The notes below the pieces were generated by a model, which was not told where the DNA came from, did not search any database, and saw only the letters and a list, made by a program, of their open reading frames with translations. DNA of 64,000 nucleotides from a virus. Positions 1-64,000 of this stretch are shown in pieces. The translations under genes were made by a program, and so were the position numbers. The stretch lies in IMG/VR virus record IMGVR_UViG_3300021185_003853, positions 50,313-114,312 of that record. The stretch is one strand, 5' to 3'. Positions within the stretch are counted from its first letter, which is position 1. Each line of letters opens with the position of its first letter.

Positions 1-40
1 TACAAGTGGTTCACAAGGAGTAGCAGAAGAAGATGAGTAA
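1..40 (+). CDS. 3' end of an upstream gene (partial)
   Basis: The first 40 bases read in frame 2 as a short acidic tail, TSGSQGVAEEDE, followed by TAA at 38-40. That composition is plausible for a protein C-terminus and would overlap the next gene's ATG by 8 bases, as seen at other junctions here. Frame 1 is also open to a TGA at 34-36 but gives an unlikely Arg-rich tail. Twelve residues are too few to name the gene. Confidence 0.35.
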   Translation, partial: TSGSQGVAEEDE

Positions 41-1946
41 TTGTCCAACTAGTTTACCATTAAGTCAATTAACTGATACTGATGAATTTAAAAATATTTT
101 ATCAGGCGAAGATCTATTAAACTTAACAGATCCCACAAAGCAATTGAATCAAGCATTGTTGTCTGTGACTACGGATACGATAAATGATAAATTAAATGAT
201 CAGAAGACGAAGCAATCTCCATCCGCATATACGTTTGATCAGTTTGAAGATGACTATCCTACACTAGCTAAAAAGATACAAGACGATGATATTAGTCTTG
301 GTGAAGTCGCTATATTCGCAACTGAAACAGGTGCCACCCTGCAATCCCCCTTGAATAGTGCGTTTGACGATCCTGTAGATGGCGTTGATACTGAAGGAGT
401 AACGACTGGGGATACTATTAAGGCGGGGCAAGTATCATTAGATTTTCGTGCATGGACTCCAGGATCTTATCCTACGGCACAAATTGCTGGTGCATTAGCA
501 TTGTTAGATACATTCCTTGATGATAATATAGGGTCATCATTATCGGGGGGTCAATGTGCCGCCTTTGCTGCTTTGGGTAATTCTTTACAAAGTTTATTAC
601 AATCTATGAAAGCAAAGGCAGATTCACTTGATAGCATACCTGGATTGGATCTTAAGAAGTTTACATTAAGTGAAATTTTATCAGGAGAAGTGATAAAGGT
701 CAAGTTAAAATTAGAAATGATTGGTAAATTAATTAAGGATACTGTAGAGAAAGTTATTGAAAAGGTTAAGAATCAAGCAAAGTCACTCGTTGCTTCACTT
801 AAAGATCTTCCTAATTCATTACAAGCACAGTTAAATAAGGCACAAGCGAAGGTTGCGGCATTCACATCTGACAAGAATAAGAACGGTGTGATGGATGGAA
901 TTGATAAAATGATTGCGAATGTTGGATCAATGTTCGAAAAATTAACCCCTGCTGTATTGGGTTTATTGTTGTTTCGTTTCTGTCAAGTAACAAGTGCTAT
1001 ACAAAATGCAAGTGAAACTCCTTTAAAATCATTGATGAATACAGTGAATGGCATTCAAGAAACACAAAAAATCATGAAGAGTGAGAGTGCAAAGGCAACA
1101 AAAACCGCTGTAGAGTCAGGTGCTAACCGCATGGATGCTGATGACGTTGAAAAACAAAAGGAAAAAGCGCAAACAGAAATGCGTGAACGTAGTACGAAAC
1201 TTGATGATCTCGTTGAAGGACACAAGTCTCTATACGGTGAAGGTGATGGTGTCGGTCAATTGAATACTGATAGAACGATTAATAATGATTCATTAGTATA
1301 CGATTTCATGAAGTCATATCCACGACCGAAGAGATCAAAGGATTTGCCTAAGGAATTAAGACCCTATGTTTCTAAGCTAGGTAACGATACATCTATTACT
1401 GGCGGTATTGGACCCATCAAATTTAAGGGAGGATCACAGATTGCGACTACACAATTACGTAAGAATGGTGATGATACTGGTGCTCCGGGCCCGGGTTGGA
1501 CTCTAGTACAAACGAAACTATGGGTACAGATACTAGATATGGCAAATCAATTAGATGAAGATATACTTGTAATCAAAGGGTTCGATTATGAATCTAAATC
1601 TAAATATCGTAAGAAAGGACAAATAGTAACTATAGAATTACCCTCTGATGATATAACTACACAATTAAGATATCTTATTGCCGCTTCCCGTGCAGGACTT
1701 AAAGGAATTCTTCTAGGCACGAACCCAGGAAGAATTACTGTAGGTAATTCTGCTCGTGGTGGATGGTTAAGTAAAACTTTACAAAAAGAATATGATGATT
1801 TATTTAAAGGTGCTACTGCGGATGAACGTGTTGAGTCATTCACTGCAGGAAAGGATAATACATCTATATTCGCATTAAGAAGTGCTTTAAAAGATCATAA
1901 GCGTGATGCATGGTATCCTAGAGTTGCCGTCAAGAATGATAAATAA
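33..1946 (+). CDS. Virion structural protein with degenerate M15-like peptidase C-terminus (baseplate/hub region)
   Basis: A 637-aa protein directly upstream of gp25, where marine T4-likes place baseplate hub-related genes. An AAGGAG ribosome site precedes the ATG. Residues about 170-350 are rich in amphipathic helix and include a DKNKNGVMDGID loop (280-291) resembling an EF-hand or dockerin calcium loop. Residues about 435-620 resemble a peptidase M15/DUF882-type fold: the segment around KKGQIVTI matches the usual S-x-H-x-x-G-x-A-x-D-I strand, and GRITVGN matches the IHVD strand. However the expected His, Asp and His ligand positions appear as R526, T533 and T569, so no zinc site is apparent. 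I infer a structural, not enzymatic, role for this domain. T4 gp5 carries a lysozyme at the hub; no such lysozyme is recognisable here. The exact T4 equivalent is uncertain. Confidence 0.6.
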   Translation: MSNCPTSLPLSQLTDTDEFKNILSGEDLLNLTDPTKQLNQALLSVTTDTINDKLNDQKTKQSPSAYTFDQFEDDYPTLAKKIQDDDISLGEVAIFATETGATLQSPLNSAFDDPVDGVDTEGVTTGDTIKAGQVSLDFRAWTPGSYPTAQIAGALALLDTFLDDNIGSSLSGGQCAAFAALGNSLQSLLQSMKAKADSLDSIPGLDLKKFTLSEILSGEVIKVKLKLEMIGKLIKDTVEKVIEKVKNQAKSLVASLKDLPNSLQAQLNKAQAKVAAFTSDKNKNGVMDGIDKMIANVGSMFEKLTPAVLGLLLFRFCQVTSAIQNASETPLKSLMNTVNGIQETQKIMKSESAKATKTAVESGANRMDADDVEKQKEKAQTEMRERSTKLDDLVEGHKSLYGEGDGVGQLNTDRTINNDSLVYDFMKSYPRPKRSKDLPKELRPYVSKLGNDTSITGGIGPIKFKGGSQIATTQLRKNGDDTGAPGPGWTLVQTKLWVQILDMANQLDEDILVIKGFDYESKSKYRKKGQIVTIELPSDDITTQLRYLIAASRAGLKGILLGTNPGRITVGNSARGGWLSKTLQKEYDDLFKGATADERVESFTAGKDNTSIFALRSALKDHKRDAWYPRVAVKNDK

Positions 1947-1969
1947 TATATAAACCCAGGAATAAGTAA

Positions 1970-2377
1970 ATGGCATTAACACCTAACAGTATATCACGAA
2001 TAGTGGCAGCGGATTTTCATAAGGACATGACGATTGTTCCTGGGAAAGAAGATTTAGCACGTAAGATGAATGAGCAAGCAGTTAAAGAATCTATACGCAA
2101 TATAGTATTAACGAATAAAGGAGAGCGTCCGTTTCAACCTGAGTTGGGTTGTAATGTACGTAAGATGTTATTTGATAATGCAACACCTCAAACATTTGAC
2201 TTAGTTGAAACTGTGATATATGATGCTATTGATCTATATGAACCCCGATGTGAATTAATAGGGGTTGACGTAACGGGTGATATAGATAGCAATGCGATTA
2301 ATATATCGATTGTGTTTCGATTGATAAATACTGATACTCCAACTAAGTTTAACATAATCCTCGACAGGGTAAGATAA
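1970..2377 (+). CDS. gp25: Baseplate wedge subunit gp25 (GPW/gp25 family)
   Basis: A 135-aa protein, close to T4 gp25 (132 aa). The family core is visible: an N-terminal FHKDM...GKEDLARKMNEQAVKESI region, then NIVLTNKGERPFQPELGCNVRKMLF, where the GERPF/PELG segment is the family hallmark, and a C-terminal beta strand. In the T4 particle gp25 sits in the wedge next to gp6 and helps couple the baseplate to sheath polymerisation. The gene lies 23 bases after the preceding gene and 3 bases before gp6, typical of a wedge operon. A TATAAACC sequence at 1949-1956 is only a weak late-promoter match and lies very near the ATG. The AGGA before ATG 1970 supports the start. Confidence 0.93.
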   Translation: MALTPNSISRIVAADFHKDMTIVPGKEDLARKMNEQAVKESIRNIVLTNKGERPFQPELGCNVRKMLFDNATPQTFDLVETVIYDAIDLYEPRCELIGVDVTGDIDSNAINISIVFRLINTDTPTKFNIILDRVR

Positions 2378-2380
2378 GAA

Positions 2381-4135
2381 ATGGCAAAGATTGCACCATA
2401 TAATAAACTTGATTTCACACAAATTAAAGCGAACCTACTCGCTCATTTACAGAATCAAGATCAATTCAAGGGATTCGATTTCGAAGGATCGAACATGAAT
2501 GTGCTAGTTGATTTACTAGCGTATAACACATATAGTAATATGACTTATTATAATATGACGTTAGGAGAAACATTCCTCGATTCCGCACAGTTAAAAAACA
2601 GTGTTGTATCTCATGCAAAAGAATTAAATTATTTACCACGTTCTAGACGTTCAGCAGGGGCATTATTATCATTACGTATTACTGCATCTCAGGCAGGTAA
2701 TACATTTACAATACCTCGTGGAACATCTTTCCTAGGTAGATGTGGTAATGTGTCATATAATTTTATCACAAATAAGACATATAATGCAACTCGTGAAGGA
2801 CAAACTGCCAACGTATTTGTAGCGAATGATGTTGCTGTATTTGAAGGTCGTACTATAGTTGAAGTGCTTGATTATCAGAATACTGTATTATCTAATTCGT
2901 TTATTGATACACGATCTATTCGTTTGTTTGTAAACGGTGAAGAGTATAGATACGCTACAGGTATATTCGGAGTTGTTGAGAATGATAAAGTATTCTATTT
3001 ACAACCAGAGTTAAATGATAAGTATTCGATACAATTTGGTCAAACATTATTCGGGTATCAACCAACTGCAACCGATGTGATAGAAGTTCAGTATCGTGTA
3101 TGTTCTGGGACTCAATCAAATGGTGTGAAAGCGTTTTCTGTTGATGCGGGAGCAATAGGAGCAACTAGCGTGATTGCGACTCCTGTTGGAAACTCGATAG
3201 GCGGCGCAGATGCTGAATCAGTGGAATCGGTAAGGGAGTTTGCCCCTAAGGCGTTTCAGGTTCAGGATCGTGCTGTGACTGCCAACGATTACGAAGTTTT
3301 GCTTAAGACACAGTTTCCCGAAATAGAAAACATTAGTGTGTTTGGTGGTGATGAAGCAACGCCTCCTCAATATGGTCGTGTGATTGTTGCGGTTGATGTA
3401 CAGGGTCGTGATGGTGCTGCTGCAACTGAAATGGCATTATATAAAGATTATATTAAGAGTAAGAGTCCGTTAGCAATCGAACCAATTTTTCAAGAAGCAA
3501 AATTCTTATATGCTAAAACGAATGTCGTAGTATCTTTTGATCGTAATAATATTCTTACATCTGTTGCGGGATTAGAAGCATTAGTTCGTGATGCATTGAC
3601 TACGTATTCAAGTACAAATTTAAATAAGTTTGGTGCGACATTAGGTTCATCTGATTTAAGTTATTCATTATCATTAGCAAATGAAGCAATCACATCTGTA
3701 TCAGTAACAACAGATCCTATTATTGATTATAAACCTGTATTGAATGCAAATGAAAGTCCTACGTTTAACTTTAATCAAGAGTTATTAAAACCTTATCCAT
3801 ATAACGACACTAGTGGATTAACAGATTACAAACCATGTATTTCATCTACACGATTCACGATTGATAATACAATTGTTGAATTACAGGATGATGGTAATGG
3901 TGTTATACAAGCGATTGTATCTAGTGATGCATTACGTTCTGTGTATAAGAAAAACTTAGGTACCGTGAATTATGATACAGGCGAAATCATTTTGAAGGAT
4001 TTACGCATACGTAATTTTGAAGGTGCCGCAATTCAAATTACTGTTAAGACAAAAACTCGTGACTTTACATCACCGAAGGATCGTATCTTTAGAATAAGAC
4101 AAAGTGATACTACAGTAACAACAAGGGCAGTTTAA
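2381..4135 (+). CDS. gp6: Baseplate wedge subunit gp6 (gpJ-like)
   Basis: A 584-aa protein (T4 gp6 is 660 aa). The N-terminus (PYNKLDFTQIKANLLAHLQNQ) and the region VDLLAYNTYSNMTYYNMTLGETFLDSAQLKNSVVSHAKELNYLPRS are characteristic of gp6/baseplate J-like proteins. Around residues 285-345 comes the conserved VREFAPKAFQVQDRAVTANDYEVLLKTQFPEI block. gp6 dimers form the inner iris ring that links baseplate wedges. It starts 3 bases after gp25, and its stop overlaps the gp7 start as TAATG. No truncation is seen. Identification rests on motif recognition plus synteny with gp25 and gp7. Confidence 0.93.
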   Translation: MAKIAPYNKLDFTQIKANLLAHLQNQDQFKGFDFEGSNMNVLVDLLAYNTYSNMTYYNMTLGETFLDSAQLKNSVVSHAKELNYLPRSRRSAGALLSLRITASQAGNTFTIPRGTSFLGRCGNVSYNFITNKTYNATREGQTANVFVANDVAVFEGRTIVEVLDYQNTVLSNSFIDTRSIRLFVNGEEYRYATGIFGVVENDKVFYLQPELNDKYSIQFGQTLFGYQPTATDVIEVQYRVCSGTQSNGVKAFSVDAGAIGATSVIATPVGNSIGGADAESVESVREFAPKAFQVQDRAVTANDYEVLLKTQFPEIENISVFGGDEATPPQYGRVIVAVDVQGRDGAAATEMALYKDYIKSKSPLAIEPIFQEAKFLYAKTNVVVSFDRNNILTSVAGLEALVRDALTTYSSTNLNKFGATLGSSDLSYSLSLANEAITSVSVTTDPIIDYKPVLNANESPTFNFNQELLKPYPYNDTSGLTDYKPCISSTRFTIDNTIVELQDDGNGVIQAIVSSDALRSVYKKNLGTVNYDTGEIILKDLRIRNFEGAAIQITVKTKTRDFTSPKDRIFRIRQSDTTVTTRAV

Positions 4136-7107
4136 TGCAATACAGACCATCAACGATAGCGCCGACTATACCCGAGCAGTTCCCAGATCACTATCGTGAA
4201 GATGGTCCTGATCTTGTTGAGTTCGTTAAACAGTATTATGAATATCTTGACGAAACAAATGATCGAAACTTTGCAGGATTACGTGACATTGATTCGACAT
4301 TAGAAAGTTTCCTAAAGTATTATAAGAACAAATATTTACACAATCTTCCTTTTGTAAATAAAGCACTTGAGGATATACCTTTCCTTGTTAAAAACATTGG
4401 CGATTTATATCGCAGTAAAGGTACGTCAGAAGCACTCGAACTGTTATTCAAAATGTTCTACAAAACGGAAGTTGAAACATACTTTCCGGCGTCTTCTATT
4501 CTGTCATTGTCTGATTCGAAATGGGCATTCTCTACATTCATTGAGTTCCTTCCTGTACAGGATGTATCAATCTTCCCTGTGAAGAAAGGAGATAGAATTG
4601 AAGGTGATACATCAAAAGCAACCGCATTCGTTGACGAAATTGTATTTTATAATATTGATGGTGTACTAGTTCCTGTAACGTACATATCAAACGTATACGG
4701 AAAGTTCACAAACGATGACGGATTACGTATAGAAAGAGATGGTGTTGTTACATATCCTGGTAAATTGATATACGGATCTATTGAATCGACAACTGTATTA
4801 ACTAGAGATGCAACAGCAAATAATGTAGTAGGTAACAAATTAAAAATTGTTTCAAGCAGAACAGGTGTTGATGGCGAAGCAACAGTTCGAACAGTATCCG
4901 ATATTCCAACGGGTGTTGTTGATTGGCAATTATTGGATAGTGGTTGGGGATATGCAGTTCCTGAAGGATCAACACAGAGTGGGAGTAATTATACAGTAGG
5001 TCCTAACTCAGTTGATACAGAAAACGAAATATTGACATCGACACAAGTATTGATTGTTGCAGGAGATGAAGTACCTGATCTTGTTCCTGGTACAACTGTC
5101 ATCGCCATCAATACACCTGTAAACGAAGTTTCAAATGGATCATCAACACCAGTAGCAAATAAGCGATTTGATGGTATTGGAAAAGTTATCGCATACGAAC
5201 ATCCAATCATTTATGTGTACGCATTTCCCGAATCGACAACAACTGATTTCGCAGATGGTGCATTTGTCGTAAGAAATACTGTTACAGGTCTTGAAGAGGA
5301 TTGGCCTTTTGCCCCAGCCGTCATTAATCCAAGAGCACAGGTTCAGGTCGGTGGTGTAGGTACGGTTGAAATATCATCGATGACACGATATAATGATTCA
5401 GCATCATTTTCGTTTGAAAAGTTTTCGAATGCCGAAACAGTATCATTCCTAGATGACATTATAAGTTTCTTTCTTTCGAAGCCGCTAGATGCATTTAATT
5501 ATAATATGGGCGGGAGAATTAATCCTAATAATAAAGATACTAAAATTCAAGATGCCCTGGGTGTAACGACAACGACTATTGGATCAATCGATGAGATCAG
5601 AGTCGAAAGTTCGGGTGATAGTTATAAGAACAATGTGAGAACACGATTACGAAACCCAACAATCTTTCCTCACGATTTAGGATTGATTGGATTGACATTT
5701 GATGTGACTAACTTCATCATTCAAGAAGGCGACATAATTGAACAAGATATTCAAATTGAAGATTTGACACGAGACAGCGAAGGTGCGTTTATAAACTCTG
5801 GTCAACAAATAACACATACGACAAGAGGACGATTTGTTCGTAGGGAAGGAAACATTTTCTATTTCCAACCATTAAGTTATTATCCCTTTAGTATTGATGG
5901 CACATCAATTACATTCAAGGGTAGAGCATTGACCGTAGAATCAGTATCTAGATTACCAGAAAATACTGCTGGCGGTAATGCTGTCGTTGAAGGTGAGGCA
6001 GAATATTTGTCAGGACAGATAACAGAAATTGATATTGCAAGATCAGGTTTCAGATATACGTCAGGTGAAACTGTTGACTTAGTTGGCAACGATGAGGATG
6101 ATGAAGACAAATATCAACAAATAGTTGCCAAGGCAAAAATTGATGTTGGGGGAATGGGAGAAACGGCAGGTAACTGGGTAACTACAACGTCACACCTTTC
6201 TGATAACAATAGATTCATTCACGATAATTATTATTATCAACAATATTCATATGATGTATCGACTATACTAGATCCTCCGGTGTATGAAAAAACAGTAAAA
6301 GATATAACGCATGTTGCAGGGACTAAGTTATTCGGCACACCTCTGATTGCTACGATTGATGATATTCGCCCAGAAATTGATGCGAGTGTTGGTCAGACAG
6401 AAACAATATTAAAAATTATTGTTGCACGACTCGAGGTAATTACTAACGCAATTTATGAAGTGTTAATCATAAATACTCAAGGTACTACTTTGCAATCTAG
6501 AGCGCCGCTATTGTATGATGTTATTCGTGAGGATGACCCTTCAGGCATACCTTATGCCACTCTTGACCCAGATGGGTTAACTGGATTAACTCAAATTCAA
6601 CTTTTAACTTTGTGGAACCTCAGCACTTTAACTTCAACTGGATATCCTGAGGTTGATGCCCGACTAGATGCACTGTCTGATCATATAACCGACAATGTAT
6701 TGTCTGTTGAAAATGGGTTTCAAGGTGTTTATGGATACGCAGTACAGTTGTTTAATTACGACTATTCGCTTGTTGAACCTAGCGATGATTATCCTGATGG
6801 ATTCTCTCCGTTAATGTTAGAAGCGGATACAACAGATCCTAGCGCATATGAAACACTTACACAAATTACTGTTGGCCCAGGAGATTTTGTCGTAGGAACA
6901 ACTTACCAGATTGTTGATCTCGGAAATCTTGCAGGCAGTAGTCCACAATGGAATGATGCTGCGGATACAGGAGCACAAACTTATTCGCAAGGATCAGTAT
7001 TTAGAGCAAATAATGACGGATCTTTATTGACAAATGCGGTTGTTATTCCTGCACTCATGGCATCAATTGTCGAAACAGGTACTGATACAGTAGTCGGATT
7101 TGATTAA
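4135..7107 (+). CDS. gp7: Baseplate wedge protein gp7-like, with C-terminal dispersed module
   Basis: A 990-aa protein (T4 gp7 is 1032 aa) in the gp7 position between gp6 and gp8. The N-terminal 150 residues carry the pattern seen in marine T4-like wedge proteins: YREDGPDLVEFVKQYYEYLD, RDIDSTLESFLKYYKNKYL and LYRSKGTSEALELLFKMFY. The middle is beta-rich, with two GSGY-type strands (near residues 263-277 and 630-650). The last about 80 residues, roughly 909-977, hold the small module GDFVVGTTYQIVDLG...WND...FRANNDG that also ends gp15 and occurs in a fibre at 45154. I infer this tail is an add-on domain, since it is not part of the conserved wedge core. gp7 assignment is by position and N-terminal pattern, so somewhat less certain than for gp6. 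Confidence 0.8.
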   Translation: MQYRPSTIAPTIPEQFPDHYREDGPDLVEFVKQYYEYLDETNDRNFAGLRDIDSTLESFLKYYKNKYLHNLPFVNKALEDIPFLVKNIGDLYRSKGTSEALELLFKMFYKTEVETYFPASSILSLSDSKWAFSTFIEFLPVQDVSIFPVKKGDRIEGDTSKATAFVDEIVFYNIDGVLVPVTYISNVYGKFTNDDGLRIERDGVVTYPGKLIYGSIESTTVLTRDATANNVVGNKLKIVSSRTGVDGEATVRTVSDIPTGVVDWQLLDSGWGYAVPEGSTQSGSNYTVGPNSVDTENEILTSTQVLIVAGDEVPDLVPGTTVIAINTPVNEVSNGSSTPVANKRFDGIGKVIAYEHPIIYVYAFPESTTTDFADGAFVVRNTVTGLEEDWPFAPAVINPRAQVQVGGVGTVEISSMTRYNDSASFSFEKFSNAETVSFLDDIISFFLSKPLDAFNYNMGGRINPNNKDTKIQDALGVTTTTIGSIDEIRVESSGDSYKNNVRTRLRNPTIFPHDLGLIGLTFDVTNFIIQEGDIIEQDIQIEDLTRDSEGAFINSGQQITHTTRGRFVRREGNIFYFQPLSYYPFSIDGTSITFKGRALTVESVSRLPENTAGGNAVVEGEAEYLSGQITEIDIARSGFRYTSGETVDLVGNDEDDEDKYQQIVAKAKIDVGGMGETAGNWVTTTSHLSDNNRFIHDNYYYQQYSYDVSTILDPPVYEKTVKDITHVAGTKLFGTPLIATIDDIRPEIDASVGQTETILKIIVARLEVITNAIYEVLIINTQGTTLQSRAPLLYDVIREDDPSGIPYATLDPDGLTGLTQIQLLTLWNLSTLTSTGYPEVDARLDALSDHITDNVLSVENGFQGVYGYAVQLFNYDYSLVEPSDDYPDGFSPLMLEADTTDPSAYETLTQITVGPGDFVVGTTYQIVDLGNLAGSSPQWNDAADTGAQTYSQGSVFRANNDGSLLTNAVVIPALMASIVETGTDTVVGFD

Positions 7108-7112
7108 TAGTA

Positions 7113-7120
7113 TATAAATA
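7113..7120 (+). promoter_or_regulatory. T4-type late promoter box TATAAATA upstream of gp8
   Basis: An exact TATAAATA lies in the 39-base gap between gp7 and gp8, ending 26 bases before the gp8 ATG. In T4-like phages this octamer is the sole -10 element recognised by the phage late sigma (gp55) with gp33 and the sliding clamp. It probably starts the transcript for gp8 and the first fibre block. Confidence 0.8.
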
Positions 7121-7146
7121 AAACAAACACTTAGGAAAACTTTTAC

Positions 7147-8808
7147 ATGGCAAAGGTTGTAACTGAAAATTTTAGAGTTGAATCAACAAATGAGTTCGTA
7201 GATTCATTTGCGAACGCTAACGGCAATAATTATTACATTATGGCATCTTCAGTTAGTGAAGATTCAACCATCGCTAACACTCAAAAAGATATTAGAGAGT
7301 TTCAGCGTAAAGTGGTGTTCGGCAATAAGATTGACTCGAGCAATGTTAGATACATGTTTAACATTAAACCATGGGTGACAGGAACTGTATATGACATATT
7401 CGATGATACTCAAGACATGAGTACAAAGAATTTTTACGTGACCGTTCTCGATGGCACAATCAACGAAACATCATATAAGGTTTACAAGTGCTTGAGAAAC
7501 AATAACAATTCGCCTTCTGTCGATACGCCTCCTACTGCTGAGTTAGAGTCTGGGTATGAGGTAACGTCAGGTGACGGATATGTATGGAAATATTTGTTCG
7601 ATGTGCCTCCTGCGCAATACTTATTGTTTGGCACATCAAAATTCTTACCCTTTATTCCTAACTCTGCTGTTACTGCTGCTGCAACACAAAGTATTAGTGA
7701 TATTTTGATAACTGATGTCGATGCTGGCGCATTTAAACCATACCTCATAGGAGAAGATGGTACGCCCACAAAAGCAACAATTGCATCAGTATCTTCGGAC
7801 ATTATTGTTGATCAATATCAATTACAGTTAACGTGTTCTAGGGTGCCGAAAAATGCGACAAACGCTTACACTAACATGTATGTGAGAACTACCTCTGGAC
7901 ACATATTTGATATTGTCGAAAGTTCCATACCTGCTAATGTTGATTCAACAACAAACAAAACTCTTAACATATTTGTTAAGACGCCGATAAATCTAAATAA
8001 TGAAGCTGGGTTATCAGGCGGTGCTTGTTTTATTGTTCCTAAAGTTTATATAACTGAACCTGACGACTCGACAGGAACTCAGGCCATTGCGTATGGCGTA
8101 TTAAGCAATGAGGGTACATTGACGTCTATTAACTTTAAGACAAAAGGCTCAGGTTATACATTTGCGAGCGCAGAAATTAAGGCGCCACCTGCAGTGCAGT
8201 TTTCAGATACATCTGTTAGAACTATTGTATCGCCGTCAGGTGGACACGGATCAGATCCTGTGCATGAATTGTTTATGAGTAAAGTAGGAACGGTTACTAG
8301 TTTCGTTACTGATACAAATACAAGCATTCCTGATTCAAATCAATATACAAAAATAGGTCTTGTCAAAAATCCTACATTCAGAGATGACACATATCCTGCT
8401 GATTTTGATAACAGGGTGCTGGTTTCTATAGACGAAGCATTGGACGCATCACAGGTTGTTGTCGGCAGTATTGTTAAGCAAGCGTCATCTTATGATATTG
8501 ACGGAAATCCTATAGGCACAGAGGTTGTTGGGACTGTTCATGAAATTATCACATCTCACAATAATCAAACAGGTTTATATATTGTTGATAATGTTGGCGC
8601 ATATAATAAAGAATTTGAGGCAGGCGCCTTTCAAATATTTGCCGTCGAAGGAGATGCAAACACATCCTATCAAGGCGCCATAAACACTGTTAGCACACGA
8701 CATAAATATAATAAGTATTCCGGAGAAGTAATGCACTTTGTTGACTTTGATCCGATCACACGAACCGCTACATCTAAAGAAAAAGTAAAACTTATTTTCG
8801 ACTTTTAG
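7147..8808 (+). CDS. gp8: Baseplate wedge subunit gp8
   Basis: A 553-aa protein, larger than T4 gp8 (334 aa). The N-terminal half has the conserved gp8 pattern: VDSFANANGNNYYIMASSVS near the start, QRKVVFGNKID, VRYMFNIKPWVTGTVYDIFDD, NFYVTVLDG, YKVYKCLRNNNNSPS and SGDGYVWKYLFDVPPAQYLLF. The extra length is mainly in the C-terminal half, which includes a GSGYTFASAEIKAPP strand pair (about 335-349) of a type also found in gp14 and other proteins here. gp8 forms part of the outer wedge and contacts gp7, gp10 and gp6. Its own late promoter lies 26 bases upstream; the next gene follows after 17 bases. It is followed by GAGGAAAGAG, a good ribosome site for the next gene. Confidence 0.9.
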   Translation: MAKVVTENFRVESTNEFVDSFANANGNNYYIMASSVSEDSTIANTQKDIREFQRKVVFGNKIDSSNVRYMFNIKPWVTGTVYDIFDDTQDMSTKNFYVTVLDGTINETSYKVYKCLRNNNNSPSVDTPPTAELESGYEVTSGDGYVWKYLFDVPPAQYLLFGTSKFLPFIPNSAVTAAATQSISDILITDVDAGAFKPYLIGEDGTPTKATIASVSSDIIVDQYQLQLTCSRVPKNATNAYTNMYVRTTSGHIFDIVESSIPANVDSTTNKTLNIFVKTPINLNNEAGLSGGACFIVPKVYITEPDDSTGTQAIAYGVLSNEGTLTSINFKTKGSGYTFASAEIKAPPAVQFSDTSVRTIVSPSGGHGSDPVHELFMSKVGTVTSFVTDTNTSIPDSNQYTKIGLVKNPTFRDDTYPADFDNRVLVSIDEALDASQVVVGSIVKQASSYDIDGNPIGTEVVGTVHEIITSHNNQTGLYIVDNVGAYNKEFEAGAFQIFAVEGDANTSYQGAINTVSTRHKYNKYSGEVMHFVDFDPITRTATSKEKVKLIFDF

Positions 8809-8825
8809 AGGAAAGAGTAAACTAA

Positions 8826-11800
8826 ATGGGTATTAACACAAATCTAAACACAGCTCCTTACAATGATGACTTTGATGCTGACAAGCAATACATTCGTGTG
8901 TTGTTTAAACCAGCACGGGCAGTTCAAGCAAGAGAGATGACACAACTACAATCAATCCTTCAAAATCAGATAGAAAGGTTTGGTAATAATATTTACCAAG
9001 AAGGAACAATCATTGAAGGTGTGAACCCAACGGTTGATAAAAATGTCAATTTTGTCAAGATTAATGATCAATCAGGTATTGATGACTTAACAATTTATGC
9101 ATCGACAGATGATGTTTCGTATTTCATCGAAGGCCTTTCTTCAGGACTTACTGCAAGAATCGTTGCTGGGGCAAATGGATTCCAGAGTGATGCGCCTGAC
9201 TTGAAAACATTTTTTGTAAAGTATTTGCAATCAGTTGCAAACCAAGCTGGCACAGACGTTAAGCAATTTATTTCTGGTGAACTATTAAGTGTTACAAGAG
9301 AAGAAGATGGCGTAACGACAGCTGTTGCAACTGTCACAGCAAACGATGGGACTGATCATGTCGGAGAATCTTTAGCTGTTCAAGTAACTGATGGAGTAAT
9401 CTATCAGCATGGACACTTTAATTATGTTGCACCGCAACTTATCATCGCATCAAAGTATGATATTATTCCTGCTGATATCTCAGTAGGTTTTAACATCAAT
9501 GAATCAATCGTTGACTCGGCACTAGACAATACATTGCTGGACAATGCCCAAGGATTTAACAATTTTAATGCTCCTGGTGCCGATAGATTAAAACTAGAAC
9601 CTAAGTTGGCAGTATATGATACTGCAACAAGACCTGAATCATTCTTTGCATTATTGAGAATCGAAAAGGGACAGACAGTATTTGTTCGTGGCGATACACA
9701 GTTTAACTCCATTAAAAAAGAACTTGCAAAAAGAACACAAGATGAGTCGGGCAGTTATGTTGTTAGTGGGTTACCTATCACAACAGAAAAAGATTCAGAT
9801 GGGAAGTTTCAGGCTGTTATTGGTGCAGGACGGGCATATGCGTTCGGGTTCGAGATAAACAACATAGGTAAAACACGACTAGAGATTGAGCCCAGTGCAA
9901 CAACAAGCACAAAATCTTTACAATCAACAGGTGTTGAGTATGGCGGATATCTGACAGTAGATGTATCATCAGCAGGCACTGACGTTGAATCATTTAATTT
10001 CTCTGATAGATATAAATTGTGCAATTCGGCACAGCAAGACATAGGCACATGTTCAATACGAAACATTGAACCCGTAGGCAATGATAAGTTAAGAATTTAT
10101 GTATATGCAGTGCAAAAAAATGAAAATGAACAAACTACTGATATAGCATTTATTTACAAAAATGCGACAACAAAAACTGCTGTATTATCCGGCAACATCG
10201 TTGATGCGAATAAAGGATTGGCTATATTTGATACAGGCCGCCAAGGCATGAAGTCGGTTTCTAGTGTCGTATACACAGAAAGACAAAGAAAATATTACCC
10301 TATACCTGTTTCGTCATCATCTCCTATTCTGATTCCTGTTGAGGTTAACGGGCAAGTAACGACATCACCTATCACACAAGGCGGAGCTTTTGCAATTGAC
10401 ATTTCTGGGGAATATGTCGGCGCAACGATCGTAGAATCAGTCGCATCACCTAACACAGGTATCAGCATAACATTCCCAGCAGGTAAGACCCTACAATATA
10501 TCTATTACAATGCGAACATTAGTGGTGTTACACAAGACACATTAACAGCAATTGATGTTTGGGTTACTACTAGTCATTCTGCGATAAATAATTTTGCTTC
10601 TTTAGGTCTTCCTAATGCTGTTGTACTTAATCAGGTTAAGGATAGTGAAGGAAAGGATGTCACGAGCAAGTTTGCATTACAAAGAAATCAAAATGATGCA
10701 TATTACGGGCTATCTTATCTTACGCTTAAATCAGGTGAAACGCTTGGTGCGGCAACTGCAACGATAAGTGCAAACTTCACTGTTCTTCAAAGAACTGTTA
10801 ATGGTGGGTATATAACGCCGAATAGTTATAGCAATATTACTGATGTTTCTGAAAAACTTACATCATATACTGGCAGGAACGGAAAAACGTATAATCTTTT
10901 AAATTCGTTTGATTTCAGACCTTATGCAGATACAACAGTTCAATACCTGACTGAAGAGGCGGGCGCTGCATCAGTCAACATTTCATCTTTACAACTTGAC
11001 ACTTTAGGATCTGCAATTCCTGTGTCATCGAATTCTACTATACTTGCAACACAAGAATATTATTTGGGCAGAATAGACAAACTTGCAATTGACAAAACAC
11101 AACAGTTTGTGATTGTAAAGGGTCAACCTGCTGATAACCCAGGAAAAGTTGTTAACGATTCTGTGTTCGGCATAGCAGACATTTTTGTGCCTGGTGTTAA
11201 TATGTCTGTGTCAAAAGCAAATCCGATAAGAGTTGAAAGAAACACAATTAAAAATTACACTATGAAAGACATTGAATCAATTGAAAAAAGAGTTGATAGG
11301 GTTTTCGATGTGCTATCATTGAGTTTGCTTGAATCACAAACAAAAGATATGTTCATTCCCGATGCAAGCGGAAACAATAGATTTAAGAATGGCATCTTAG
11401 TAGATCAATTCAAAGACCTTAGAGTTGCGGATATCACTGACGGAGACTTCAAAGCGTCAATTGAATCAGTGCAGAAATATCTTGCTCCTGCAGTGACTCA
11501 GTTCCCTATTGATCTTAAAGTTGATAGCGCAACATCATCAAATGTTGTGTCGTATGACGATGTGACAACGCTATCAAGTTCTAGTAGAGAAACATTGCTT
11601 TCACAGGAATATGCAACAAGTTTCAGAAACTGTGCATCAAACTTTTATAATTACAACGGCACAGTTTTAATGGAACCTAAATTTGATGCTGGGTATGATG
11701 TTATTGAAAACCCTGCGGTCACAATAGATATCGATCTTGCTGGTGCTGTGCTTAGTGCAGTAGACACTATTCAACAATTCGTTCCGTTAACATCGACAAC

Positions 11801-14111
11801 GCAAACAAATAGTGTTCAGTCAGAGTTTAATCAACAAGGAAACTTTTCTGTAGCGAGTATAACAGATTCATTCTTGACTGAAACTTTGACTAGCGACACA
11901 TTTAATACGACACAAAATTTAGGTTCATTCGTAACAGATTTTTCAATGACACCCTTCATGAATTCTAAAGTCATTAAAATCGGGGTTTCAGGATTACGAC
12001 CAAACACAAGACATTATTTCTACTTTGATGAGAAACCTGTTTCTGCTCATGTTGCTCCTGGCGGCATTATAGAAAATGGCATTTCACGAAGCATTAAAGC
12101 TTCTGACATCTCTGCAATAGGGTCCAGAGGTGCTGCTGTTAAGTCAGATCAATACGGAAGATTATTTGCAGTATTCCAATTGCCCGGACAAACATTCTTA
12201 GTAGGTGAAGCAGATCTGGTTATCTCAGATGCTGATCAATTCAATAGTATTGAATCAGCAGGAACATCTTCTGCTAAAGAAACTTATCGTGCGTATGGAT
12301 TTACTGTGAACAGAACTGCAATAGGATCAGATGTCAGATCCGTTGACTTCGATATTGAATCAGACACATTCAGCACATCAAGAGAACTTAGAGTTTGGAA
12401 TCCTCCACCAAGAAGAAGAGGCGGAGATCCATTAGCGCAAACTTTCGCAATTCAACCTGCGCAAGCAGAATATGCATCGTACATCTTTACCGATAAACTT
12501 GATTTGTGGTTTAAGAAGAAATCACCTGCTTCACGAAGAAACGGAGTCACTGTCCAATTGCGTGAAGTTGAAAACGGGTATCCTACTGCTAAAATAGTGA
12601 CATTTGGTATGAAACATGTTGACTGGAGTGAAATATCAATATCTGATGATGCATCATCAGCAACTACTGTTGTTTTTGATAATCCAGTCAAACTTGAAGT
12701 CGGGAAAGAATATGCAATTGTTGTTGTTCCTGATGCAACTGATCCTGATTATTTCATATGGACGGCAAAGGTCGGAGAGAATAGCATCAATGACGATAGT
12801 GTTCAGGTTTCATCTGACTGGGGTTCAGGTGTATTGTTTACATCAACAAACAACCAAGCATGGGAATCATATCAAAACGAAGACGTCAAATTTAAGTTGT
12901 ACAAGATTCCGTTTTCCACAAATCCAGGACACATTGATCTTGTTGCTAATGACATGGAATTCATTGACATTAATCCTGATACACGCAACGGCAACTTTAT
13001 TGTTGATGAGTATGCTTATGTGTCATTATCAGGCAATACATTCTCAGGAAACTTAACATCTGAAAGAAAGATTAATGTTCCTAGTAGTTTAAGCGACTTT
13101 TCTATTGTTCAGGGTGACTTGGTCATTGTTGAAAAACAAGGAAGCACGCATGTGTCAACTGTTAAATCTTTGACAACTGTAGCATCAAATCGTGTTATTG
13201 TTCTTTCAGATTTGCCGCCATTTACTGCAGGGCCATTGACAATATCGCTAGGTGTCGGAGGTAAAGTAACATACTTCAACCAAAACAAAGGCAATGCAGT
13301 GCATATCAAAGAAAGTACATCAAGAACTTCTGCGCAATATACAGCGTCAGCAACTGTTACAGGTGCAACGTCTGGGGCAACAGGAGAAATCGTTTCTTTA
13401 TCAAGCGCAAATGTGTCTTATATTCAACCTTTCGTTATGCAACAAAATACATTGCGAACTTCTAGTGAATTGACACTATTTAAAAATACAGCAGCATTTG
13501 ATACTGCAAACTTGTCGCCTGGCCAAGGTGTTCCTTTACACTCAAACCTTTTCTTGACAGGTGAACAAAGATCAATTCCGTCAAAACAATTACTGCTCGC
13601 TGACACTGCAGGTAATCAAATTGATAGGTTTAGATTGAGACTAGATTTATCTAATAATGAATACAAATACGTAACACCTGTTATTGATAATGCACTTGCA
13701 CAACTTCAGGCATACAATTATACGATGTCGAATACTATAGGTAACACATCTAAATATGTTTCTAAGAAAGTTGTGTTGCAAGCGGGATACCCGGGACAGG
13801 GGTTGAAGGTTATTCTGTCCGCATTCCGACCAACAGGTACGAGCGTAGATGTTCAAGCACGATTCTTATATCCGTCTGATCCTGAAAATTATTCCGATTG
13901 GGTTTCATTGACGAATAACAATCCTGATTTATATTCATCATCTGCAAACATAAAAGATTTTCGTGAATTTGATTATTCGTTTACTGAAGCAGCGACTCCT
14001 TTAGAATATGATGCATTTCAAATCAAGATTATTATGAAACACGATGATGCAAACGCAAGCACAGGTCTGTTCCCACTTGTTCATGATTACAGAGCGATAG
14101 CGTTGACATAA
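8826..14111 (+). CDS. Giant DUF4815-type virion structural protein (baseplate/tail fibre associated)
   Basis: A 1761-aa protein, the largest in the window. The first 75 residues match the DUF4815 pattern: PYNDDFDADKQYIRVLFKPARAVQAREMTQLQSILQNQIERFG. Such proteins sit next to gp8 in marine T4-like phages and are virion components. The rest is beta-rich, with Ser/Thr-rich stretches and no recognised catalytic motif. Near residues 840-870 a conserved-looking helix (KDIESIEKRVDRVFDVLSLSLLE) interrupts the beta pattern, followed by DGILVDQFKD-like sequence. Near 1190-1230 lies RELRVWNPPPRRRGGDPLAQTFAI, a segment seen in this family. By position, I infer it may take on the role of T4 gp9/gp10 (attachment of fibres to the wedge), but no direct homology to them is visible. 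Its stop overlaps the next ATG as TAATG. Confidence 0.75.
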   Translation: MGINTNLNTAPYNDDFDADKQYIRVLFKPARAVQAREMTQLQSILQNQIERFGNNIYQEGTIIEGVNPTVDKNVNFVKINDQSGIDDLTIYASTDDVSYFIEGLSSGLTARIVAGANGFQSDAPDLKTFFVKYLQSVANQAGTDVKQFISGELLSVTREEDGVTTAVATVTANDGTDHVGESLAVQVTDGVIYQHGHFNYVAPQLIIASKYDIIPADISVGFNINESIVDSALDNTLLDNAQGFNNFNAPGADRLKLEPKLAVYDTATRPESFFALLRIEKGQTVFVRGDTQFNSIKKELAKRTQDESGSYVVSGLPITTEKDSDGKFQAVIGAGRAYAFGFEINNIGKTRLEIEPSATTSTKSLQSTGVEYGGYLTVDVSSAGTDVESFNFSDRYKLCNSAQQDIGTCSIRNIEPVGNDKLRIYVYAVQKNENEQTTDIAFIYKNATTKTAVLSGNIVDANKGLAIFDTGRQGMKSVSSVVYTERQRKYYPIPVSSSSPILIPVEVNGQVTTSPITQGGAFAIDISGEYVGATIVESVASPNTGISITFPAGKTLQYIYYNANISGVTQDTLTAIDVWVTTSHSAINNFASLGLPNAVVLNQVKDSEGKDVTSKFALQRNQNDAYYGLSYLTLKSGETLGAATATISANFTVLQRTVNGGYITPNSYSNITDVSEKLTSYTGRNGKTYNLLNSFDFRPYADTTVQYLTEEAGAASVNISSLQLDTLGSAIPVSSNSTILATQEYYLGRIDKLAIDKTQQFVIVKGQPADNPGKVVNDSVFGIADIFVPGVNMSVSKANPIRVERNTIKNYTMKDIESIEKRVDRVFDVLSLSLLESQTKDMFIPDASGNNRFKNGILVDQFKDLRVADITDGDFKASIESVQKYLAPAVTQFPIDLKVDSATSSNVVSYDDVTTLSSSSRETLLSQEYATSFRNCASNFYNYNGTVLMEPKFDAGYDVIENPAVTIDIDLAGAVLSAVDTIQQFVPLTSTTQTNSVQSEFNQQGNFSVASITDSFLTETLTSDTFNTTQNLGSFVTDFSMTPFMNSKVIKIGVSGLRPNTRHYFYFDEKPVSAHVAPGGIIENGISRSIKASDISAIGSRGAAVKSDQYGRLFAVFQLPGQTFLVGEADLVISDADQFNSIESAGTSSAKETYRAYGFTVNRTAIGSDVRSVDFDIESDTFSTSRELRVWNPPPRRRGGDPLAQTFAIQPAQAEYASYIFTDKLDLWFKKKSPASRRNGVTVQLREVENGYPTAKIVTFGMKHVDWSEISISDDASSATTVVFDNPVKLEVGKEYAIVVVPDATDPDYFIWTAKVGENSINDDSVQVSSDWGSGVLFTSTNNQAWESYQNEDVKFKLYKIPFSTNPGHIDLVANDMEFIDINPDTRNGNFIVDEYAYVSLSGNTFSGNLTSERKINVPSSLSDFSIVQGDLVIVEKQGSTHVSTVKSLTTVASNRVIVLSDLPPFTAGPLTISLGVGGKVTYFNQNKGNAVHIKESTSRTSAQYTASATVTGATSGATGEIVSLSSANVSYIQPFVMQQNTLRTSSELTLFKNTAAFDTANLSPGQGVPLHSNLFLTGEQRSIPSKQLLLADTAGNQIDRFRLRLDLSNNEYKYVTPVIDNALAQLQAYNYTMSNTIGNTSKYVSKKVVLQAGYPGQGLKVILSAFRPTGTSVDVQARFLYPSDPENYSDWVSLTNNNPDLYSSSANIKDFREFDYSFTEAATPLEYDAFQIKIIMKHDDANASTGLFPLVHDYRAIALT

Positions 14112-14308
14112 TGAATACTGCAAATACGTTTACACGAGCAGAAACGTCAGCGTTAGTTAATACAGACGATGCTGCATACAGGGCAGCAAAGTTGAGATCA
14201 AAAAAAGAAAACGAATATCAACAACTGATTCAAAAAGTTGAAAAACTAGAAACATGTGTTGAAAATTTAAAACTTAGAATAGAAGAGATAGAAAGCAATG
14301 GCGATTAG
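14111..14308 (+). CDS. Small coiled-coil protein, possible fibre-assembly chaperone
   Basis: A 65-aa, highly charged protein. Residues about 28-62 form a clear heptad-type helix (SKKENEYQQLIQKVEKLETC, then ENLKLRIEEIES) suited to a trimeric or dimeric coiled coil. It is translationally coupled on both sides: its ATG overlaps the previous stop (TAATG) and its last 11 bases overlap the start of the fibre gene at 14298. T4 encodes a small coiled-coil chaperone for tail-fibre trimerisation (gp57A, 79 aa); the size, composition and position next to S74-ended fibres suggest a similar job, but I see no specific sequence match. It may instead be a small virion linker. Confidence 0.6.
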   Translation: MNTANTFTRAETSALVNTDDAAYRAAKLRSKKENEYQQLIQKVEKLETCVENLKLRIEEIESNGD

Positions 14309-15758
14309 TTATACAGCATTACAAACTACTGATACATTCCAGGAATGGTTTGATAAGACTAATGAGATCGGCGATAATTTATCTGACAATGCAGTTTGTT
14401 ATGGCGGCGCATCAGGTGATAATCGTGGTTCTGGCGGCGTTCTTATTGAAGGTCCTTTGGTCACTGAAAATACAACTGTAGGTGTTCAAACAAATATCCT
14501 TACGCCGAACACAGGCACTACAATTAAACTCGATGCCAATACAGTTGAGTTCTCTGAACAGCAAATGATATTTACTCCTGCCGAAGGTAAAAACGACACG
14601 ATACAATTCGTGAAAGGCACGACCGCTTCAGCGAATAATAAGATATGGAAAATAGGTCCTGTTGATAATCACACTGACCTAGACATTGTTGGTCGAAACG
14701 CAGACAATAATAGTGCTGATGCAATCTTTACAATTAGAAGGTCGGATGGCGAAACACTCGGTTTGATAACAGGAACTGACATTAAACTCGATACTGAATT
14801 GTTAAAAGATGATGTCGCTGCTAATACAGCCAATCAATGGGCAACAACTCGCCAAATTTCAATATCAGGTATGGTAACAGGCACTGCAGTAGATATTGAT
14901 GGAACAGGTAACATTGAAATCGCTAACACAACTGTTGACTTCAGTACTGTAGAATCTGGTGTCCAAGTGTTGACGATTGGTGATGGATTGGTAACATTTA
15001 CTCCGGTCGGAGGAAGCGCCAGCACTGCGGCAGATCCTAATATCAAACACTATGTACCTAATCCTGTCGCAACGACCACATCAAACTCTGCTGGCACCTT
15101 GATTGAAGATTTACAATTTGATGAGTTTGGTCACGTTGAATCTGTGACAACCCTTGATGCAGATAGTCGATATCTATTGCGGAATCCTACCGCAGATGCA
15201 AATAGATCGAAACTTGACGGTTCCGGGTTTGTTGTTGAATCTGCAACAAAAATATCTTTCCAAAAAGGAAATGAAACAGCAAATACTAACGCCGAAGGGT
15301 TTCTGCAATCCTCAGGCAATGATGATTTTATCGTCAGTTCAGGCGGCATGGACAATTTTAAGATACGGTCGGACAATAAAGTTTTCATCCAGAATAGGAC
15401 GGGCACTAGCAAATTTGAATTTCAAACGAGTAACGGCAACTTTATTGCGAGCGGTGATATTACAGCATTCGGTAGCGCATCCGATAAATCGTTAAAAGAA
15501 AATATTGAACCTATTGAAAATGCTCTTGAAAAGGTTGATGCGATTAACGGTTACACATTTAATTATATTGATGCGCCAGAAAAAGGAAGGGTGCCTGGTG
15601 TGATCGCTCAAGAATTAGAGCAAGTTTTACCTGAAGCAGTGTATGAAACTGAAGATGGGAAAAAAGCAGTTCGATATGATAACACTGTTGCATTACTCAT
15701 TGAAGCGATTAAAGAACTAAAACAACAGGTCGAAGATCTGAAATCAACTAAAGGATAG
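14298..15758 (+). CDS. Tail fibre protein with C-terminal S74 intramolecular chaperone
   Basis: A 486-aa fibre. The N-terminus (SYTALQTTDTFQEWFDKTNE) is a typical phage-fibre attachment segment, followed by beta-rich repetitive sequence. The C-terminal about 92 residues are a peptidase S74 / intramolecular chaperone domain: SDKSLKENIEPIENALEKV, then GYTFNYID, GVIAQELEQVLPEAV and a terminal helix VALLIEAIKELKQQVEDLK. The Ser-Lys dyad of the family is present as S395 and K400, so autocleavage just before S395 is expected after trimer folding. It begins inside the preceding small coiled-coil gene and is followed after 10 bases by a second S74-ended gene. Receptor target unknown. Confidence 0.88.
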   Translation: MAISYTALQTTDTFQEWFDKTNEIGDNLSDNAVCYGGASGDNRGSGGVLIEGPLVTENTTVGVQTNILTPNTGTTIKLDANTVEFSEQQMIFTPAEGKNDTIQFVKGTTASANNKIWKIGPVDNHTDLDIVGRNADNNSADAIFTIRRSDGETLGLITGTDIKLDTELLKDDVAANTANQWATTRQISISGMVTGTAVDIDGTGNIEIANTTVDFSTVESGVQVLTIGDGLVTFTPVGGSASTAADPNIKHYVPNPVATTTSNSAGTLIEDLQFDEFGHVESVTTLDADSRYLLRNPTADANRSKLDGSGFVVESATKISFQKGNETANTNAEGFLQSSGNDDFIVSSGGMDNFKIRSDNKVFIQNRTGTSKFEFQTSNGNFIASGDITAFGSASDKSLKENIEPIENALEKVDAINGYTFNYIDAPEKGRVPGVIAQELEQVLPEAVYETEDGKKAVRYDNTVALLIEAIKELKQQVEDLKSTKG

Positions 15759-15768
15759 AATCGCTCAC

Positions 15769-17904
15769 ATGCCTATTAAGCCATATGTAGATGCAGATGA
15801 TGTTTTAGCAACCTTTGATCCCGCATCGTCTTTAAAAATGTCTGAAATAAAGGCAGAATTTACGGGCGATAGTACTCCTTCTTTAGGTGAGTATTTTCGT
15901 GAAGGTGATAATGTAAGGTCGCATGATTTTCTTCACACATATAAAGGTGCATATTATTTAGGTTTTTATGCTGTAATAAATTCCGGCAATAGCGCCAAAA
16001 TGGATATTAAGTATCATATACCAGGTGTTACCGCTGCAGGAGCAATAACAACACTATCTGCACAAAGTGTACAACCTGGCGGCACATTGACGTATGGTGA
16101 CAATTCACAATATCAGTTTAAAATTAGTACCGAATTTATGGATGGGTCATCTACTAGGTATGGCATTAAACTTAGAATTGTTAAAAATATTGCTATTCCT
16201 ACTAAAGCATCAGGTAAACCTGTACCAATCTCATTCAGTGATTTTTATGGAACAGAAAAAGCAACCGCCGTCCCATTAGACGCACAGAAATTAACAATCA
16301 CTGTGCCGGTTAATTTTGGACATGCTTATGACGGATATAATTTAAAAGACGAGCTTGAACGATACAGCGCATGGGATGATCCCAATGTGATTGTGAGTGA
16401 AGTTGTTTTGAATATAGATAGCGGAACTGTATTGGGATCAACAAACACTTCTGTCGCAGGCCTTACTATTGCAAATTTGCCTGACCAATTAAAGGTTACA
16501 GTTAATCTTAATGTAGGCGCCATTATTTACGGATGCGGCGGAGACGGAGGTGATGTTCCGGTAAATAATCCGATGTTTGATGCTGCTGCGAAAGAACTAG
16601 CTAAAGGTAAACCTGGCGGGCCCGCAGTAAAAATAGATCATCCTGTAGGTAAAGTTTATTTTAATATGGAAGATAGAACTGCGTTTAACAAAAATTCATA
16701 TTCAATACTTGGCGGTGGCGGTGGCGGCGCTGCGGGATATACTACTGACTCAAATGGCACGGCATATGGAAGCGGCGGTGGTGGCGGCGCAGGCGGCGGC
16801 AAAGGTGGCAATTGTCGATCCGGTGGGAGTGTAGTTCAAATGACTGATGCTGGGCATCGTTCTGATTTTCAGGAATGGAAAGGTCTGCCCGGAATCTCTT
16901 CTAGACGCAACACAAATCCTGATGATGCATTCTATGTAGAACCCAAAGAATCAATTTGTGGCGGCGCCGGAGGAAGTGTTGTAAGAAACCTTAAAAGAAA
17001 TGGCAAGATTGATTGGTATTACAAAGATAACTTGTCTACCACTAACGGACAAACTGTAGAGCAAGTTTTGCGAGCATTTCACGGAGGGCAGGCAGACAAC
17101 AGTAAAGTGGGCGCAGGAAATAATATTGATGTTCCTATTCCAAATCTCGCTGGTAGTGCTTTCGTAAGACATAATTATTCAGGTAAGCATACAAGAGTTT
17201 TTGTCATTGTGGACGGGCGCATTAAATATGCAGATGTTGGCAGCAGAAACAACTGGGTCTATACTGCCAACAATGGTTACGGGCTGCAACTGTATGCTCA
17301 AGCCATAGGTACCCATATATCTCACAGCAACGGGCAATTTTCGCATAAATGGATGGAATATAGATTGAATAGAAAAAATGTACCGATAAGCCCAACATCA
17401 TATACAACAAACTTTACTGTAAGCACAGGGGCGAATGGTGGAGTGATTCCTGCGTACAATTCTCCTGTCGGGACCGGCATAGGAAGGAATCATTGGTCTG
17501 GAACAACTGTTGTAGAAGAAGCTATCGATATCTCAAATATTGATTTATCCGATATTAATTTTGGTGGGCCAGGGTCGGGAAGGCCTTTATTTGACCTCAA
17601 TCACATATCTGATGAAAACTTAAAGCAAAATATTAACAATGTTAGTGGTGCTCTAGATAAAGTTTGTAGCTTGGATGGTGTCACATTTAATTATAAACAT
17701 GACGATAAGGAATCTGCTGGTGTGATTGCTCAACAGGTGGAGAAAGTATTGCCTTCAGCTGTGTTAATTAACAATACTAGTGATGAGGAATATAAAACAG
17801 TAGAATATCATCAGTTATCAGCATTATTCATTGAATCAATTAAAGAACTCAAAACACAAAACGAGGAATTAAGATTGATGATTAAGGATTTAAAGGAGAA
17901 ATAA
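15769..17904 (+). CDS. Glycine-rich receptor-binding tail fibre with S74 chaperone
   Basis: A 711-aa protein. Residues about 245-350 show the glycine-rich tip pattern common to many phage adhesins: IIYGCGGDGGD, then KPGGPAVKID and an ILGGGGGGAAGY run, followed by SGGGGGAGGGKGGN. Such glycine-rich segments can pack as polyglycine-II helices exposing receptor-contact loops. The middle (380-600) is variable-looking. The C-terminal 98 residues are a second S74 intramolecular chaperone with the Ser-Lys dyad at S614 and K619 (SDENLKQNI) and a terminal coiled coil (IKELKTQNEELRLMIKDLKE). Its stop codon directly abuts the ATG of the glycine-rich 219-aa gene. I infer a distal fibre/adhesin subunit; host receptor unknown. 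Confidence 0.85.
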   Translation: MPIKPYVDADDVLATFDPASSLKMSEIKAEFTGDSTPSLGEYFREGDNVRSHDFLHTYKGAYYLGFYAVINSGNSAKMDIKYHIPGVTAAGAITTLSAQSVQPGGTLTYGDNSQYQFKISTEFMDGSSTRYGIKLRIVKNIAIPTKASGKPVPISFSDFYGTEKATAVPLDAQKLTITVPVNFGHAYDGYNLKDELERYSAWDDPNVIVSEVVLNIDSGTVLGSTNTSVAGLTIANLPDQLKVTVNLNVGAIIYGCGGDGGDVPVNNPMFDAAAKELAKGKPGGPAVKIDHPVGKVYFNMEDRTAFNKNSYSILGGGGGGAAGYTTDSNGTAYGSGGGGGAGGGKGGNCRSGGSVVQMTDAGHRSDFQEWKGLPGISSRRNTNPDDAFYVEPKESICGGAGGSVVRNLKRNGKIDWYYKDNLSTTNGQTVEQVLRAFHGGQADNSKVGAGNNIDVPIPNLAGSAFVRHNYSGKHTRVFVIVDGRIKYADVGSRNNWVYTANNGYGLQLYAQAIGTHISHSNGQFSHKWMEYRLNRKNVPISPTSYTTNFTVSTGANGGVIPAYNSPVGTGIGRNHWSGTTVVEEAIDISNIDLSDINFGGPGSGRPLFDLNHISDENLKQNINNVSGALDKVCSLDGVTFNYKHDDKESAGVIAQQVEKVLPSAVLINNTSDEEYKTVEYHQLSALFIESIKELKTQNEELRLMIKDLKEK

Positions 17905-18564
17905 ATGGGATCACATACTCCAGGCTCGAGTTGGAGCACTGGCAGCGGCGGTGGTAGCACCACTGACTTTGACGGCCTTGGTTCGCTTGACCTCGCTCTA
18001 GTTTCTTTCAATACCTCTACAGAATTTTATCCAGATTATCCTAGTTATGTCCCTGAAAAGGGCGACAGAGATGTTCATGCAGGAGGGTATGGCGGATCGT
18101 TCTTAAATAACACAGCACCCGTAGTTGATATGCTTGGTACGGGGCAAATATCATCTTGGTATGGCGGCACAGCTGGTGATCCTGATCCTCATGAACAAAA
18201 CGGATCAGGAAACCCCAATCCGACTTCATCAAATAGTTTAGCGGGTTTAAACACAAAAACGAGAATAAAGTACGTTGATAATGCTCTCGGAGGCGCAGGC
18301 GGCGGCGGCGGGGGATACGGCTTTACAGGCGGCAAAACATTTGTTCATGTTAATGGCGTAGAACAAGGTCGATCGATAGTGACTACCGCCCCTGAACTAA
18401 TATCTGGAGGCTCAGCAGGAGCAGCCTTTGCTGTCAACGATGCAGGACACTTGGATGCCGAATATTCAAACGTAGCTGCAATCAACAAAAGTTCATTCGG
18501 CAGAATCGAAGGTCCTTTAACAGACCTTACCGGAAGTATTATCAACCTTCGAATAGGATCTTGA
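17905..18564 (+). CDS. Small glycine-rich protein, candidate gp38-like tip adhesin
   Basis: A 219-aa protein rich in Gly and Ser. The N-terminus is low-complexity (SSWSTGSGGGSTTDF), and residues about 125-150 contain a GGAGGGGGGYGFTGG run, with SGGSAGAAF near 170. It starts immediately after the stop of the 711-aa glycine-rich fibre, with AAGGAG inside that gene's end as ribosome site. In T2- and S16-type T4-likes, gp38 is a comparably small Gly-rich adhesin encoded right after gp37 and mounted at the fibre tip. Position, size and composition fit that model, but no diagnostic motif is seen. It could also be a duplicated tip domain of the preceding gene. A late promoter follows it. Confidence 0.6.
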   Translation: MGSHTPGSSWSTGSGGGSTTDFDGLGSLDLALVSFNTSTEFYPDYPSYVPEKGDRDVHAGGYGGSFLNNTAPVVDMLGTGQISSWYGGTAGDPDPHEQNGSGNPNPTSSNSLAGLNTKTRIKYVDNALGGAGGGGGGYGFTGGKTFVHVNGVEQGRSIVTTAPELISGGSAGAAFAVNDAGHLDAEYSNVAAINKSSFGRIEGPLTDLTGSIINLRIGS

Positions 18565-18600
18565 TGCAAGGTTGTATCGAAACACGCTTGTAGGCGTATA

Positions 18601-18608
18601 TATAAATA
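18601..18608 (+). promoter_or_regulatory. T4-type late promoter box TATAAATA
   Basis: Exact TATAAATA in the 76-base gap between the glycine-rich gene and the 1223-aa gene, ending 32 bases before the ATG at 18641. An AAAGGAAAGG ribosome site lies between them. It likely drives the block 18641-35754. Confidence 0.8.
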
Positions 18609-18640
18609 AACATTATACTTAAAAGGAAAGGCACAACCAG

Positions 18641-21600
18641 ATGGCAATAAAATTTAGTCAACTACCAGCAACCACAACGCTTGCGAACAATGATTTGTTT
18701 GCCGTAACATCGACAAGTGAAAATACTTCAGTAAGTATTTCGTTCGCTAGCCTTAAAAATATAATGGTTGACGCTTCAACATTCACGGATAATGTGAATG
18801 ATGTCGTGAGTGCATTGAACTCATATACGGCCGCAGGAACATCACCCGCATTAAACGCAGGAACACTTGGCGGATTTGATAGTGCGCATCATTTAAATTG
18901 GGATAACCTAACAGGTGTTCCGACTGTTCTGTCTAACATGAAAAATGTGCCATTAGATTTACATGATTTTGATAATAGTAAAGACGGCGGCGGGTTTATT
19001 AAAATTGTTTCTGATGGAATTACAACTTCATTAGCATTTGATCTTGTCGATCAAGGTGTGACACAATCCACGACTGCTGTTACAACCGATTATGTGTCTG
19101 AAGGCACTCAAAATTTATACTACACCGATGATAGAGTAGAAGAATATTTTGATTCTAATTTTGCCACGTTTTTCAACAGCTATAGTACAACATTCGATCA
19201 AGGTGAAGTGACTGATAGTTATTATGATACTGTAGGATTCGCACCTTCAGGTACCCTTAGTGCAACGGGCTTGGGCAGAGTTATCAGGATTAGAAGCCAA
19301 GGACAGATTCCAGGCATGTCTGCTGATTATGTAAAAAGAGATCAGTCAGGCAGATTTGCGTCTTATCAACCAAATAAAGTCGTTCGATTATACGGCGCAG
19401 ATTTGCCATCAAGAGAAGACCTAACAAATCAATTAAACGTGACTGGTGAAACAGTCGGGTTTACAGCTGTGAGTGATGGCAATGCAGGCATTACTCCTGC
19501 GTTTGACTCTGCTAATGTTGATGTTGCCACTAATACGATCACATTTACCAGTCCTCATGGTCTTGTGACAGGCAATGATATTGTCTATAATTCTGGTCAA
19601 GGTACTGCTTTAGGTAATCTGACAAGCGGCGCAGCGTATTATGTTATTAAAATTAGTGAAACCGTTATTCAATTGGCTGATAGTTATGCAAATTCTGGCG
19701 CAGCTGGCGGCAGTGCAACGCCACGAACAATCACTACTCAAGGTACAGGAACAACTCATACAATAACCCCTATTGTTGTAAATAATCCATATCAAAGATT
19801 TACATATAGAGTGTGTGAATTTGATATGAACACTGGGCAAGTTGCGCCTGCAGCAACACCTGTTTCTATTAACGTAAGTGTTCCTGCAACAACTGATCCC
19901 GCAAATGTCACAACATTCTTGCAAGAAGATCGTGATGCGCTATTGAAATCCTTTAGCGTTGAAAATTTTGTAAAATTAAATTTTACTCACGTTATTGAGC
20001 TTGCAGTTGCTGACGGCGTATCTCCTAATCGAGGACTTGCTGTTTATAGGTCAATAGCACAAGTAAATACTGTTGATTCAACTTTGCAAGGTGTGAGTAA
20101 ACTTGTTGCTGTTTTAGGTCCTAAAGATTTAGTTAACGATTCATGGATCGATTATTACACTGATGATATTTTAGATTATTCACTTAAAGATCAAGACGAT
20201 AATTCATATATTCCTGAAAATACTGTACACTTTAAACCATTTAGTGAAGGCGCTGATTCCGAACGAGGTTGGGTAGACGCAACAATTGAAAGTGTACAAT
20301 TCGAAGATGAAATTAATGAATCGTTAAGTACCTTCATTGATGTTACGCTGAAATCAAGCGTTAAAATGAACTCAGGTGAAGTTAACGGTGTTTGGATCTC
20401 ACATAATGATACAAATGCAATCCAGACAGGCATTCTAAACAATGCAGGTCGTGGGCAAAAAGCAGTTAGGTTAAATCCTAAAAATTATGTCGTCTCGGGA
20501 ATAACTGTTCCTGCAAACTTCAGTGTCGAAGGATTTTCATATAATACAAAATTAACCAAGTTGCCTTGGTCAGGGTGGAACGGATCAACAACCGCATCCT
20601 CATCAAAAATAATTACTGTTCAAAGCGAGACGGTCGGCACACGAACAGTTACAAATTCAAGTTTTGTAGGATTTGATATTGACGGCAATGCTGTAAACTC
20701 AATAGCGTTCGATGACACAACATTTAAAGGCAAAAACTCTGCGATTGATTGTGGGCAAGGGTCTACTGGCGTATTGCTTGACAAAATCAGAATGACCAGT
20801 CCTATCGGCGGCGGAATTTATGCACCAGATTCAAAAAACCTTAAAGTTGTTTCATCAGAAATGGTAAATAGTGGTGTCACGGATAGACATGTTTTCTCGC
20901 CACTTGTCGCTGACGGCGGAGAAAATACATCAATTTCATCTAATAGATTTGAAAACTTCTCAGATAGTTTAGATGCATCTGTAACAAACAAGGGGGTTAT
21001 TGAAGGCAATATTATTTCAAATTGTGGTTCAGGTTTACTGATGTATGGGTCAAGATTTATGATCACAAGTCCTAACGTATTGACAGGACCTGCAGGTGAA
21101 TTCTTGCCACAACCTGATAGTTATAATTCAGAGTTTGATTCAATTAATATTGATCTCACATCTGCATCTATTGGTATTCCTATTACTGATTTCAATTCAG
21201 GTCCGTTTAAATATCAAGAAAACGGTGAAGTGTATGATCTTAGTACATCACCCCCTACATATAAAATATTTGCTATTAAGAAATCATCTCTCGGGGAAGA
21301 GTCAATTTGGATTGAAGATTTGCGACCACCAGAAAGTGATGCTGCAGACAAACAAACAATCGTAAATGTTTTCAATGCTGGCGCTGGTGGTGCAGCTATT
21401 AATACTGGAAGTGACACGATACCTTTACCAGATCACGATTTAGTTACGGGCGATCCTGTTGTCTATAATGAAAATGACGGAACGTACACATCATTAACAG
21501 ACGGTACAACGTATTTCGTTAATGTTGTAGGGACTGGTAATGATATGATTAAATTGTACGACACTCAAGTAAATGCGCTTGCTGGCGGTAGTGGCGGCCG

Positions 21601-22312
21601 AGTAAATCTTGGTGCTGTAGGGGGTGCTAGCAATAATGGAGCAAATCATACATTGACACGAAGTGCATATGTTGAAATGCGACCTGGCTCTGAAGGTGAC
21701 AATCCTCCTTCTGAGGGCGGATTCCAGTGGACAATACCATCTGCATCAGTACGCAGAATGAAAATTGCTGGTCAGCAATATACTGTTGATTACATGAAAA
21801 ATCCGAATAATACAATTTATCATACTTCTGGTGACCCTGATAACGATATACCACTCGGCACACCTTCAACCACCGTAGGTGATGCGGATCATGTTGGTTT
21901 AGGTTGGTCAGCATCAGTAACACAATATGTACTCAACGGCATCATTCAAAATGACCCGAGTGATCCTGCTATTTGGAGTGCGCAATATAACGACAACGGA
22001 AAAGATTATGCTAACTATACAGTTAAAGTTTCTGATTATAAATACTTAGCAGTAGGCCGTAAAGTTCGACCAACAGCAGCAGGCGCAACAGCACATGACA
22101 ACTTCAGTGCAGGTGACAATACTGTCGTTCCACCTCCTGCAGATTTTGGCGTCATTGAAAGCATTTCAGGGTCTGAAACATTAAAAGAAGTTGTAATAAA
22201 ATGGGAAAATGCAAATCCTGTTGTTAATGCAAGCCAAACAGCAGCGGTAGGATCAAGTGGAACATTAGAAGCAGAAAATAGTTTTGTAATCGCAACCGGA
22301 AGGATTAAATAA
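18641..22312 (+). CDS. Large fibre/tailspike-like protein with right-handed beta-helix and two dispersed modules
   Basis: A 1223-aa protein. The N-terminus (AIKFSQLPATTTLANNDLFAVTS) is a frequent start of marine phage fibres, followed by a short fibre motif with NLYYTDDRVEEYFDSNF (about 160-176). Residues about 610-845 read as a right-handed beta-helix: short turns with repeated N, G and hydrophobic positions such as VTNSSFVGFDIDGNAVNSI, TSISSNRFENFSDS and GVIEGNIISNCGSGLLM. This is the fold of tailspikes and pectate-lyase-like proteins; no catalytic Asp/Glu arrangement could be fixed. Two copies of the roughly 85-residue 'HGL..G..V.Y...LT.G..Y.V' module flank the helix, at about 287-377 and 918-1007. 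Likely a virion surface protein that binds, and may degrade, glycans; that role is inference. Confidence 0.75.
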   Translation: MAIKFSQLPATTTLANNDLFAVTSTSENTSVSISFASLKNIMVDASTFTDNVNDVVSALNSYTAAGTSPALNAGTLGGFDSAHHLNWDNLTGVPTVLSNMKNVPLDLHDFDNSKDGGGFIKIVSDGITTSLAFDLVDQGVTQSTTAVTTDYVSEGTQNLYYTDDRVEEYFDSNFATFFNSYSTTFDQGEVTDSYYDTVGFAPSGTLSATGLGRVIRIRSQGQIPGMSADYVKRDQSGRFASYQPNKVVRLYGADLPSREDLTNQLNVTGETVGFTAVSDGNAGITPAFDSANVDVATNTITFTSPHGLVTGNDIVYNSGQGTALGNLTSGAAYYVIKISETVIQLADSYANSGAAGGSATPRTITTQGTGTTHTITPIVVNNPYQRFTYRVCEFDMNTGQVAPAATPVSINVSVPATTDPANVTTFLQEDRDALLKSFSVENFVKLNFTHVIELAVADGVSPNRGLAVYRSIAQVNTVDSTLQGVSKLVAVLGPKDLVNDSWIDYYTDDILDYSLKDQDDNSYIPENTVHFKPFSEGADSERGWVDATIESVQFEDEINESLSTFIDVTLKSSVKMNSGEVNGVWISHNDTNAIQTGILNNAGRGQKAVRLNPKNYVVSGITVPANFSVEGFSYNTKLTKLPWSGWNGSTTASSSKIITVQSETVGTRTVTNSSFVGFDIDGNAVNSIAFDDTTFKGKNSAIDCGQGSTGVLLDKIRMTSPIGGGIYAPDSKNLKVVSSEMVNSGVTDRHVFSPLVADGGENTSISSNRFENFSDSLDASVTNKGVIEGNIISNCGSGLLMYGSRFMITSPNVLTGPAGEFLPQPDSYNSEFDSINIDLTSASIGIPITDFNSGPFKYQENGEVYDLSTSPPTYKIFAIKKSSLGEESIWIEDLRPPESDAADKQTIVNVFNAGAGGAAINTGSDTIPLPDHDLVTGDPVVYNENDGTYTSLTDGTTYFVNVVGTGNDMIKLYDTQVNALAGGSGGRVNLGAVGGASNNGANHTLTRSAYVEMRPGSEGDNPPSEGGFQWTIPSASVRRMKIAGQQYTVDYMKNPNNTIYHTSGDPDNDIPLGTPSTTVGDADHVGLGWSASVTQYVLNGIIQNDPSDPAIWSAQYNDNGKDYANYTVKVSDYKYLAVGRKVRPTAAGATAHDNFSAGDNTVVPPPADFGVIESISGSETLKEVVIKWENANPVVNASQTAAVGSSGTLEAENSFVIATGRIK

Positions 22313-22318
22313 AAAAAT

Positions 22319-25300
22319 ATGTCTAGTTTAACGAATATTAATAATAACACAAGGGTAGTCAATGTAGGTAGAACAACCCCAGTTGCTCCAGGTCAACAAC
22401 CTGCATCAAAATCAATTCCTGTTGTTCTGGCTACTGATCAAACCGCTATTCCTGTTGTTGAGCAGAATAAAGTTCAATCAGAAGTTTCATTATCTTTGTT
22501 GGGTATTCCTCGATCAGAAGTTGCCTTAGGTATTTTTGCAGACGTTAATACTTACGATGTAAACCCATCAGAATGGTCATCGAGTCCTCAATACTACATT
22601 TCGGGTGATATTGGCGGTCATGGTATTAAACATTTGCCGACTGAAGCGGGTGCGCTTGTTGAAGCACCTCGTGATGAAAGTGCTGTACTGACTTCAAAGC
22701 GTTTCTTCAGATATCAACCAGGTCGTGTATCTGCGGCAACATTCGGCATCAAGTCATCTATTTCAACTGCTGATTACGCAAGAAATCCTGCTATTCGCAA
22801 ATATGGCATCTTTGATAACTTTGACGGATATTATTGGGAAACAAAACAGTCAGGTAAAGGTGATAACTTTAATGTTGTGCGTAGAACACAATCTTTAATG
22901 CACTTTCCACCTTCGCCGTTTGGTTTAACTAATGAGGTTTTACGTAAACCCAACCCTGCTGCAGACGATGAACCTATACCGTACAATCAAACAGATGATT
23001 ATCGCATCATCGGTAAGGAAGGAAAAGAATTAAAAACAGATGTACTTGAGCGTGATAGACAAGTATTAAGTGATAATATCCTTAGTATCGCTAAAAACGC
23101 ATTCAATAATCTATTAACTGCATCTGGTGGCACCAACGACTTCGCTGATTTTTATAATAACACTAATGGTAATGGTAATAATAGTGCCAACGAAGGCCTT
23201 GCCACTCCTTATGACAGATACGAATTTAAACAAAAGTGTCATCGTGACGTTCAATTTGCTCTTAAGATGATGTTGATGGATCTTGAATGGGGCGGTGATG
23301 CACATACAAGAATCAATACAAAAAATTATCAAACAGGACTTTTCAACTCGTATTTTCCAAATACCGCCACCGGCACTCCTGTACCTCCGGGGCAATTTGA
23401 ACTTGATTTGCATACTAATGCAAGAGCGATTGCTGTCGGTTTGCCGGGATTGACTTCACCGGGTGTAAGTAAGATCGGAGCATTATACGACTTTTTAGTT
23501 AAAGTTTCTGGAACAAACAATAAAGGATTCTTTAACAGAATAGTTGCTGGCGTATCGGCAACCAATGCGTATCCGCCAATCACAGGCACCAATGCTTCAT
23601 TAACAACGCTAAGCTATGGGTCAAAGAGTAAAGTTGATACGCTCATTGATACAAGAAAGCATTATTGGTCGTATTTTGTATCGTCATTTGTATTTGTGAA
23701 TAATGATCCCGATAACACTGCCACTAAACAAACATACAAATTTAATGCATTTGCAAATTATCTTCCTGAAGGTTACAATGCTTCGTTGATAGGTAAAGAA
23801 TTAAGTGGGTCAAATTATCCTTATGCATTGAACGAGTCAATAGACGGTGTTCCGCTTGCTGACGCTGCTGACGTTCTTGCTGTAAATGAATTTTACAGAA
23901 ACATAAAATATAAATGTGCTCGAGATCTCGAATACATTGTCAACGGGTATAAGGATGATATTGTTGGCGGCGGTAATGCTCAGACCCTTTACAACGCATC
24001 AATGTATTATAAAGCTGCGGGGTTATCAATCTTTACACAGGAAGACAGTGATATTCCTCGTGAAGTTGCGAAACATAATCATCTAAAACAATGGATACAA
24101 TCAGATTTTGAGGATTCAGATATTACAGGATTTGATTTACCTGTCACATCACCAGAAATTGTTAAGTTAAACTCTTTGTATGGCATCATAGATTCCAACT
24201 TCGTTAGAGAAACAAAAGAAGGTGTTGAGTTAGGTAGTCGTGGATTCGCAGGTAACCTGATTGCATTTAGAGACGGATTGTTGATGACACATGCAGCCGT
24301 CAATGACCCTAGCATGCTGAAAGACGCTAAACAAATAAGAACAACTGTTAAAGAACAATTTGATGATAGTCAACCTACATGCTTTAAGTTGGCAACAGGT
24401 AACGTGACTTTCGGGCAAAATGTTAAGGTTCTAACAACAGGAAATGAAACGCAAATTAGTGACGGAAACAACTTCACTTCAGATACAACAGGCAATGTTG
24501 TCGAAACTGTTGTTGCTGAATACGGAGGCATTTATAAGGTCAGTCGTGTTTACGGTCCTACAGGCAGTGAATTTACTCTACAGGATCAAGACGGAAATGA
24601 TATCTATGCTATGAGAGGTTCTGCTGATAGTGGCACTCTTATCACAGATACAATTGTTATTGAAACTGTTGTTGCGTTTATTGGCGATGTTGTATACAAT
24701 CCTGCTGAATATAGATTGGCAACTGGCATCCGTGCAGAAAGAACGATTCAATCGTATGACGGCACCGATGATACTATTCAATACACAGAAAATACAGACC
24801 CATTCCCGAAAGGTATGCAATGGCCGTATCGATATTCATCATCTGCGCAATTAGGTGATGCGACTGCTAAGTTTATTGGGCACATCGATACCTCTTTGAG
24901 TCCTAATGATGCTACTGAAATAGGTACAATTCGTCAACAATATGATGAAATTAATTTTACACCTGAATATATTAACTGGATTAAGAATAATGTTAAACCA
25001 GAATATTGGGGTGTTTACGAATATCGTGTGCCACGGTCAAGATTCAGTCATGACAAATTAGACGGCAAAACGTCTAAGAGAGTTTACAGCGATTTAGCAA
25101 CAGGTAATACTGGTATTGTTCGTCCGGGCATGGAAGTGCTAGACGAAGACGGCATCTGGACAGATGCTGTATCAGAATATGATTTTGACTTCACTAAAGT
25201 AACGATGCTTAAAATTGAGTTCTCGTGGTATGGTGCGGTAGGTGCATTGTTCCTTGCTTATGTTCCAATCGGTAACGGCGAAGCACGATGGGTAAGAGTA

Positions 25301-26593
25301 CATCACCTAAGAGCATCGAATCAGTTGAAGATCGCATCTCTTGGTAACGCAACACTACCAATCACATACAATGTATATGGCGGAGGATCGCCAGCAGCAT
25401 TTGGTGACGGAGAGGTTGCAACGCATACTTACGGAAGTTCACAGAGCCACCATATTGTAAAATACGGTGCTTCATACTACATCGATGGTGGTGACCGTGG
25501 CACTGTTCGTCTGTACAGCCATAATAATAATAGCCCCGTTGCTGCATATGGCAAGAAATGGGAAATGGGACAAGCAATCACCAGCGGCGTTCTTAATTTG
25601 AATGGGCAAACTCAAACATCGGGTGGCGAAGCATTGCCAATGCTAGCTGGCGGCAATAATGATTTGTCGTTACAATACTTTATGGGTGCAGAGTTAAAGA
25701 CTAACAGTGCTCTTGATGCAGGCATTAAAGTTGTTTGGGTCGATACTGCTACTGATAGATTGTATTTCTCAAGAAATCCTATAGGAACTGGTGTTACATT
25801 GATTCCTGATCGTGGTGAACTTGTTTACGGATTAGAGACAAAAGATTTCATTCTAAGCACTGTTGAAGGAAACCCTGTACGTAACAGAGTACAAGTGTAC
25901 CCAACAAAGTTATCAAGTGCAAATCTTAACTCTGGTCCTGTTCGATTAACTATGAAAAGAACTCCGATATTCCAGACCCTTACAACTATTGATTCAAGTT
26001 CAGCGCTCGCAATAGGATCAGATCCTTATATTGTAAGTGCTTCTAATGACCCATTGAACGTAGCAGAAACGAATACATATTTACAAAACGGCGAATCAAT
26101 TTACGGATGGTTCCAGGGAGTTATCGGCGCAATTGACGAAGAAACAATTTTCGGCAGATTGTATAAGAAAACAAATAGTTATTATTTTGAAGTTTTGCAA
26201 TCATTTGGTGATACAATCACGCTCAATGCTGATGGCAAATTTCTTCCTGATGTGAGGTATGTGAGAAACCCCTCAGGTGAAATTACCGGCCTTGTTGCCG
26301 ACACAGTAACAAAAACAGAAGTTCCTTTGCAGGATACATTGACATCAATTAAAGTGTTTGATAATCCTGTTACACCCATTCCGGGTACAGGTGCCAATGT
26401 CGCTACGCTATACTTAGCACAAAATGGAACAGAGCAGTTAGATCTCGATACGTATTTTGATTATAATAAAGAATATCTATCCTACCCACTAACAGATGAA
26501 GCGGAAACATTGTATTTTGTTGTTGATAAAGATACAGCAGCAGATGCTACCCCGAATGAAATAGCAATAGGATTGACATGGGAAGAACAATAG
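22319..26593 (+). CDS. Giant virion structural protein, paralogue A
   Basis: A 1424-aa protein paired with the next gene. Shared blocks: SLSLLGIPRSEVALGIFADV (near 60), RFFRYQPGRVSAATFGI (near 128), a PRSRFSHDKLDG block near 905, KIEFSWYGAVGALFLAYVPI (near 962) and KYGASYYIDGGDRGTVRLYS. Unlike its paralogue it contains two C-x-R-D helical motifs, at C307 (CHRDVQFALKMMLMDL) and C533 (CARDLEYIVNGYKDD), which also occur four times in the protein at 40877. Large proteins with these blocks are common in marine T4-like virions, but their function is not established. It ends directly against the next gene's ATG with no spacer. No enzymatic motif is seen. Confidence 0.72.
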   Translation: MSSLTNINNNTRVVNVGRTTPVAPGQQPASKSIPVVLATDQTAIPVVEQNKVQSEVSLSLLGIPRSEVALGIFADVNTYDVNPSEWSSSPQYYISGDIGGHGIKHLPTEAGALVEAPRDESAVLTSKRFFRYQPGRVSAATFGIKSSISTADYARNPAIRKYGIFDNFDGYYWETKQSGKGDNFNVVRRTQSLMHFPPSPFGLTNEVLRKPNPAADDEPIPYNQTDDYRIIGKEGKELKTDVLERDRQVLSDNILSIAKNAFNNLLTASGGTNDFADFYNNTNGNGNNSANEGLATPYDRYEFKQKCHRDVQFALKMMLMDLEWGGDAHTRINTKNYQTGLFNSYFPNTATGTPVPPGQFELDLHTNARAIAVGLPGLTSPGVSKIGALYDFLVKVSGTNNKGFFNRIVAGVSATNAYPPITGTNASLTTLSYGSKSKVDTLIDTRKHYWSYFVSSFVFVNNDPDNTATKQTYKFNAFANYLPEGYNASLIGKELSGSNYPYALNESIDGVPLADAADVLAVNEFYRNIKYKCARDLEYIVNGYKDDIVGGGNAQTLYNASMYYKAAGLSIFTQEDSDIPREVAKHNHLKQWIQSDFEDSDITGFDLPVTSPEIVKLNSLYGIIDSNFVRETKEGVELGSRGFAGNLIAFRDGLLMTHAAVNDPSMLKDAKQIRTTVKEQFDDSQPTCFKLATGNVTFGQNVKVLTTGNETQISDGNNFTSDTTGNVVETVVAEYGGIYKVSRVYGPTGSEFTLQDQDGNDIYAMRGSADSGTLITDTIVIETVVAFIGDVVYNPAEYRLATGIRAERTIQSYDGTDDTIQYTENTDPFPKGMQWPYRYSSSAQLGDATAKFIGHIDTSLSPNDATEIGTIRQQYDEINFTPEYINWIKNNVKPEYWGVYEYRVPRSRFSHDKLDGKTSKRVYSDLATGNTGIVRPGMEVLDEDGIWTDAVSEYDFDFTKVTMLKIEFSWYGAVGALFLAYVPIGNGEARWVRVHHLRASNQLKIASLGNATLPITYNVYGGGSPAAFGDGEVATHTYGSSQSHHIVKYGASYYIDGGDRGTVRLYSHNNNSPVAAYGKKWEMGQAITSGVLNLNGQTQTSGGEALPMLAGGNNDLSLQYFMGAELKTNSALDAGIKVVWVDTATDRLYFSRNPIGTGVTLIPDRGELVYGLETKDFILSTVEGNPVRNRVQVYPTKLSSANLNSGPVRLTMKRTPIFQTLTTIDSSSALAIGSDPYIVSASNDPLNVAETNTYLQNGESIYGWFQGVIGAIDEETIFGRLYKKTNSYYFEVLQSFGDTITLNADGKFLPDVRYVRNPSGEITGLVADTVTKTEVPLQDTLTSIKVFDNPVTPIPGTGANVATLYLAQNGTEQLDLDTYFDYNKEYLSYPLTDEAETLYFVVDKDTAADATPNEIAIGLTWEEQ

Positions 26594-29500
26594 ATGCCAA
26601 GACAGGTCAAAATTGGATTTGATAAGGTACCATCACCTCCAGTAAAAACGTATCATCAACTTACCGACATTTTCGGTACGCCGCTAGAAGATCTAGCAGG
26701 CAACCCTCTTGTTACAGAAGAAAATTCTGTAATATCTACCTTCGCACAGGCAAACAATTCATTATCGAGTTTTGTTGCTAATAAAGAATCGTCAGAAAGC
26801 ATTCCTATAGCAGAGAAATTTGGCACTGACTCAGAGGTAAGTACTACACTCCTAGGTGTGACTCGTGCCGAAGAACAGTTGAGTTTATTTGCCGATGTAT
26901 CGACATATGGATTAGATGCATCTAATTGGAATTATTATACTGTAGGTCAAGGCAATTATCCTGTGCAATGGTATAGTAGAAAACATCCCGTTTTCGGCAA
27001 ACGAGGTTTTGCGGCATTTAAAGAAGAGACAAATGAGCAGGCATTGTACCTGAAATCTTTTCCTACGCAATTTCGTTATCCTCGTCATCCGAGCAAATCA
27101 ACTGACACCTTCTCTCCGACAAGTGATTTCGGTAAATACATAAGATTTATTGCTTTAGGAAGATGGCTATTTGAAATATGGAAAGATGTAGATCCTGTAT
27201 TTGCTGAAAACAACTTCTTGACAGATTGCTTGACTATTATCAGCTCATCAAAACAGCATATCCCAATAACAAAGCAATCATGGAACATGACTCCTGCGGG
27301 CGGATTTGCGTCTGAAGCACAATTCCATAATATAGTATACACATCAGATTCAAATAATGGCGATGACGATATACAAATTGCGATGGATCAAATTGAAAAA
27401 TGGACTCTGTTCTATTTCAGAATAAGAAATGAAACAGACACATATCCAAAATATGTGATTAATAACGGAGATGGATCAACGACAACATATCCTGTATTCA
27501 ATCTTGAGGTGTTTACAAATAATCCTATCCCAAATGTAGGACAATACTTGTATATTCGTGACTATGTAAGCGCTGAAGTAACACGTCCAGGAGGATCTTC
27601 AATAAACTCTTCAATAGGAGTTTTAGAAAGTCGAAAAACATTTAGGTATCAACCTGGTCGTGTATCAGGATTCACATTCGGATTAAGGTTAAAGAATAAT
27701 CCGGGGTCATCGGCGGACAAAATTGAATGGGGTTGTGCAAACCAGACAGATCAATATATGTTCCAGATTTCAGGTACAAAATTTAATATTGTTCGCAGGT
27801 CAACTATTGCGATTCCTAATGATGTTGTTGAAGAAGAAGGCGGCATGAACCTTGTTCCTGCTTCAGATTTCCAGACGGATGAACCAGAAGTCCCGCCAAG
27901 TCGTGATAACTCAAAACCTATGTACACTCTCACAATTCCTCGTGACAAATGGAACGGAGATAGATTAGACGGAAGTGGTCCCTCAGGGCATATCATTAAT
28001 CCTGAAAATGTTACAATGTACAAAATTGAATATTCATGGTATGGTGCAATTGGCGCAAAATTCTATGCATATGTTCCGATAGGTGGTGATGAATGCAGAT
28101 GGGTACGTCTACACACATTTGTAATCGAAAACAAATTACCTAATCCTGTTTTAGAGAACGCTGATTTTAAATTCAGATATGTGCTTTATAATAACGTAAC
28201 CGAGAATTTAACTGAACCTACGTTCATTTACAAATATGGGTCGTCATATTATATCGATGGAGGTGATGAAGGAAGTATTACTCTAAATTCAGTCACATCA
28301 GGTACAAGAACATTTGTAAACCCTAATAATACTGGCGCAATTATGGCGCTTCACCCCAAAGATTTAATATTTAACTCTTCAACAGATACGATATATGGCG
28401 GAACGGCTAACAATAAAAAAATATATCCGTTGACACTATCTGTATTTTCAAGTGATAATGTGCGTATTGATGTGAGTAAGGTTAAAGTTAGTCCTGATGG
28501 TCAACACGGCACAAAGTCGGTTGATCTTATAGCAGGCACTGCGTTCGAAAAAGATATTAAATTTACGATAACTGATAGAAGCCTTATAAATTTAACTGGT
28601 GATAGCCCGTCTTCATTTGATGTGCTAGACACAAACGCAAAGATTATCGGAGACGGTCTTTATAACATTTATACCGGCACTCTTTTCAACGCATTAAATG
28701 AAGTAAACACGACAAAGGCTGAGATACTGAGAAGAGAACAATATCGATTAGGTGCTGACACAATAGGTGAAGCGGTAAGGCTTGTTGACGACACAAGTAT
28801 TAATATTAATCCCACTGTAGACACAACAGTTTTCAATGCTAAACTTACTTCATATAGGAGTATAGTTGCATCTGACACTCCTATTCGAACTAATAGATTT
28901 AAAATACACTTCTTGAATCCCACAAAACGTGACTCGAGATATTCTTATTTTCATTGGGCTGATTTCGCAATAGGTGTTACTGGTGAAGCGCCGACAACAA
29001 CTGTTGAGAATACTCAAGCCGGACAACAAGGATATCTAAAATTTGGTGCATATGATCGTGTTTATCACGATACTATTCCTGAATCAGATTATGATAATAA
29101 TTATTATTTTGATATTAATAAGCAATTAATGGTTGAATGGACGAATCAACATCATGTTAATTCATTAAGAGATGTTGCTGATCTGCGTGAAGTAGAAGGA
29201 GCCCATGGCACCCGTCTCGAGCAAGATTATCGTATTCGGGGCACTGATCTACCTATGAGCAGAAAATTGTCTACTGGAAGAGTTAGCACAAAAGGTGTGC
29301 TAGGATGTGTTAAAGGTGAAGTGAGGGTTATAGAGTACCCGATATCTTTAATTGATGATCAAAATGTTCCCGTAAATGCTGACTTGAGGGTCGTCTTCAG
29401 TACTGCCGCATTTCCTCCTGTAACACAAAATACACTAGGAATTGCTGAATTAGGATTTAATGAGACAGGGTCGGGATATGTATTCATGACTGCGCCTGCT

Positions 29501-30190
29501 GTGCAGATAATAGACGGCGCACAGGTGTATGTTGCATATATCAAAAAACTAAACGGTGCGGCATCAGTAGCCGATTTTGCATTAACAGGAAGTTCGACAA
29601 CTTATGATCAGTCAACTCATGTCACATCAATTCAAGCAAAAGTTATTACACTAGAAGATGATAATAAAATTTCGAGTTCTGATAACGCAAAAGATTTTGT
29701 AGTACAGGACGTATATAGATTTAATATTCAGCCTTTGTATTTGTTTGTTGCAATGAAGTCAAACGCTCGAATAAATAATATCATCGTTGAAGAAATTACA
29801 TCAACTGAAAGAACGTCACATGTACCTAACTTTATAGGTACTACTAATGATATAGGATTTGATGATACATCGAACATAACAATAGAAAAAGATGTGTTGA
29901 CATCACATACCTTGTCACCTTCAAATTTTGTTCCTAAAGATGGATTATCAGGAATAAAGTTTGATATTAACACAAGCAATCCTGTTGCAGACGAAAAAGA
30001 AAAATTATATTCATTTTATGTGGGGCAAAACGAAGCTGTGAAATTTGGATTACAAGAAATATTTGATATTGATCGTGCTTACTTGACGAGCGGATTATAT
30101 AACAATGAGGCATTATATTTCAATGCGGTTCCCGTAGGCGATAATACGTCTGCTGATGTTCAAATGACATTAACAGTTAAGGAGCAGTAA
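26594..30190 (+). CDS. Giant virion structural protein, paralogue B
   Basis: A 1198-aa protein that starts immediately after the stop of paralogue A. It shares blocks with it in the same order: SEVSTTLLGVTRAEEQLSLFADVSTYG (near 78), KTFRYQPGRVSGFTFGLRL (near 349), PRDKWNGDRLDGSG (near 451), KIEYSWYGAIGAKFYAYVPI (near 475) and KYGSSYYIDGGDEGSITLNS. The helical C-x-R-D region present in A is missing here, and the spacing between shared blocks differs. The C-terminal third is separate, with a GSGYVFMTAPAVQI strand pair near 960 and a terminal GQNEAVKFGLQEIFDID segment. I infer tandem duplication followed by domain gain or loss. Its stop overlaps the next start as TAATG. Confidence 0.72.
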   Translation: MPRQVKIGFDKVPSPPVKTYHQLTDIFGTPLEDLAGNPLVTEENSVISTFAQANNSLSSFVANKESSESIPIAEKFGTDSEVSTTLLGVTRAEEQLSLFADVSTYGLDASNWNYYTVGQGNYPVQWYSRKHPVFGKRGFAAFKEETNEQALYLKSFPTQFRYPRHPSKSTDTFSPTSDFGKYIRFIALGRWLFEIWKDVDPVFAENNFLTDCLTIISSSKQHIPITKQSWNMTPAGGFASEAQFHNIVYTSDSNNGDDDIQIAMDQIEKWTLFYFRIRNETDTYPKYVINNGDGSTTTYPVFNLEVFTNNPIPNVGQYLYIRDYVSAEVTRPGGSSINSSIGVLESRKTFRYQPGRVSGFTFGLRLKNNPGSSADKIEWGCANQTDQYMFQISGTKFNIVRRSTIAIPNDVVEEEGGMNLVPASDFQTDEPEVPPSRDNSKPMYTLTIPRDKWNGDRLDGSGPSGHIINPENVTMYKIEYSWYGAIGAKFYAYVPIGGDECRWVRLHTFVIENKLPNPVLENADFKFRYVLYNNVTENLTEPTFIYKYGSSYYIDGGDEGSITLNSVTSGTRTFVNPNNTGAIMALHPKDLIFNSSTDTIYGGTANNKKIYPLTLSVFSSDNVRIDVSKVKVSPDGQHGTKSVDLIAGTAFEKDIKFTITDRSLINLTGDSPSSFDVLDTNAKIIGDGLYNIYTGTLFNALNEVNTTKAEILRREQYRLGADTIGEAVRLVDDTSININPTVDTTVFNAKLTSYRSIVASDTPIRTNRFKIHFLNPTKRDSRYSYFHWADFAIGVTGEAPTTTVENTQAGQQGYLKFGAYDRVYHDTIPESDYDNNYYFDINKQLMVEWTNQHHVNSLRDVADLREVEGAHGTRLEQDYRIRGTDLPMSRKLSTGRVSTKGVLGCVKGEVRVIEYPISLIDDQNVPVNADLRVVFSTAAFPPVTQNTLGIAELGFNETGSGYVFMTAPAVQIIDGAQVYVAYIKKLNGAASVADFALTGSSTTYDQSTHVTSIQAKVITLEDDNKISSSDNAKDFVVQDVYRFNIQPLYLFVAMKSNARINNIIVEEITSTERTSHVPNFIGTTNDIGFDDTSNITIEKDVLTSHTLSPSNFVPKDGLSGIKFDINTSNPVADEKEKLYSFYVGQNEAVKFGLQEIFDIDRAYLTSGLYNNEALYFNAVPVGDNTSADVQMTLTVKEQ

Positions 30191-33100
30191 TGGCTATATA
30201 CACAGGTCTTAATGTATCATTACACCTAAATGATTTAAATAATTCTAGCGAGTCTTTAAGAAACTTGGGAATGGATCGCAAGGATTTTGATCATATTCGT
30301 GGGCTCAGTAATGTTTTAGAGACAAGGAACCAGCTTCATTTGCTAGGAAACCTTGACGTTGATCAACAAAAACAAACATATCTAATGTATCGATCAGCAA
30401 CCAGTATGAGTGCAGAATTAGATAATATTGATGACACGAACAAGCCGTTACCTTACGATATTCGCATCAATAATCAGTTACGTGCTGGCGCAATAAAATA
30501 TAAGTATTTAGACGGATCAAATACAATTAAAAGTGCTGATATTTCGACAAGTCGTGTATCTTCGTGGTCGCAGATAGGTGACGGGCCGATCTTTTACGGC
30601 GCTGATGTAAATATTAATCCTTATGATGGATCTGATGCTTCAACAGGCGATCCCAACAAAAGCATTTTAAAATTAAAAGATATCGTATTTAAAGGCGAAT
30701 TTTCTCCTAAACGATTTGCCGCTGAAGTTCCTACGCACACGGTCACTGTAAATGTAAACGGAGTTGATCGTGAATTATATGCTATGCGCAACATTCCTAT
30801 GCGATTTGAAGGTAATTTTTCTAGTGCAAAAGTTACATATTCAATTGATAATGCATCTATTGCGCCGACAGTTTTATTTGTAGATCCTCAAAATTTTGAT
30901 CCGCAGTTAGAGATTGCCGTAACAGGTCCTACGAGTACACTAAATCATACCGCTGAAGTAACAAACATCAAAGGCGGCGATAAATTTATTGATATTTACT
31001 ATAGACCTGATGGGTTAAAAAAGTTAACATTGCCTGCTATGCAACTGTTTGATTTCCCTGCAATAGAGTTAAGGAATTTAAATTCAATATCTGTTGCAAA
31101 TAATAAATTAGAAAATATGCCCGATTGGTTTGCTATCAGCGGAGGCAACCTTACTGGGCATACACAGGCATTAACAACAGTTACAATGTCAGGTAATCCG
31201 CTATATAAATCTTCTGATGTTGCCAACACACAATTGCAAAAACTGCCCAGGTCAGTGCAAACATTAAATATACATGGATGCTTTTCTGATTCAACTCCTA
31301 TTGATATAAGCCAATTAAAACAAGGTGGAGGATCAACAACTTTAGTCGACTCGAATTTAAAATATTTCAGGTTTAGTGGATGGAATAATAATAAAAGAGT
31401 TGACATGAAAGATACAGGCACAACACCAAAGGTCAATGTTTCTACGATTCTGAATTATCAAGTCAGATATCATCCGTATACTCGTTTAAGTTATAGTGCA
31501 GCAGGCGCACCAAATTTGAACAGCTTAGATCTTTATGGAATGAATATAAATTCAGCAGAGCAAGCAAATGGATCAACAACATCAACGATCACAATTGCTT
31601 CTTCAGGCATTCAAACTATAAACATGGACTATAATGCTATAGACGTAATAGACGTCTCGGGTAAACAAGAACTTACATCTTATACACACAGACATAATCA
31701 CAATAGTGCAAACAATAATATAGAAACATTGTTTACTGGATGTGTTGCGTTATCTTCTTTAGATTTTGAAAATTCGAGTGTGACAGGAAACTTAGACAGT
31801 ATTTTCACGGGACTTCCTGAACTATCATTACTAGATTTGCGAAACACTAGATTGACGGGAAAGATGACCGCTAACGCTTTCGCCGGAACGAAATTACAAG
31901 AATTTAGCTGTACAAATGGCCAATTTGTTACTGCAGCCGGCCAAAACAACTTTTTCGGCAACGACCATATCCCTATAGCAAATGAACCTCCCGGAGCAGT
32001 AGGGTCAGATTATGCTGGTGGTTATTATGCAGGAACAATTGTTGATAACAGCAACGAAGAGTATTGGTTAGTTGTTTCAGATAAAAGTCACGAAGTCATA
32101 CGTTCACGATATGCAATTCTTGGAGGTAACGGAACTTCTGGGTCAACAGATGCAAGGACTGGCTTAGATAATACTACTGTTGAATTTAATACCTCAGATT
32201 ATGAAGCAGCGAGTTATGCTTTGGGATTGAGTGTTACAGATGGCGATACAACATACGATGATTGGTATATTCCGTCAAAAAGTGAACTTGAAATGATGTA
32301 TCGGAATTTCAAACCGACATCAACACCTAATGACACATCAAGCGGGAACAATCCTCATTCTAGGCCAACATATACGACAACCTATAATGATAACCCGATA
32401 AATCCCACACAAACGCCTTTCAGTGCTTTTCAGACAGGTGGCGCACAAGCATTTTCAACGCCTGCGCCTCAACAATATGTGTCTAACTTCAATTTCTCTT
32501 CAGGGACAACTGGGTGGACAGGGTTTAATGGCGCAACAATATCTGTGCCACAAGGAAGCAGTAATAAGATTCGTGTAGCGCAAGATTCTGCCGGAACTGC
32601 CGCATCAGGAACGCCAAGTGCAACCGATGCAGTTGCCGGTAACGCAGGTGTATTCCAGACGGTAACTCTACCTGCTGGGACATATGATTTTGATTTTGAA
32701 TTTGCTGCTTCTAGAGCAACAATCCCTTCTGGGTCATTTGTTTCTGGTGAGACATATGAAATTGTAAGTTTAGGAATTGCACCAACATTTAATAATATTA
32801 CATATTCAAGCATCAATCAAACCAATGATAGAATCACGCTAGGTTCTGGGCACGGATTAACTAACGGAACAATTGTTACATTTAGTCATGTTTCAGGTGT
32901 CACAGAAAGTTTTACAAATTTAGCTACTGGGACAAATTACAGGGTTGTTGATACAGCGGCCGCTTCTATTAAATTAGAACCTGTCGGTGGCGGTGGCGCA
33001 ATTGATATTGCTCAATCTGCAGATGTGACTCATGCATATACAATTACTGCCGGTGACGGAACTGATTATACGTTTGATGCAGGAACGGATCGATCTGCTG

Positions 33101-34608
33101 CTGCAACCGGAACAACAGATCCTGACATTATCATACTTTTAGGTGATACAGCAACATTTGATTTAACCGCTTTGGCAGGCGCTCATCCTTTGTATATAAA
33201 AACAGCATTAGGTTCAGGCACAACAAATCAAATAACAGATGCAACTGTAACAGGTCAAGGCACGGACAATGTCTCATTCACTCCAACATCAGCAGGACAA
33301 TATTTTTATCAATGTTCTGCTCATCCTGATATGGAGGGAACAATTACTGTACTGCAAAGAACAGGAACATTTGGTATTGCTGTTGATCTTGCAGAGAATT
33401 GGAGTGATATTGGTGCAAGTACTGTTGCTGTGGGAGCAAACTTCGATGCTTCAGGGTCATATGCTACAGGAACTACTCTTTACGGTGCATCTGTTGCACT
33501 CGCAAGTAGCAACGACCTTTATGAGCATTATGTGTACGGATTAATATCACCAGGAACTGACCCTGATGCTTCAACCATAGGAAATTCAGTTGCAAGCTAT
33601 TCATATGATGTTATAAACGATACTGCTACGATTTCAGGTAATGGGACTACTTCTGCAAGCACATTTACTGTTGATGCGCAAGCAACATATGTTGTAAGTT
33701 TAAAATCATTTGCATTTGATCTTGATGTCACAAAAATATCAATTCGAAGCAGAGAAGGATATTATTGGACATCAACTAGCTCATCAGCTGTTAATACTCA
33801 GGGTATTGCACAAAACTTCGACAATGGTGAACAGGTTGATGTGCATAAAGATCACAGATATTTGGTGCGCCCAGTTAGGCGAGTAAGTAAAAACTCTGAC
33901 GTATCTGCTGAGCAACAAGGCACATCATTAACATTCCAACCTGTTCAATCAACTTTGGTTAATTTTACGCTTGAAGGTCAAGGAAGAAATGCATCGACAG
34001 GGCCTAATGTACGAGGCAAGATGCCTAATACTGCATATCTTGCACAAATACAAACCTTTAGTTTGACCAATACGCAAATCGAAGGAATTATTCCTGATTT
34101 CAGCAACTCTCTGAACTTGAATAAGTTGATTTTAAGCAATAACAATTTTACAGGTCCTTTTGCAATTAACAATCCTTCAGTGGCGCAAGTTGAAATTCAA
34201 AATAACAACTTGACAGGGATAGGGTCACTATTTGCTGCAAATATGTGGAAATTGCATGGTCAGGATAACGATTTTGAAAATGCTGTGCCGTCTTTCGTAG
34301 CGTGTCAAGATATATCTGATATAAATTTAAGCAGGAATCAGTTTACTGGGTATTTGGCAGGGTCTTTGTCCACAAACCTCGAATTGAAAAAATTAAATTT
34401 ATCAGAGAATGCATTAACAGAGGGTGCTGCACAGAGAATATTCGAAGACATGATGACAAACTGGACTGCTAATACACGAGATGGAGTGACTGTAAATCTA
34501 TCGGGCAATCCTCAAGTGAGAGAATCTAGATTAATTAAAAACGCAACCACAGGCGGAATTATACGAGAGTTAAGATCTGTTGGTTGGACAATATTGCTCA
34601 ACGCATAG
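30190..34608 (+). CDS. Mosaic adhesin: leucine-rich repeats with nested DUF1566-like and cupredoxin-like domains
   Basis: A 1472-aa protein with nested architecture. Residues about 277-590 are leucine-rich repeats (for example LNSISVANNKLENMPDWF, LSLLDLRNTRLTGKM); the LRR type resumes at 1282-1450 (LNKLILSNNNFTGPF, LKKLNLSENAL). Between them is a DUF1566/Lcl-like lectin fold: first half about 602-755 (DDWYIPSKSELEMMYRNFKP), second half about 1183-1237 (YYWTSTSSS...NGEQVDVHKDHRYLVRPVRRV). Inside that domain lie a beta-sandwich-like segment (about 760-850), fragments of two dispersed modules, and a cupredoxin-like domain (about 970-1058) whose expected copper ligands are all present: H999, C1042, H1045, M1048 in QCSAHPDMEGTITV. 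LRRs and lectin-like folds both suit receptor binding. Function is inferred; nothing in the sequence identifies the ligand. Confidence 0.78.
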   Translation: MAIYTGLNVSLHLNDLNNSSESLRNLGMDRKDFDHIRGLSNVLETRNQLHLLGNLDVDQQKQTYLMYRSATSMSAELDNIDDTNKPLPYDIRINNQLRAGAIKYKYLDGSNTIKSADISTSRVSSWSQIGDGPIFYGADVNINPYDGSDASTGDPNKSILKLKDIVFKGEFSPKRFAAEVPTHTVTVNVNGVDRELYAMRNIPMRFEGNFSSAKVTYSIDNASIAPTVLFVDPQNFDPQLEIAVTGPTSTLNHTAEVTNIKGGDKFIDIYYRPDGLKKLTLPAMQLFDFPAIELRNLNSISVANNKLENMPDWFAISGGNLTGHTQALTTVTMSGNPLYKSSDVANTQLQKLPRSVQTLNIHGCFSDSTPIDISQLKQGGGSTTLVDSNLKYFRFSGWNNNKRVDMKDTGTTPKVNVSTILNYQVRYHPYTRLSYSAAGAPNLNSLDLYGMNINSAEQANGSTTSTITIASSGIQTINMDYNAIDVIDVSGKQELTSYTHRHNHNSANNNIETLFTGCVALSSLDFENSSVTGNLDSIFTGLPELSLLDLRNTRLTGKMTANAFAGTKLQEFSCTNGQFVTAAGQNNFFGNDHIPIANEPPGAVGSDYAGGYYAGTIVDNSNEEYWLVVSDKSHEVIRSRYAILGGNGTSGSTDARTGLDNTTVEFNTSDYEAASYALGLSVTDGDTTYDDWYIPSKSELEMMYRNFKPTSTPNDTSSGNNPHSRPTYTTTYNDNPINPTQTPFSAFQTGGAQAFSTPAPQQYVSNFNFSSGTTGWTGFNGATISVPQGSSNKIRVAQDSAGTAASGTPSATDAVAGNAGVFQTVTLPAGTYDFDFEFAASRATIPSGSFVSGETYEIVSLGIAPTFNNITYSSINQTNDRITLGSGHGLTNGTIVTFSHVSGVTESFTNLATGTNYRVVDTAAASIKLEPVGGGGAIDIAQSADVTHAYTITAGDGTDYTFDAGTDRSAAATGTTDPDIIILLGDTATFDLTALAGAHPLYIKTALGSGTTNQITDATVTGQGTDNVSFTPTSAGQYFYQCSAHPDMEGTITVLQRTGTFGIAVDLAENWSDIGASTVAVGANFDASGSYATGTTLYGASVALASSNDLYEHYVYGLISPGTDPDASTIGNSVASYSYDVINDTATISGNGTTSASTFTVDAQATYVVSLKSFAFDLDVTKISIRSREGYYWTSTSSSAVNTQGIAQNFDNGEQVDVHKDHRYLVRPVRRVSKNSDVSAEQQGTSLTFQPVQSTLVNFTLEGQGRNASTGPNVRGKMPNTAYLAQIQTFSLTNTQIEGIIPDFSNSLNLNKLILSNNNFTGPFAINNPSVAQVEIQNNNLTGIGSLFAANMWKLHGQDNDFENAVPSFVACQDISDINLSRNQFTGYLAGSLSTNLELKKLNLSENALTEGAAQRIFEDMMTNWTANTRDGVTVNLSGNPQVRESRLIKNATTGGIIRELRSVGWTILLNA

Positions 34609-34617
34609 GTATCATAA

Positions 34618-35754
34618 ATGGCAATCGGATTTGCAAAAACATCAAACTTATTCGAATCGCAAGATTCAAATTCTGCGACTAAAATATTTAACAATCTTGC
34701 AGGAGAAGGCATTTCTTCTGATATTGCGTTATTTACGAATAACTTACGCACAGTAACTGAACTTGATTACACAAATTTCAAAGCAAGTGCGCAATCTTTT
34801 CCTTCTCCAGATGAGGTTTTTTATACTGTAGGAAATGCTGCCGCATACGAGTTTATAGTCATTCCTTCTAGCGACTTCGGCAAAGTTCCGTTTAGTAATA
34901 ATTCGATCATATATGTTGTACAGAATAATAGTATTAAAACTTCGTATATAGTTGACGACAGCAATGGCATCGATAGGTTCAGACTTTATGCTTGGAACGG
35001 CACAACAAAAGGTGCTGTCGCATCATGGGACGATTTTAAGGATCTTGCAACCAAAAAGTTTTTTAGGCCAGATCCTGTCACATTTGCTAACATAACCAAT
35101 TACTCTAAAGATCGCATAACAATGAACGATGAGTCAACATCTTTAGAGAATCCGTATTCATTACCAGAAGAGTTACAAACTAGCAATAGAGATCGGTCAC
35201 AACAAGTAACATTTCTAAAAACTCTTACGCCACAAAGTTTGAATAGTCGAATTGATAGTGCAATAGAGAGTTTTCAGTATAAAGAATCAAGAAGTATACT
35301 TACACACAGAAAGGCTATACTTAATAAATTATTGAACGTGGGCGGCACTTTGCAAATAGCAAATGATGCTGGCTTAGTGCTAGGCACTACAGCAACCAAT
35401 GACACGATGCCAGGATTATATATCATGGCTGATGGCGTTAAGGAAAGAGCGTTTTCTGACACGAACAACCCATGGGTTGTAGGGACTGAAGATTTGATTT
35501 CTTATGATACTGATGACACTGTGCTCGCAACAGAAAGTTTTATAAAAACTGCTTCGACAACACAAGATGCACAAGTGTTCAATCTGCTTTATAAGGGTCC
35601 CAATCCACACATAATAACAACAAACGCTTCAGGTGTCAGGACAACCAATGGTTCAAAAGTAGTCGACTCAACATGGACACATAAAGCGAAAGTTGAAATT
35701 AATGGCGAAGCATATTATATATTACTAACCGATCAAGCAAGCACCTTTACTTAA
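34618..35754 (+). CDS. Virion structural protein of unknown function
   Basis: A 378-aa protein, not recognised as a named family. It follows the LRR gene by 9 bases and keeps the block's style (MAIGFAKTSNLFESQ start, Ser/Thr/Asp rich, beta-prone). A helical middle section (about 188-240: LTPQSLNSRIDSAIESFQYK, ILTHRKAILNKLLNVGG) is followed by beta strands and an end reading INGEAYYILLTDQASTFT. Its TAA stop is shared on the opposite strand with the stop of the convergent minus-strand gene (TTAA at 35751-35754). The last codons lie in a 10-bp inverted repeat with the end of that gene. Position among fibres suggests a virion component. Confidence 0.6.
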   Translation: MAIGFAKTSNLFESQDSNSATKIFNNLAGEGISSDIALFTNNLRTVTELDYTNFKASAQSFPSPDEVFYTVGNAAAYEFIVIPSSDFGKVPFSNNSIIYVVQNNSIKTSYIVDDSNGIDRFRLYAWNGTTKGAVASWDDFKDLATKKFFRPDPVTFANITNYSKDRITMNDESTSLENPYSLPEELQTSNRDRSQQVTFLKTLTPQSLNSRIDSAIESFQYKESRSILTHRKAILNKLLNVGGTLQIANDAGLVLGTTATNDTMPGLYIMADGVKERAFSDTNNPWVVGTEDLISYDTDDTVLATESFIKTASTTQDAQVFNLLYKGPNPHIITTNASGVRTTNGSKVVDSTWTHKAKVEINGEAYYILLTDQASTFT

Positions 35755-35789
35755 TCCATTAATATCCAATAATCTTTGTAGGTGCTTGC
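35737..35789. terminator. Inverted repeat spanning the tail-to-tail gene junction, candidate bidirectional terminator
   Basis: GCAAGCACCT at 35737-35746 is repeated as its reverse complement AGGTGCTTGC at 35780-35789, a perfect 10-bp stem with a 33-base AT-rich loop. The convergent stop codons (shared TTAA, 35751-35754) are in the loop. A stem here could stop transcripts from both strands. The loop is long for an intrinsic terminator and no strong T-run follows, so this is tentative. In both genes the arm encodes Ala-Ser-Thr near the C-terminus. Confidence 0.4.
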
Positions 35790-38300
35790 GCCTGTTTTCT
35801 CTTTTAACAGCAACCCTTTACTTGCTGTTGCTGCTGTAGGAGAACTGACCTCTGTTGTATCTGCCTGTTCAATATTGATACCGGTTATTTCAAAGTCTCC
35901 GCCTATGGATAAATGCGGATGCGATGCAACTGTTGATAGTCCCAAGTCAGTTCCTGCAAAAGGTGGTGCAGTATTTAATGGGATAATACACAATTCTTTA
36001 TCGCCGGTTGACGGATCGCTTCCGGGATCATTCGCATCTTTTACAAATATTAATGTTCTTGAAGCAGGCAAACTGCCAATAAGTCCTGTTGATAATGTAA
36101 TTGACGGAGGATTTGTTGCACTATTTACGCTAGAAACTCGAGTCGTATTTGTCCCTGAAACTATTCCCGGGAGTTGTACGAAATCACCGCTACTACCTGA
36201 AGTAATATTACTCACATCTGTTAAGAATATTTGCGTGGCGCCAGAATTTGCTGTAACAGCGACTTCTTTTCCGTAAACACCTTCACATTGTGCAGACGTT
36301 GAATGATCAGATAGCCCACGATGAGCATATACAAGACACCAATTGTACGCATCACTATTAAATGTTTCGTTTCCTATAGGATTTGACGTAACTACAACAG
36401 TATCCATGCCTTGTGAGGTAGTAATACTAACGATATCTACTAATTTCCTGCATGTATTTTGCGTAGTGTTTAATGTTATCAGAAGATCATCCGGACGCAT
36501 ATCACTTGAGTTGTATTGGTGTCCTGTATAGGGTGTTGTAACCGTAGCATCTCCAGTCCATGAGTTACCCGCTTCTTTTAAAAAATGATTAGTCTCTGTA
36601 GCTGATGATAAATTGCGATCAAATTGATGTTGAAAGATGCCCAACAATCCTTTTGGCTTAACAACAAAATAATTTTGCGATTGGCCGATTGGCATGGCTC
36701 CTGCGATAGCAGCCAGATCTTCGACCATCGACCCCTTAAAGGGTTCCGTGATAATAATATTATCTCTTACTTCATGTACTTGAAAATAGTAGTAGTGAGT
36801 GCCATCGGCAAAAGCAGGCAACAATATATCACCTTCTTCAACAAATGTTGCTGATGTGACAAACGTCTTTCCGCCTAAATATGTAAAGGGATAATTTGCA
36901 CCGCTATTTTTAACATAATCATTTACAGAGGTTGTCGGCGCATAATCAATGTACACGGGTTTTTCGTTCTGTAGATACTGATCAGTCTTTTTCAATCTAC
37001 CGCTGATTCTATTTCTTTTGAAATGATCAAATGTGTTCACCTTTGCTACGCTATCAGGTGTCAATTGCGGCGTTTTATACCAATAGTTAAAAGGTGTGGT
37101 GCTTGCGGAAGTTTCAGCTGTATCATGTATGTTGAAAAAGAATTTTAACGGGCCATATGTAGTCACATCAGTTTTAAAGTTTGAGCTGCTTCCGTCTGAC
37201 ATTCCCGGAATAAGAGTGTGGTCTCCCCCAAATTGCTCTGGACGTGGGTACCATACAGTTAGTCGTATTCTATTCGTTTGTCCTTTGGCTTTACTGCCAA
37301 ATGGGTTAAAGTCGACACGTAAATCATCTTCACCTATATTCCATGTAAATCCCAATCCCGCCCCGGCAGATACATCATTTAACCCTGATCCTGGTCCGTC
37401 AATTTTTTCAATATCGATTGTGTTAGCAGAGTGATTTACATCTATTATTTTGTATGTGCTAGACCCCTGAGTTATTTTCATTCCTTCCCATGCATATTGC
37501 ATAGATGTGGAAGTGATTTGAATTCCGGTCAGCTGGTTTGCATTATTGGCAATACCGACTTCTAGTTCGAGCATCACCTCATCAAGACCTTCACCTGATA
37601 CACGCTTTATAGTTTCCCATGCTGAGGTTGATTCATTGTATTCTTCGAATAAGCAAAATGCATTAGTAATAATTGATAAATCATTATTATGATATGCTGA
37701 AAAATGTCCTTCCCAGCACAGAGCGCCAAAAGATGATGTAAATGTCGGATGCAATGGTCCACTGAATGCAAATCTGCCGTCAATCCAATAATCTTCATCC
37801 GTTAATATTCTTCCTGCTGCATTTGTTGTATCGAAAATATCATCAGCAGTAATAGTATGGCCCGTATCGCTAGCCCACTGTTCAATAAACAGCCTACCTG
37901 CCGCATCTTTTAATGCTTCGGGGGGAACAACAAATGCATTCGGGCCCGTACCGCCTAAGTGATATGCGGGATCACCTAACACAACTTTCTTTGTTTGGAT
38001 TATGTCTTTAATTGTGATCAACGGCTCAACAGGTGCAGGAACACCTATAGTGAGTCCGCCAGTATTAGGATCAGTTACAATTGGAGTATATAACACTTCG
38101 GTGTTTGCAAGAGGCGCTAAATCTTCAGCAAATACATTTGTAGTTTTTAATCCGTTGATTACTGTTAGATCTGATGGCGTAAATGTTTGCCCAGGTGTAA
38201 AGTCATCTAGGATATTTGCCAATGCCTTTGATTTATTTGTAAGATCTGATAGATTTCTATCTGCTCTTAATCCGAACCTTGTATATTTTGAAATTGCCAT
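35751..38300 (-). CDS. Large virion structural protein on the opposite strand
   Basis: An 849-aa protein, the only convincing minus-strand gene in the window. The N-terminus, KYTRFGLRADRNLSDLTNKSKALANILDD, then FTPSDLTVINGLKTTNVFAEDLAPLANT, is a pattern I associate with structural proteins of marine T4-like phages. The rest is beta-rich, and includes DPAYHLGGTGPNAFVVPPEAL and DYWIDGRFAFSG; the end reads KTGASTYKDYWILMD. A GAGGA ribosome site precedes the ATG on the minus strand, and a minus-strand TATAAATA box lies 33 bases upstream. Downstream it converges with the 378-aa gene, sharing TTAA as a double stop. The codon and amino-acid style matches its neighbours, so it does not look foreign. 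Function unknown; an appendage or baseplate component is likely. Confidence 0.75.
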   Translation of the reverse strand: MAISKYTRFGLRADRNLSDLTNKSKALANILDDFTPGQTFTPSDLTVINGLKTTNVFAEDLAPLANTEVLYTPIVTDPNTGGLTIGVPAPVEPLITIKDIIQTKKVVLGDPAYHLGGTGPNAFVVPPEALKDAAGRLFIEQWASDTGHTITADDIFDTTNAAGRILTDEDYWIDGRFAFSGPLHPTFTSSFGALCWEGHFSAYHNNDLSIITNAFCLFEEYNESTSAWETIKRVSGEGLDEVMLELEVGIANNANQLTGIQITSTSMQYAWEGMKITQGSSTYKIIDVNHSANTIDIEKIDGPGSGLNDVSAGAGLGFTWNIGEDDLRVDFNPFGSKAKGQTNRIRLTVWYPRPEQFGGDHTLIPGMSDGSSSNFKTDVTTYGPLKFFFNIHDTAETSASTTPFNYWYKTPQLTPDSVAKVNTFDHFKRNRISGRLKKTDQYLQNEKPVYIDYAPTTSVNDYVKNSGANYPFTYLGGKTFVTSATFVEEGDILLPAFADGTHYYYFQVHEVRDNIIITEPFKGSMVEDLAAIAGAMPIGQSQNYFVVKPKGLLGIFQHQFDRNLSSATETNHFLKEAGNSWTGDATVTTPYTGHQYNSSDMRPDDLLITLNTTQNTCRKLVDIVSITTSQGMDTVVVTSNPIGNETFNSDAYNWCLVYAHRGLSDHSTSAQCEGVYGKEVAVTANSGATQIFLTDVSNITSGSSGDFVQLPGIVSGTNTTRVSSVNSATNPPSITLSTGLIGSLPASRTLIFVKDANDPGSDPSTGDKELCIIPLNTAPPFAGTDLGLSTVASHPHLSIGGDFEITGINIEQADTTEVSSPTAATASKGLLLKEKTGASTYKDYWILMD

Positions 38301-38333
38301 TCTTTTCCTCGAGAGTAGGACTTGTGTTTATAT

Positions 38334-38341
38334 TATTTATA
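38334..38341 (-). promoter_or_regulatory. Late promoter box TATAAATA on the minus strand
   Basis: The plus strand reads TATTTATA, which is TATAAATA on the minus strand, 33 bases before the ATG of the minus-strand gene at 38300. It overlaps the plus-strand box by four bases. Spacing to the gene suits a T4 late promoter. Confidence 0.72.
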
Positions 38342-38345
38342 AATA
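38338..38345 (+). promoter_or_regulatory. Late promoter box TATAAATA on the plus strand (head-to-head with the minus one)
   Basis: Exact TATAAATA, 26 bases before the ATG at 38372. Together with the minus-strand box it makes a 12-bp perfect palindrome, TATTTATAAATA (38334-38345). It likely drives the block 38372-54214. Confidence 0.8.
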
Positions 38346-38371
38346 CTAATTAACATTGATTGGAGAAACTA

Positions 38372-38761
38372 ATGGCTGTTAAGGCAAATATAACTATAGA
38401 TCAAGGCACAGATTTTGATGCAACCATAGATTTAACAACACCTGAAGGTTTGCCTGTGAACTTAACAGGATTTACTGTTGCTTCACAGATGAGAAAAAAT
38501 TACGCATCAGCGACTGAAACGACAACATTTCAAGCATCACACAATAATTTAGCAGGGCAAATAGTCGTGCAACTTCCTAAAGATGATTATGTGACGGGTG
38601 CAGGAACTGAGTCAGAGAAAACGCATCTTGGCACTAATTCACTTGAACCAGGAAGATATTTATATGATGTCGAAATAACATCTCCTGTTGCTGACGGATC
38701 AAAAACAAGTCGTGTTGTTCAAGGAACAGCAACTGTGACTGCAGGCATAACAAGGATTTAA
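38372..38761 (+). CDS. Small virion/fibre-associated beta protein
   Basis: A 129-aa protein from ATG 38372; GGAG at 38362-38365 gives proper spacing, which rules out the in-frame TTG 12 bases earlier. The sequence KANITIDQGTDFDATIDLTT, then GLPVNLTGFTVASQMRKNYAS, is an N-terminal pattern of small structural proteins that precede fibre genes in marine T4-like phages; it resembles the upper-baseplate beta domains of other phages in pattern only. It is the first gene after the divergent promoter and is followed after one base by a 74-aa gene. Role inferred as a connector or decoration protein. Confidence 0.65.
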   Translation: MAVKANITIDQGTDFDATIDLTTPEGLPVNLTGFTVASQMRKNYASATETTTFQASHNNLAGQIVVQLPKDDYVTGAGTESEKTHLGTNSLEPGRYLYDVEITSPVADGSKTSRVVQGTATVTAGITRI

Positions 38762-38762
38762 C

Positions 38763-38987
38763 ATGAGTGATATAAAAGCAACTCTGACACCATCAAATCG
38801 ATTATTAGTAACAAACTACTCAGTTGGAGGCAGTGTTGCTAGTGTCACTCTTAGTAACTTAATTGACGTAGATGCAACAGGTCTTGCTGACGGAGCACTT
38901 CTGATCTATAACGCATCAACAACCCAGTGGGAAGCATCAGTTGAGTTAGATAACGAAAGCACTGTGCTTGAAGGAGGCACTTTCTAA
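38763..38987 (+). CDS. Short fibre-like protein
   Basis: A 74-aa protein. The C-terminal half, VTLSNLIDVDATGLADGALLIYNASTTQWEAS, is a short motif widely seen in phage fibres (a '...DGxxLxYNxxTxxWxxx' beta hairpin). It lies between the 129-aa gene (1-base gap) and the 619-aa fibre, whose ATG overlaps its TAA as TAATG. It may be a separate small subunit, or the detached N-terminal segment of a once longer fibre. No frameshift joining it to the next gene is evident, since both have their own starts. Confidence 0.6.
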   Translation: MSDIKATLTPSNRLLVTNYSVGGSVASVTLSNLIDVDATGLADGALLIYNASTTQWEASVELDNESTVLEGGTF

Positions 38988-40846
38988 TGAGCACTATTAA
39001 ATTAAGACGATCATCACTAACAGGCACACCTATTGTCGGTACGCTCGGCGAAGGCGAAATCGCATATTCTTTTTTAGCAAATAATGGGTCGAATGGCGGT
39101 GACATTTTATACATTGGTACAACTGATGATGCATCATCTTTATCTGTGCCGATAGGCGGTAAATATTTTACTGACCTGTTAGGAGCATCGGCAGGAACAT
39201 TGCCTGCAAGTAAAGCAATTATAACAGACGCAAACTCTCGTGTCAACGAAATAAAAATCGGTGACACCACAAACCATTTACAATTCATTGCAACAACCGG
39301 TGAAACTGCCGCTCTAAATTTAACAATTAGCGCAGGTGGATTAAATTTCTCTGGCGGCAATCTTGTGTCGGATGGCACCGCAACAATTACTGGTTTGCCC
39401 ACTCCCACAAATGATTCTGATGTTGCAACAAAAGGATATGTCACAACTGTTGCATCAGGTCTTAATATCTCTGCCGGAGGACAATCAGGAACGGTTGATG
39501 GAGGTCAAACTTTCTCATTTGCTGGCGATCAGGGTGTAACAGCAATATTCGATGACGCTACTGATACTTTAACAATTGGATTGCAGCAAGTTCTGGACAC
39601 AGATGCAGATGTTGCATTCGGATCAGTCACGGTTGGTGAAACATCGGATAGGATAAAAATTAGCAATGATACTGTCGAGCAAGTAGAACCGCAAATCTAC
39701 GTAGAATTTGACGGGTCAGACACTAGTGTTGTGGACTTAACAACAAATACGTTTACTGTTAACAATCATGGATTATCAGATAACGATGTTGTCACCTATA
39801 CTCACGCTGGGACAGGTTCAGCATTTGATGCATTGACTCCAGGAACTTCTTACTATGTTGTGAACTCGGATATCAACACATTTAAATTATCTGCTCAACT
39901 GGGCGGATCGATTCAAGATATTCATTCACAAGCAACTGGTGGCGGAACATCAGATGTAATAAAAACTGCTTCAAATCCTCTCAATTTATTTGCGACAACT
40001 GATCAAATCACATTAGGTTCAAGTGTTAATAGTACAGTTGCAATTCAAGATAATCTAACAGTCGGCGGAAACGCAATAATCACTGGCGACTTAACTGTAA
40101 ACGGAACAAGCACCACTGTTAATTCAACGGTTGTTCAAGTTGATGATCCTATACTCGAACTTGGCACAAACTCAGTTGATTATGACGGATTAGGTCGTGG
40201 CGTCAAGTTCAATTATAGCGAAAGTGGAAATAAAGTCGGTTTCTTCGGTTATGATGTTAAAAACGCTGCTGACGACACATCAGACGGTTCAGGTAAATTT
40301 AGATTTTTGACTGATGCAACAAATGTTGATGCTAATAATTTAGGTGGAACTGTAGGAACCATTATAGCAAATGTTGAGGGTGACGTTACAGGTAATGCTG
40401 ATACCGCAAGTGCATTTGATAGTGACAGATCTATAACAATAACAGGTGCCGTAGAAAGCGGTGCTGATGCCGGTTCGGGTTTTGTTTCAGGTGCTGTTAC
40501 ATGGGATGGTTCTGGCGCATTAACGATTGACACAAGATTAACATCATCAGTCGGTTCACTTTTAGGATCTTATGTTGAAAATGTGACGATCCCGGGAACA
40601 TACGATGGCTCATCTGTTTTCACTGCAGTAACTGGAGGTAGTGCGATTGTTGTTGATAGTATCAACAGTCAAACTTCAGGTAACAGAATAAGTGTTGATG
40701 TTAATACGGCGACAACAAGAGCAAACGCAACAGGTATCACAAAAGCAGAATTAGGTGTTGCATCGTTTAGTGCTACATCATTCAGTGTTACTGATGGGTG
40801 GGTTGATCTGAATATCGTAGACGGCGGGTCATACGGCACTGGATAA
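38987..40846 (+). CDS. Tail fibre-like structural protein with one dispersed module
   Basis: A 619-aa protein. The N-terminus, IKLRRSSLTGTPIVGTLGEGEIAYSF, is the classic 'K-R-S...L..GE.A.N' start of many phage fibres, which the 1312-aa gene at 40877 also shares. Residues about 240-327 hold a copy of the 'NHGLSDNDVVTYTH...LTPGTSYYVV' module. Near 370 comes DLTVNGTSTTVNSTVVQVDD followed by ILELGTNS, a motif shared with the 993-aa fibre at 45154. The C-terminal third is beta-rich with no chaperone domain. Its late-box-like GATAAATA overlaps the stop. I infer a fibre or spike subunit. Confidence 0.7.
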   Translation: MSTIKLRRSSLTGTPIVGTLGEGEIAYSFLANNGSNGGDILYIGTTDDASSLSVPIGGKYFTDLLGASAGTLPASKAIITDANSRVNEIKIGDTTNHLQFIATTGETAALNLTISAGGLNFSGGNLVSDGTATITGLPTPTNDSDVATKGYVTTVASGLNISAGGQSGTVDGGQTFSFAGDQGVTAIFDDATDTLTIGLQQVLDTDADVAFGSVTVGETSDRIKISNDTVEQVEPQIYVEFDGSDTSVVDLTTNTFTVNNHGLSDNDVVTYTHAGTGSAFDALTPGTSYYVVNSDINTFKLSAQLGGSIQDIHSQATGGGTSDVIKTASNPLNLFATTDQITLGSSVNSTVAIQDNLTVGGNAIITGDLTVNGTSTTVNSTVVQVDDPILELGTNSVDYDGLGRGVKFNYSESGNKVGFFGYDVKNAADDTSDGSGKFRFLTDATNVDANNLGGTVGTIIANVEGDVTGNADTASAFDSDRSITITGAVESGADAGSGFVSGAVTWDGSGALTIDTRLTSSVGSLLGSYVENVTIPGTYDGSSVFTAVTGGSAIVVDSINSQTSGNRISVDVNTATTRANATGITKAELGVASFSATSFSVTDGWVDLNIVDGGSYGTG

Positions 40847-40849
40847 ATA
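40842..40849 (+). promoter_or_regulatory. Possible late promoter, one mismatch (GATAAATA)
   Basis: GATAAATA differs from the T4 late box only in the first base, and sits 27 bases before the ATG at 40877, the same spacing as the exact boxes in this window. It overlaps the previous gene's stop codon. Confidence 0.4.
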
Positions 40850-40876
40850 TAATTGTATTATACAAGGCGATCATAG

Positions 40877-43800
40877 ATGTCAACTATTAAATTAAAAAAT
40901 AGCATTGTTCCAGGCGAACGGCCAGTTGTTGCTCCTTTAGACGATGAAACTAATGAGCTGATTCTCGGAGAAATTGCAATCAATACGCATGACGGTAAAA
41001 TGTTCATGCGTAAAGATCAAGACGGCACTATCTCTTTGCAAGAGGTAGGGCAGCGTGATATTGCTGAAAATGTTTTCTATGTTTCTAAAATAGGTGACGA
41101 TTCGAATGATGGTAAAACTATCGGCACAGCATTTGCATCAATTGAACAAGCGTTATTGAGAGCAACACCTATAACAGTCACATTTGATGTTCGTTCAGGT
41201 GCAACAATTGATATTGATGTTGCAACTAACACTATTCATTTGCCCGGTCATGTTTTTGACGATGGTGATGAAGTCATATATAGAGAAAATCTAGGATCTT
41301 ATTCTTCATTAACAAATGGACAACAATACTTCATAAGAAAGTATCCTAATCCATCAAACCTGGAAATTCTTCGAGAAAAGGTTCAACTGTATACAACTAG
41401 AAATGGCGCAATATCAGGACTATCTGCAGATTTAGTTACACTTGCAGTTTCAGGTTTAGGTAATGCGCATTCCTTAACACGAGACACAAAGCAAACCACA
41501 ATCTTTGTTAAAAGTGGGACGTACACTTTAAATAATGTTGTTCGTGGCACTGCACCAATGGGTGGCATTGTTGTTCCTAAAAATGTTTCAATTGTAGGTG
41601 ATAACTTAAGAACAACAAGAGTCAAAGGGTTACATGCAGGAAACGATCTTTTTTATGTTCAAAATGCGTCTTATATAACAAACCTAACATTTGAAGGTAT
41701 GCAAAGAGATGCCTCGCAACCTCGAGATCCTGCTGCTGTTTCATTCCCACCTATTGCGTTACAAGAAGGCGGTGTTGCTAATCCGATTTCAACAAGTCCT
41801 TATATAGAAAATTGTACAGCGTTTAATACGACTGCAACAGGCATGTTGATTGACGGAAGTTTGACTACAGGATTAAGATCAATGGTATCTGATTCGTTTA
41901 CGCAAATCAATGCTGGCGGTACAGGTGTTCACATCGTTAATCGTGGGTATGCTCAACTTGTCTCCATCTTTACTGTTTCATGTGATCACGCTGTATTATG
42001 TGAATCAGGCGGACAATGCTCATTAACAAACTCAAACGCATCGTTTGGTAATTTTGGATTAAAGGCAACTGGTGCATCTGAGTCATTGTATAGAGGTGTT
42101 ATTAACGCTAACGCAGTTCCGTTTGCCGACTATCTTGAAATAACAACACCAACACCTCCTAAATACGGAGATGCATTCTTGGTCAATGATGTTGATCGAC
42201 AACTGATTTCAAAATGCTCTCGTGACACAGGATTAATTGTAGATGCGGTTGCTCAAGATTTAGTATTGCAAACCAATTTCAAATCTATCTACGCAGGTAT
42301 CGCATATCAACGTAAAAATGCATTAGCAGATGCACAAATGGTTGAAGATACAGCAAACGCATTGCTTGAAACAAAACGCCTTGTAGGATTGTTAGAAAAT
42401 GTCATTCCTGTAAAAACAACAAGTGATATAAGTTTTGATGTCATAACAGACATTATTAAGTTTGGTACGGTTATCGATAATGCGGGTCTAGGTACTGCGA
42501 CAGAACCAGAATCAACATTAGTAAACGGAGCATCCTCAGTCGGAACTGTTCCTGCATTGACATTTGTTGATGTGCTGAATCGAGGTTCTGGTTTTGAAGA
42601 TGCAAAAGACAGATTAAAAACCAACAGATCATTTTTGCAAGAAGAAATAACAGCATACATTGCTGTTAATCATCCAAGTTTGACGTACAACACAAATAAA
42701 TGCAAAAGAGATGTTGGGTATATAATCGATGCACTACAATATGATTTGATGTATGGCGGAAATTCTGCAACAACTACCGCTGCTGAAAGTTATTTTGTGG
42801 GTGCAACATCGCAACTTGGCGCAGGGCAAAAAACAGCAACTGTAGATGCTTATGGTCGATTAGCAGATGTCTGTCAGCAAGTAATTTTAGGGACAACTGT
42901 TACTAAGTCAACAGGCAATAATGATGTTCAAGATATTTCAGGTTCTTCGGGTAGTGCATCAGCAGGCACAGCTGCACACGATTTAGTTGAAATTATCAAA
43001 GGTGTTATTGATGACGGAGACCTTGAAGCGTTACCTACAACGGTTCTTCCTGCATTTCCTACCACAGGAACTAACGCAGACGCAAAAATAGAAATAGATG
43101 GCAACAGACGTGCATTGAGAAATGCGACAACTGATTGGGTTATAATCAATACAGGATCAACTGATGATGGTAGCGGAAACGGTGATGGTAATGTATACTA
43201 CACTGTTGAAGGAATACAATCATCTCTTGACTTCACAGGAACTGATTTCAATGGTAACAATTTACCCGTATTTAATTCAAGTGGCGTACAAACAGGAACT
43301 GACACAATTCAAATAGCGAGTCATGGGTGGAAGCAAGGTCAACCTGTCAAATTCACAAAAGGGTTGACCGCCGGTCCTGGAGGATTGGTTGACGGTACAG
43401 TATATTTCATTAAGTATGTGACTGATGACAGTTTCAAACTTGCTACCGACTCAAATGATATAGATAATAGTATTCAGGTTCTATCGACACAAGGTACAGG
43501 TAATCACACACTGACGCCTAAGTTCTTTTATAACACAACAAAATGTCAAAGAGACGTAGGACTAATCCTTGATGCTGTTAAAGATGATGTATTGTTAGGC
43601 ACAAACTTTAACGCTGTGTATACCGGTATTGCATATCAACGTGCGAGCGCATATACTACAGTTACAAACTCAAATCAAAAGAATCCTACAATCGCTTCAA
43701 TGTTGGATACAAAACGTCTTGTTGGTCAATTGTCTGATATTTCATCGGATCCAGATGTCCTCGCAAGAGCGAATCATGCGTTTGATGAAATTATACACAT

Positions 43801-44815
43801 CTTCGAAGACGGAACTGTAAGTGTTTCAGAACCCGGAGACGGTGTTGCAGATGCATTATTCTTACCTAACACGTTAAATGCAAGTGCTGCTATTGTCACA
43901 TCAAAAGACGAATTGATTGCAAATAGATTAGCGTTACAGGATTTTGTGATAAATGAAGTTACAACAAACCATTCTGGTATCTTAACTAGTCCTAATTACA
44001 ATGAAACAAAGTGTAGGAGAGATGTTGGGTACATAGTTGATGCATTGTGTTATGATTTACTATACAACACAAATTCAGCGACATTGCGAGTCGCAGAAAG
44101 TTATTATATTATTAATGATGCAGGACAAACAGTTGCACAGTTAGGAAATGACCCAGCAACTGTCGATGCAACTGAAGCAGTATACACTGCATTAAAAAAT
44201 GAACTTGCAAACGTGATAACTGATTCAGGAGCAACAGCAACTGCTCAGGCGCTGATGGATCAAATTATTGGGTACATAGATTCTTCTGCATTTGAATTAG
44301 ATGAACTAACTGAATTATCGACAACAGGTGTTGTTGTTAAATTCATCGCAGGTCAGACGGCGATAACAGATAACAGATCACAAATTCAAGCAACATCAGG
44401 ACAAGGAATCGATGTATATCGTGTTACGCCACTTGAAGATGTGCGTGATGCATTTGTTTCAGGCCATGGCGTAAACTTCAGAAAACGAAGTTTGATCGCC
44501 GCTAGTTCGATGACATTCGAGTATGTCGGAACAGGCATTGAGATACAAGGTCTAACAGACGCAGGTGCAAATACGGATGATTTATATAACAGACCTCGAA
44601 CAAATGACTTCCCGAAAACGGAAAATGAAGTTATATTTGACGAGGACACAAACTTAGGTGCTGTTTATTTCACATCCACAGATCATAAAGGTGATTTTAG
44701 AATCGGATCTGAAATGCGCATAAATAGAACTGCGGGTAGAATCGAAGGAAATACTTTCGACAGATCATTATTCTCAGTTATGACACCATACATATTAGCA
44801 ATCGAAGGCAATTAA
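40877..44815 (+). CDS. Large fibre/spike protein: pectin-lyase-like beta-helix plus duplicated helical repeats
   Basis: A 1312-aa protein. After the fibre-type N-terminus (IKLKNSIVPGERPVV) comes FYVSKIGDDSNDGKTIGTAF (about 70-90), a standard opening of pectin-lyase-fold proteins, then IFVKSGTYTLNN and a beta-helix to about 400. Two copies of the dispersed 'H..G..V.Y' module occur at about 102-200 and 803-881. The second half contains a duplicated unit: each has two Cys-x-Arg-Asp helices, first C447 and C609, second C890 and C1046, with GIAYQR and ETKRLVG / DTKRLVG blocks between. C-C distances are 162 and 156 residues. The protein ends with DRSLFSVMTPYILAIEGN. No active-site residues can be assigned. 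Likely a virion appendage; enzymatic action on glycan is possible but unproven. Confidence 0.75.
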   Translation: MSTIKLKNSIVPGERPVVAPLDDETNELILGEIAINTHDGKMFMRKDQDGTISLQEVGQRDIAENVFYVSKIGDDSNDGKTIGTAFASIEQALLRATPITVTFDVRSGATIDIDVATNTIHLPGHVFDDGDEVIYRENLGSYSSLTNGQQYFIRKYPNPSNLEILREKVQLYTTRNGAISGLSADLVTLAVSGLGNAHSLTRDTKQTTIFVKSGTYTLNNVVRGTAPMGGIVVPKNVSIVGDNLRTTRVKGLHAGNDLFYVQNASYITNLTFEGMQRDASQPRDPAAVSFPPIALQEGGVANPISTSPYIENCTAFNTTATGMLIDGSLTTGLRSMVSDSFTQINAGGTGVHIVNRGYAQLVSIFTVSCDHAVLCESGGQCSLTNSNASFGNFGLKATGASESLYRGVINANAVPFADYLEITTPTPPKYGDAFLVNDVDRQLISKCSRDTGLIVDAVAQDLVLQTNFKSIYAGIAYQRKNALADAQMVEDTANALLETKRLVGLLENVIPVKTTSDISFDVITDIIKFGTVIDNAGLGTATEPESTLVNGASSVGTVPALTFVDVLNRGSGFEDAKDRLKTNRSFLQEEITAYIAVNHPSLTYNTNKCKRDVGYIIDALQYDLMYGGNSATTTAAESYFVGATSQLGAGQKTATVDAYGRLADVCQQVILGTTVTKSTGNNDVQDISGSSGSASAGTAAHDLVEIIKGVIDDGDLEALPTTVLPAFPTTGTNADAKIEIDGNRRALRNATTDWVIINTGSTDDGSGNGDGNVYYTVEGIQSSLDFTGTDFNGNNLPVFNSSGVQTGTDTIQIASHGWKQGQPVKFTKGLTAGPGGLVDGTVYFIKYVTDDSFKLATDSNDIDNSIQVLSTQGTGNHTLTPKFFYNTTKCQRDVGLILDAVKDDVLLGTNFNAVYTGIAYQRASAYTTVTNSNQKNPTIASMLDTKRLVGQLSDISSDPDVLARANHAFDEIIHIFEDGTVSVSEPGDGVADALFLPNTLNASAAIVTSKDELIANRLALQDFVINEVTTNHSGILTSPNYNETKCRRDVGYIVDALCYDLLYNTNSATLRVAESYYIINDAGQTVAQLGNDPATVDATEAVYTALKNELANVITDSGATATAQALMDQIIGYIDSSAFELDELTELSTTGVVVKFIAGQTAITDNRSQIQATSGQGIDVYRVTPLEDVRDAFVSGHGVNFRKRSLIAASSMTFEYVGTGIEIQGLTDAGANTDDLYNRPRTNDFPKTENEVIFDEDTNLGAVYFTSTDHKGDFRIGSEMRINRTAGRIEGNTFDRSLFSVMTPYILAIEGN

Positions 44816-44816
44816 A

Positions 44817-45161
44817 ATGGCACAATTAAATACGTTTAAGTCAGTACAACATAAATTCAAATTATCTTCAGCGGGAGATTCTGATAAATTAGTTTACAAA
44901 GCACCGTTCGGATATACAGCAATTGTTCTGAATGCACAATGTGCAAATATTGGTGCGGCAGATAGAACTGTCACATTTAAACTGAAAAAAGGAACAACAG
45001 AATCTATATTGGTTGATGAATTGGTTATCCCGCCAAACGATGCTGCTAACTTAGCAACAGGTAAATTAGTTCTACAAACAGGTGATGAATTAATCGGGTT
45101 TGCTAGCGATGCAAATGATTTAGATTTAACATTAAGTTTCTTGGAAACATTAGATGCGTAG
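44817..45161 (+). CDS. Small beta-rich virion protein
   Basis: A 114-aa protein placed 1 base after the 1312-aa gene. It reads like a single beta-sandwich: KLVYKAPFGYTAIVLNAQCANIG, RTVTFKLKKGTTESILVDELVIPPNDAANL and KLVLQTGDELIGFAS. The PPNDAANLxxGKLVLxxGDxL pattern is a common shape in small phage structural proteins that bind fibres or decorate tails. It overlaps the next gene by 8 bases, so the two are probably translationally coupled. No closer identification. Confidence 0.6.
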   Translation: MAQLNTFKSVQHKFKLSSAGDSDKLVYKAPFGYTAIVLNAQCANIGAADRTVTFKLKKGTTESILVDELVIPPNDAANLATGKLVLQTGDELIGFASDANDLDLTLSFLETLDA

Positions 45162-48135
45162 ATTTGCGAGTAATTATCTTTCAGGTCGTGTAAAAACCAC
45201 GCCACGAAGCGAAGTTACTGCTGATCGATATGACTATTTAGGTCTAGATCAAGCAGAACCTAATTTCGGTTTACCAATTTCGCCCAATAATGGGGCAAAT
45301 TGCTTCCTTATGTCAACCGGTGGAACCGGCGATAGATTTTTCGTGGGATTGGGCACCGATCTTGCTTTAGAAGATGCAGGTAACAATCAATTCAAAATAG
45401 GTATTAGTGGAGAAGCAACATCAACGATTACACAAACATCTATAAACGCATCTTCATTGCAATTAACAAGTAATGTAGGTGCAACAACAGATCGCCCGAT
45501 ACAAATCACAAGCACACAGGACATTACTGAAACTGAAGTCACTTCGGGTAATTTTGTTGCAGGCGAAACATATAGAATAACTGTTTATGGTAGTGATGGC
45601 GACACAAACTGGGACGCAATAGATGAAACTAGCCAAGCAAATAAATCATATCAAGTCGGCACATTGTTTAAGGCAGGCGCAGGACAGGTTGGTTCAGTTG
45701 GTTCAACCCCAGGCAAAGCAGTTTTACAACCCGCTTTAGATGTTGCAGGTGGAGGCAAATTCCATAAATCTATTAACATATTAACTGGCGGATTACAATT
45801 ACAAAATTCAACGTCAATAGATTTAATTGCAGGTGACATTAGTGCTGTGCCTGACTTAATTGGGACATATGATGGCTCTATAAAATCTAACTGGAATTCC
45901 AGTCATATTGACTTCACCCAAGGAATTGAGTTTCGTCCCGCAAGCTTTGAACATACCCCAGCATATAATATTGCAGCCCCTAATGATGCTAATAGTCTAG
46001 CGTTTAAAATATGCAAAAATATAAATTTAGATAATGCTATTACTCAAGGCAATACAATAGTATTCGGAAAAAATGAGCAATATGAGGTCAATGCTGACGG
46101 CAACCTTCCGACCACCCCTTCATATACTCACTTTCTGACAAATCAACATCTTAAATTGATACCGGCGCAAGTTTCTGCGGCCACAGAAAATGATCCCGCA
46201 GTTCCCGGGACTGTTTTTATCGATGGTAATTTGGTTGTTAATGGGACACAAACAACGGTCAATAGTACAGACCTTTCAATTTCTGACAAAACGATTGTTC
46301 TTGCAAACGGTGCTAGAGATGCAGTCGAAACAGATGGCGCAGGAATAATATTCGGCGATACAACAGCAACGGGTTCTTATTGGACTGATGCAACTGTTCC
46401 TGCAATAAAATATGATGCTGATTCATCGACAGGTGCGACAGCGACTGATGGACAGTTTACAGTCAACAGAGTTATTGAGGCAACAGGATTTAGTGTACCT
46501 GGGGGAACTGCTGGTCAAATCGTTACTATCGGCGGAACAATAGATAATGATTTCTCGACAACCGACACATTATTTACACTTGGAACAAATACTAGTGGCG
46601 CCAATGCAAGTGACCCAGGATTATTAACATTAACGCCATCATCAGGATCCACAGACACTGTTGAGTTTCATGGAAATAATGGAATTGAAATAACATCAAC
46701 TCCTGAAGTAACAACGCAAGGATCAGAGGCGAATGCCAAGATTACGATTGACGGATCACAAGTTACTGGTACGGTTTATGGTTTTATAGCTGATAATTAT
46801 CCAACTGTTGGTGGCGCTATTGCCTTTGGGATTAGTGGAACACAAGGAACAACGCAATTACCCGCTGATCTCATGCCGTTTATTGGTGCAGGTAACATAG
46901 ATATTTCATATAATAGTAATGATGCAACAGTCAATGGACGTGCAGTCACAATTAAAGATACAAATACGCCTTCATATAGTGCAGCAGACGCATCATTGAC
47001 GGTGAATAATAATGAAGGGACTACCGATCCTGGTATTATATGTTCACTACAGGCTACTCACAAATTTGCGAATGTGTTAAAGGCGAAGAGAGTAAATTCT
47101 AGGACAGCAGTTGGCGGTAGCAGTGATGATGCAATTGTTGAAATTGAAATGACTCGTGATGTCGGCGACAACGCATTAGGCACTCAAAAATGGCTATCAT
47201 TCCGAAATACTGGTAGCGGTAGAGCCAATTATGGCGGGAATAGTGATTACGAGCAAGGTTCAATTGCAGCTGTTCAACCCGATTCAACAACAATCACTGG
47301 ACCACAGGCAACAAAAGAATGGTCAGGGATAAGAGTTTGGGGAAGAAATAATATTCATTTTGATGTGCTTGATTGGTCAAGCATAAGCAATGGTCCTGCT
47401 GAGGGTCCTAGCTGGCTATTAACTCATCCTCAAAGAAAGTTGAGTATCACTGAAGGTAATGTAATTTTATCTAACGGCACGAATATTGAATCAAAAGGAA
47501 CGAATTATAATACAACCTTAGCATTCCCAGATGCCGCTACAGCAGACATAACATTAACTTTACCAGATCAAACTTCAACACTTGCAACCCTTGCTGATCT
47601 TGCTGGTGCAGCTGGCGGAGAGTTACATACTGAAGACGGCGGAACCACGGATATAGAAAATTATATCGTCTTTGCATCTACTGGCGTTAGTGATGATGAT
47701 ACGACACAAGACCCATTAACAAGCACAGGATTGAGATACAACACATCAACAAGTAGTTTAACGGTTGGCGGCGATGTTACATTATCAGGAACATTGACTG
47801 CTGTGACCAAGTCATTCTTGATTGATCACCCAACTAAAGACAACATGAAGTTACAATATGCATCTTTAGAAGGACCTGAAAATGGCGTTTACGTCAGAGG
47901 ACGATTATCAGATAATAATGTTATTGAGTTGCCTGATTATTGGACAGGTTTAGTTGATGAGTCAACAATTACTGTTAATCTCACACCCATAGGATCACAT
48001 CAACAACTATACGTTGAAGATGTTATTGACAATACTGTTGTCGTGGGTTCAAATGACACAATTAATTGCTTCTATACCGTATTCGCAGAACGAAACGATG
48101 TTGAAAAATTGGTAGTCGAATACGAGGATGTGTAA
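45154..48135 (+). CDS. Tail fibre with conserved C-terminal domain
   Basis: A 993-aa fibre. Residues about 124-193 carry the 'GNFVAGETYRITVYG...NWDAI...GTLFKAG' module also found in gp7 and gp15. Near 355 comes NLVVNGTQTTVNSTDLSISD, then TIVLANGARD, shared with the fibre at 38987. The last about 110 residues (from 886: SFLIDHPTKDNMKLQYASLE, then GPENGVYVRGRL, ELPDYWTGLVDESTITVNLTP) are a well-conserved fibre C-terminal domain in marine T4-likes, thought to act in fibre termination or assembly. It starts inside the preceding small gene and ends flush against the GTG start of the next. This is one of the surest fibre calls here. Confidence 0.82.
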   Translation: MRRFASNYLSGRVKTTPRSEVTADRYDYLGLDQAEPNFGLPISPNNGANCFLMSTGGTGDRFFVGLGTDLALEDAGNNQFKIGISGEATSTITQTSINASSLQLTSNVGATTDRPIQITSTQDITETEVTSGNFVAGETYRITVYGSDGDTNWDAIDETSQANKSYQVGTLFKAGAGQVGSVGSTPGKAVLQPALDVAGGGKFHKSINILTGGLQLQNSTSIDLIAGDISAVPDLIGTYDGSIKSNWNSSHIDFTQGIEFRPASFEHTPAYNIAAPNDANSLAFKICKNINLDNAITQGNTIVFGKNEQYEVNADGNLPTTPSYTHFLTNQHLKLIPAQVSAATENDPAVPGTVFIDGNLVVNGTQTTVNSTDLSISDKTIVLANGARDAVETDGAGIIFGDTTATGSYWTDATVPAIKYDADSSTGATATDGQFTVNRVIEATGFSVPGGTAGQIVTIGGTIDNDFSTTDTLFTLGTNTSGANASDPGLLTLTPSSGSTDTVEFHGNNGIEITSTPEVTTQGSEANAKITIDGSQVTGTVYGFIADNYPTVGGAIAFGISGTQGTTQLPADLMPFIGAGNIDISYNSNDATVNGRAVTIKDTNTPSYSAADASLTVNNNEGTTDPGIICSLQATHKFANVLKAKRVNSRTAVGGSSDDAIVEIEMTRDVGDNALGTQKWLSFRNTGSGRANYGGNSDYEQGSIAAVQPDSTTITGPQATKEWSGIRVWGRNNIHFDVLDWSSISNGPAEGPSWLLTHPQRKLSITEGNVILSNGTNIESKGTNYNTTLAFPDAATADITLTLPDQTSTLATLADLAGAAGGELHTEDGGTTDIENYIVFASTGVSDDDTTQDPLTSTGLRYNTSTSSLTVGGDVTLSGTLTAVTKSFLIDHPTKDNMKLQYASLEGPENGVYVRGRLSDNNVIELPDYWTGLVDESTITVNLTPIGSHQQLYVEDVIDNTVVVGSNDTINCFYTVFAERNDVEKLVVEYEDV

Positions 48136-51100
48136 GTGCCTGCTCAATATAATTCACGTAAAATACCTCATCTAGAAAATATTTCAGTTTGGTATGATGT
48201 TTCGAACCCAAAATGTTTTAACATAACCGAAGCGATATACGGCGGCAATCAACCATTGCCGTATACTACCGAACTTCAAGCATCTCAACATTTTGAGAAG
48301 TATGTAGGCACATCAACTAACTATGACTTTTCACATTTAACACTTTCTACTAACGGGCCATATACCGATGCCGGTACAGGTAATACCCTACATATCAAGT
48401 TTAATGGACCTTCACGCCCATATTTAGGTTTGCGAGATTTATCGGGCAACAACAGGTCAGCAACCCTTTTTACAAATCCGTTAACCGCTATCAGTTCCTC
48501 AAGTTTTTCGGGGTATGATGAATCAACAAACAAAAGTCGCACAGTTATTTTACCTTTAAAAGGCAAGTGGTATTTCGAACCTTGGGATCTAAAACATAAA
48601 GAATGGCACGCTGCTGAGATTGGACATCTCATTGAAAATGAAGAACCTGATAGAGAACATAATAATTCTGACACAGACCACCTTAAATTTCACATGGATA
48701 ATGCTCCAGCTTTTGCAGAGTTAGAAGAGATTGGTGTTCCGGCCGGGGTAGGCGGCAACACAAGACATCATGATGAATATTCATCTGATACTATGTATGG
48801 TTCGCCGTATCAAAAAAAATCTACATCGAGTAGCGGCGGCACCACAATAGACTTGTATTCAGCAAGACAGCAATATTGGTTAAGTAACTGGGAAGGGTTC
48901 AAAAACAAATACGGTTTGGTTGGTGGTCGTCCCGCTGGTGCTTTTTATGCAGCTATTAAATTCGGATATGTGACAAATTCAAATGCGGATACAGACGAAA
49001 CCCGACATAAAAGAGTTAATGGGCATAATAGTTGGAGGCTTGTAATAGACGGAATGCAGGTTCGAAGCAGGTCTTTAAAGGATCAATCTGACACTGGGTG
49101 GGTTCAGGGACAATTAAAACCAGGAGATGTTATAGATTGTCAATATATTTATCAAGATCACTTTAAAGCTGACCAATATGATTTTGAATATAGAGCATTG
49201 GGAATGTGGGAAATTGGTCCTCCAGTTCTTGTTGATTTTGATCAAAGTCAAACAAACAATACTGACGGATTCTTGAGTAAAGGAACAGCATACCATGCAA
49301 TCAGGCCATGGAGGAGTAGCCCTAATGATTTCGGCCAGTTTCCTGATCCTAAATATACTCCCGGACAATTTCATCATCCTGACCCAAGACTCATCTTGAT
49401 GCATGAAAATAGTGTAAAGATTGAAAATTTAACATGTGAAAATGCATATACATCGCTCACACAATGGGATAGTGTAAAGCCTGCCGGACAAGGGACACCA
49501 GTAAACGGATATCTGTATGCGAATGGAGATTCTGATGTCGCAGTAAATAGTTTTGTGTGCGCTACAGGAATGCCATATGAGGATATTGATTTAAGAGCTG
49601 ATGTTAGTAACTCTACGTCTAGTAACAGTAGATTTTACAATGACCCTTATGGTTACAAATACGATTTCGAAAGAACATTATTAGTAAATAATACTACATT
49701 TCAAAATATAGTTGATCTTGATGATGACTCTGATTACGTTTACCACGTTTTTCTGTATACAGATGAAGGCGTTCTCGCATTATATGAGATAATGAGCTAT
49801 AGGTACCCATTAGACAACTCGGGTTCGAGTGGGATCACAAACCACCTGGTGCGAGGAGTCAGTTATCATGATGGCGGAAGTGTATATAGAGTGAATACAA
49901 GGCAGTATGAAAATAAAAGCTTATTAAAAGCCGGCGTAACTGGGTACACGATGATAATTGTTCGTGAAGATGAGGATGGTAGTTATCTTGAAGCTGGTGA
50001 CAACTATAATGCGTTTCCTCCTGTATATTATCCCGAAAAAGATTTACCTGGGTTCATTCAGTTAAATGCGGGATGTCACGCAGCTATGGGTTTAACTAAT
50101 CCAGATGATCCGTCAACTCCCCCATTGTGGGATGACCCAAAACATCCGTTCGTAGGAAAGGCACTATATGATCCTGAATCAGGACCGGCAGGCGATTTTG
50201 CAAGAGATTTTGACGAACTGTCAGAATTTTCTATATTCACCTGGGTGAGAAAATCTACTTTACAAAAAAGGGCATGGGAAGGCAAGGATGGCGGCAGTAA
50301 TTTTACTGCTAGTGACGGGGTTCGTTACAGTTATTATTCCCCGATAGTTAGTGCAGGGATACATCACTTCGAATTTATATTTAATAATTATGGTCAACTA
50401 CAGTTTCATATGTCACAAGCATCAAACCGAAGAGGGTCTTGGGTAGACACTACGGGCGATTATCCTGATCTGAACGTCTTAAGAACAACTAAAAGAGTTA
50501 TGTGGGGATCTCCGGAATGGGTTTTAGTGGGTATGACTTATAGCGCTAGCACTAATAAACTTAAGTTATTTGTGAACGGAAAAGTAGAAGCAGAGTTGAC
50601 AGGACAAACTTTATTCCCTATAGGCGGAACCGCTCTTTCAGGCGATTATGAAGGATATAGTACAACGGTGGATGATTGGGGAAATAGTGCTCATCCTACA
50701 AGAATAATGTTAGGTACTAGTTCGGTTAATAGTGAATATCGTACTGCCACCGGGTTTACAGTTGGCAGCAATTCTCTTACAAAACCACACTTATTTAAAG
50801 AACCTGATTCAACAAATAATTTAAAACCATACTCTCAATCAAAAGTTGCAGATATGCATATGAGTCAATTTTATATGTGGCACGATACTGTATTGTCTGA
50901 ACAAGATGCTGATCAATTATTTGTATCAACAAAAGGAAGATTCGGATTAACTGATTTATCTGTCCCATCTGTTTTGCCTGGCGCTAGTGCAATTAATTCT
51001 AATGTTCCTGGCGACCAAACTGGCGGTGGCGATACTGGCGGTGGCGATACAGGCGGCGGTGATACCACCACTACGCAACCCATTTATGAAACTATTACAA

Positions 51101-51933
51101 ATCTTATTCAAAATTATGATGAGGATACTCCATCAGGGGTAGTTGCTGCAGCGCTTGAAGACACTGTAAATGGTGCTGGCGTGAGAGTGCTTGCTGTTGT
51201 TGATAAAAACAGACAAATAGAAAAACTTGAAAAAATTAATAGTATTGCGGATTTACCTCAACCGGGAAGTTCTAATAATCTCGCTAATGATTACGGCACA
51301 GGTTGGAATGATAGCCATTTTAGTGCTAATATTGAATTAGGAGAAATTGCTAATTTTGATGATGTCGATCTTGACGGCAAAAAGTATTTGGGTATCGCTG
51401 GGTTCCACGATGGCAACTTCTTAGGCGTAACATTCTTGATTTTCAATGATCAATCTAATTCTACAATGGATGATCCTGTTAATGTTGTTGATTTAATTAA
51501 TCATAACGAAATGACGGGTTCTAGTACCCAATTAGGACATACCAGAGCGTTTCAGATAGAAGGGTTCACATATGACGTTAATCCTGGTAATAATAATAGC
51601 ATCGCAAGTCCAGACATTATTAAAACAACAACCTTAGGTACAAGTCAAAGTTGGATATTATCAACCAATCCACAATTGGATTCAGGGATAAATGCAGGTG
51701 CTGGTATTCCGAATTACTTCTACAGCAGTGCAACTCGAGATGTGCTAAGTAAAGATGACGGCGCTTGGGCGTGGCAAGCAGGCGTGGCTATACAAGGTAA
51801 TGGCACTCAACATTCCTTGAACGGTGGGTATGGTGTTGCAAACTTTAATAATACAGACGGCACATCAGCCATCAAAGCATTTTGGGGCACTGATAATGTT
51901 TATTCAAGTTTTAGATATTACATATTTACATAA
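48136..51933 (+). CDS. LamG-like large adhesin (GTG start)
   Basis: A 1265-aa protein that begins with GTG directly after the previous TAA; no ATG lies near enough to be better. Residues about 688-940 look like a LamG/concanavalin-type lectin: FSIFTWVRKS, EWVLVGMTYSASTNKLKLFV then NGKVEAEL, and FYMWHDTVLSEQDADQLF. A flexible TGGGD repeat (962-976) then links to a separate C-terminal domain of about 285 residues (YETITNLIQNYDED..., LGIAGFHDGNFLGVTFLIF, FRYYIFT) with no recognised family. The N-terminus, KIPHLENISVWYDVSNPKCF, resembles that of the 333-aa LamG-like gene (KLVHYIDLNNPKCN). Predicted carbohydrate-binding surface protein; ligand unknown. Confidence 0.72.
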   Translation: MPAQYNSRKIPHLENISVWYDVSNPKCFNITEAIYGGNQPLPYTTELQASQHFEKYVGTSTNYDFSHLTLSTNGPYTDAGTGNTLHIKFNGPSRPYLGLRDLSGNNRSATLFTNPLTAISSSSFSGYDESTNKSRTVILPLKGKWYFEPWDLKHKEWHAAEIGHLIENEEPDREHNNSDTDHLKFHMDNAPAFAELEEIGVPAGVGGNTRHHDEYSSDTMYGSPYQKKSTSSSGGTTIDLYSARQQYWLSNWEGFKNKYGLVGGRPAGAFYAAIKFGYVTNSNADTDETRHKRVNGHNSWRLVIDGMQVRSRSLKDQSDTGWVQGQLKPGDVIDCQYIYQDHFKADQYDFEYRALGMWEIGPPVLVDFDQSQTNNTDGFLSKGTAYHAIRPWRSSPNDFGQFPDPKYTPGQFHHPDPRLILMHENSVKIENLTCENAYTSLTQWDSVKPAGQGTPVNGYLYANGDSDVAVNSFVCATGMPYEDIDLRADVSNSTSSNSRFYNDPYGYKYDFERTLLVNNTTFQNIVDLDDDSDYVYHVFLYTDEGVLALYEIMSYRYPLDNSGSSGITNHLVRGVSYHDGGSVYRVNTRQYENKSLLKAGVTGYTMIIVREDEDGSYLEAGDNYNAFPPVYYPEKDLPGFIQLNAGCHAAMGLTNPDDPSTPPLWDDPKHPFVGKALYDPESGPAGDFARDFDELSEFSIFTWVRKSTLQKRAWEGKDGGSNFTASDGVRYSYYSPIVSAGIHHFEFIFNNYGQLQFHMSQASNRRGSWVDTTGDYPDLNVLRTTKRVMWGSPEWVLVGMTYSASTNKLKLFVNGKVEAELTGQTLFPIGGTALSGDYEGYSTTVDDWGNSAHPTRIMLGTSSVNSEYRTATGFTVGSNSLTKPHLFKEPDSTNNLKPYSQSKVADMHMSQFYMWHDTVLSEQDADQLFVSTKGRFGLTDLSVPSVLPGASAINSNVPGDQTGGGDTGGGDTGGGDTTTTQPIYETITNLIQNYDEDTPSGVVAAALEDTVNGAGVRVLAVVDKNRQIEKLEKINSIADLPQPGSSNNLANDYGTGWNDSHFSANIELGEIANFDDVDLDGKKYLGIAGFHDGNFLGVTFLIFNDQSNSTMDDPVNVVDLINHNEMTGSSTQLGHTRAFQIEGFTYDVNPGNNNSIASPDIIKTTTLGTSQSWILSTNPQLDSGINAGAGIPNYFYSSATRDVLSKDDGAWAWQAGVAIQGNGTQHSLNGGYGVANFNNTDGTSAIKAFWGTDNVYSSFRYYIFT
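51019..51063 (+). repeat. Three 15-bp tandem repeats encoding TGGGD
   Basis: Three in-frame units of ACTGGCGGTGGCGAT type (51019-51033, 51034-51048, 51049-51063; the third has silent changes) encode TGGGD three times at residues 962-976 of the LamG-like adhesin. It looks like a flexible linker and could change length by slippage without frameshift. Confidence 0.85.
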
Positions 51934-51943
51934 GGATAATTGA

Positions 51944-53209
51944 ATGGCATCAAAATTCGGAAAAGTTTTACCTGCACAATCGAATTTAACAAATTTGATA
52001 CTTCCTCATGTGTCGAAATGTTATCCCGGCACAGGGTCTATTGTAATTGATCTTGCTTCAAAGGATGAATACACATTCTTTTCGCCTGATGGATCAGACA
52101 TCGTTACTGGCGGCGATGATAGTTTGTTGTCAATTGCTACAGAAAATGCATCATCGGGTTTTTTCACATTTAATAGGGTGCATAATCCAGGTTATTCAGG
52201 TCAAAGGAAGTGGATAAAACATTCTGGGCCATTTAACTTAACCGAATCTGGCCAGATTGACGGAACTTCGTATAGCGACATAAATCCGTATGGTTATCCT
52301 AAAGGAAAGATAGCGTTAAATGCGTCTTCGCTCATATTGTCGGGAACTGATGATCAAGGTAAGGATCCTGAGTGTTGCATGATGATATGGATGAATGTTC
52401 CGAACTTTATAGGAGAACTTGCATTATTTCACGTACAAGCGAATGCTTATGACGGTGCAAATCAAAATGAAAACTGGAGTGAATTAAAATTTCATGCAAG
52501 AAATCATAATAATCATGATCAATGGTCTTTTGACTCTGAAGATTATGATTCATTAAATGTTAATAATCCCCATTTTATTTTGTTGCGTAGTGGTAGGTTT
52601 ACTAAAAGCACAGGCGTGAGAGGACAGGAGGCATTTCGAGTTCAAAAGGATGATTGGGTTTGTTTATTTGTAAATAGATCGAGAGTTGATTTGGGCAACC
52701 AAGGCGCAAACGGCGATTCTGATACAGATTATGATCCAGGGGGATCAGGTTCCGGCGTTCAAACAGGTGCGCAGGCAAACTATTATTCTATTCAAACACA
52801 TATGCAGATTCTAGCAGGTAGGAAATATAATTCTCCGCTGCAAAATAAGACTGAAACGATTCGAGTATCAGCTGATCTAACCGGCTCGAATCGTTTTAAA
52901 GCAAGCAAGGAAGACCAATTAATTGACGACAAAGATATACCGGGTGATCTTCCATTTAATTCTATTGGTAGTGAGTTTTGGGGGCATGTGGGTGTTATAG
53001 CAAAATGGGACAGAGCACTATCACAAGAAGAAATAAGAAAGGCGTATGACGTATACAGATCTATTTACGATAAACCCGAAGCAACACAAAGAACGTATAA
53101 ATGTCAAATAATTGATGGTGATGGGTTCCCTATAATTGACTCACAAAATCAATCAATAAACACAAATGATTTGAATTTATCAACCGCTGAGTTTGAAATA
53201 GGGTTATAA
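51944..53209 (+). CDS. LamG-like virion protein
   Basis: A 421-aa protein, second of three neighbouring LamG-like genes. Concanavalin-type features: ECCMMIWMNVPNFIGELALF, a DDWVCLFVNRS strand (about 240) and the family-type end GHVGVIAKWDRALSQEEIRKAYDVYRSIY (about 345-375). The last about 45 residues (YKCQIIDGDGFPIIDSQNQS) form a small extra piece. It starts 10 bases after the 1265-aa gene with AAGGATAAT before the ATG. Likely a sugar-binding appendage protein; the specific ligand cannot be read. Confidence 0.68.
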   Translation: MASKFGKVLPAQSNLTNLILPHVSKCYPGTGSIVIDLASKDEYTFFSPDGSDIVTGGDDSLLSIATENASSGFFTFNRVHNPGYSGQRKWIKHSGPFNLTESGQIDGTSYSDINPYGYPKGKIALNASSLILSGTDDQGKDPECCMMIWMNVPNFIGELALFHVQANAYDGANQNENWSELKFHARNHNNHDQWSFDSEDYDSLNVNNPHFILLRSGRFTKSTGVRGQEAFRVQKDDWVCLFVNRSRVDLGNQGANGDSDTDYDPGGSGSGVQTGAQANYYSIQTHMQILAGRKYNSPLQNKTETIRVSADLTGSNRFKASKEDQLIDDKDIPGDLPFNSIGSEFWGHVGVIAKWDRALSQEEIRKAYDVYRSIYDKPEATQRTYKCQIIDGDGFPIIDSQNQSINTNDLNLSTAEFEIGL

Positions 53210-53212
53210 GTT

Positions 53213-54214
53213 ATGGGTGTAACTTCATCAGGATTTAGCTTACCAAAAACAGAAAAATTGGTTCACTATATAGATCTCAATAATCCTAAGTGTAACAAGT
53301 CATCAAACACAAATCCTTATGCGTTTAATGATATGTTAGTACGACAATTTTCATCAGATGGATTATCTTCAGATGAAAAATATTTGTGGAGAGCAAGAAG
53401 AGGAATACATAATGACCCGAATAATAACTATGAATTTCACCAGACGATATCAATTAGTTATCCGAACCTAGTAACAAACTATCTCGATTTTTCAAGATTG
53501 GTTGGGTTGCCTCGTGGTGATAGATGGATAAATTGCGCTACACAGGAGGATGGGTATAACGGCTCAACGAACAAGTTATTCTTAAATTGGTGGAATCCTG
53601 AAGGTTTTACTTTTACAATTTGGCTTAGACCTCAACCTGAGAGTTCTGATACAGGTAACCAGCATATTCTTTTCAACCAGAAAAGTTCGGGCGGTGATTC
53701 TCCTTACCTCATGCAATGGGATCCTGTTAACGAAAAAATTATACTCAACCCAGGGACATTTAATAACACCAATGCAGGGTCAGGAAATGGCGGCAGTAAT
53801 TTTGAAATAATCAATGCATCCGATAACATCATTGCTGAAGAGACAAAGTGGACTTGTTTAACTGTCGCAGGCAAACCCAGAACAATACAAGATTCAAACG
53901 AAGGTGTCCCTGAAATAGATGTATATGTCAACGGCGAAAAAGATTTCAGATCAAACTCTAGAAGACTTTTCGGGTGGTCGATTCCCGGCCTCAATGCCGG
54001 TAATGTATTTAATGGTATTGGTGCTACTAGATGGGTTGGTGACGCTTCGTATATGGTTGGGGGTATCCACCCCTCATTTGAAGGAGATATAGGTCCTTTG
54101 ATTATGTGGGAAACATTATTGACTGATGACGAAATAAAAAGTGCTTATGAACACACTAAAAAAACTGCTTTATATAAGAATTCCGGTGATCTTCAATATC
54201 AAGCAAATCCTTAA
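53213..54214 (+). CDS. LamG-like virion protein
   Basis: A 333-aa protein, third LamG-like gene of the row. After an N-terminus like that of the 1265-aa protein (KLVHYIDLNNPKCNKSSNTN) come the LamG strands: GFTFTIWLRPQPESS, WTCLTVAGKP, IDVYVNGEKDFRS and the ending GDIGPLIMWETLLTDDEIKSAYEHTKK. Almost the whole length is lectin-like, so it is the simplest member of the trio. It starts 3 bases after the 421-aa gene and is followed by a gap with a late promoter, so it probably ends a transcription unit. Confidence 0.7.
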   Translation: MGVTSSGFSLPKTEKLVHYIDLNNPKCNKSSNTNPYAFNDMLVRQFSSDGLSSDEKYLWRARRGIHNDPNNNYEFHQTISISYPNLVTNYLDFSRLVGLPRGDRWINCATQEDGYNGSTNKLFLNWWNPEGFTFTIWLRPQPESSDTGNQHILFNQKSSGGDSPYLMQWDPVNEKIILNPGTFNNTNAGSGNGGSNFEIINASDNIIAEETKWTCLTVAGKPRTIQDSNEGVPEIDVYVNGEKDFRSNSRRLFGWSIPGLNAGNVFNGIGATRWVGDASYMVGGIHPSFEGDIGPLIMWETLLTDDEIKSAYEHTKKTALYKNSGDLQYQANP

Positions 54215-54224
54215 CAACACATTA

Positions 54225-54232
54225 TATAAATA
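54225..54232 (+). promoter_or_regulatory. T4-type late promoter box TATAAATA
   Basis: Exact TATAAATA in the 46-base gap, ending 28 bases before the ATG at 54261. It probably drives the 179-aa gene and the neck-terminase block gp13-gp17. A weak AT-only hairpin (CTTAAA/TTTAAG, 54233-54252) lies in the presumed leader. Confidence 0.8.
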
Positions 54233-54260
54233 CTTAAATAAACTATTTTAAGAGTGCGAA

Positions 54261-54800
54261 ATGGCAAATTCAGATAAAAATTTAACGATAACACCAGCAA
54301 CTGATTCAGGCGGATTGCCCACCATTGAATTTACGGGCGGTGATAATAATCCTAGCATACTTTTACGAGTTACAGATGATGGATCTTTATCATTTGAAGG
54401 CACCGCAGGACAACTTTTTAGTGTTGATAATAGTTTTGACGGAACTCTTTTTTCTGCTAATGACATTTCAGGTATTCCTAGTATTGATGTTGATTCTTTA
54501 GGAAAAGTTAGATTAGCACCATATAATGGGTACGTTGTAATAGGTGCGATAAATCAAGATACCGCAACGACAGGTGCCAGTATTAATGATGTGTTGCAAA
54601 TAGATGGCAATTGCTTTATCAACGGAAATGAATTTGTGACAGGGACTGTAACAGGAAGTGTCAACTTAAACGCAACTGCACCTGCAACCGATACAGAAAC
54701 AGGAACACCAGGCGAAATTAGAGTTGACGATCAATACATTTATGTATGTACTGCAACAGATACATGGAAGCGTGTACAACTCAATTTGACCAGTTGGTAA
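54261..54800 (+). CDS. Small fibre-like structural protein next to the neck genes
   Basis: A 179-aa protein. It has the fibre/collar-like sequence LRVTDDGSLSFEGTAGQLFSVDNSF, then GTLFSANDISGIPSIDVDSLGKVRLAPYNG (about 30-95), a beta motif common in marine phage appendage proteins, and ends with PGEIRVDDQYIYVCTATDTW, a common short fibre C-terminus. It lies directly before gp13. In T4 the gene in this place is wac (fibritin, collar whiskers); similar position suggests a whisker or collar role, but no coiled coil like fibritin's is seen, so this is only inference. Confidence 0.65.
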   Translation: MANSDKNLTITPATDSGGLPTIEFTGGDNNPSILLRVTDDGSLSFEGTAGQLFSVDNSFDGTLFSANDISGIPSIDVDSLGKVRLAPYNGYVVIGAINQDTATTGASINDVLQIDGNCFINGNEFVTGTVTGSVNLNATAPATDTETGTPGEIRVDDQYIYVCTATDTWKRVQLNLTSW

Positions 54801-54818
54801 TAATAATCGGAGATAATA

Positions 54819-55844
54819 ATGGCGCAGCCAACAACTAAAAAAGAATTCAAAGAATGGTGCCTCAGGAAACTAGGTAAACCAGTCATTGAGATTAATGTTG
54901 ACCAGGATCAAGTTGATGATCGTGTTGAAGAGGCATTGTCTTATTATTGGGATTATCATTTCGATGGTGCGGAAAGAACATATTTTAAGCATGAAATACA
55001 ATACTCTTATGTACAGGTCAGTACAGCATATTTCATTGACCCTGATGACCCAGCATTTAAAGTCGGCGATGTCTTAAGAGAAGTATCAGGGTCTTTGGCA
55101 GGACAAGAACAAGGCACTGCAACTGCAACTATTGCTAAAATAGATGCATCTGAAGGAAAGCTATTCTTTGCCAAACCGACCAAAGGAACATTTAGCGAAA
55201 GCGGATACGTGACAAGCGATACTTTCATAGCTAAACTTGCAACAGGCGGCAATTATCCTGCTGCAAGTATTGTTAGCAGATTTCAAAACTCAATAGAATT
55301 ACAATATATCGATGTGCCTGAAAACATAATCGGCGCAGTTAAGGTTTTTGAGTTAGGATCTAATATCACTGCTGGTTCAGGTATGTTTAATGTTCAATAT
55401 CAATTTGTTTTAAACAACTTACACGATATTGTCAACTACAATTTAGCACATTTTTATATGTCAATGCAAAATTTGCAGTTCATGGAAGAGTTGCTTGTCG
55501 GCATGACACCTATGAGATACAATCGACATATAAATCGAATTATGCTAGATACAAAATGGGATAGATTGCAAGTCGGACAACATATTGTTGTTGAAGCATA
55601 CAAGATCGTTGATCCTGAAGTGTATCAAGATGTTTATAAAGATCGATGGCTGCAAAACTATGCATCAGCGAAGATCAAGTATCAATGGGGTTCAAACCTT
55701 ACTAAATTTAATGGCATGACATTACCTGGTAATGTGCAGTTTAACGGCGAACAAATTTTAAACGATGCTCGAGAGGAAATACAACGGCTGGAAGAGGATA
55801 TGATTACTTCATACTCTTTGCCCGTTATGGACATGATAGGATAG
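54819..55844 (+). CDS. gp13: Neck protein gp13
   Basis: A 341-aa protein (T4 gp13 is 309 aa). The N-terminus is strongly characteristic: EFKEWCLRKLGKPVIEINVD, then DQVDDRVEEALSYYWDYHFDGAERTYFKHEI. C-terminal conserved blocks include NNLHDIVNYNLAHFYMSMQN, MTPMRYNRHINRIMLDTKW and YKDRWLQNYASAKIKYQWG, then a terminal helix (REEIQRLEEDMI). Between about 70 and 140 is a beta-rich stretch (VGDVLREVSG...GTATATIAKIDAS...KGTFSES) that looks like a small inserted surface domain. gp13 completes the head-tail connector with gp14. It precedes gp14 by 4 bases. Confidence 0.92.
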   Translation: MAQPTTKKEFKEWCLRKLGKPVIEINVDQDQVDDRVEEALSYYWDYHFDGAERTYFKHEIQYSYVQVSTAYFIDPDDPAFKVGDVLREVSGSLAGQEQGTATATIAKIDASEGKLFFAKPTKGTFSESGYVTSDTFIAKLATGGNYPAASIVSRFQNSIELQYIDVPENIIGAVKVFELGSNITAGSGMFNVQYQFVLNNLHDIVNYNLAHFYMSMQNLQFMEELLVGMTPMRYNRHINRIMLDTKWDRLQVGQHIVVEAYKIVDPEVYQDVYKDRWLQNYASAKIKYQWGSNLTKFNGMTLPGNVQFNGEQILNDAREEIQRLEEDMITSYSLPVMDMIG

Positions 55845-55848
55845 CTTC

Positions 55849-56853
55849 ATGGCTAAAAATTATTATTTCGAAAATTTTGAAAACTCGATGGAGCAAACTC
55901 TTATTGAGGACCTCGTTATAGAGTCAATTAAAATTTTCGGCGTTGACTGCTTCTATGTCACCAAAACAAAGAAAACGAAAACTGCTGTATTAACAGTAGG
56001 TGCTAATGCGATTTGCACTCTTGACAATGGTTCTGTTGTGACTAATGATTCTAATGAGTTGCCGACATTTCTAAACAACGGATACGGATATCTTGCAGTA
56101 CCCACAGTTACATTTGAGGAACCTCCTGCAGGCGGAACTCGAGCAGAAGGCGTAGCAACTATCGTTCGAGGAATAGTAACAAAAATAGATGTCACTAATG
56201 CAGGAACCGGGTACACTTCTGTACCGTCAATTACGATTCAAACTCCTGATGATACTAATGTGGGACAACACGCCTTTGTAGATGGCGGATACGATGATTT
56301 GTTAAATGAAGACGATCTTCCCGGGTATAATTCAGCACTAGAAGTTGAAATGTATGTTAAAAATGTTGACGGATTCGAAGGTGAAGGCGACTTCTTGTCA
56401 AAATTCGGTTTACAAATTCGTGATTCAATGACGCTAACAGTTGCAATGAGAACATGGGAAAATGAAATAGGAGCGAATATACAAGATGATCGCACTCGTC
56501 CATTTGAAGGCGATTTAATATATTTCCCATTGAATAAAAAAGTTTTCAAAATCATGCATGTTGAACACGAGTCTATTTTCTATCAAATGGGATCGCTGCA
56601 AACATATGATTTAAAATGTGAATTGTTTGAGTACAGTAACGAACAATTTAATACAGGTGTACAGGAAATTGATACGCTATATGATGCATATAAAACTGTT
56701 GTTACTGGAGCGACATCTGGCGTTGATACCCCAGCCGCAAATGTAGAATCAGTTGATACCCTTGCAGACAACTTTACAATAGAACAAGTAGGAGATAATA
56801 TTCTTGATTTCAGTGAAGGAAATCCATTCGGTGAAGGCGAGGATTGGTTATAA
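55849..56853 (+). CDS. gp14: Neck protein gp14 with inserted beta module
   Basis: A 334-aa protein (T4 gp14 is 256 aa). The core starts with YYFENFENSMEQTLIEDLVI, then ESIKIFGVDCFYVTKT, and resumes with YDDLLNEDDLPGYNSALEVE, then MYVKNVDGFEGEGDFLSKFG, RPFEGDLIYFPLNKKVFKIM and YDLKCELFEYSNEQFNTG, all typical of gp14. Between about 45 and 140 is an insertion with two strand pairs, GYGYLAVPTVTFEEPP and AGTGYTSVPSITIQTP, linked by AEGVATIVRGIVTKIDV. This type of pair also occurs in gp8 and in the 1198-aa protein. The insertion accounts for most of the length difference from T4. The stop overlaps the next start by one base (TAATG). Confidence 0.92.
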   Translation: MAKNYYFENFENSMEQTLIEDLVIESIKIFGVDCFYVTKTKKTKTAVLTVGANAICTLDNGSVVTNDSNELPTFLNNGYGYLAVPTVTFEEPPAGGTRAEGVATIVRGIVTKIDVTNAGTGYTSVPSITIQTPDDTNVGQHAFVDGGYDDLLNEDDLPGYNSALEVEMYVKNVDGFEGEGDFLSKFGLQIRDSMTLTVAMRTWENEIGANIQDDRTRPFEGDLIYFPLNKKVFKIMHVEHESIFYQMGSLQTYDLKCELFEYSNEQFNTGVQEIDTLYDAYKTVVTGATSGVDTPAANVESVDTLADNFTIEQVGDNILDFSEGNPFGEGEDWL

Positions 56854-57800
56854 TGTTCGGAAATAAATTCTATCATCAAACAACTCGCAGGTATGTTGCA
56901 CTTTTCGGAACATTATTCAATGATATTATAATTGAACGAAAGGACAATTCTGGGCAATTAATTCAGTCAATGAAAGTGCCTATTCACTATGCTCCTATGG
57001 AAAAAATCCTTGCGAAGATTGAGCAAGACCCTGGTCTGAATAACCCTGCAGGAATGACGTTGCCGAGAATGTCATTCGAAATAGTTAATATGAATTTTGC
57101 TCCAGAAAGAAAATTAACATCATTGACTAAAAACACAAGGGTCTCAGATACAAATGATATACAGTCGTCTCAGTTCGTTCCTGCGCCATATGATATTGAA
57201 TTTCAACTAAATATTATGACAAAGCATACTGAAGACGGATTGAAGATCATAGAACAAATTATGCCTTTCTTCAAACCTGATTTCACAGCATCTGTAAAGT
57301 TGGTTGATGATATGGATTTATATGTCGATGTTCCTGTCATAATGAATAATATAACGATGAGCGATGAGTACGAAGGTGATTTCACAACAAGGCGTGTTTT
57401 AAATTGGTCGCTAAGTTTTACTATCAAAGGTTATTATTTTGGGCCTGTTACAAACAAAAAAGTTATTAAGTTTGTTGAGACGCAAACATACGAAGATTTA
57501 CCTTTCGTAAATCCTGCAGATCAACCCGCATTGCAACAATATACAGTACAACCAGGTGATCGTGTTACTTCAGGATCTTTCCAGGCAGCGAAAACATATA
57601 GGATATTAAATCTTGGCCAAGGCACATCACAGCAATGGAATGATGTTGCAGGAACAACTGGCGTAACATATGATATTGGAACGCAATTTACAGCGCAAAA
57701 CGATGGCAGTGCGATAACCGGCGGCATTGCAACATTAACATACTCTTATTTTGATGAAGATGATAATTGGAGTGCTATTGTAGTAATTGATGAGGATTAA
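56853..57800 (+). CDS. gp15: Tail completion / sheath stabiliser gp15 with extra C-terminal module
   Basis: A 315-aa protein from ATG 56853, which overlaps the gp14 stop; an in-frame codon 9 bases earlier is less likely. T4 gp15 is 272 aa. Conserved core: MFGNKFYHQTTRRYVALFGT, then LFNDIIIER, MKVPIHYAPMEKILAKIEQD, LPRMSFEIVNMNFAPERKL, YDIEFQLNIMTKHTEDGLKI and FTTRRVLNWSLSFTIKGYYF. After about residue 220 comes an added domain, GSFQAAKTYRILNLG...QQWNDVAGTT...GTQFTAQNDGSAI, the same module found at the end of gp7 and in a fibre. gp15 caps the tail at the head junction, so the add-on would be placed near the neck. Confidence 0.92.
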   Translation: MFGNKFYHQTTRRYVALFGTLFNDIIIERKDNSGQLIQSMKVPIHYAPMEKILAKIEQDPGLNNPAGMTLPRMSFEIVNMNFAPERKLTSLTKNTRVSDTNDIQSSQFVPAPYDIEFQLNIMTKHTEDGLKIIEQIMPFFKPDFTASVKLVDDMDLYVDVPVIMNNITMSDEYEGDFTTRRVLNWSLSFTIKGYYFGPVTNKKVIKFVETQTYEDLPFVNPADQPALQQYTVQPGDRVTSGSFQAAKTYRILNLGQGTSQQWNDVAGTTGVTYDIGTQFTAQNDGSAITGGIATLTYSYFDEDDNWSAIVVIDED

Positions 57801-57803
57801 AAT

Positions 57804-58208
57804 ATGAAGGAAATTAGTGACTCATTAGGAATGGTTCCTTTGCCCGAAAATGAGACTACAACATTAACTAGAGTTCCTGCGAGTGATTCTAAAGTTGAAA
57901 ATGCTGATAAGGATTATGAATACGCAAGAGAAAACTTTTATAATGTAATTGAAAAGGGCACATATGCGCTTGAAGAGATGTTAGAAGTTGCGAAGGCATC
58001 AGAACATCCTCGTGCATATGAAGTCGTATCTACGATTATGAAAACTCTCGTTGATGCTAACAAAGATCTTGTCACAATGTCTGATAAGAAAGTTAAAGAT
58101 GCACCACAAGAAGAGCAAACTCAAGGCACAGTCAACAACAACTTGTTCGTAGGTTCAACAAACGAACTACAGAAAGTGTTGAAGGATATTCGTAAAGATG
58201 AATCTTGA
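57804..58208 (+). CDS. gp16: Terminase small subunit gp16
   Basis: A 134-aa protein (T4 gp16 is 164 aa). The central YARENFYNVIEKGTYALEEM, then LEVAKASEHPRAYEVVSTIM and KTLVDANKDLVTMSDKK form the helical oligomerisation core of the family. The C-terminus, NNNLFVGSTNELQKVLKDIR, matches the end of other gp16 proteins. It binds phage DNA and regulates the large subunit during packaging. It lies 3 bases after gp15 and overlaps gp17 by 11 bases, the same kind of overlap known for genes 16 and 17 in T4. Confidence 0.92.
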   Translation: MKEISDSLGMVPLPENETTTLTRVPASDSKVENADKDYEYARENFYNVIEKGTYALEEMLEVAKASEHPRAYEVVSTIMKTLVDANKDLVTMSDKKVKDAPQEEQTQGTVNNNLFVGSTNELQKVLKDIRKDES

Positions 58209-59811
58209 GCGAGGATATAACGGCAACGTAAACCTGAAACGAAAAGGGACTTCGATTGAGTTCTCTCAGGATATGGTTGCTGAATTTATCAAGTGCGCTC
58301 AGAATCCAACATACTTCGCAGAAAAGTATATTCAAATCGTTCATGTAGATAGAGGATTAATACCGATATCTTTGTACGATTATCAGAAAGAGATTGTCGA
58401 AAAGATAACAAACAATCGTAGAGTAACAGTTGTAACATCAAGACAGGCGGGTAAAACAACAACTGCTGTTGCTGTGATTCTGCACTATGTTCTATTTAAT
58501 GAGCATAAGACTTGTGCTTTACTTGCTAACAAAGGCGATGCGGCTCGTGAAATACTTGATCGAATTAAGATTGCATACGAAGCATTGCCTAAGTGGTTAC
58601 AGCAAGGTGTGATCGAATGGAACAAGGGTTCTGTTGAATTTGAGAACGGATGTAAAATCATCGCAGGTGCAACATCGTCAAGTGCGATTCGTGGTAAGTC
58701 GATTTCGTTCTTGTATATTGATGAAACAGCATTCGTAGAGAACTGGGATGAGTTCTTTGCATCGGTATTTCCAACGATTTCATCTGGTGAAACAACAAAG
58801 ATGTTATACACATCAACACCAAATGGGTTGAATCACTTTTACAAAACATGTGAAGGTGCAAAAGAAAACATCAACGGATTTGAGTATGTTGAAGTGCCCT
58901 GGCAACGTGTTCCTGGTCGTGATGACAAATGGAAAGTAGAAACACTCGCCGCAATGGATAACGATACGCAAAAGTTTACGCAAGAATTTGAATGCGGATT
59001 CTTAGGATCTTCAGGCACATTGATCGAAGGAAGTAAACTCAAATCAATGGTTATACGTAATCCTATACATGAAACAAAAACTCTTAAAATGTATGAATCG
59101 CCTGAAGAAGAAAGGGTGTATGTTTTAGTTGCAGACGTATCAAGAGGCAAGGGACTAGATTACTCAGCATTTACCGTTGTAGACGTCACGACAACCCCGT
59201 ATAAGCAAGTTTGCACGTTCAGGGATAACATGACAACCCCTATGGACTATGCTGAAATTATATATAGAGTAATAAGCAATTATAATAATTGTTATGTTCT
59301 GATTGAAATTAACGATATTGGCGAACAAGTATCTGATATTCTCATCAACGAATTTGAAGTCGATACGTTATTGTTCACAGAACATGCAGGAAGGTCGGGA
59401 AAACGAGTAACAACAGGGTTTTCAGGCAAAGGAGCAGATAAAGGCATACGTACAACCAAAACTGTTAAATCGATAGGTTGTAATACGCTAAAATTATTAG
59501 TTGAACAGGATCAACTTATAATAACAGATTTTGATACGATTAACGAACTTTCTACTTTTTCAAGAAGGAAGAATTCTTATGAAGCGGAACCAGGAGCACA
59601 CGATGATACAGTAATGTGTTTAGTGCTCTTCGCATGGTTGTCAACTCAAGCATATTTTAAAGAATTGACTGATATTAATACTATGCAACTATTAAAGGAA
59701 GGTAAGGATGAAGCAATGATGGAAAGCATGCTTCCAATGGGATTCAACACATTAAATGACGCTGAAGAATCGTTTGTCGATAACTCAGGAGATCGTTGGT
59801 TTACTTTCTAA
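58198..59811 (+). CDS. gp17: Terminase large subunit gp17 (packaging ATPase-nuclease)
   Basis: A 537-aa protein (T4 gp17 is 610 aa). The ATPase domain shows a Walker A SRQAGKTT (81-88, K86), Walker B FLYIDE (171-176, D175 and E176) and the coupling motif YTSTPNG (about 203-209). The nuclease domain has the RNase H-like acidic triad in D313 (VLVADVSRG), E370 (VLIEIND) and D469/D470 (GAHDDTVM). Together it powers DNA translocation into the prohead and cuts concatemers. Start ATG 58198 is inside the gp16 end. All key motifs are intact, so it should be active. Relative to T4 it mainly lacks N-terminal and C-terminal extra residues. Confidence 0.97.
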   Translation: MNLERGYNGNVNLKRKGTSIEFSQDMVAEFIKCAQNPTYFAEKYIQIVHVDRGLIPISLYDYQKEIVEKITNNRRVTVVTSRQAGKTTTAVAVILHYVLFNEHKTCALLANKGDAAREILDRIKIAYEALPKWLQQGVIEWNKGSVEFENGCKIIAGATSSSAIRGKSISFLYIDETAFVENWDEFFASVFPTISSGETTKMLYTSTPNGLNHFYKTCEGAKENINGFEYVEVPWQRVPGRDDKWKVETLAAMDNDTQKFTQEFECGFLGSSGTLIEGSKLKSMVIRNPIHETKTLKMYESPEEERVYVLVADVSRGKGLDYSAFTVVDVTTTPYKQVCTFRDNMTTPMDYAEIIYRVISNYNNCYVLIEINDIGEQVSDILINEFEVDTLLFTEHAGRSGKRVTTGFSGKGADKGIRTTKTVKSIGCNTLKLLVEQDQLIITDFDTINELSTFSRRKNSYEAEPGAHDDTVMCLVLFAWLSTQAYFKELTDINTMQLLKEGKDEAMMESMLPMGFNTLNDAEESFVDNSGDRWFTF

Positions 59812-59822
59812 ATCAAGTATAT

Positions 59823-59830
59823 TATAAATA
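59823..59830 (+). promoter_or_regulatory. T4-type late promoter box TATAAATA upstream of gp18
   Basis: Exact TATAAATA 11 bases after the gp17 stop and 61 bases before the gp18 ATG, giving a longer leader than at the other promoters. The leader is A-rich and ends with GGGAGA 8 bases before the ATG. Strong separate transcription fits the high copy number of sheath and tube. Confidence 0.82.
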
Positions 59831-59891
59831 ATAGAACAAAACAAAAACTTGAAAAAGTATTAACTTATAATAAAAAAGGGAGAAATGACAA

Positions 59892-62033
59892 ATGGCTTTT
59901 CAACTAAGTCCAGGCATAAATGTCAGCGAAATTGATTTAACAAATGCTGTGCCTGCTGTTGGTACTAGCGAGGGTGCTTTTGTAGGTACTTTTCGTTGGG
60001 GTCCAACGAATGAAAGAGTGCTGATTAGTTCAGAATCACAACTAGCAGCAAGGTTTGGTAAACCATACATCAGTGCAGATGGCACATGGAGTAACCAACA
60101 ATCATTCTTTTCAGCGGCCAACTTTTTATCATATAGCAGTGCACTGTATGTGACACGAACCGATGATGCTACTGCCGCAAAAGGCGGTGCTACAATATTT
60201 AGCGCAAAATATAAAGGGTTATTAGGTAATTCACTAAAGGTGATTGCTTGTGATGACGGCGTTAATAGTTTTTTTGATGCAAATGGCGCACCTAGCTCTA
60301 CAATTGCATTGACACAAGGATCATTCAGCGCAACAGTTACAGGTGCAACCCCTAGTGTGGGTGTTGCAACAACTTTTGATGCTTCAAGCGCTAGTGTTGT
60401 TCGTACTGACGATGCTGCAGATGGCGATACCCCAGGTAACAGTTTCACTATCGCAGCTCATGGGTTTACTACTGGTCAACCCCTAGTATACAGTAACGGC
60501 AGTGCAGTTGATAGTGCAGACACTATTGGCGGATTAAGCACTGGGCAGACGTACTATGCTGTTGTGACAGGAACTGATTACATCCAACTTTCAAATACTG
60601 AAGCAAATGCGCTTGCTGACACACCTCAAGTGCTTGACCTATTCGGTACCGGTGCCGCCGGCTCGTCATTTACAACTATTGCATCAACTTCAACAGTAAA
60701 TAATTATTTTGAAGCTGGCGGATATATTGTTATTGATGATGATGAATATGAAATCGCATCAGTGGGTGTTCATGAATCTAACGCAAACACAATTTCATTA
60801 AACCTACAAAACAAATATTGGGGCCCAACCCAAACTGGCGTATCATATGGATACCAGTGGGAAGGATCAGGTGTATTTGACAATAGTCCTACAACAGGTC
60901 GTGTTCATGTTGCAGTAATTGATGTAACCGGTACGATTTCAGGAGTTGCAGGCACTATTTTAGAAACCTATGATAGTGTTTCAATTGTCGATACAAGTGC
61001 AAAACAATTCGATGGAACAAGTGCATATCTTCGTGATCTATTAGAATTGAATTCAGATTATATTGAATTCCAGGCTGATGTTGAAGATGCTGCTGCAGAC
61101 ACTGCAATCTTAGGCACATTCACTGAAGTGTTTACCGGAGGCAATGACGGGCAATCTGAAACAGCAGGCGATTTCACAACAGGAAAGGTGATGGCGGGTT
61201 GGGATATATACAAGAATCCCGAAGACGTTGACATTTCATTAGTTATTACAGGTATGGCAAATGCTGATATTCAAAATTATGTAATGGACAATATTGCAGA
61301 ATCACGAAAAGATTGTGTCGCATTCTTATCTCCACGCAAAGAAGATGATACCGCTCAAAAGATTGTTGCATACTCTGTGCCATTATCAGGAAGTTCATAT
61401 TCCGTTATTGATAGTGGGTATAAATATCAGTATGACAAATACAATGACAAATATGTTTGGATTCCATTAAATGGTGATGTTGCCGGGTTGTGTGCAAGAA
61501 CTGACGAAGAAAGAGATCCGTGGTTCTCACCTGCTGGTTACAACAGAGGTCAAATTAAGAATGTTGTTAAACTTAATTTGAATCCGAATAAAACGCAACG
61601 TGACTTATTGTACAAAAACAATATCAACCCAGTAATTATTGAACCTGGTTCAGGCGCAATCTTATTTGGTGACAAAACAATGCAAAGAAATCCAAGCGCA
61701 TTTGATAGAATCAATGTACGTAGATTGTTCATTGTACTAGAAAAAGCAATTGCATTAGCATCTAAGAGTACATTGTTTGAGTTCAATGATGAATTTACAC
61801 GAGGCACTTTCAGAAACATGATCGAGCCGTTCTTACGTGATGTGCAAGGTAGACGAGGCATTTATGACTTTAAAGTGGTTTGTGACGAAACAAACAATAC
61901 TGGCGAAGTCATTGATACGAACAGATTTATCGGCGACATTTACATTAAACCTGCTCGTTCTATTAACTTCATTCAGTTGAACTTTGTTGCAGTACGAACT
62001 GGTGTAGAATTTAACGAAATTATAGGTCAATAA
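59892..62033 (+). CDS. gp18: Tail sheath protein gp18 with inserted dispersed module
   Basis: A 713-aa protein (T4 gp18 is 659 aa). The N-terminus, LSPGINVSEIDLTNAVPAVGTSE, then GAFVGTFRWGP, and the C-terminal blocks MAGWDIYKNPEDVDISLVIT, YNRGQIKNVVKLNLNPNKTQ, INPVIIEPGSGAILFGDKTM, FDRINVRRLFIVLEKAIALA and VVCDETNNTGEVIDTNRFIG are standard gp18. Residues about 165-262 hold a copy of the module 'AAHGFTTGQPLVYS...LSTGQTYYAVV...YIQLSNT' that is otherwise found in fibres of this phage. I infer it protrudes from the sheath surface. The start is fixed by the GGGAGA ribosome site. Confidence 0.96.
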   Translation: MAFQLSPGINVSEIDLTNAVPAVGTSEGAFVGTFRWGPTNERVLISSESQLAARFGKPYISADGTWSNQQSFFSAANFLSYSSALYVTRTDDATAAKGGATIFSAKYKGLLGNSLKVIACDDGVNSFFDANGAPSSTIALTQGSFSATVTGATPSVGVATTFDASSASVVRTDDAADGDTPGNSFTIAAHGFTTGQPLVYSNGSAVDSADTIGGLSTGQTYYAVVTGTDYIQLSNTEANALADTPQVLDLFGTGAAGSSFTTIASTSTVNNYFEAGGYIVIDDDEYEIASVGVHESNANTISLNLQNKYWGPTQTGVSYGYQWEGSGVFDNSPTTGRVHVAVIDVTGTISGVAGTILETYDSVSIVDTSAKQFDGTSAYLRDLLELNSDYIEFQADVEDAAADTAILGTFTEVFTGGNDGQSETAGDFTTGKVMAGWDIYKNPEDVDISLVITGMANADIQNYVMDNIAESRKDCVAFLSPRKEDDTAQKIVAYSVPLSGSSYSVIDSGYKYQYDKYNDKYVWIPLNGDVAGLCARTDEERDPWFSPAGYNRGQIKNVVKLNLNPNKTQRDLLYKNNINPVIIEPGSGAILFGDKTMQRNPSAFDRINVRRLFIVLEKAIALASKSTLFEFNDEFTRGTFRNMIEPFLRDVQGRRGIYDFKVVCDETNNTGEVIDTNRFIGDIYIKPARSINFIQLNFVAVRTGVEFNEIIGQ

Positions 62034-62047
62034 AGGAGTAGTAACAA

Positions 62048-62602
62048 ATGGCTTTCAACATTAATGAAATGAGAAGTCAGTTAACCGCTGGTGGCGCTAA
62101 AGGGTCTCTTTTCCAGGTACAGATCACAAACCCTGTAACTGGCGTAGCAGACATCAAAGTGCCGTTTATGGTTAGGGCTACTCAGATTCCAGAATCGAGT
62201 TTAGGCACAATTGAAGTACCATACTTCGGGCGTAAACTTAAATTAGCTGGTGATAGAACATTCCCACAATGGACTGTGACTATCATCAATGACGAGGATT
62301 TCCTTGTTCGTGATGCGATGGAACAATGGAGTGCAGCAATAAACTCACACGTAGGTAATCTACGAGGGTTAGGAACAGCATCTCCTTCACAGTACAAAGC
62401 ACAAGCGCAAGTGATACAATATTCCAAGACAGGTGTTCCACTTCGCACTTATCAGTTTAACGGAATTTATCCTCAGTCAATTGCATCTATTCCGTTAGAT
62501 TGGGAAACAGTAGATGCTATTGAAACATTTGATGTAACCTTCGACTTCGATTATTGGGAAGTAGTTGGTGGTATTACCGGAACTGGCGGAACTAACGCTT
62601 AA
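62048..62602 (+). CDS. gp19: Tail tube protein gp19
   Basis: A 184-aa protein (T4 gp19 is 163 aa). Characteristic sequence: FNINEMRSQLTAGGAKGSLF, then QVQITNP, VPFMVRATQIPESSLGTIEV, PYFGRKLKLAGDRTFPQWTV, TIINDEDFLVRDAMEQWSAA and YQFNGIYPQSIASIPLDWET, then VDAIETFDVTFDFDYWEV. It forms the stacked hexamer rings of the tube through which DNA passes. The AAAGGAGTAGTAACA leader gives a strong ribosome site. It lies 14 bases after gp18 and is followed by a terminator-like hairpin. No extra module is inserted, as expected for a protein enclosed by the sheath. Confidence 0.96.
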   Translation: MAFNINEMRSQLTAGGAKGSLFQVQITNPVTGVADIKVPFMVRATQIPESSLGTIEVPYFGRKLKLAGDRTFPQWTVTIINDEDFLVRDAMEQWSAAINSHVGNLRGLGTASPSQYKAQAQVIQYSKTGVPLRTYQFNGIYPQSIASIPLDWETVDAIETFDVTFDFDYWEVVGGITGTGGTNA

Positions 62603-62608
62603 TCGAGA

Positions 62609-62638
62609 AGGGGCAGTATTGCCCCTATCTCTTTCTTA
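62609..62638 (+). terminator. Rho-independent terminator-like hairpin after gp19
   Basis: A perfect 7-bp stem AGGGGCA/TGCCCCT with a GTAT loop (62609-62626), followed by the pyrimidine-rich ATCTCTTTCTT. It lies in the 49-base gap between tube and portal genes. It would lower portal expression relative to tube. The T-run is interrupted, so partial read-through into gp20 is likely. Confidence 0.7.
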
Positions 62639-62651
62639 AGGAGTATATATA

Positions 62652-64000
62652 ATGGCGATTGAACTTTTTGGTTTTCAAATTCAGAGAAAAGAAGAAGAGA
62701 ACAAAAACGTAAAATCATTTGTTGAACCGACCCAAGATGATGGTGCGGTTAATGTTTCTGCCGCTGGCGGAGCAATCAGTAGTTTCCTTGATTTAGAGGG
62801 TGCTGCAAAATCCGAAGCGGAAGTGGTTCAGAAATATCGAACCATGATGCAACAACCCGAGGTGGTTGCTGCTGTAGATGATATTGTAAATGAGGCAGTC
62901 AACATAACCTTCAACGAAAAACCTGTTGAATGCGTTACTGATGATTTGCCTCTATCTGACGGCATTAAGAAAAAAGTCAGAGAAGAGTTTGATACAATTT
63001 TGCAAATGCTTGATTTTTCAAACATCGGTTATGATATTTTCTCAAAATGGTATGTAGATGGGCGATTAAACTATCACGTACTAATTGATGAAACCGCTCC
63101 AAAGAAAGGTATACAAGAATTACGTTACATCGATCCACGAAAGATTAGAAAGATTCGTGAGTACGAAAAAGAGAAAGTAGGATCAACGGGCAATCCCGGA
63201 TTCGTAAAACGAATTAAGAATGAGTATTATATCTATAATGAAAAAGGATTTAATGCTACACAGAATACAAGCATCACAAACGGTCCTGCAACATCAGGAT
63301 TGAAGATTGCTAAAGATTCAATTGTTCATACAAACTCAGGTTTGATGAATGAAAATAATTCATTAGTATTGTCGCATTTACATAAAGCGTTCAAACCATT
63401 GAATCAATTAAGAATGATGGAAGATGCGGTAACGATTTATCGTATCTCTAGAGCACCAGAACGCAGAGTGTTTTATATTGATGTGGGTAATTTGCCTAAA
63501 ATGAAGGCAGAGCAATACTTGCGTGATATGATGACAAAACACAAGAATCGTGTTGTATATGATGCGAGTTCAGGTGAAGTACGTGATGACAGAAGACATA
63601 TGTCAATGACTGATGACTTTTGGTTGCCACGTAGAGAAGGCGGAAGAGGAACAGAGATTACAACATTACCAGGCGGACAAAACCTTGGTGAAATGGAAGA
63701 TGTGCTATACTTCCAGAAAAGATTGTATAAAGCGTTAAATGTTCCTATTTCACGATTAGAATCTGATTCAGGTTTCTCGCTAGGCAGAGCATCAGAGATC
63801 AGTCGTGATGAAGTTAAATTCTCGAAGTTTATTCGCAGATTACGAGCAAGATTTTCAATATTGTTTGATAAAGTGTTAGAGAAACAGTTAATCCTAAAAG
63901 GTGTTATTTCACCTGAGGATTGGAACGAAATCAAACAAAATATACGATATGATTTCCAGATTGATAATCATTTTGATGAATTGAAAACTGCAGAAATTTT
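62652..64000 (+). CDS. gp20: Portal protein gp20 (5' part, runs off the window)
   Basis: Open from ATG 62652, after AAGGAG, to the window end: 449 complete codons with no stop. The N-terminus is MAIELFGFQIQRKEEE. Portal family blocks follow: EVVQKYRTMMQQPEVVAAVD, then DIVNEAVN, then IRKIREYEK, VLSHLHKAFKPLNQLRMMED, AVTIYRISRAPERRVFYIDV, GNLPKMKAEQYLRDMMTKHK, NLGEMEDVLYFQKRLYKALN and VPISRLESDSGF. The portal is the dodecameric ring at the head vertex through which DNA is packaged and to which the neck binds. T4 gp20 is 524 aa, so some 70-100 residues probably lie beyond the window. It has no promoter of its own and sits after a terminator-like hairpin. Confidence 0.95.
   Translation, partial: MAIELFGFQIQRKEEENKNVKSFVEPTQDDGAVNVSAAGGAISSFLDLEGAAKSEAEVVQKYRTMMQQPEVVAAVDDIVNEAVNITFNEKPVECVTDDLPLSDGIKKKVREEFDTILQMLDFSNIGYDIFSKWYVDGRLNYHVLIDETAPKKGIQELRYIDPRKIRKIREYEKEKVGSTGNPGFVKRIKNEYYIYNEKGFNATQNTSITNGPATSGLKIAKDSIVHTNSGLMNENNSLVLSHLHKAFKPLNQLRMMEDAVTIYRISRAPERRVFYIDVGNLPKMKAEQYLRDMMTKHKNRVVYDASSGEVRDDRRHMSMTDDFWLPRREGGRGTEITTLPGGQNLGEMEDVLYFQKRLYKALNVPISRLESDSGFSLGRASEISRDEVKFSKFIRRLRARFSILFDKVLEKQLILKGVISPEDWNEIKQNIRYDFQIDNHFDELKTAEI

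What the first reader, a model, noticed from the sequence alone, without database searches (positions are those of the whole stretch)
19502..60680. Dispersed module A: seven copies in five genes, including the tail sheath
An about 80-95-residue module with the pattern 'T....HGL..GD.V.Y......L..G..YYV.......KL' occurs at nt 19502-19770 and 21394-21662 (1223-aa gene), 32800-33050 (LRR gene), 39703-39966 (619-aa fibre), 41182-41475 and 43285-43520 (1312-aa gene) and 60385-60680 (gp18). Several copies end in an 'HTLT/HTIT' strand. Having it in both appendages and the sheath suggests a mobile surface domain that spreads by recombination and coats the virion.
Basis: partly seen in the sequence, partly recalled or inferred. 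Interest (0 to 1): 0.75.

Follow-up and report, generated by a model that had tools for sequence, protein, structure and literature searches.

The report
Mobile surface barrel on phage tails
A small barrel-shaped protein domain occurs seven times in five tail proteins of this virus, including its contractile sheath, and relatives of it occur in other phages' tails and in bacterial flagella and giant bacterial proteins; it behaves like an add-on that comes and goes, probably for touching cell surfaces.

Summary
Each of the seven segments is found by a profile of the other six at 23.8-51.7 bits, against at most 8.9 bits in 1,240 shuffled proteins. The 114-kb virus record has just these seven. 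One copy, modelled alone, is a small six-strand beta-barrel (pLDDT 90), closest to the FCCH domain of ubiquitin E1, then to phage endosialidase barrels. No Pfam or NCBIfam model reaches its cut-off on the window copies.

The module is an accessory insert. One site (A5) is empty in three of five related genes. In sheaths 15 of 84 scored rows carry it, needing seven gains or losses. It also occurs in cyanophage baseplate wedge proteins, a podovirus nozzle, giant bacterial proteins and marine flagellins.

'Spreads by recombination' holds only over long times: against two close relatives, synonymous divergence in the copies overlaps that of their genes while amino-acid change is mostly faster. 'Coats the virion' is inferred. 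Most likely role: weak multivalent attachment to surface glycans, like phage Ig-like domains; binding is untested.

The parts
19505..19777 (+). Module copy A1 (aa 289-379) in the 1223-aa gene 18641-22312
   Evidence: modelled alone at pLDDT 90.2; among the most variable stretches of its gene against L102 and L103
21392..21667 (+). Module copy A2 (aa 918-1009) in the 1223-aa gene 18641-22312
   Evidence: A1 and A2 both present in 6 of 6 related genes L102-L107
32800..33048 (+). Module copy A3 (aa 871-953) in the LRR gene 30190-34608; the most diverged copy
   Evidence: 23.8 bits, filters off; 73.3 bits with all seven in the profile; PF16190 match 17.6 bits, cut-off 29.5
39719..39973 (+). Module copy A4 (aa 245-329) in the 619-aa fibre gene 38987-40846
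   Evidence: present in 5 of 5 related genes L095, L098-L101; L096, related over 45 residues only, shows no module hit
41201..41488 (+). Module copy A5 (aa 109-204) in the 1312-aa gene 40877-44815; present in L097 and L100, site empty in L098, L099, L101
43277..43525 (+). Module copy A6 (aa 802-883) in the 1312-aa gene; present in all five relatives aligned
60411..60689 (+). Module copy A7 (aa 174-266) in the tail sheath gene gp18 (59892-62033), between the conserved LGNSLKV block and the W....D..P block; GC 0.48 against 0.40 for the gene
60351..60419 (+). Stretch before and into the start of the sheath module (aa 154-176, pLDDT under 50), read as a linker
60648..60716 (+). End of the sheath module and stretch after it (aa 253-275, mostly pLDDT under 50), read as a linker
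59892..62033 (+). gp18-like tail sheath, 713 aa; two Pfam sheath domains over cut-off

Best explanation
Module A is an accessory small beta-barrel domain (FCCH-like fold) carried by outward-facing parts of virion proteins. Shown: the seven copies are homologous; the copy modelled alone folds as a stand-alone barrel; the module is gained and lost at given sites in a fibre-type gene and in sheath genes; against two close relatives most copies change amino acids faster than their host proteins without clearly raised synonymous divergence; the same family is carried by cyanophage baseplate wedge proteins, a podovirus nozzle, giant bacterial proteins and the middle of flagellins. Inferred: in the sheath the barrel hangs on flexible linkers from the outer, non-core part, so an assembled tail would show one module per sheath subunit. 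Inferred and untested: it binds, weakly and multivalently, glycans of the host envelope or of the surroundings, as a barrel of similar fold does in the K1F endosialidase, raising contact time before the specific receptor is engaged.
For: Leave-one-out profiles against shuffles. Model pLDDT 90.2; VIA Z 7.7 to UBA1 FCCH, 6.2 to phi92 endosialidase residues 261-340, 5.7 to LKA1 gp49 tailspike, 5.5 to endoNF 429-508. Weak sequence hits to the endosialidase barrel: Pfam PF12195 in 6 of 64 copies, best E 7.4e-4; K1F aa 439-469 at 6.0 bits, inside the VIA range. That barrel is one of three polysialic-acid sites of the K1F tailspike and affects host discrimination (PMC12632334, passages). Empty site for A5; sheath presence or absence. 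Low-confidence stretches on both sides in gp18. dN/dS in the copies above the rest of the gene in 8 of 9 comparisons, from two relatives. Where their nature is known, carriers are tail, flagellar or giant proteins.
Against: No binding data. The sequence link to the endosialidase barrel is at noise level on its own (6.0 bits; shuffles reach 8.9; hhalign probability 52; PDB profile hit E 0.076 next to antibody chains of similar E; with the 40-copy profile antibody chains rank above it). VIA Z under 8 may be only a common barrel arrangement; a hepatitis E capsid domain scores 6.2 too. The best structural match, E1 FCCH, is an intracellular enzyme part. Bacterial tandem arrays could be spacers. 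Faster change can be relaxed constraint; no significance test was made, and A3 against L152 goes the other way (0.10 against 0.17). Low pLDDT beside the sheath copy may reflect gappy alignment as well as flexibility. 0 of 8 isolate sheaths examined carry it.
Confidence: 0.5

Rival explanations
1. Structural add-on: the barrel cements, spaces or shields virion proteins and filaments and binds nothing outside the particle.
For: Extra sheath domains have been proposed to stabilise the tail (PMC9230969, passages). Bacterial giant proteins carry up to 14 copies in a row, as spacers do. The invariant positions H, L, G, Y, L look structural (my reading).
Against: Low-confidence stretches on both sides of the sheath copy argue against tight packing. 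The module is absent from 69 of 84 scored sheath rows. A cement should be conserved, yet in 15 of 16 gene pairs the copies are less conserved than the rest.
Confidence: 0.3
2. Neutral passenger: a self-folding domain tolerated in surface loops, spread by rare illegitimate recombination and kept without a function.
For: Gains and losses; mostly higher dN; strands only slightly more conserved than loops (mean entropy 2.37 against 2.70).
Against: dN/dS in the copies is below 1 (0.10-0.55), which points to purifying selection. Several sites keep the copy across genes about 50-60% identical (A1 and A2 in 6 of 6, A4 in 5 of 5, A6 in 5 of 5).
Confidence: 0.15
3. Recent recombination among the seven copies of one genome keeps shuffling them.
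For: Seven copies in five genes; 10 matches in the 54.7-kb record G010 and 8 in G016. The sheath copy has higher GC than its gene (0.48 against 0.40) and could not be tested against a close relative. A1-site copies of different genomes do not group on the tree.
Against: Only short DNA matches between copies, the longest 57 nt at 74%; mean 32% protein identity; no grouping by genome, some by site; dS in copies overlaps that of their genes.
Confidence: 0.04
4. Chance or composition: T/G/S-rich beta stretches that only look alike.
For: The five proteins look rich in T, G and S (by eye).
Against: Leave-one-out scores far above 1,240 shuffled proteins and above all other stretches of the real window proteins.
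Confidence: 0.01

Closest known systems
E1 FCCH domain (Pfam PF16190; first catalytic cysteine half-domain of UBA1/UBA6)
   Same: Best fold match: VIA Z 7.7, rmsd 2.4, 72 residues; the HGL motif region of copy A3 is the part matched by Pfam.
   Different: Below Pfam cut-off in the window; no ubiquitin-E1 catalytic domains in the five proteins; in 7 bacterial genomes PF16190 hits 3 places in one genome, none overlapping the 17 module places of that genome.
Beta-barrel domain of phage endosialidases (Pfam PF12195; phi92, K1F endoNF)
   Same: Similar small-barrel fold (Z 6.2 and 5.5), part of a phage tail protein, weak shared motif at the same place.
   Different: Sequence link not significant alone; no endosialidase domain among the Pfam hits here.
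Ig-like domains of tailed phages (Fraser et al. 2006, seen only as a reference entry in PMC10684548; discussed in PMC9230969, passages)
   Same: Accessory, exchanged between virion protein classes, proposed weak carbohydrate contact; extra domains of sheaths are often Ig-like.
   Different: The present module is predicted as a six-strand small barrel; of 64 copies one has an Ig-named Pfam hit, at E 0.06.
Insertion domain of RcGTA tailspike TspA (residues 337-411; PMC13420450, passages)
   Same: Six-strand barrel inserted in a beta-helix of a tail appendage.
   Different: Not compared here; relation unknown.
PHROG 2885 baseplate wedge subunit, 4179 positions
   Same: Contains regions matching 6 of the 7 copies.
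   Different: A whole-protein family; the module is not a named unit in it.

Membership tests
E1_FCCH (PF16190) | Score over Pfam's curated cut-off (29.5 bits) | tested here: not met
   1 of 7 window copies matched, at 17.6 bits. Of 64 copies, 4 matched at E up to 0.1, best 8.1e-5, bits not printed
E1_FCCH (PF16190) | FCCH barrel fold | tested here: met
   VIA Z 6.3-7.7 to E1 enzymes, which fill the top 37 rows. Foldseek probability 0.99 but E 0.05
E1_FCCH (PF16190) | Sits inside a ubiquitin-activating enzyme | tested here: not met
   No E1 catalytic domains among Pfam hits of the five proteins
Endosialidase beta-barrel (PF12195) | Sequence family match | tested here: inconclusive
   0 of 7 window copies listed; 6 of 64 copies, best E 7.4e-4; K1F 6.0 bits
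Endosialidase beta-barrel (PF12195) | Fold | tested here: inconclusive
   Z 6.2 and 5.5, under the level at which VIA is decisive
Endosialidase beta-barrel (PF12195) | Polysialic-acid binding | not testable with these tools
   Known for K1F from PMC12632334 passages; no ligand test here
Phage Ig-like accessory domains | Ig beta-sandwich fold | tested here: inconclusive
   No Ig-named chain among the 50 rows shown; absence there is not proof
Accessory (non-core) sheath domain, PMC9230969 types 2-3 | Lies between the N- and C-terminal core parts of the sheath and is not shared by all relatives | tested here: met
   Position aa 174-266 between core parts; absent from 69 of 84 scored rows
Accessory (non-core) sheath domain, PMC9230969 types 2-3 | Faces away from the tail tube | not tested
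   Inferred from sheath homology (T4-type sheaths Z 34-40)

The most novel reading that the evidence does not exclude
A previously unnamed family of small barrel lectin-like modules is shared by phage tails (sheath, baseplate, fibre, nozzle) and by bacterial surface polymers (flagellin, giant proteins), so that phages and bacteria carry the same glycan- or self-binding unit, and a contractile sheath becomes a multivalent adhesive surface.
Probability: 0.25. Interest if true: 0.75.

Novelty: new variant of a known kind. Interest (0 to 1): 0.55.

Why it matters
It gives a second, non-Ig example of an accessory domain shared between quite different virion proteins, including the contractile sheath, which is usually seen as a pure motor. 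No Pfam or NCBIfam model reaches its cut-off on the window copies, so marine phage and bacterial proteins carry an unlabelled domain. Its presence in flagellins and giant bacterial proteins links phage decoration with bacterial surface proteins and can be tested with single purified domains.

Tried and rejected
Chance similarity: rejected by leave-one-out profiles and shuffles. An eighth copy in gene 22319-26593 (aa 1028-1072): 7.2 bits with the full profile, at shuffle level, and not among the seven matches of the whole-record search; dropped.

Recent gene conversion among copies: only short DNA matches and dS within or near the range of the gene. Three of nine module dS values are clearly above their gene's mean: A2 against L103, A4 against L095, A3 against L152. 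The first two lie inside the range of outside windows; for A3 no windows were made. The copy tree is poorly resolved (2 of 61 inner branches starred): all 5 A6-site copies group (81) and 4 of 5 A4-site copies (89), but A1-site copies are scattered and the two A5 copies are not joined, so site grouping is a tendency only.

CarD_TRCF_RID and Cpn10 hits in a bacterial array have no single stretch that passes alone; read as small-barrel look-alikes, not followed. Antibody chains beside or above the endosialidase in profile searches were taken as chance. A single-copy search of bacterial genomes found no relative; the allowed second scan with a consensus query found 34 loci.

Literature: the searches listed no title or abstract start that names this module in phage tails; most listed papers were not opened, and the FCCH search (20 of 190 listed) returned unrelated papers. 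The library holds only open-licence papers. Four papers were opened, by outline or passages only: PMC9230969, PMC12632334, PMC13420450, PMC10684548.

Counts that shrank: 80 of at least 600 sheath loci were kept by the tool; with the seven-copy profile 10 of these 80 had the module, with the larger profiles 14. 64 of 80 copies went into alignment A2 (near-duplicates over 0.85 alike and 4 partial ones dropped). A3 has 40: the 23 copies of L089-L094 were left out because the structure tool takes no such loci, and the L075 copy was left out too. Of 89 sheath rows (80 loci, the window, 8 isolates picked by me), 5 without the N-terminal block were not scored, leaving 84; L055 also lacks most of that block but was scored as carrying the module because its copy is there. 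For the gp18 model 69 of 70 listed sheaths were used (L072 left out). Locus L096, related to the 619-aa fibre over 45 residues only, was not counted as a relative. L123 was asked for but not held.
Full report
WHAT WAS CLAIMED AND CHECKED. The window is positions 50313-114312 of a 114,312-base virus record. The seven segments translate in frame inside five genes: a 1223-aa protein (two copies), an LRR protein, a 619-aa fibre, a 1312-aa protein (two copies) and the tail sheath. The sheath is clear: Pfam sheath domains, PHROG 23 at E 4e-125, and T4-type sheath structures as nearest folds, Z 34-40. A profile of any six copies finds the seventh at 23.8-51.7 bits. The best other stretch of the real window proteins scores 8.3 bits, the best of 1,240 shuffled proteins 8.9. 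Copy A3 is the weakest and was missed with HMMER's default filters. A profile search of the whole record finds seven matches, these seven.

WHAT IT IS. Iterated search over the window and the loci fetched by then gave 80 copies at E below 1e-5. A model of copy A1 with 40 aligned copies has pLDDT 90.2 and pTM 0.81: six short strands forming a small barrel. VIA-align ranks FCCH domains of ubiquitin E1 enzymes first (Z 7.7, rmsd 2.4, 72 residues), then, mixed with a hepatitis E capsid domain (6.2), phage domains: phi92 endosialidase 261-340 (6.2), LKA1 gp49 tailspike (5.7), endoNF 429-508 (5.5), and tail-tube or head-tail proteins (5.5-6.2). These Z values are under 8, and Foldseek's E-values against the PDB are not significant (best 0.05); the fold class is therefore likely, the descent is not shown. 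Against predicted viral proteins Foldseek gives 20 matches at E up to 0.001, among them baseplate wedge initiators and a tail fibre. No Pfam or NCBIfam model reaches its cut-off on the window copies. Over 64 copies, Pfam's endosialidase barrel matches 6 and E1_FCCH 4, all weakly; NCBIfam matches 1.

WHERE ELSE IT OCCURS. In annotated phages, confirmed by the profile: gp7-type baseplate wedge proteins of cyanophages P-HM2 and B23, the YapH fibre of P-HM2, the tail tubular protein B of Pelagibacter phage Baldr, a protein in the structural region of Sphingomonas phage Kimi, a 2853-aa protein of Actinomycetia phage DSL-LC01, and a virion structural protein of podovirus ctQRb9. By tblastn alone: Sinorhizobium phage tail fibres (E 2e-5 to 1e-3) and further cyanophage records at E up to 1. 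A strict tblastn with the consensus finds only 12 of 50,697 phage records, so among isolates it is uncommon or much diverged. In bacterial genomes 34 loci were found with 207 copies in 35 open frames, many of them giant and in tandem. Of four frames scanned with Pfam, two (L129, L135) are flagellins, with the module copies between the N- and C-terminal flagellin domains; L130 has the same size and spacing as L135 but was not scanned; a third (L108, filed as an Actinomycetota bin) is a phage nozzle protein; the fourth, L110, is a giant frame with 14 copies. In 7 of 7 bacterial genomes searched whole (8 asked, one not held), module matches lie in frames of 3,718-14,286 aa, but for one of 372 aa; E1_FCCH hits 3 places in 1 of the 7, none at a module place.

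ACCESSORY AND MOBILE, BUT SLOWLY. In the 1312-aa gene, copy A5 lies between two conserved blocks. Of five relatives two have it (L097, the near-identical one, and L100) and three have a short loop instead (L098, L099, L101), while A6 is in all five. A1 and A2 are in 6 of 6 relatives (L102-L107) and A4 in 5 of 5 (L095, L098-L101). In sheaths 14 of 80 fetched loci plus the window carry it, at two places: after the SYxNxLYVTR block, and between LGNSxxV and W....D..P (an alignment of the window and 20 loci). On a tree built without the insert region, 8 changes are needed for 89 rows (6 forced by well-supported branches); leaving 5 rows without an N-terminal block unscored gives 7 changes for 84 rows. 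The sheaths of 8 isolates (Cr30, phiM12, Mosig, S-PM2, S-SZBM1, S-B05, Melnitz-3, P-TIM68) have none. These rows are no random sample: 80 are the best of at least 600.

Against relatives of about 95% identity (two virus records, G008 and G009), dN/dS is 0.45 and 0.55 (A1), 0.31 and 0.47 (A2), 0.23 and 0.10 (A3), 0.26 (A4), 0.19 (A5), 0.32 (A6), against 0.11-0.17 for the rest of the same genes; dS is 0.12-0.34 against 0.16-0.24. So 8 of 9 comparisons show faster amino-acid change, without a significance test, and none calls for recent replacement of a copy. In 15 of 16 gene pairs at all distances the module is less conserved than the rest; the exception is A4 against L101; for A3 the two are alike (95 and 96%, 94 and 95%). 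In sliding windows the copy is among the most variable stretches in 6 of 7 cases (at most 9% of outside windows as low); A5 is not (54%). A7 could not be tested this way: its nearest relative, L009, is 70% identical outside the module and carries two copies there. A7 also has higher GC than its gene, 0.48 against 0.40, which would fit a more recent arrival. The tree of 64 copies groups the five A6-site copies and four of five A4-site copies across genomes, with modest support, leaves A1-site copies scattered, and never gathers the window's copies.

HOW IT PROBABLY WORKS. In the gp18 model (mean pLDDT 80.9) residues 181-250 have block means of 57-86, while the stretches before (154-176) and after (253-275) are mostly under 50: read as a tethered domain, though gappy alignment may add to the low values. 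Sheath extra domains lie away from the tail tube and have been proposed to aid adhesion or stability (PMC9230969, passages). The endosialidase barrel, of similar fold, is one of three polysialic-acid binding sites of the K1F tailspike, and changes there alter host discrimination; it is described as largely permissive of substitutions (PMC12632334, passages). With the carrier list the best reading is a surface-contact domain, most likely weakly glycan-binding. Steps shown: homology, fold class of one copy, accessory nature, mostly faster change. Steps inferred: outward exposure, binding, effect on adsorption.

RELATION TO KNOWN KINDS. It works like the Ig-like domains of tailed phages but has another predicted fold. 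It resembles E1 FCCH in fold and fails that family's sequence cut-off and protein context. It may share descent with the endosialidase barrel; sequence evidence is inconclusive (hhalign probability 52). Domain sharing between phage protein classes is documented (PMC10684548, passages); the passages found there do not name this domain, nor did the listings of my paper searches. I rate it a new variant of a known kind: accessory surface domains of tailed phages.

Noticed in passing
window genes 22319-26593 (aa about 960-1080) and 26594-30190 (aa about 473-567): A second shared module of about 100 residues between two neighbouring large genes (E 5e-22); both match PHROG 1645 virion structural protein.
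   Followed up: partly
window gene 40877-44815, aa 421-720 and 888-1103: Internal repeats inside the 1312-aa protein, with a KC.RDVG motif seen by eye, unrelated to module A.
   Followed up: no
window genes 14298-15758 (aa 391-482) and 15769-17904 (aa 541-711): Shared C-terminal segment, E 5e-18.
   Followed up: no
window genes 4135-7107 (aa 901-990) and 56844-57800 (aa 227-318): Shared C-terminal segment, E 2e-12; weaker echo in gene 45154-48135.
   Followed up: no
window 35751-38300, minus strand: 849-aa frame on the opposite strand from its neighbours, with no Pfam match at E 0.1 and no PHROG match at E 0.001.
   Followed up: partly
window gene 30190-34608, aa 1018-1054 and 1187-1230: The LRR protein also has cupredoxin-like and Lcl_C-like segments below Pfam cut-off.
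   Followed up: no
L129, L130, L135: Frames of 1115-1145 aa from alphaproteobacterial contigs with five module copies each; L129 and L135 are flagellins by Pfam, with the copies between N- and C-terminal flagellin domains.
   Followed up: partly
L108:770-4249: A contig filed as an Actinomycetota bacterium encodes a phage nozzle protein (PF25675, E 4e-136) with two module copies; probably a phage contig binned with bacteria.
   Followed up: no
G010 (record of L104), 54.7 kb: Ten module matches in six frames, more than in the window's virus.
   Followed up: no

Follow-up and report, generated by a model that had tools for sequence, protein, structure and literature searches.

How does a phage protein come to carry domains that lie inside other domains? 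This question is raised by an open reading frame of 1472 aa among the structural genes of a 114-kb virus record (possibly a fragment), of which a stretch of 64,000 nucleotides, here called the window, was analyzed. The source is an uncultured, T4-like and probably marine phage. A sequence-only reading of the locus had proposed that domains were inserted stepwise into a receptor-binding protein with leucine-rich repeats (LRR). In our analysis the order of the domains from outside to inside is LRR[Lcl[CBM[SFV[FCCH+cupredoxin]]]], that is four insertion levels deep, and we consider it very probable that this architecture is indeed nested and arose by insertion. The features are as follows (window positions).

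30190-34608, plus strand: whole open reading frame, LRR protein with nested insertions (open frame, orthologues, synteny)
30190-31014, plus strand: N-terminal domain, residues 1-275 (ADISTSRxSSWS motif, conserved in all orthologues)
31018-31983, plus strand: LRR solenoid part 1, residues 277-598 (Pfam, model, Foldseek)
31990-32463, plus strand: Lcl_C/DUF1566 N-half, residues 601-758 (joined Pfam match, profile of viral copies, MAFFT)
32464-32721, plus strand: CBM-like (DUF5013-like) sandwich, N-part, residues 759-844 (sub-threshold Pfam match)
32722-32778, plus strand: SFV N-half, residues 845-863 (profiles of intact copies)
32779-33024, plus strand: FCCH-like module, residues 864-945 (weak Pfam match; relatives in the same record)
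33025-33357, plus strand: cupredoxin-like domain, residues 946-1056 (Pfam, PDB match, H...C-x2-H-x2-M pattern)
33394-33477, plus strand: SFV C-half, residues 1069-1096, preceded by a 12-residue linker (profile of intact copies)
33478-33756, plus strand: CBM-like sandwich, C-part, residues 1097-1189 (sub-threshold Pfam match; weakest level)
33757-33885, plus strand: Lcl_C/DUF1566 C-half, residues 1190-1232 (Pfam, profile of viral copies, MAFFT)
33937-34605, plus strand: LRR solenoid part 2, residues 1250-1472 (Pfam, alignment with bare proteins, model, Foldseek)
26594-30190, plus strand: upstream neighbour, family phrog_1645 of virion structural proteins (an orthologue precedes the LRR gene in related contigs)
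34618-35754, plus strand: downstream neighbour (kept in most related contigs)

Repeats on both sides of the insert had been claimed for residues 277-590 and, resuming, 1282-1450, and this is borne out: Pfam LRR_8 matches at 521-565 (28.9 bits, cut-off 27) and LRR_4 at 1287-1320, and in Foldseek searches the models of both protein parts matched LRR folds. The Lcl_C/DUF1566 domain interrupts the repeats near residue 600.

When the whole protein was searched with Pfam, only the C-half of Lcl_C was matched (model 74-117). The piece 591-755 alone scored 13.1 bits (model 23-83) and the piece from 1191 alone 20.7 bits (model 79-117), and the two joined gave a single match to positions 24-117 of the 117 positions of PF07603, which at 33.2 bits (E 7.2e-8) narrowly missed the curated cut-off (34.9 bits). 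An independent profile, built from 45 uninterrupted viral copies of which none belongs to the LRR-protein family, matched residues 602-779 (E 4.5e-37, model 2-168) and 1189-1232 (E 3.9e-10, model 149-190). With this profile two complementary halves were found in all ten related records, broken each time near one and the same position of the model, and there was no real match in the relatives free of inserts. In MAFFT alignments the contiguous copies are gapped at residues 759-1190, i.e., over 432 residues, and the stand-alone protein AUM59635 (217 residues) of Pseudomonas phage PMBT3 can be aligned with the joined pieces over its whole length. The halves are exactly complementary in the ten records, at 35-50% identity, and keep the core residues conserved in contiguous copies. 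The Pfam scores that add up and the complementary profile halves thus confirm that one DUF1566 domain has been split; the two halves do not match two different complete domains. Of the boundaries proposed earlier, the start of the N-half moves from about 602 to near 601.

Between the Lcl halves sits a beta-sandwich resembling DUF5013/CBM_4_9, which is itself in two parts. With the parts joined DUF5013 scored 27.5 bits (model 57-144), so that the curated cut-off of 28.5 bits was not reached; with the whole protein it scored 21.3 bits (model 46-83). In the relatives the DUF5013/CBM match is weaker and in several there is none. Because of the missed cut-off and these weaker or absent matches we name the sandwich CBM-like only. 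A PDB search with the joined CBM-like profile returned nothing significant. The apparent split of the CBM-like domain is the weakest level of the nest.

Within the sandwich lies a module of about 60 residues which occurs in phages and for which we coined the label SFV (GSFVxGxxYxIxxLG...WNxxAxxxxxxYxxGxxFxA). It is cut at 863/1069 by the FCCH-like module and the cupredoxin. A profile of 11 intact SFV copies matched residues 845-863 (model 1-19) and, weakly, residues 1069-1093 (model 23-50), and the joined halves gave one match of 36.2 bits. The same pair of half-matches was found in the other proteins with the full nest. In two shorter relatives, L115 and L116, the module is intact (E 2.8e-32 and 3.5e-29 with a 4-row SFV model that included L115 itself).

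SFV is also present in unrelated phage proteins. A tblastn search of the phage collection with one SFV copy gave no match. In a 1503-residue protein of L150 (around 3001-3147), by eye a tail-tip (J-like) protein, SFV lies mid-way, which suggests that it has been inserted there too. Three other proteins of the same phage record, one of which matches a baseplate wedge family, carry intact copies.

Window 4135-7107: intact SFV, residues 901-969
Window 45154-48135: intact SFV, residues 119-175
Window 56844-57800: intact SFV, residues 240-296

The cupredoxin-like domain (residues 946-1056) is innermost. Its scores with Cupredoxin_1 (21.0 bits, cut-off 27) and Copper-bind (17.1 bits, cut-off 21.2) are both below the cut-offs; the best PDB match is amicyanin (E 0.0036), and a putative H, C, H, M copper-ligand pattern is present in the target and its relatives. 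For the approximately 430 residues between the Lcl halves, a part like a beta-sandwich and a cupredoxin-like domain had been predicted from the letters alone, and both stand, with the sandwich itself split (759-844 and 1097-1189). The supposed fragments of two dispersed modules have to be reinterpreted: residues 845-863 and 1069-1096 are the two pieces of one interrupted module, and the other module, which is FCCH-like (864-945), is apparently intact.

Cupredoxin-type modules also occur in unrelated phage proteins. In cyanophage proteins we observed such modules with a similar H, C, H, M pattern: one inside a subtilisin-like protein (L005 2795-5248), one in a fibre-like protein of phage P-SSM5, where it lies between repeats (L027 2180-3571), and apparently two in one large protein (L028 455-5270). 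An extra FCCH-like module is present in the first LRR part of L113 (residues 390-482) and L121 (residues 381-469); in the target and the other relatives this site is empty.

With single-protein scans just two near-identical relatives of the LRR protein were obtained, and alignment-based scans found orthologues in over twenty contigs. Relatives of the genes at 22319-26593 and 26594-30190 are located upstream in all contigs examined, and relatives of the gene at 34618-35754 and of the reverse-strand gene at 35751-38300 downstream in nearly all of them. Since the flanking gene order is shared, we regard the orthologues as occupants of the same gene slot. The reverse-strand gene shows 78-83% identity between near-identical phages, compared with 94-96% for its neighbours. 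In the isolated cyanophage S-TIM5 a distant relative (AEZ65694), annotated as virion structural protein, occupies this slot.

The orthologues differ in what they carry. Seven have the full nest (the target, L002, L003, L112, L113, L114 and L121), whereas L115 and L116 (1315 aa) have Lcl[CBM[SFV]] with SFV uninterrupted, and L111 has Lcl, sandwich and FCCH+cupredoxin without a recognisable SFV. The bare N-terminal domain and LRR, 788-902 aa in length, are found in L127, L128, L132, L135, L140 and L141. Other insertions in the LRR are present in L117, L130, L131, L133, L136, L138 and L144-L146; in these other clades insertions are found at four other positions of the core (residues 113, 393, 422 and 671 of L127). 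About 90 residues are inserted in the N-terminal domain before the ADISTSR motif in L145 (residues 122-214) and L146 (residues 115-204). An assembly artefact can be dismissed, since ten records, which come from several metagenomes, all carry the nest in open and intact form.

When 21 proteins were aligned globally, part of Lcl was placed wrongly against the bare-LRR rows, and we used an alignment with the Lcl span removed instead. Here the LRR of nested and bare proteins can be aligned across the junction (NFFGND, then after the junction GTSxxFxP...NIRGKMPN, in the former, versus DYFGTQDS...GSGEVFKNT...NIRGKLPD in the latter), and all six bare proteins have an empty LRR site. In a tree of the N-terminal domain, drawn with a midpoint root, the eight Lcl-bearing rows are one clade (100/100) beside or among the rows free of inserts, a topology which favours a gain of the Lcl nest. 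We therefore regard the domains as inserted, on the grounds of the complementary half-matches, the orthologues with fewer or no insertions and the single Lcl clade. At the outermost and innermost levels insertion is well supported by these comparisons.

The stepwise order that had been proposed is, taken strictly, a weaker claim than the insertion itself, because neither LRR[Lcl] nor LRR[Lcl[CBM]] turned up among the relatives searched and because in the tree the two shorter proteins are placed within the full-nest group. The middle steps are without surviving intermediates among the sequences searched. L115, with its intact SFV, groups with the full-nest proteins L112 and L114 (99/97), and its simpler state may stem from loss, from exchange with a free copy of SFV or from two separate gains. 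The chances are about even that the Lcl clade started from the full stack and that in L115 and L116 the inner insert was deleted, or their SFV exchanged through recombination with an intact copy elsewhere; the grouping just mentioned and the intact SFV copies elsewhere in such genomes agree with this, but two independent gains could explain the same pattern, and for the outer level, where bare-LRR rows surround the Lcl clade, deletion is inapplicable.

The missing LRR[Lcl]-only and LRR[Lcl[CBM]] relatives and the single Lcl clade would also be expected if Lcl[CBM[SFV]] as a cassette, or else the complete stack, had been built in another gene and had entered the LRR gene in one insertion. We are doubtful about this, as the nested order would still need successive insertions somewhere, at least the SFV/FCCH+cupredoxin level varies within the LRR-protein family, and among the Lcl copies examined no free-standing one has the same insert.

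In the history which we prefer, a protein of an N-terminal domain and an LRR solenoid with loops tolerant of foreign domains would have been the scaffold. One LRR loop probably took up a DUF1566/Lcl domain of the C-type-lectin-like kind; a CBM-like sandwich then went into a loop of this domain, the dispersed phage module SFV into a loop of the sandwich, and finally the FCCH-like module and the cupredoxin into the SFV module. Each host domain would still fold, its ends meeting around the insert, and by gain, loss or swap of modules the lineages would change what they display. More tentatively, the LRR protein could be an insertion platform on which SFV-like modules serve as landing sites and are exchanged by recombination between genes, so that stacks grow, shrink or are swapped as units. 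If so, phages would have a modular means to alter their surface display.

What the stack does can be approached from the domain types and the gene context. In the record T4-like baseplate wedge and tail-fibre genes lie 5′ of the LRR gene; the closest baseplate relatives among annotated phages are those of the Sinorhizobium phages phiN3 and phiM12, and for the gene that directly precedes the LRR gene the best relatives come from cyanophage S-TIM5. The C-terminal domain of Legionella Lcl is C-type-lectin-like, trimeric and binds glycosaminoglycans (PMC11162425), and DUF1566 is reported to be the commonest Pfam domain in the targets of diversity-generating retroelements (PMC4159848, PMC6642488); the kinship of DUF1566 with C-type-lectin folds, as the sequence-only reading had it, is thus in line with the literature. 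We lean slightly towards glycan or receptor binding, and infer as the likeliest role that of a display protein which binds glycans: the stack would be displayed on the particle and bind glycans of the host surface. A purely structural or decorating protein of the particle, with the inserts as tolerated passengers or stabilisers, seems to us the less probable alternative. The neighbouring genes do match PHROG families filed as head-and-packaging virion structural proteins, and bare-LRR orthologues persist without the extra domains; against this, Lcl/DUF1566, CBM-like and LRR domains are typical binding domains, and different clades keep different inserts.

Diversification of the Lcl domain by a retroelement is not supported for this phage. 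The 114-kb record, possibly a fragment, contains neither a match to a reverse transcriptase (RVT_1) nor a second copy of the Lcl C-half, and the C-half hardly varies among near-identical relatives. Pseudomonas phage Cruim01 (L022 171-1476 and 2098-2232) and the records L025 and L026 encode paired small DUF1566 proteins whose last approximately 40 residues differ between related phages. In Cruim01 an RT-associated RNA and a gene with the annotation retron-type reverse transcriptase come after the pair, and this locus may be a diversity-generating retroelement.

Structure prediction with AlphaFold2 for residues 460-1472 (41 rows) reached a mean pLDDT of 84.0 and a pTM of 0.48. The blocks of the Lcl domain were modelled with a pLDDT of 73-95 (N-half) and 87-93 (C-half), from an input alignment that already joined the halves. 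The model of residues 1-590 is poor at 77-178. In Foldseek the best matches of the large model are LRR structures in the PDB and partial matches to viral proteins in BFVD; such matches therefore speak neither for nor against the pairing of the Lcl halves. Another reading takes the halves as relics of an Lcl domain that decayed or was duplicated, and the domains between them as independent units strung like beads. The sequence-level nature of the evidence for pairing leaves room for it, but it is highly improbable given halves that are exactly complementary in ten of ten records at the identity stated above, retain the conserved core residues and are both confidently modelled.

As a rule, nested domain insertions are deduced from structures that are already complete. 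In the present case a single syntenic gene is available from about twenty phage lineages as bare scaffold, with insertions at five places, and with one module both intact and interrupted, and the build-up of a nested protein can be compared almost step by step across relatives lacking some or all insertions. With such a series, domain-in-domain insertion and loop tolerance become open to direct comparison and to simple protein experiments. In addition, boundaries are gained for annotating split phage domains, which standard profile searches miss or give as partial matches.

Several known systems share part of this organization. With stand-alone Lcl_C/DUF1566 domains (PF07603; the Legionella protein, PMC11162425; AUM59635 of PMBT3) the target has the motifs DWYxPSxxELExxYRxxKP and YYWxST...VRPVRR in common and a profile match across both halves; in contrast to them its copy is split by 432 residues and lies inside an LRR solenoid. 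AEZ65694 of S-TIM5 (1193 aa) has the same gene slot and related N-terminal and C-terminal LRR parts, with 23-31% identity in the best N-terminal matches, whereas Lcl and SFV were undetected in it. In the mosaicism of phage receptor-binding proteins (PMC10684548) modules are likewise shared by otherwise unrelated phage proteins, but in the target they have gone into loops and into each other. No protein of this kind, nested or with inserted domains, came up when the paper was searched by words. Nested domain insertions have been catalogued in ECOD, including six-level nesting in the cyanobacterial RNA polymerase beta' (PMC13114784), with the same A1-B1-C-B2-A2 recursion and different domain types. 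Nested insertion as such is therefore already known; in the present case it is found in a phage virion protein with orthologues that lack individual levels and with inner modules that are dispersed in other phage proteins.
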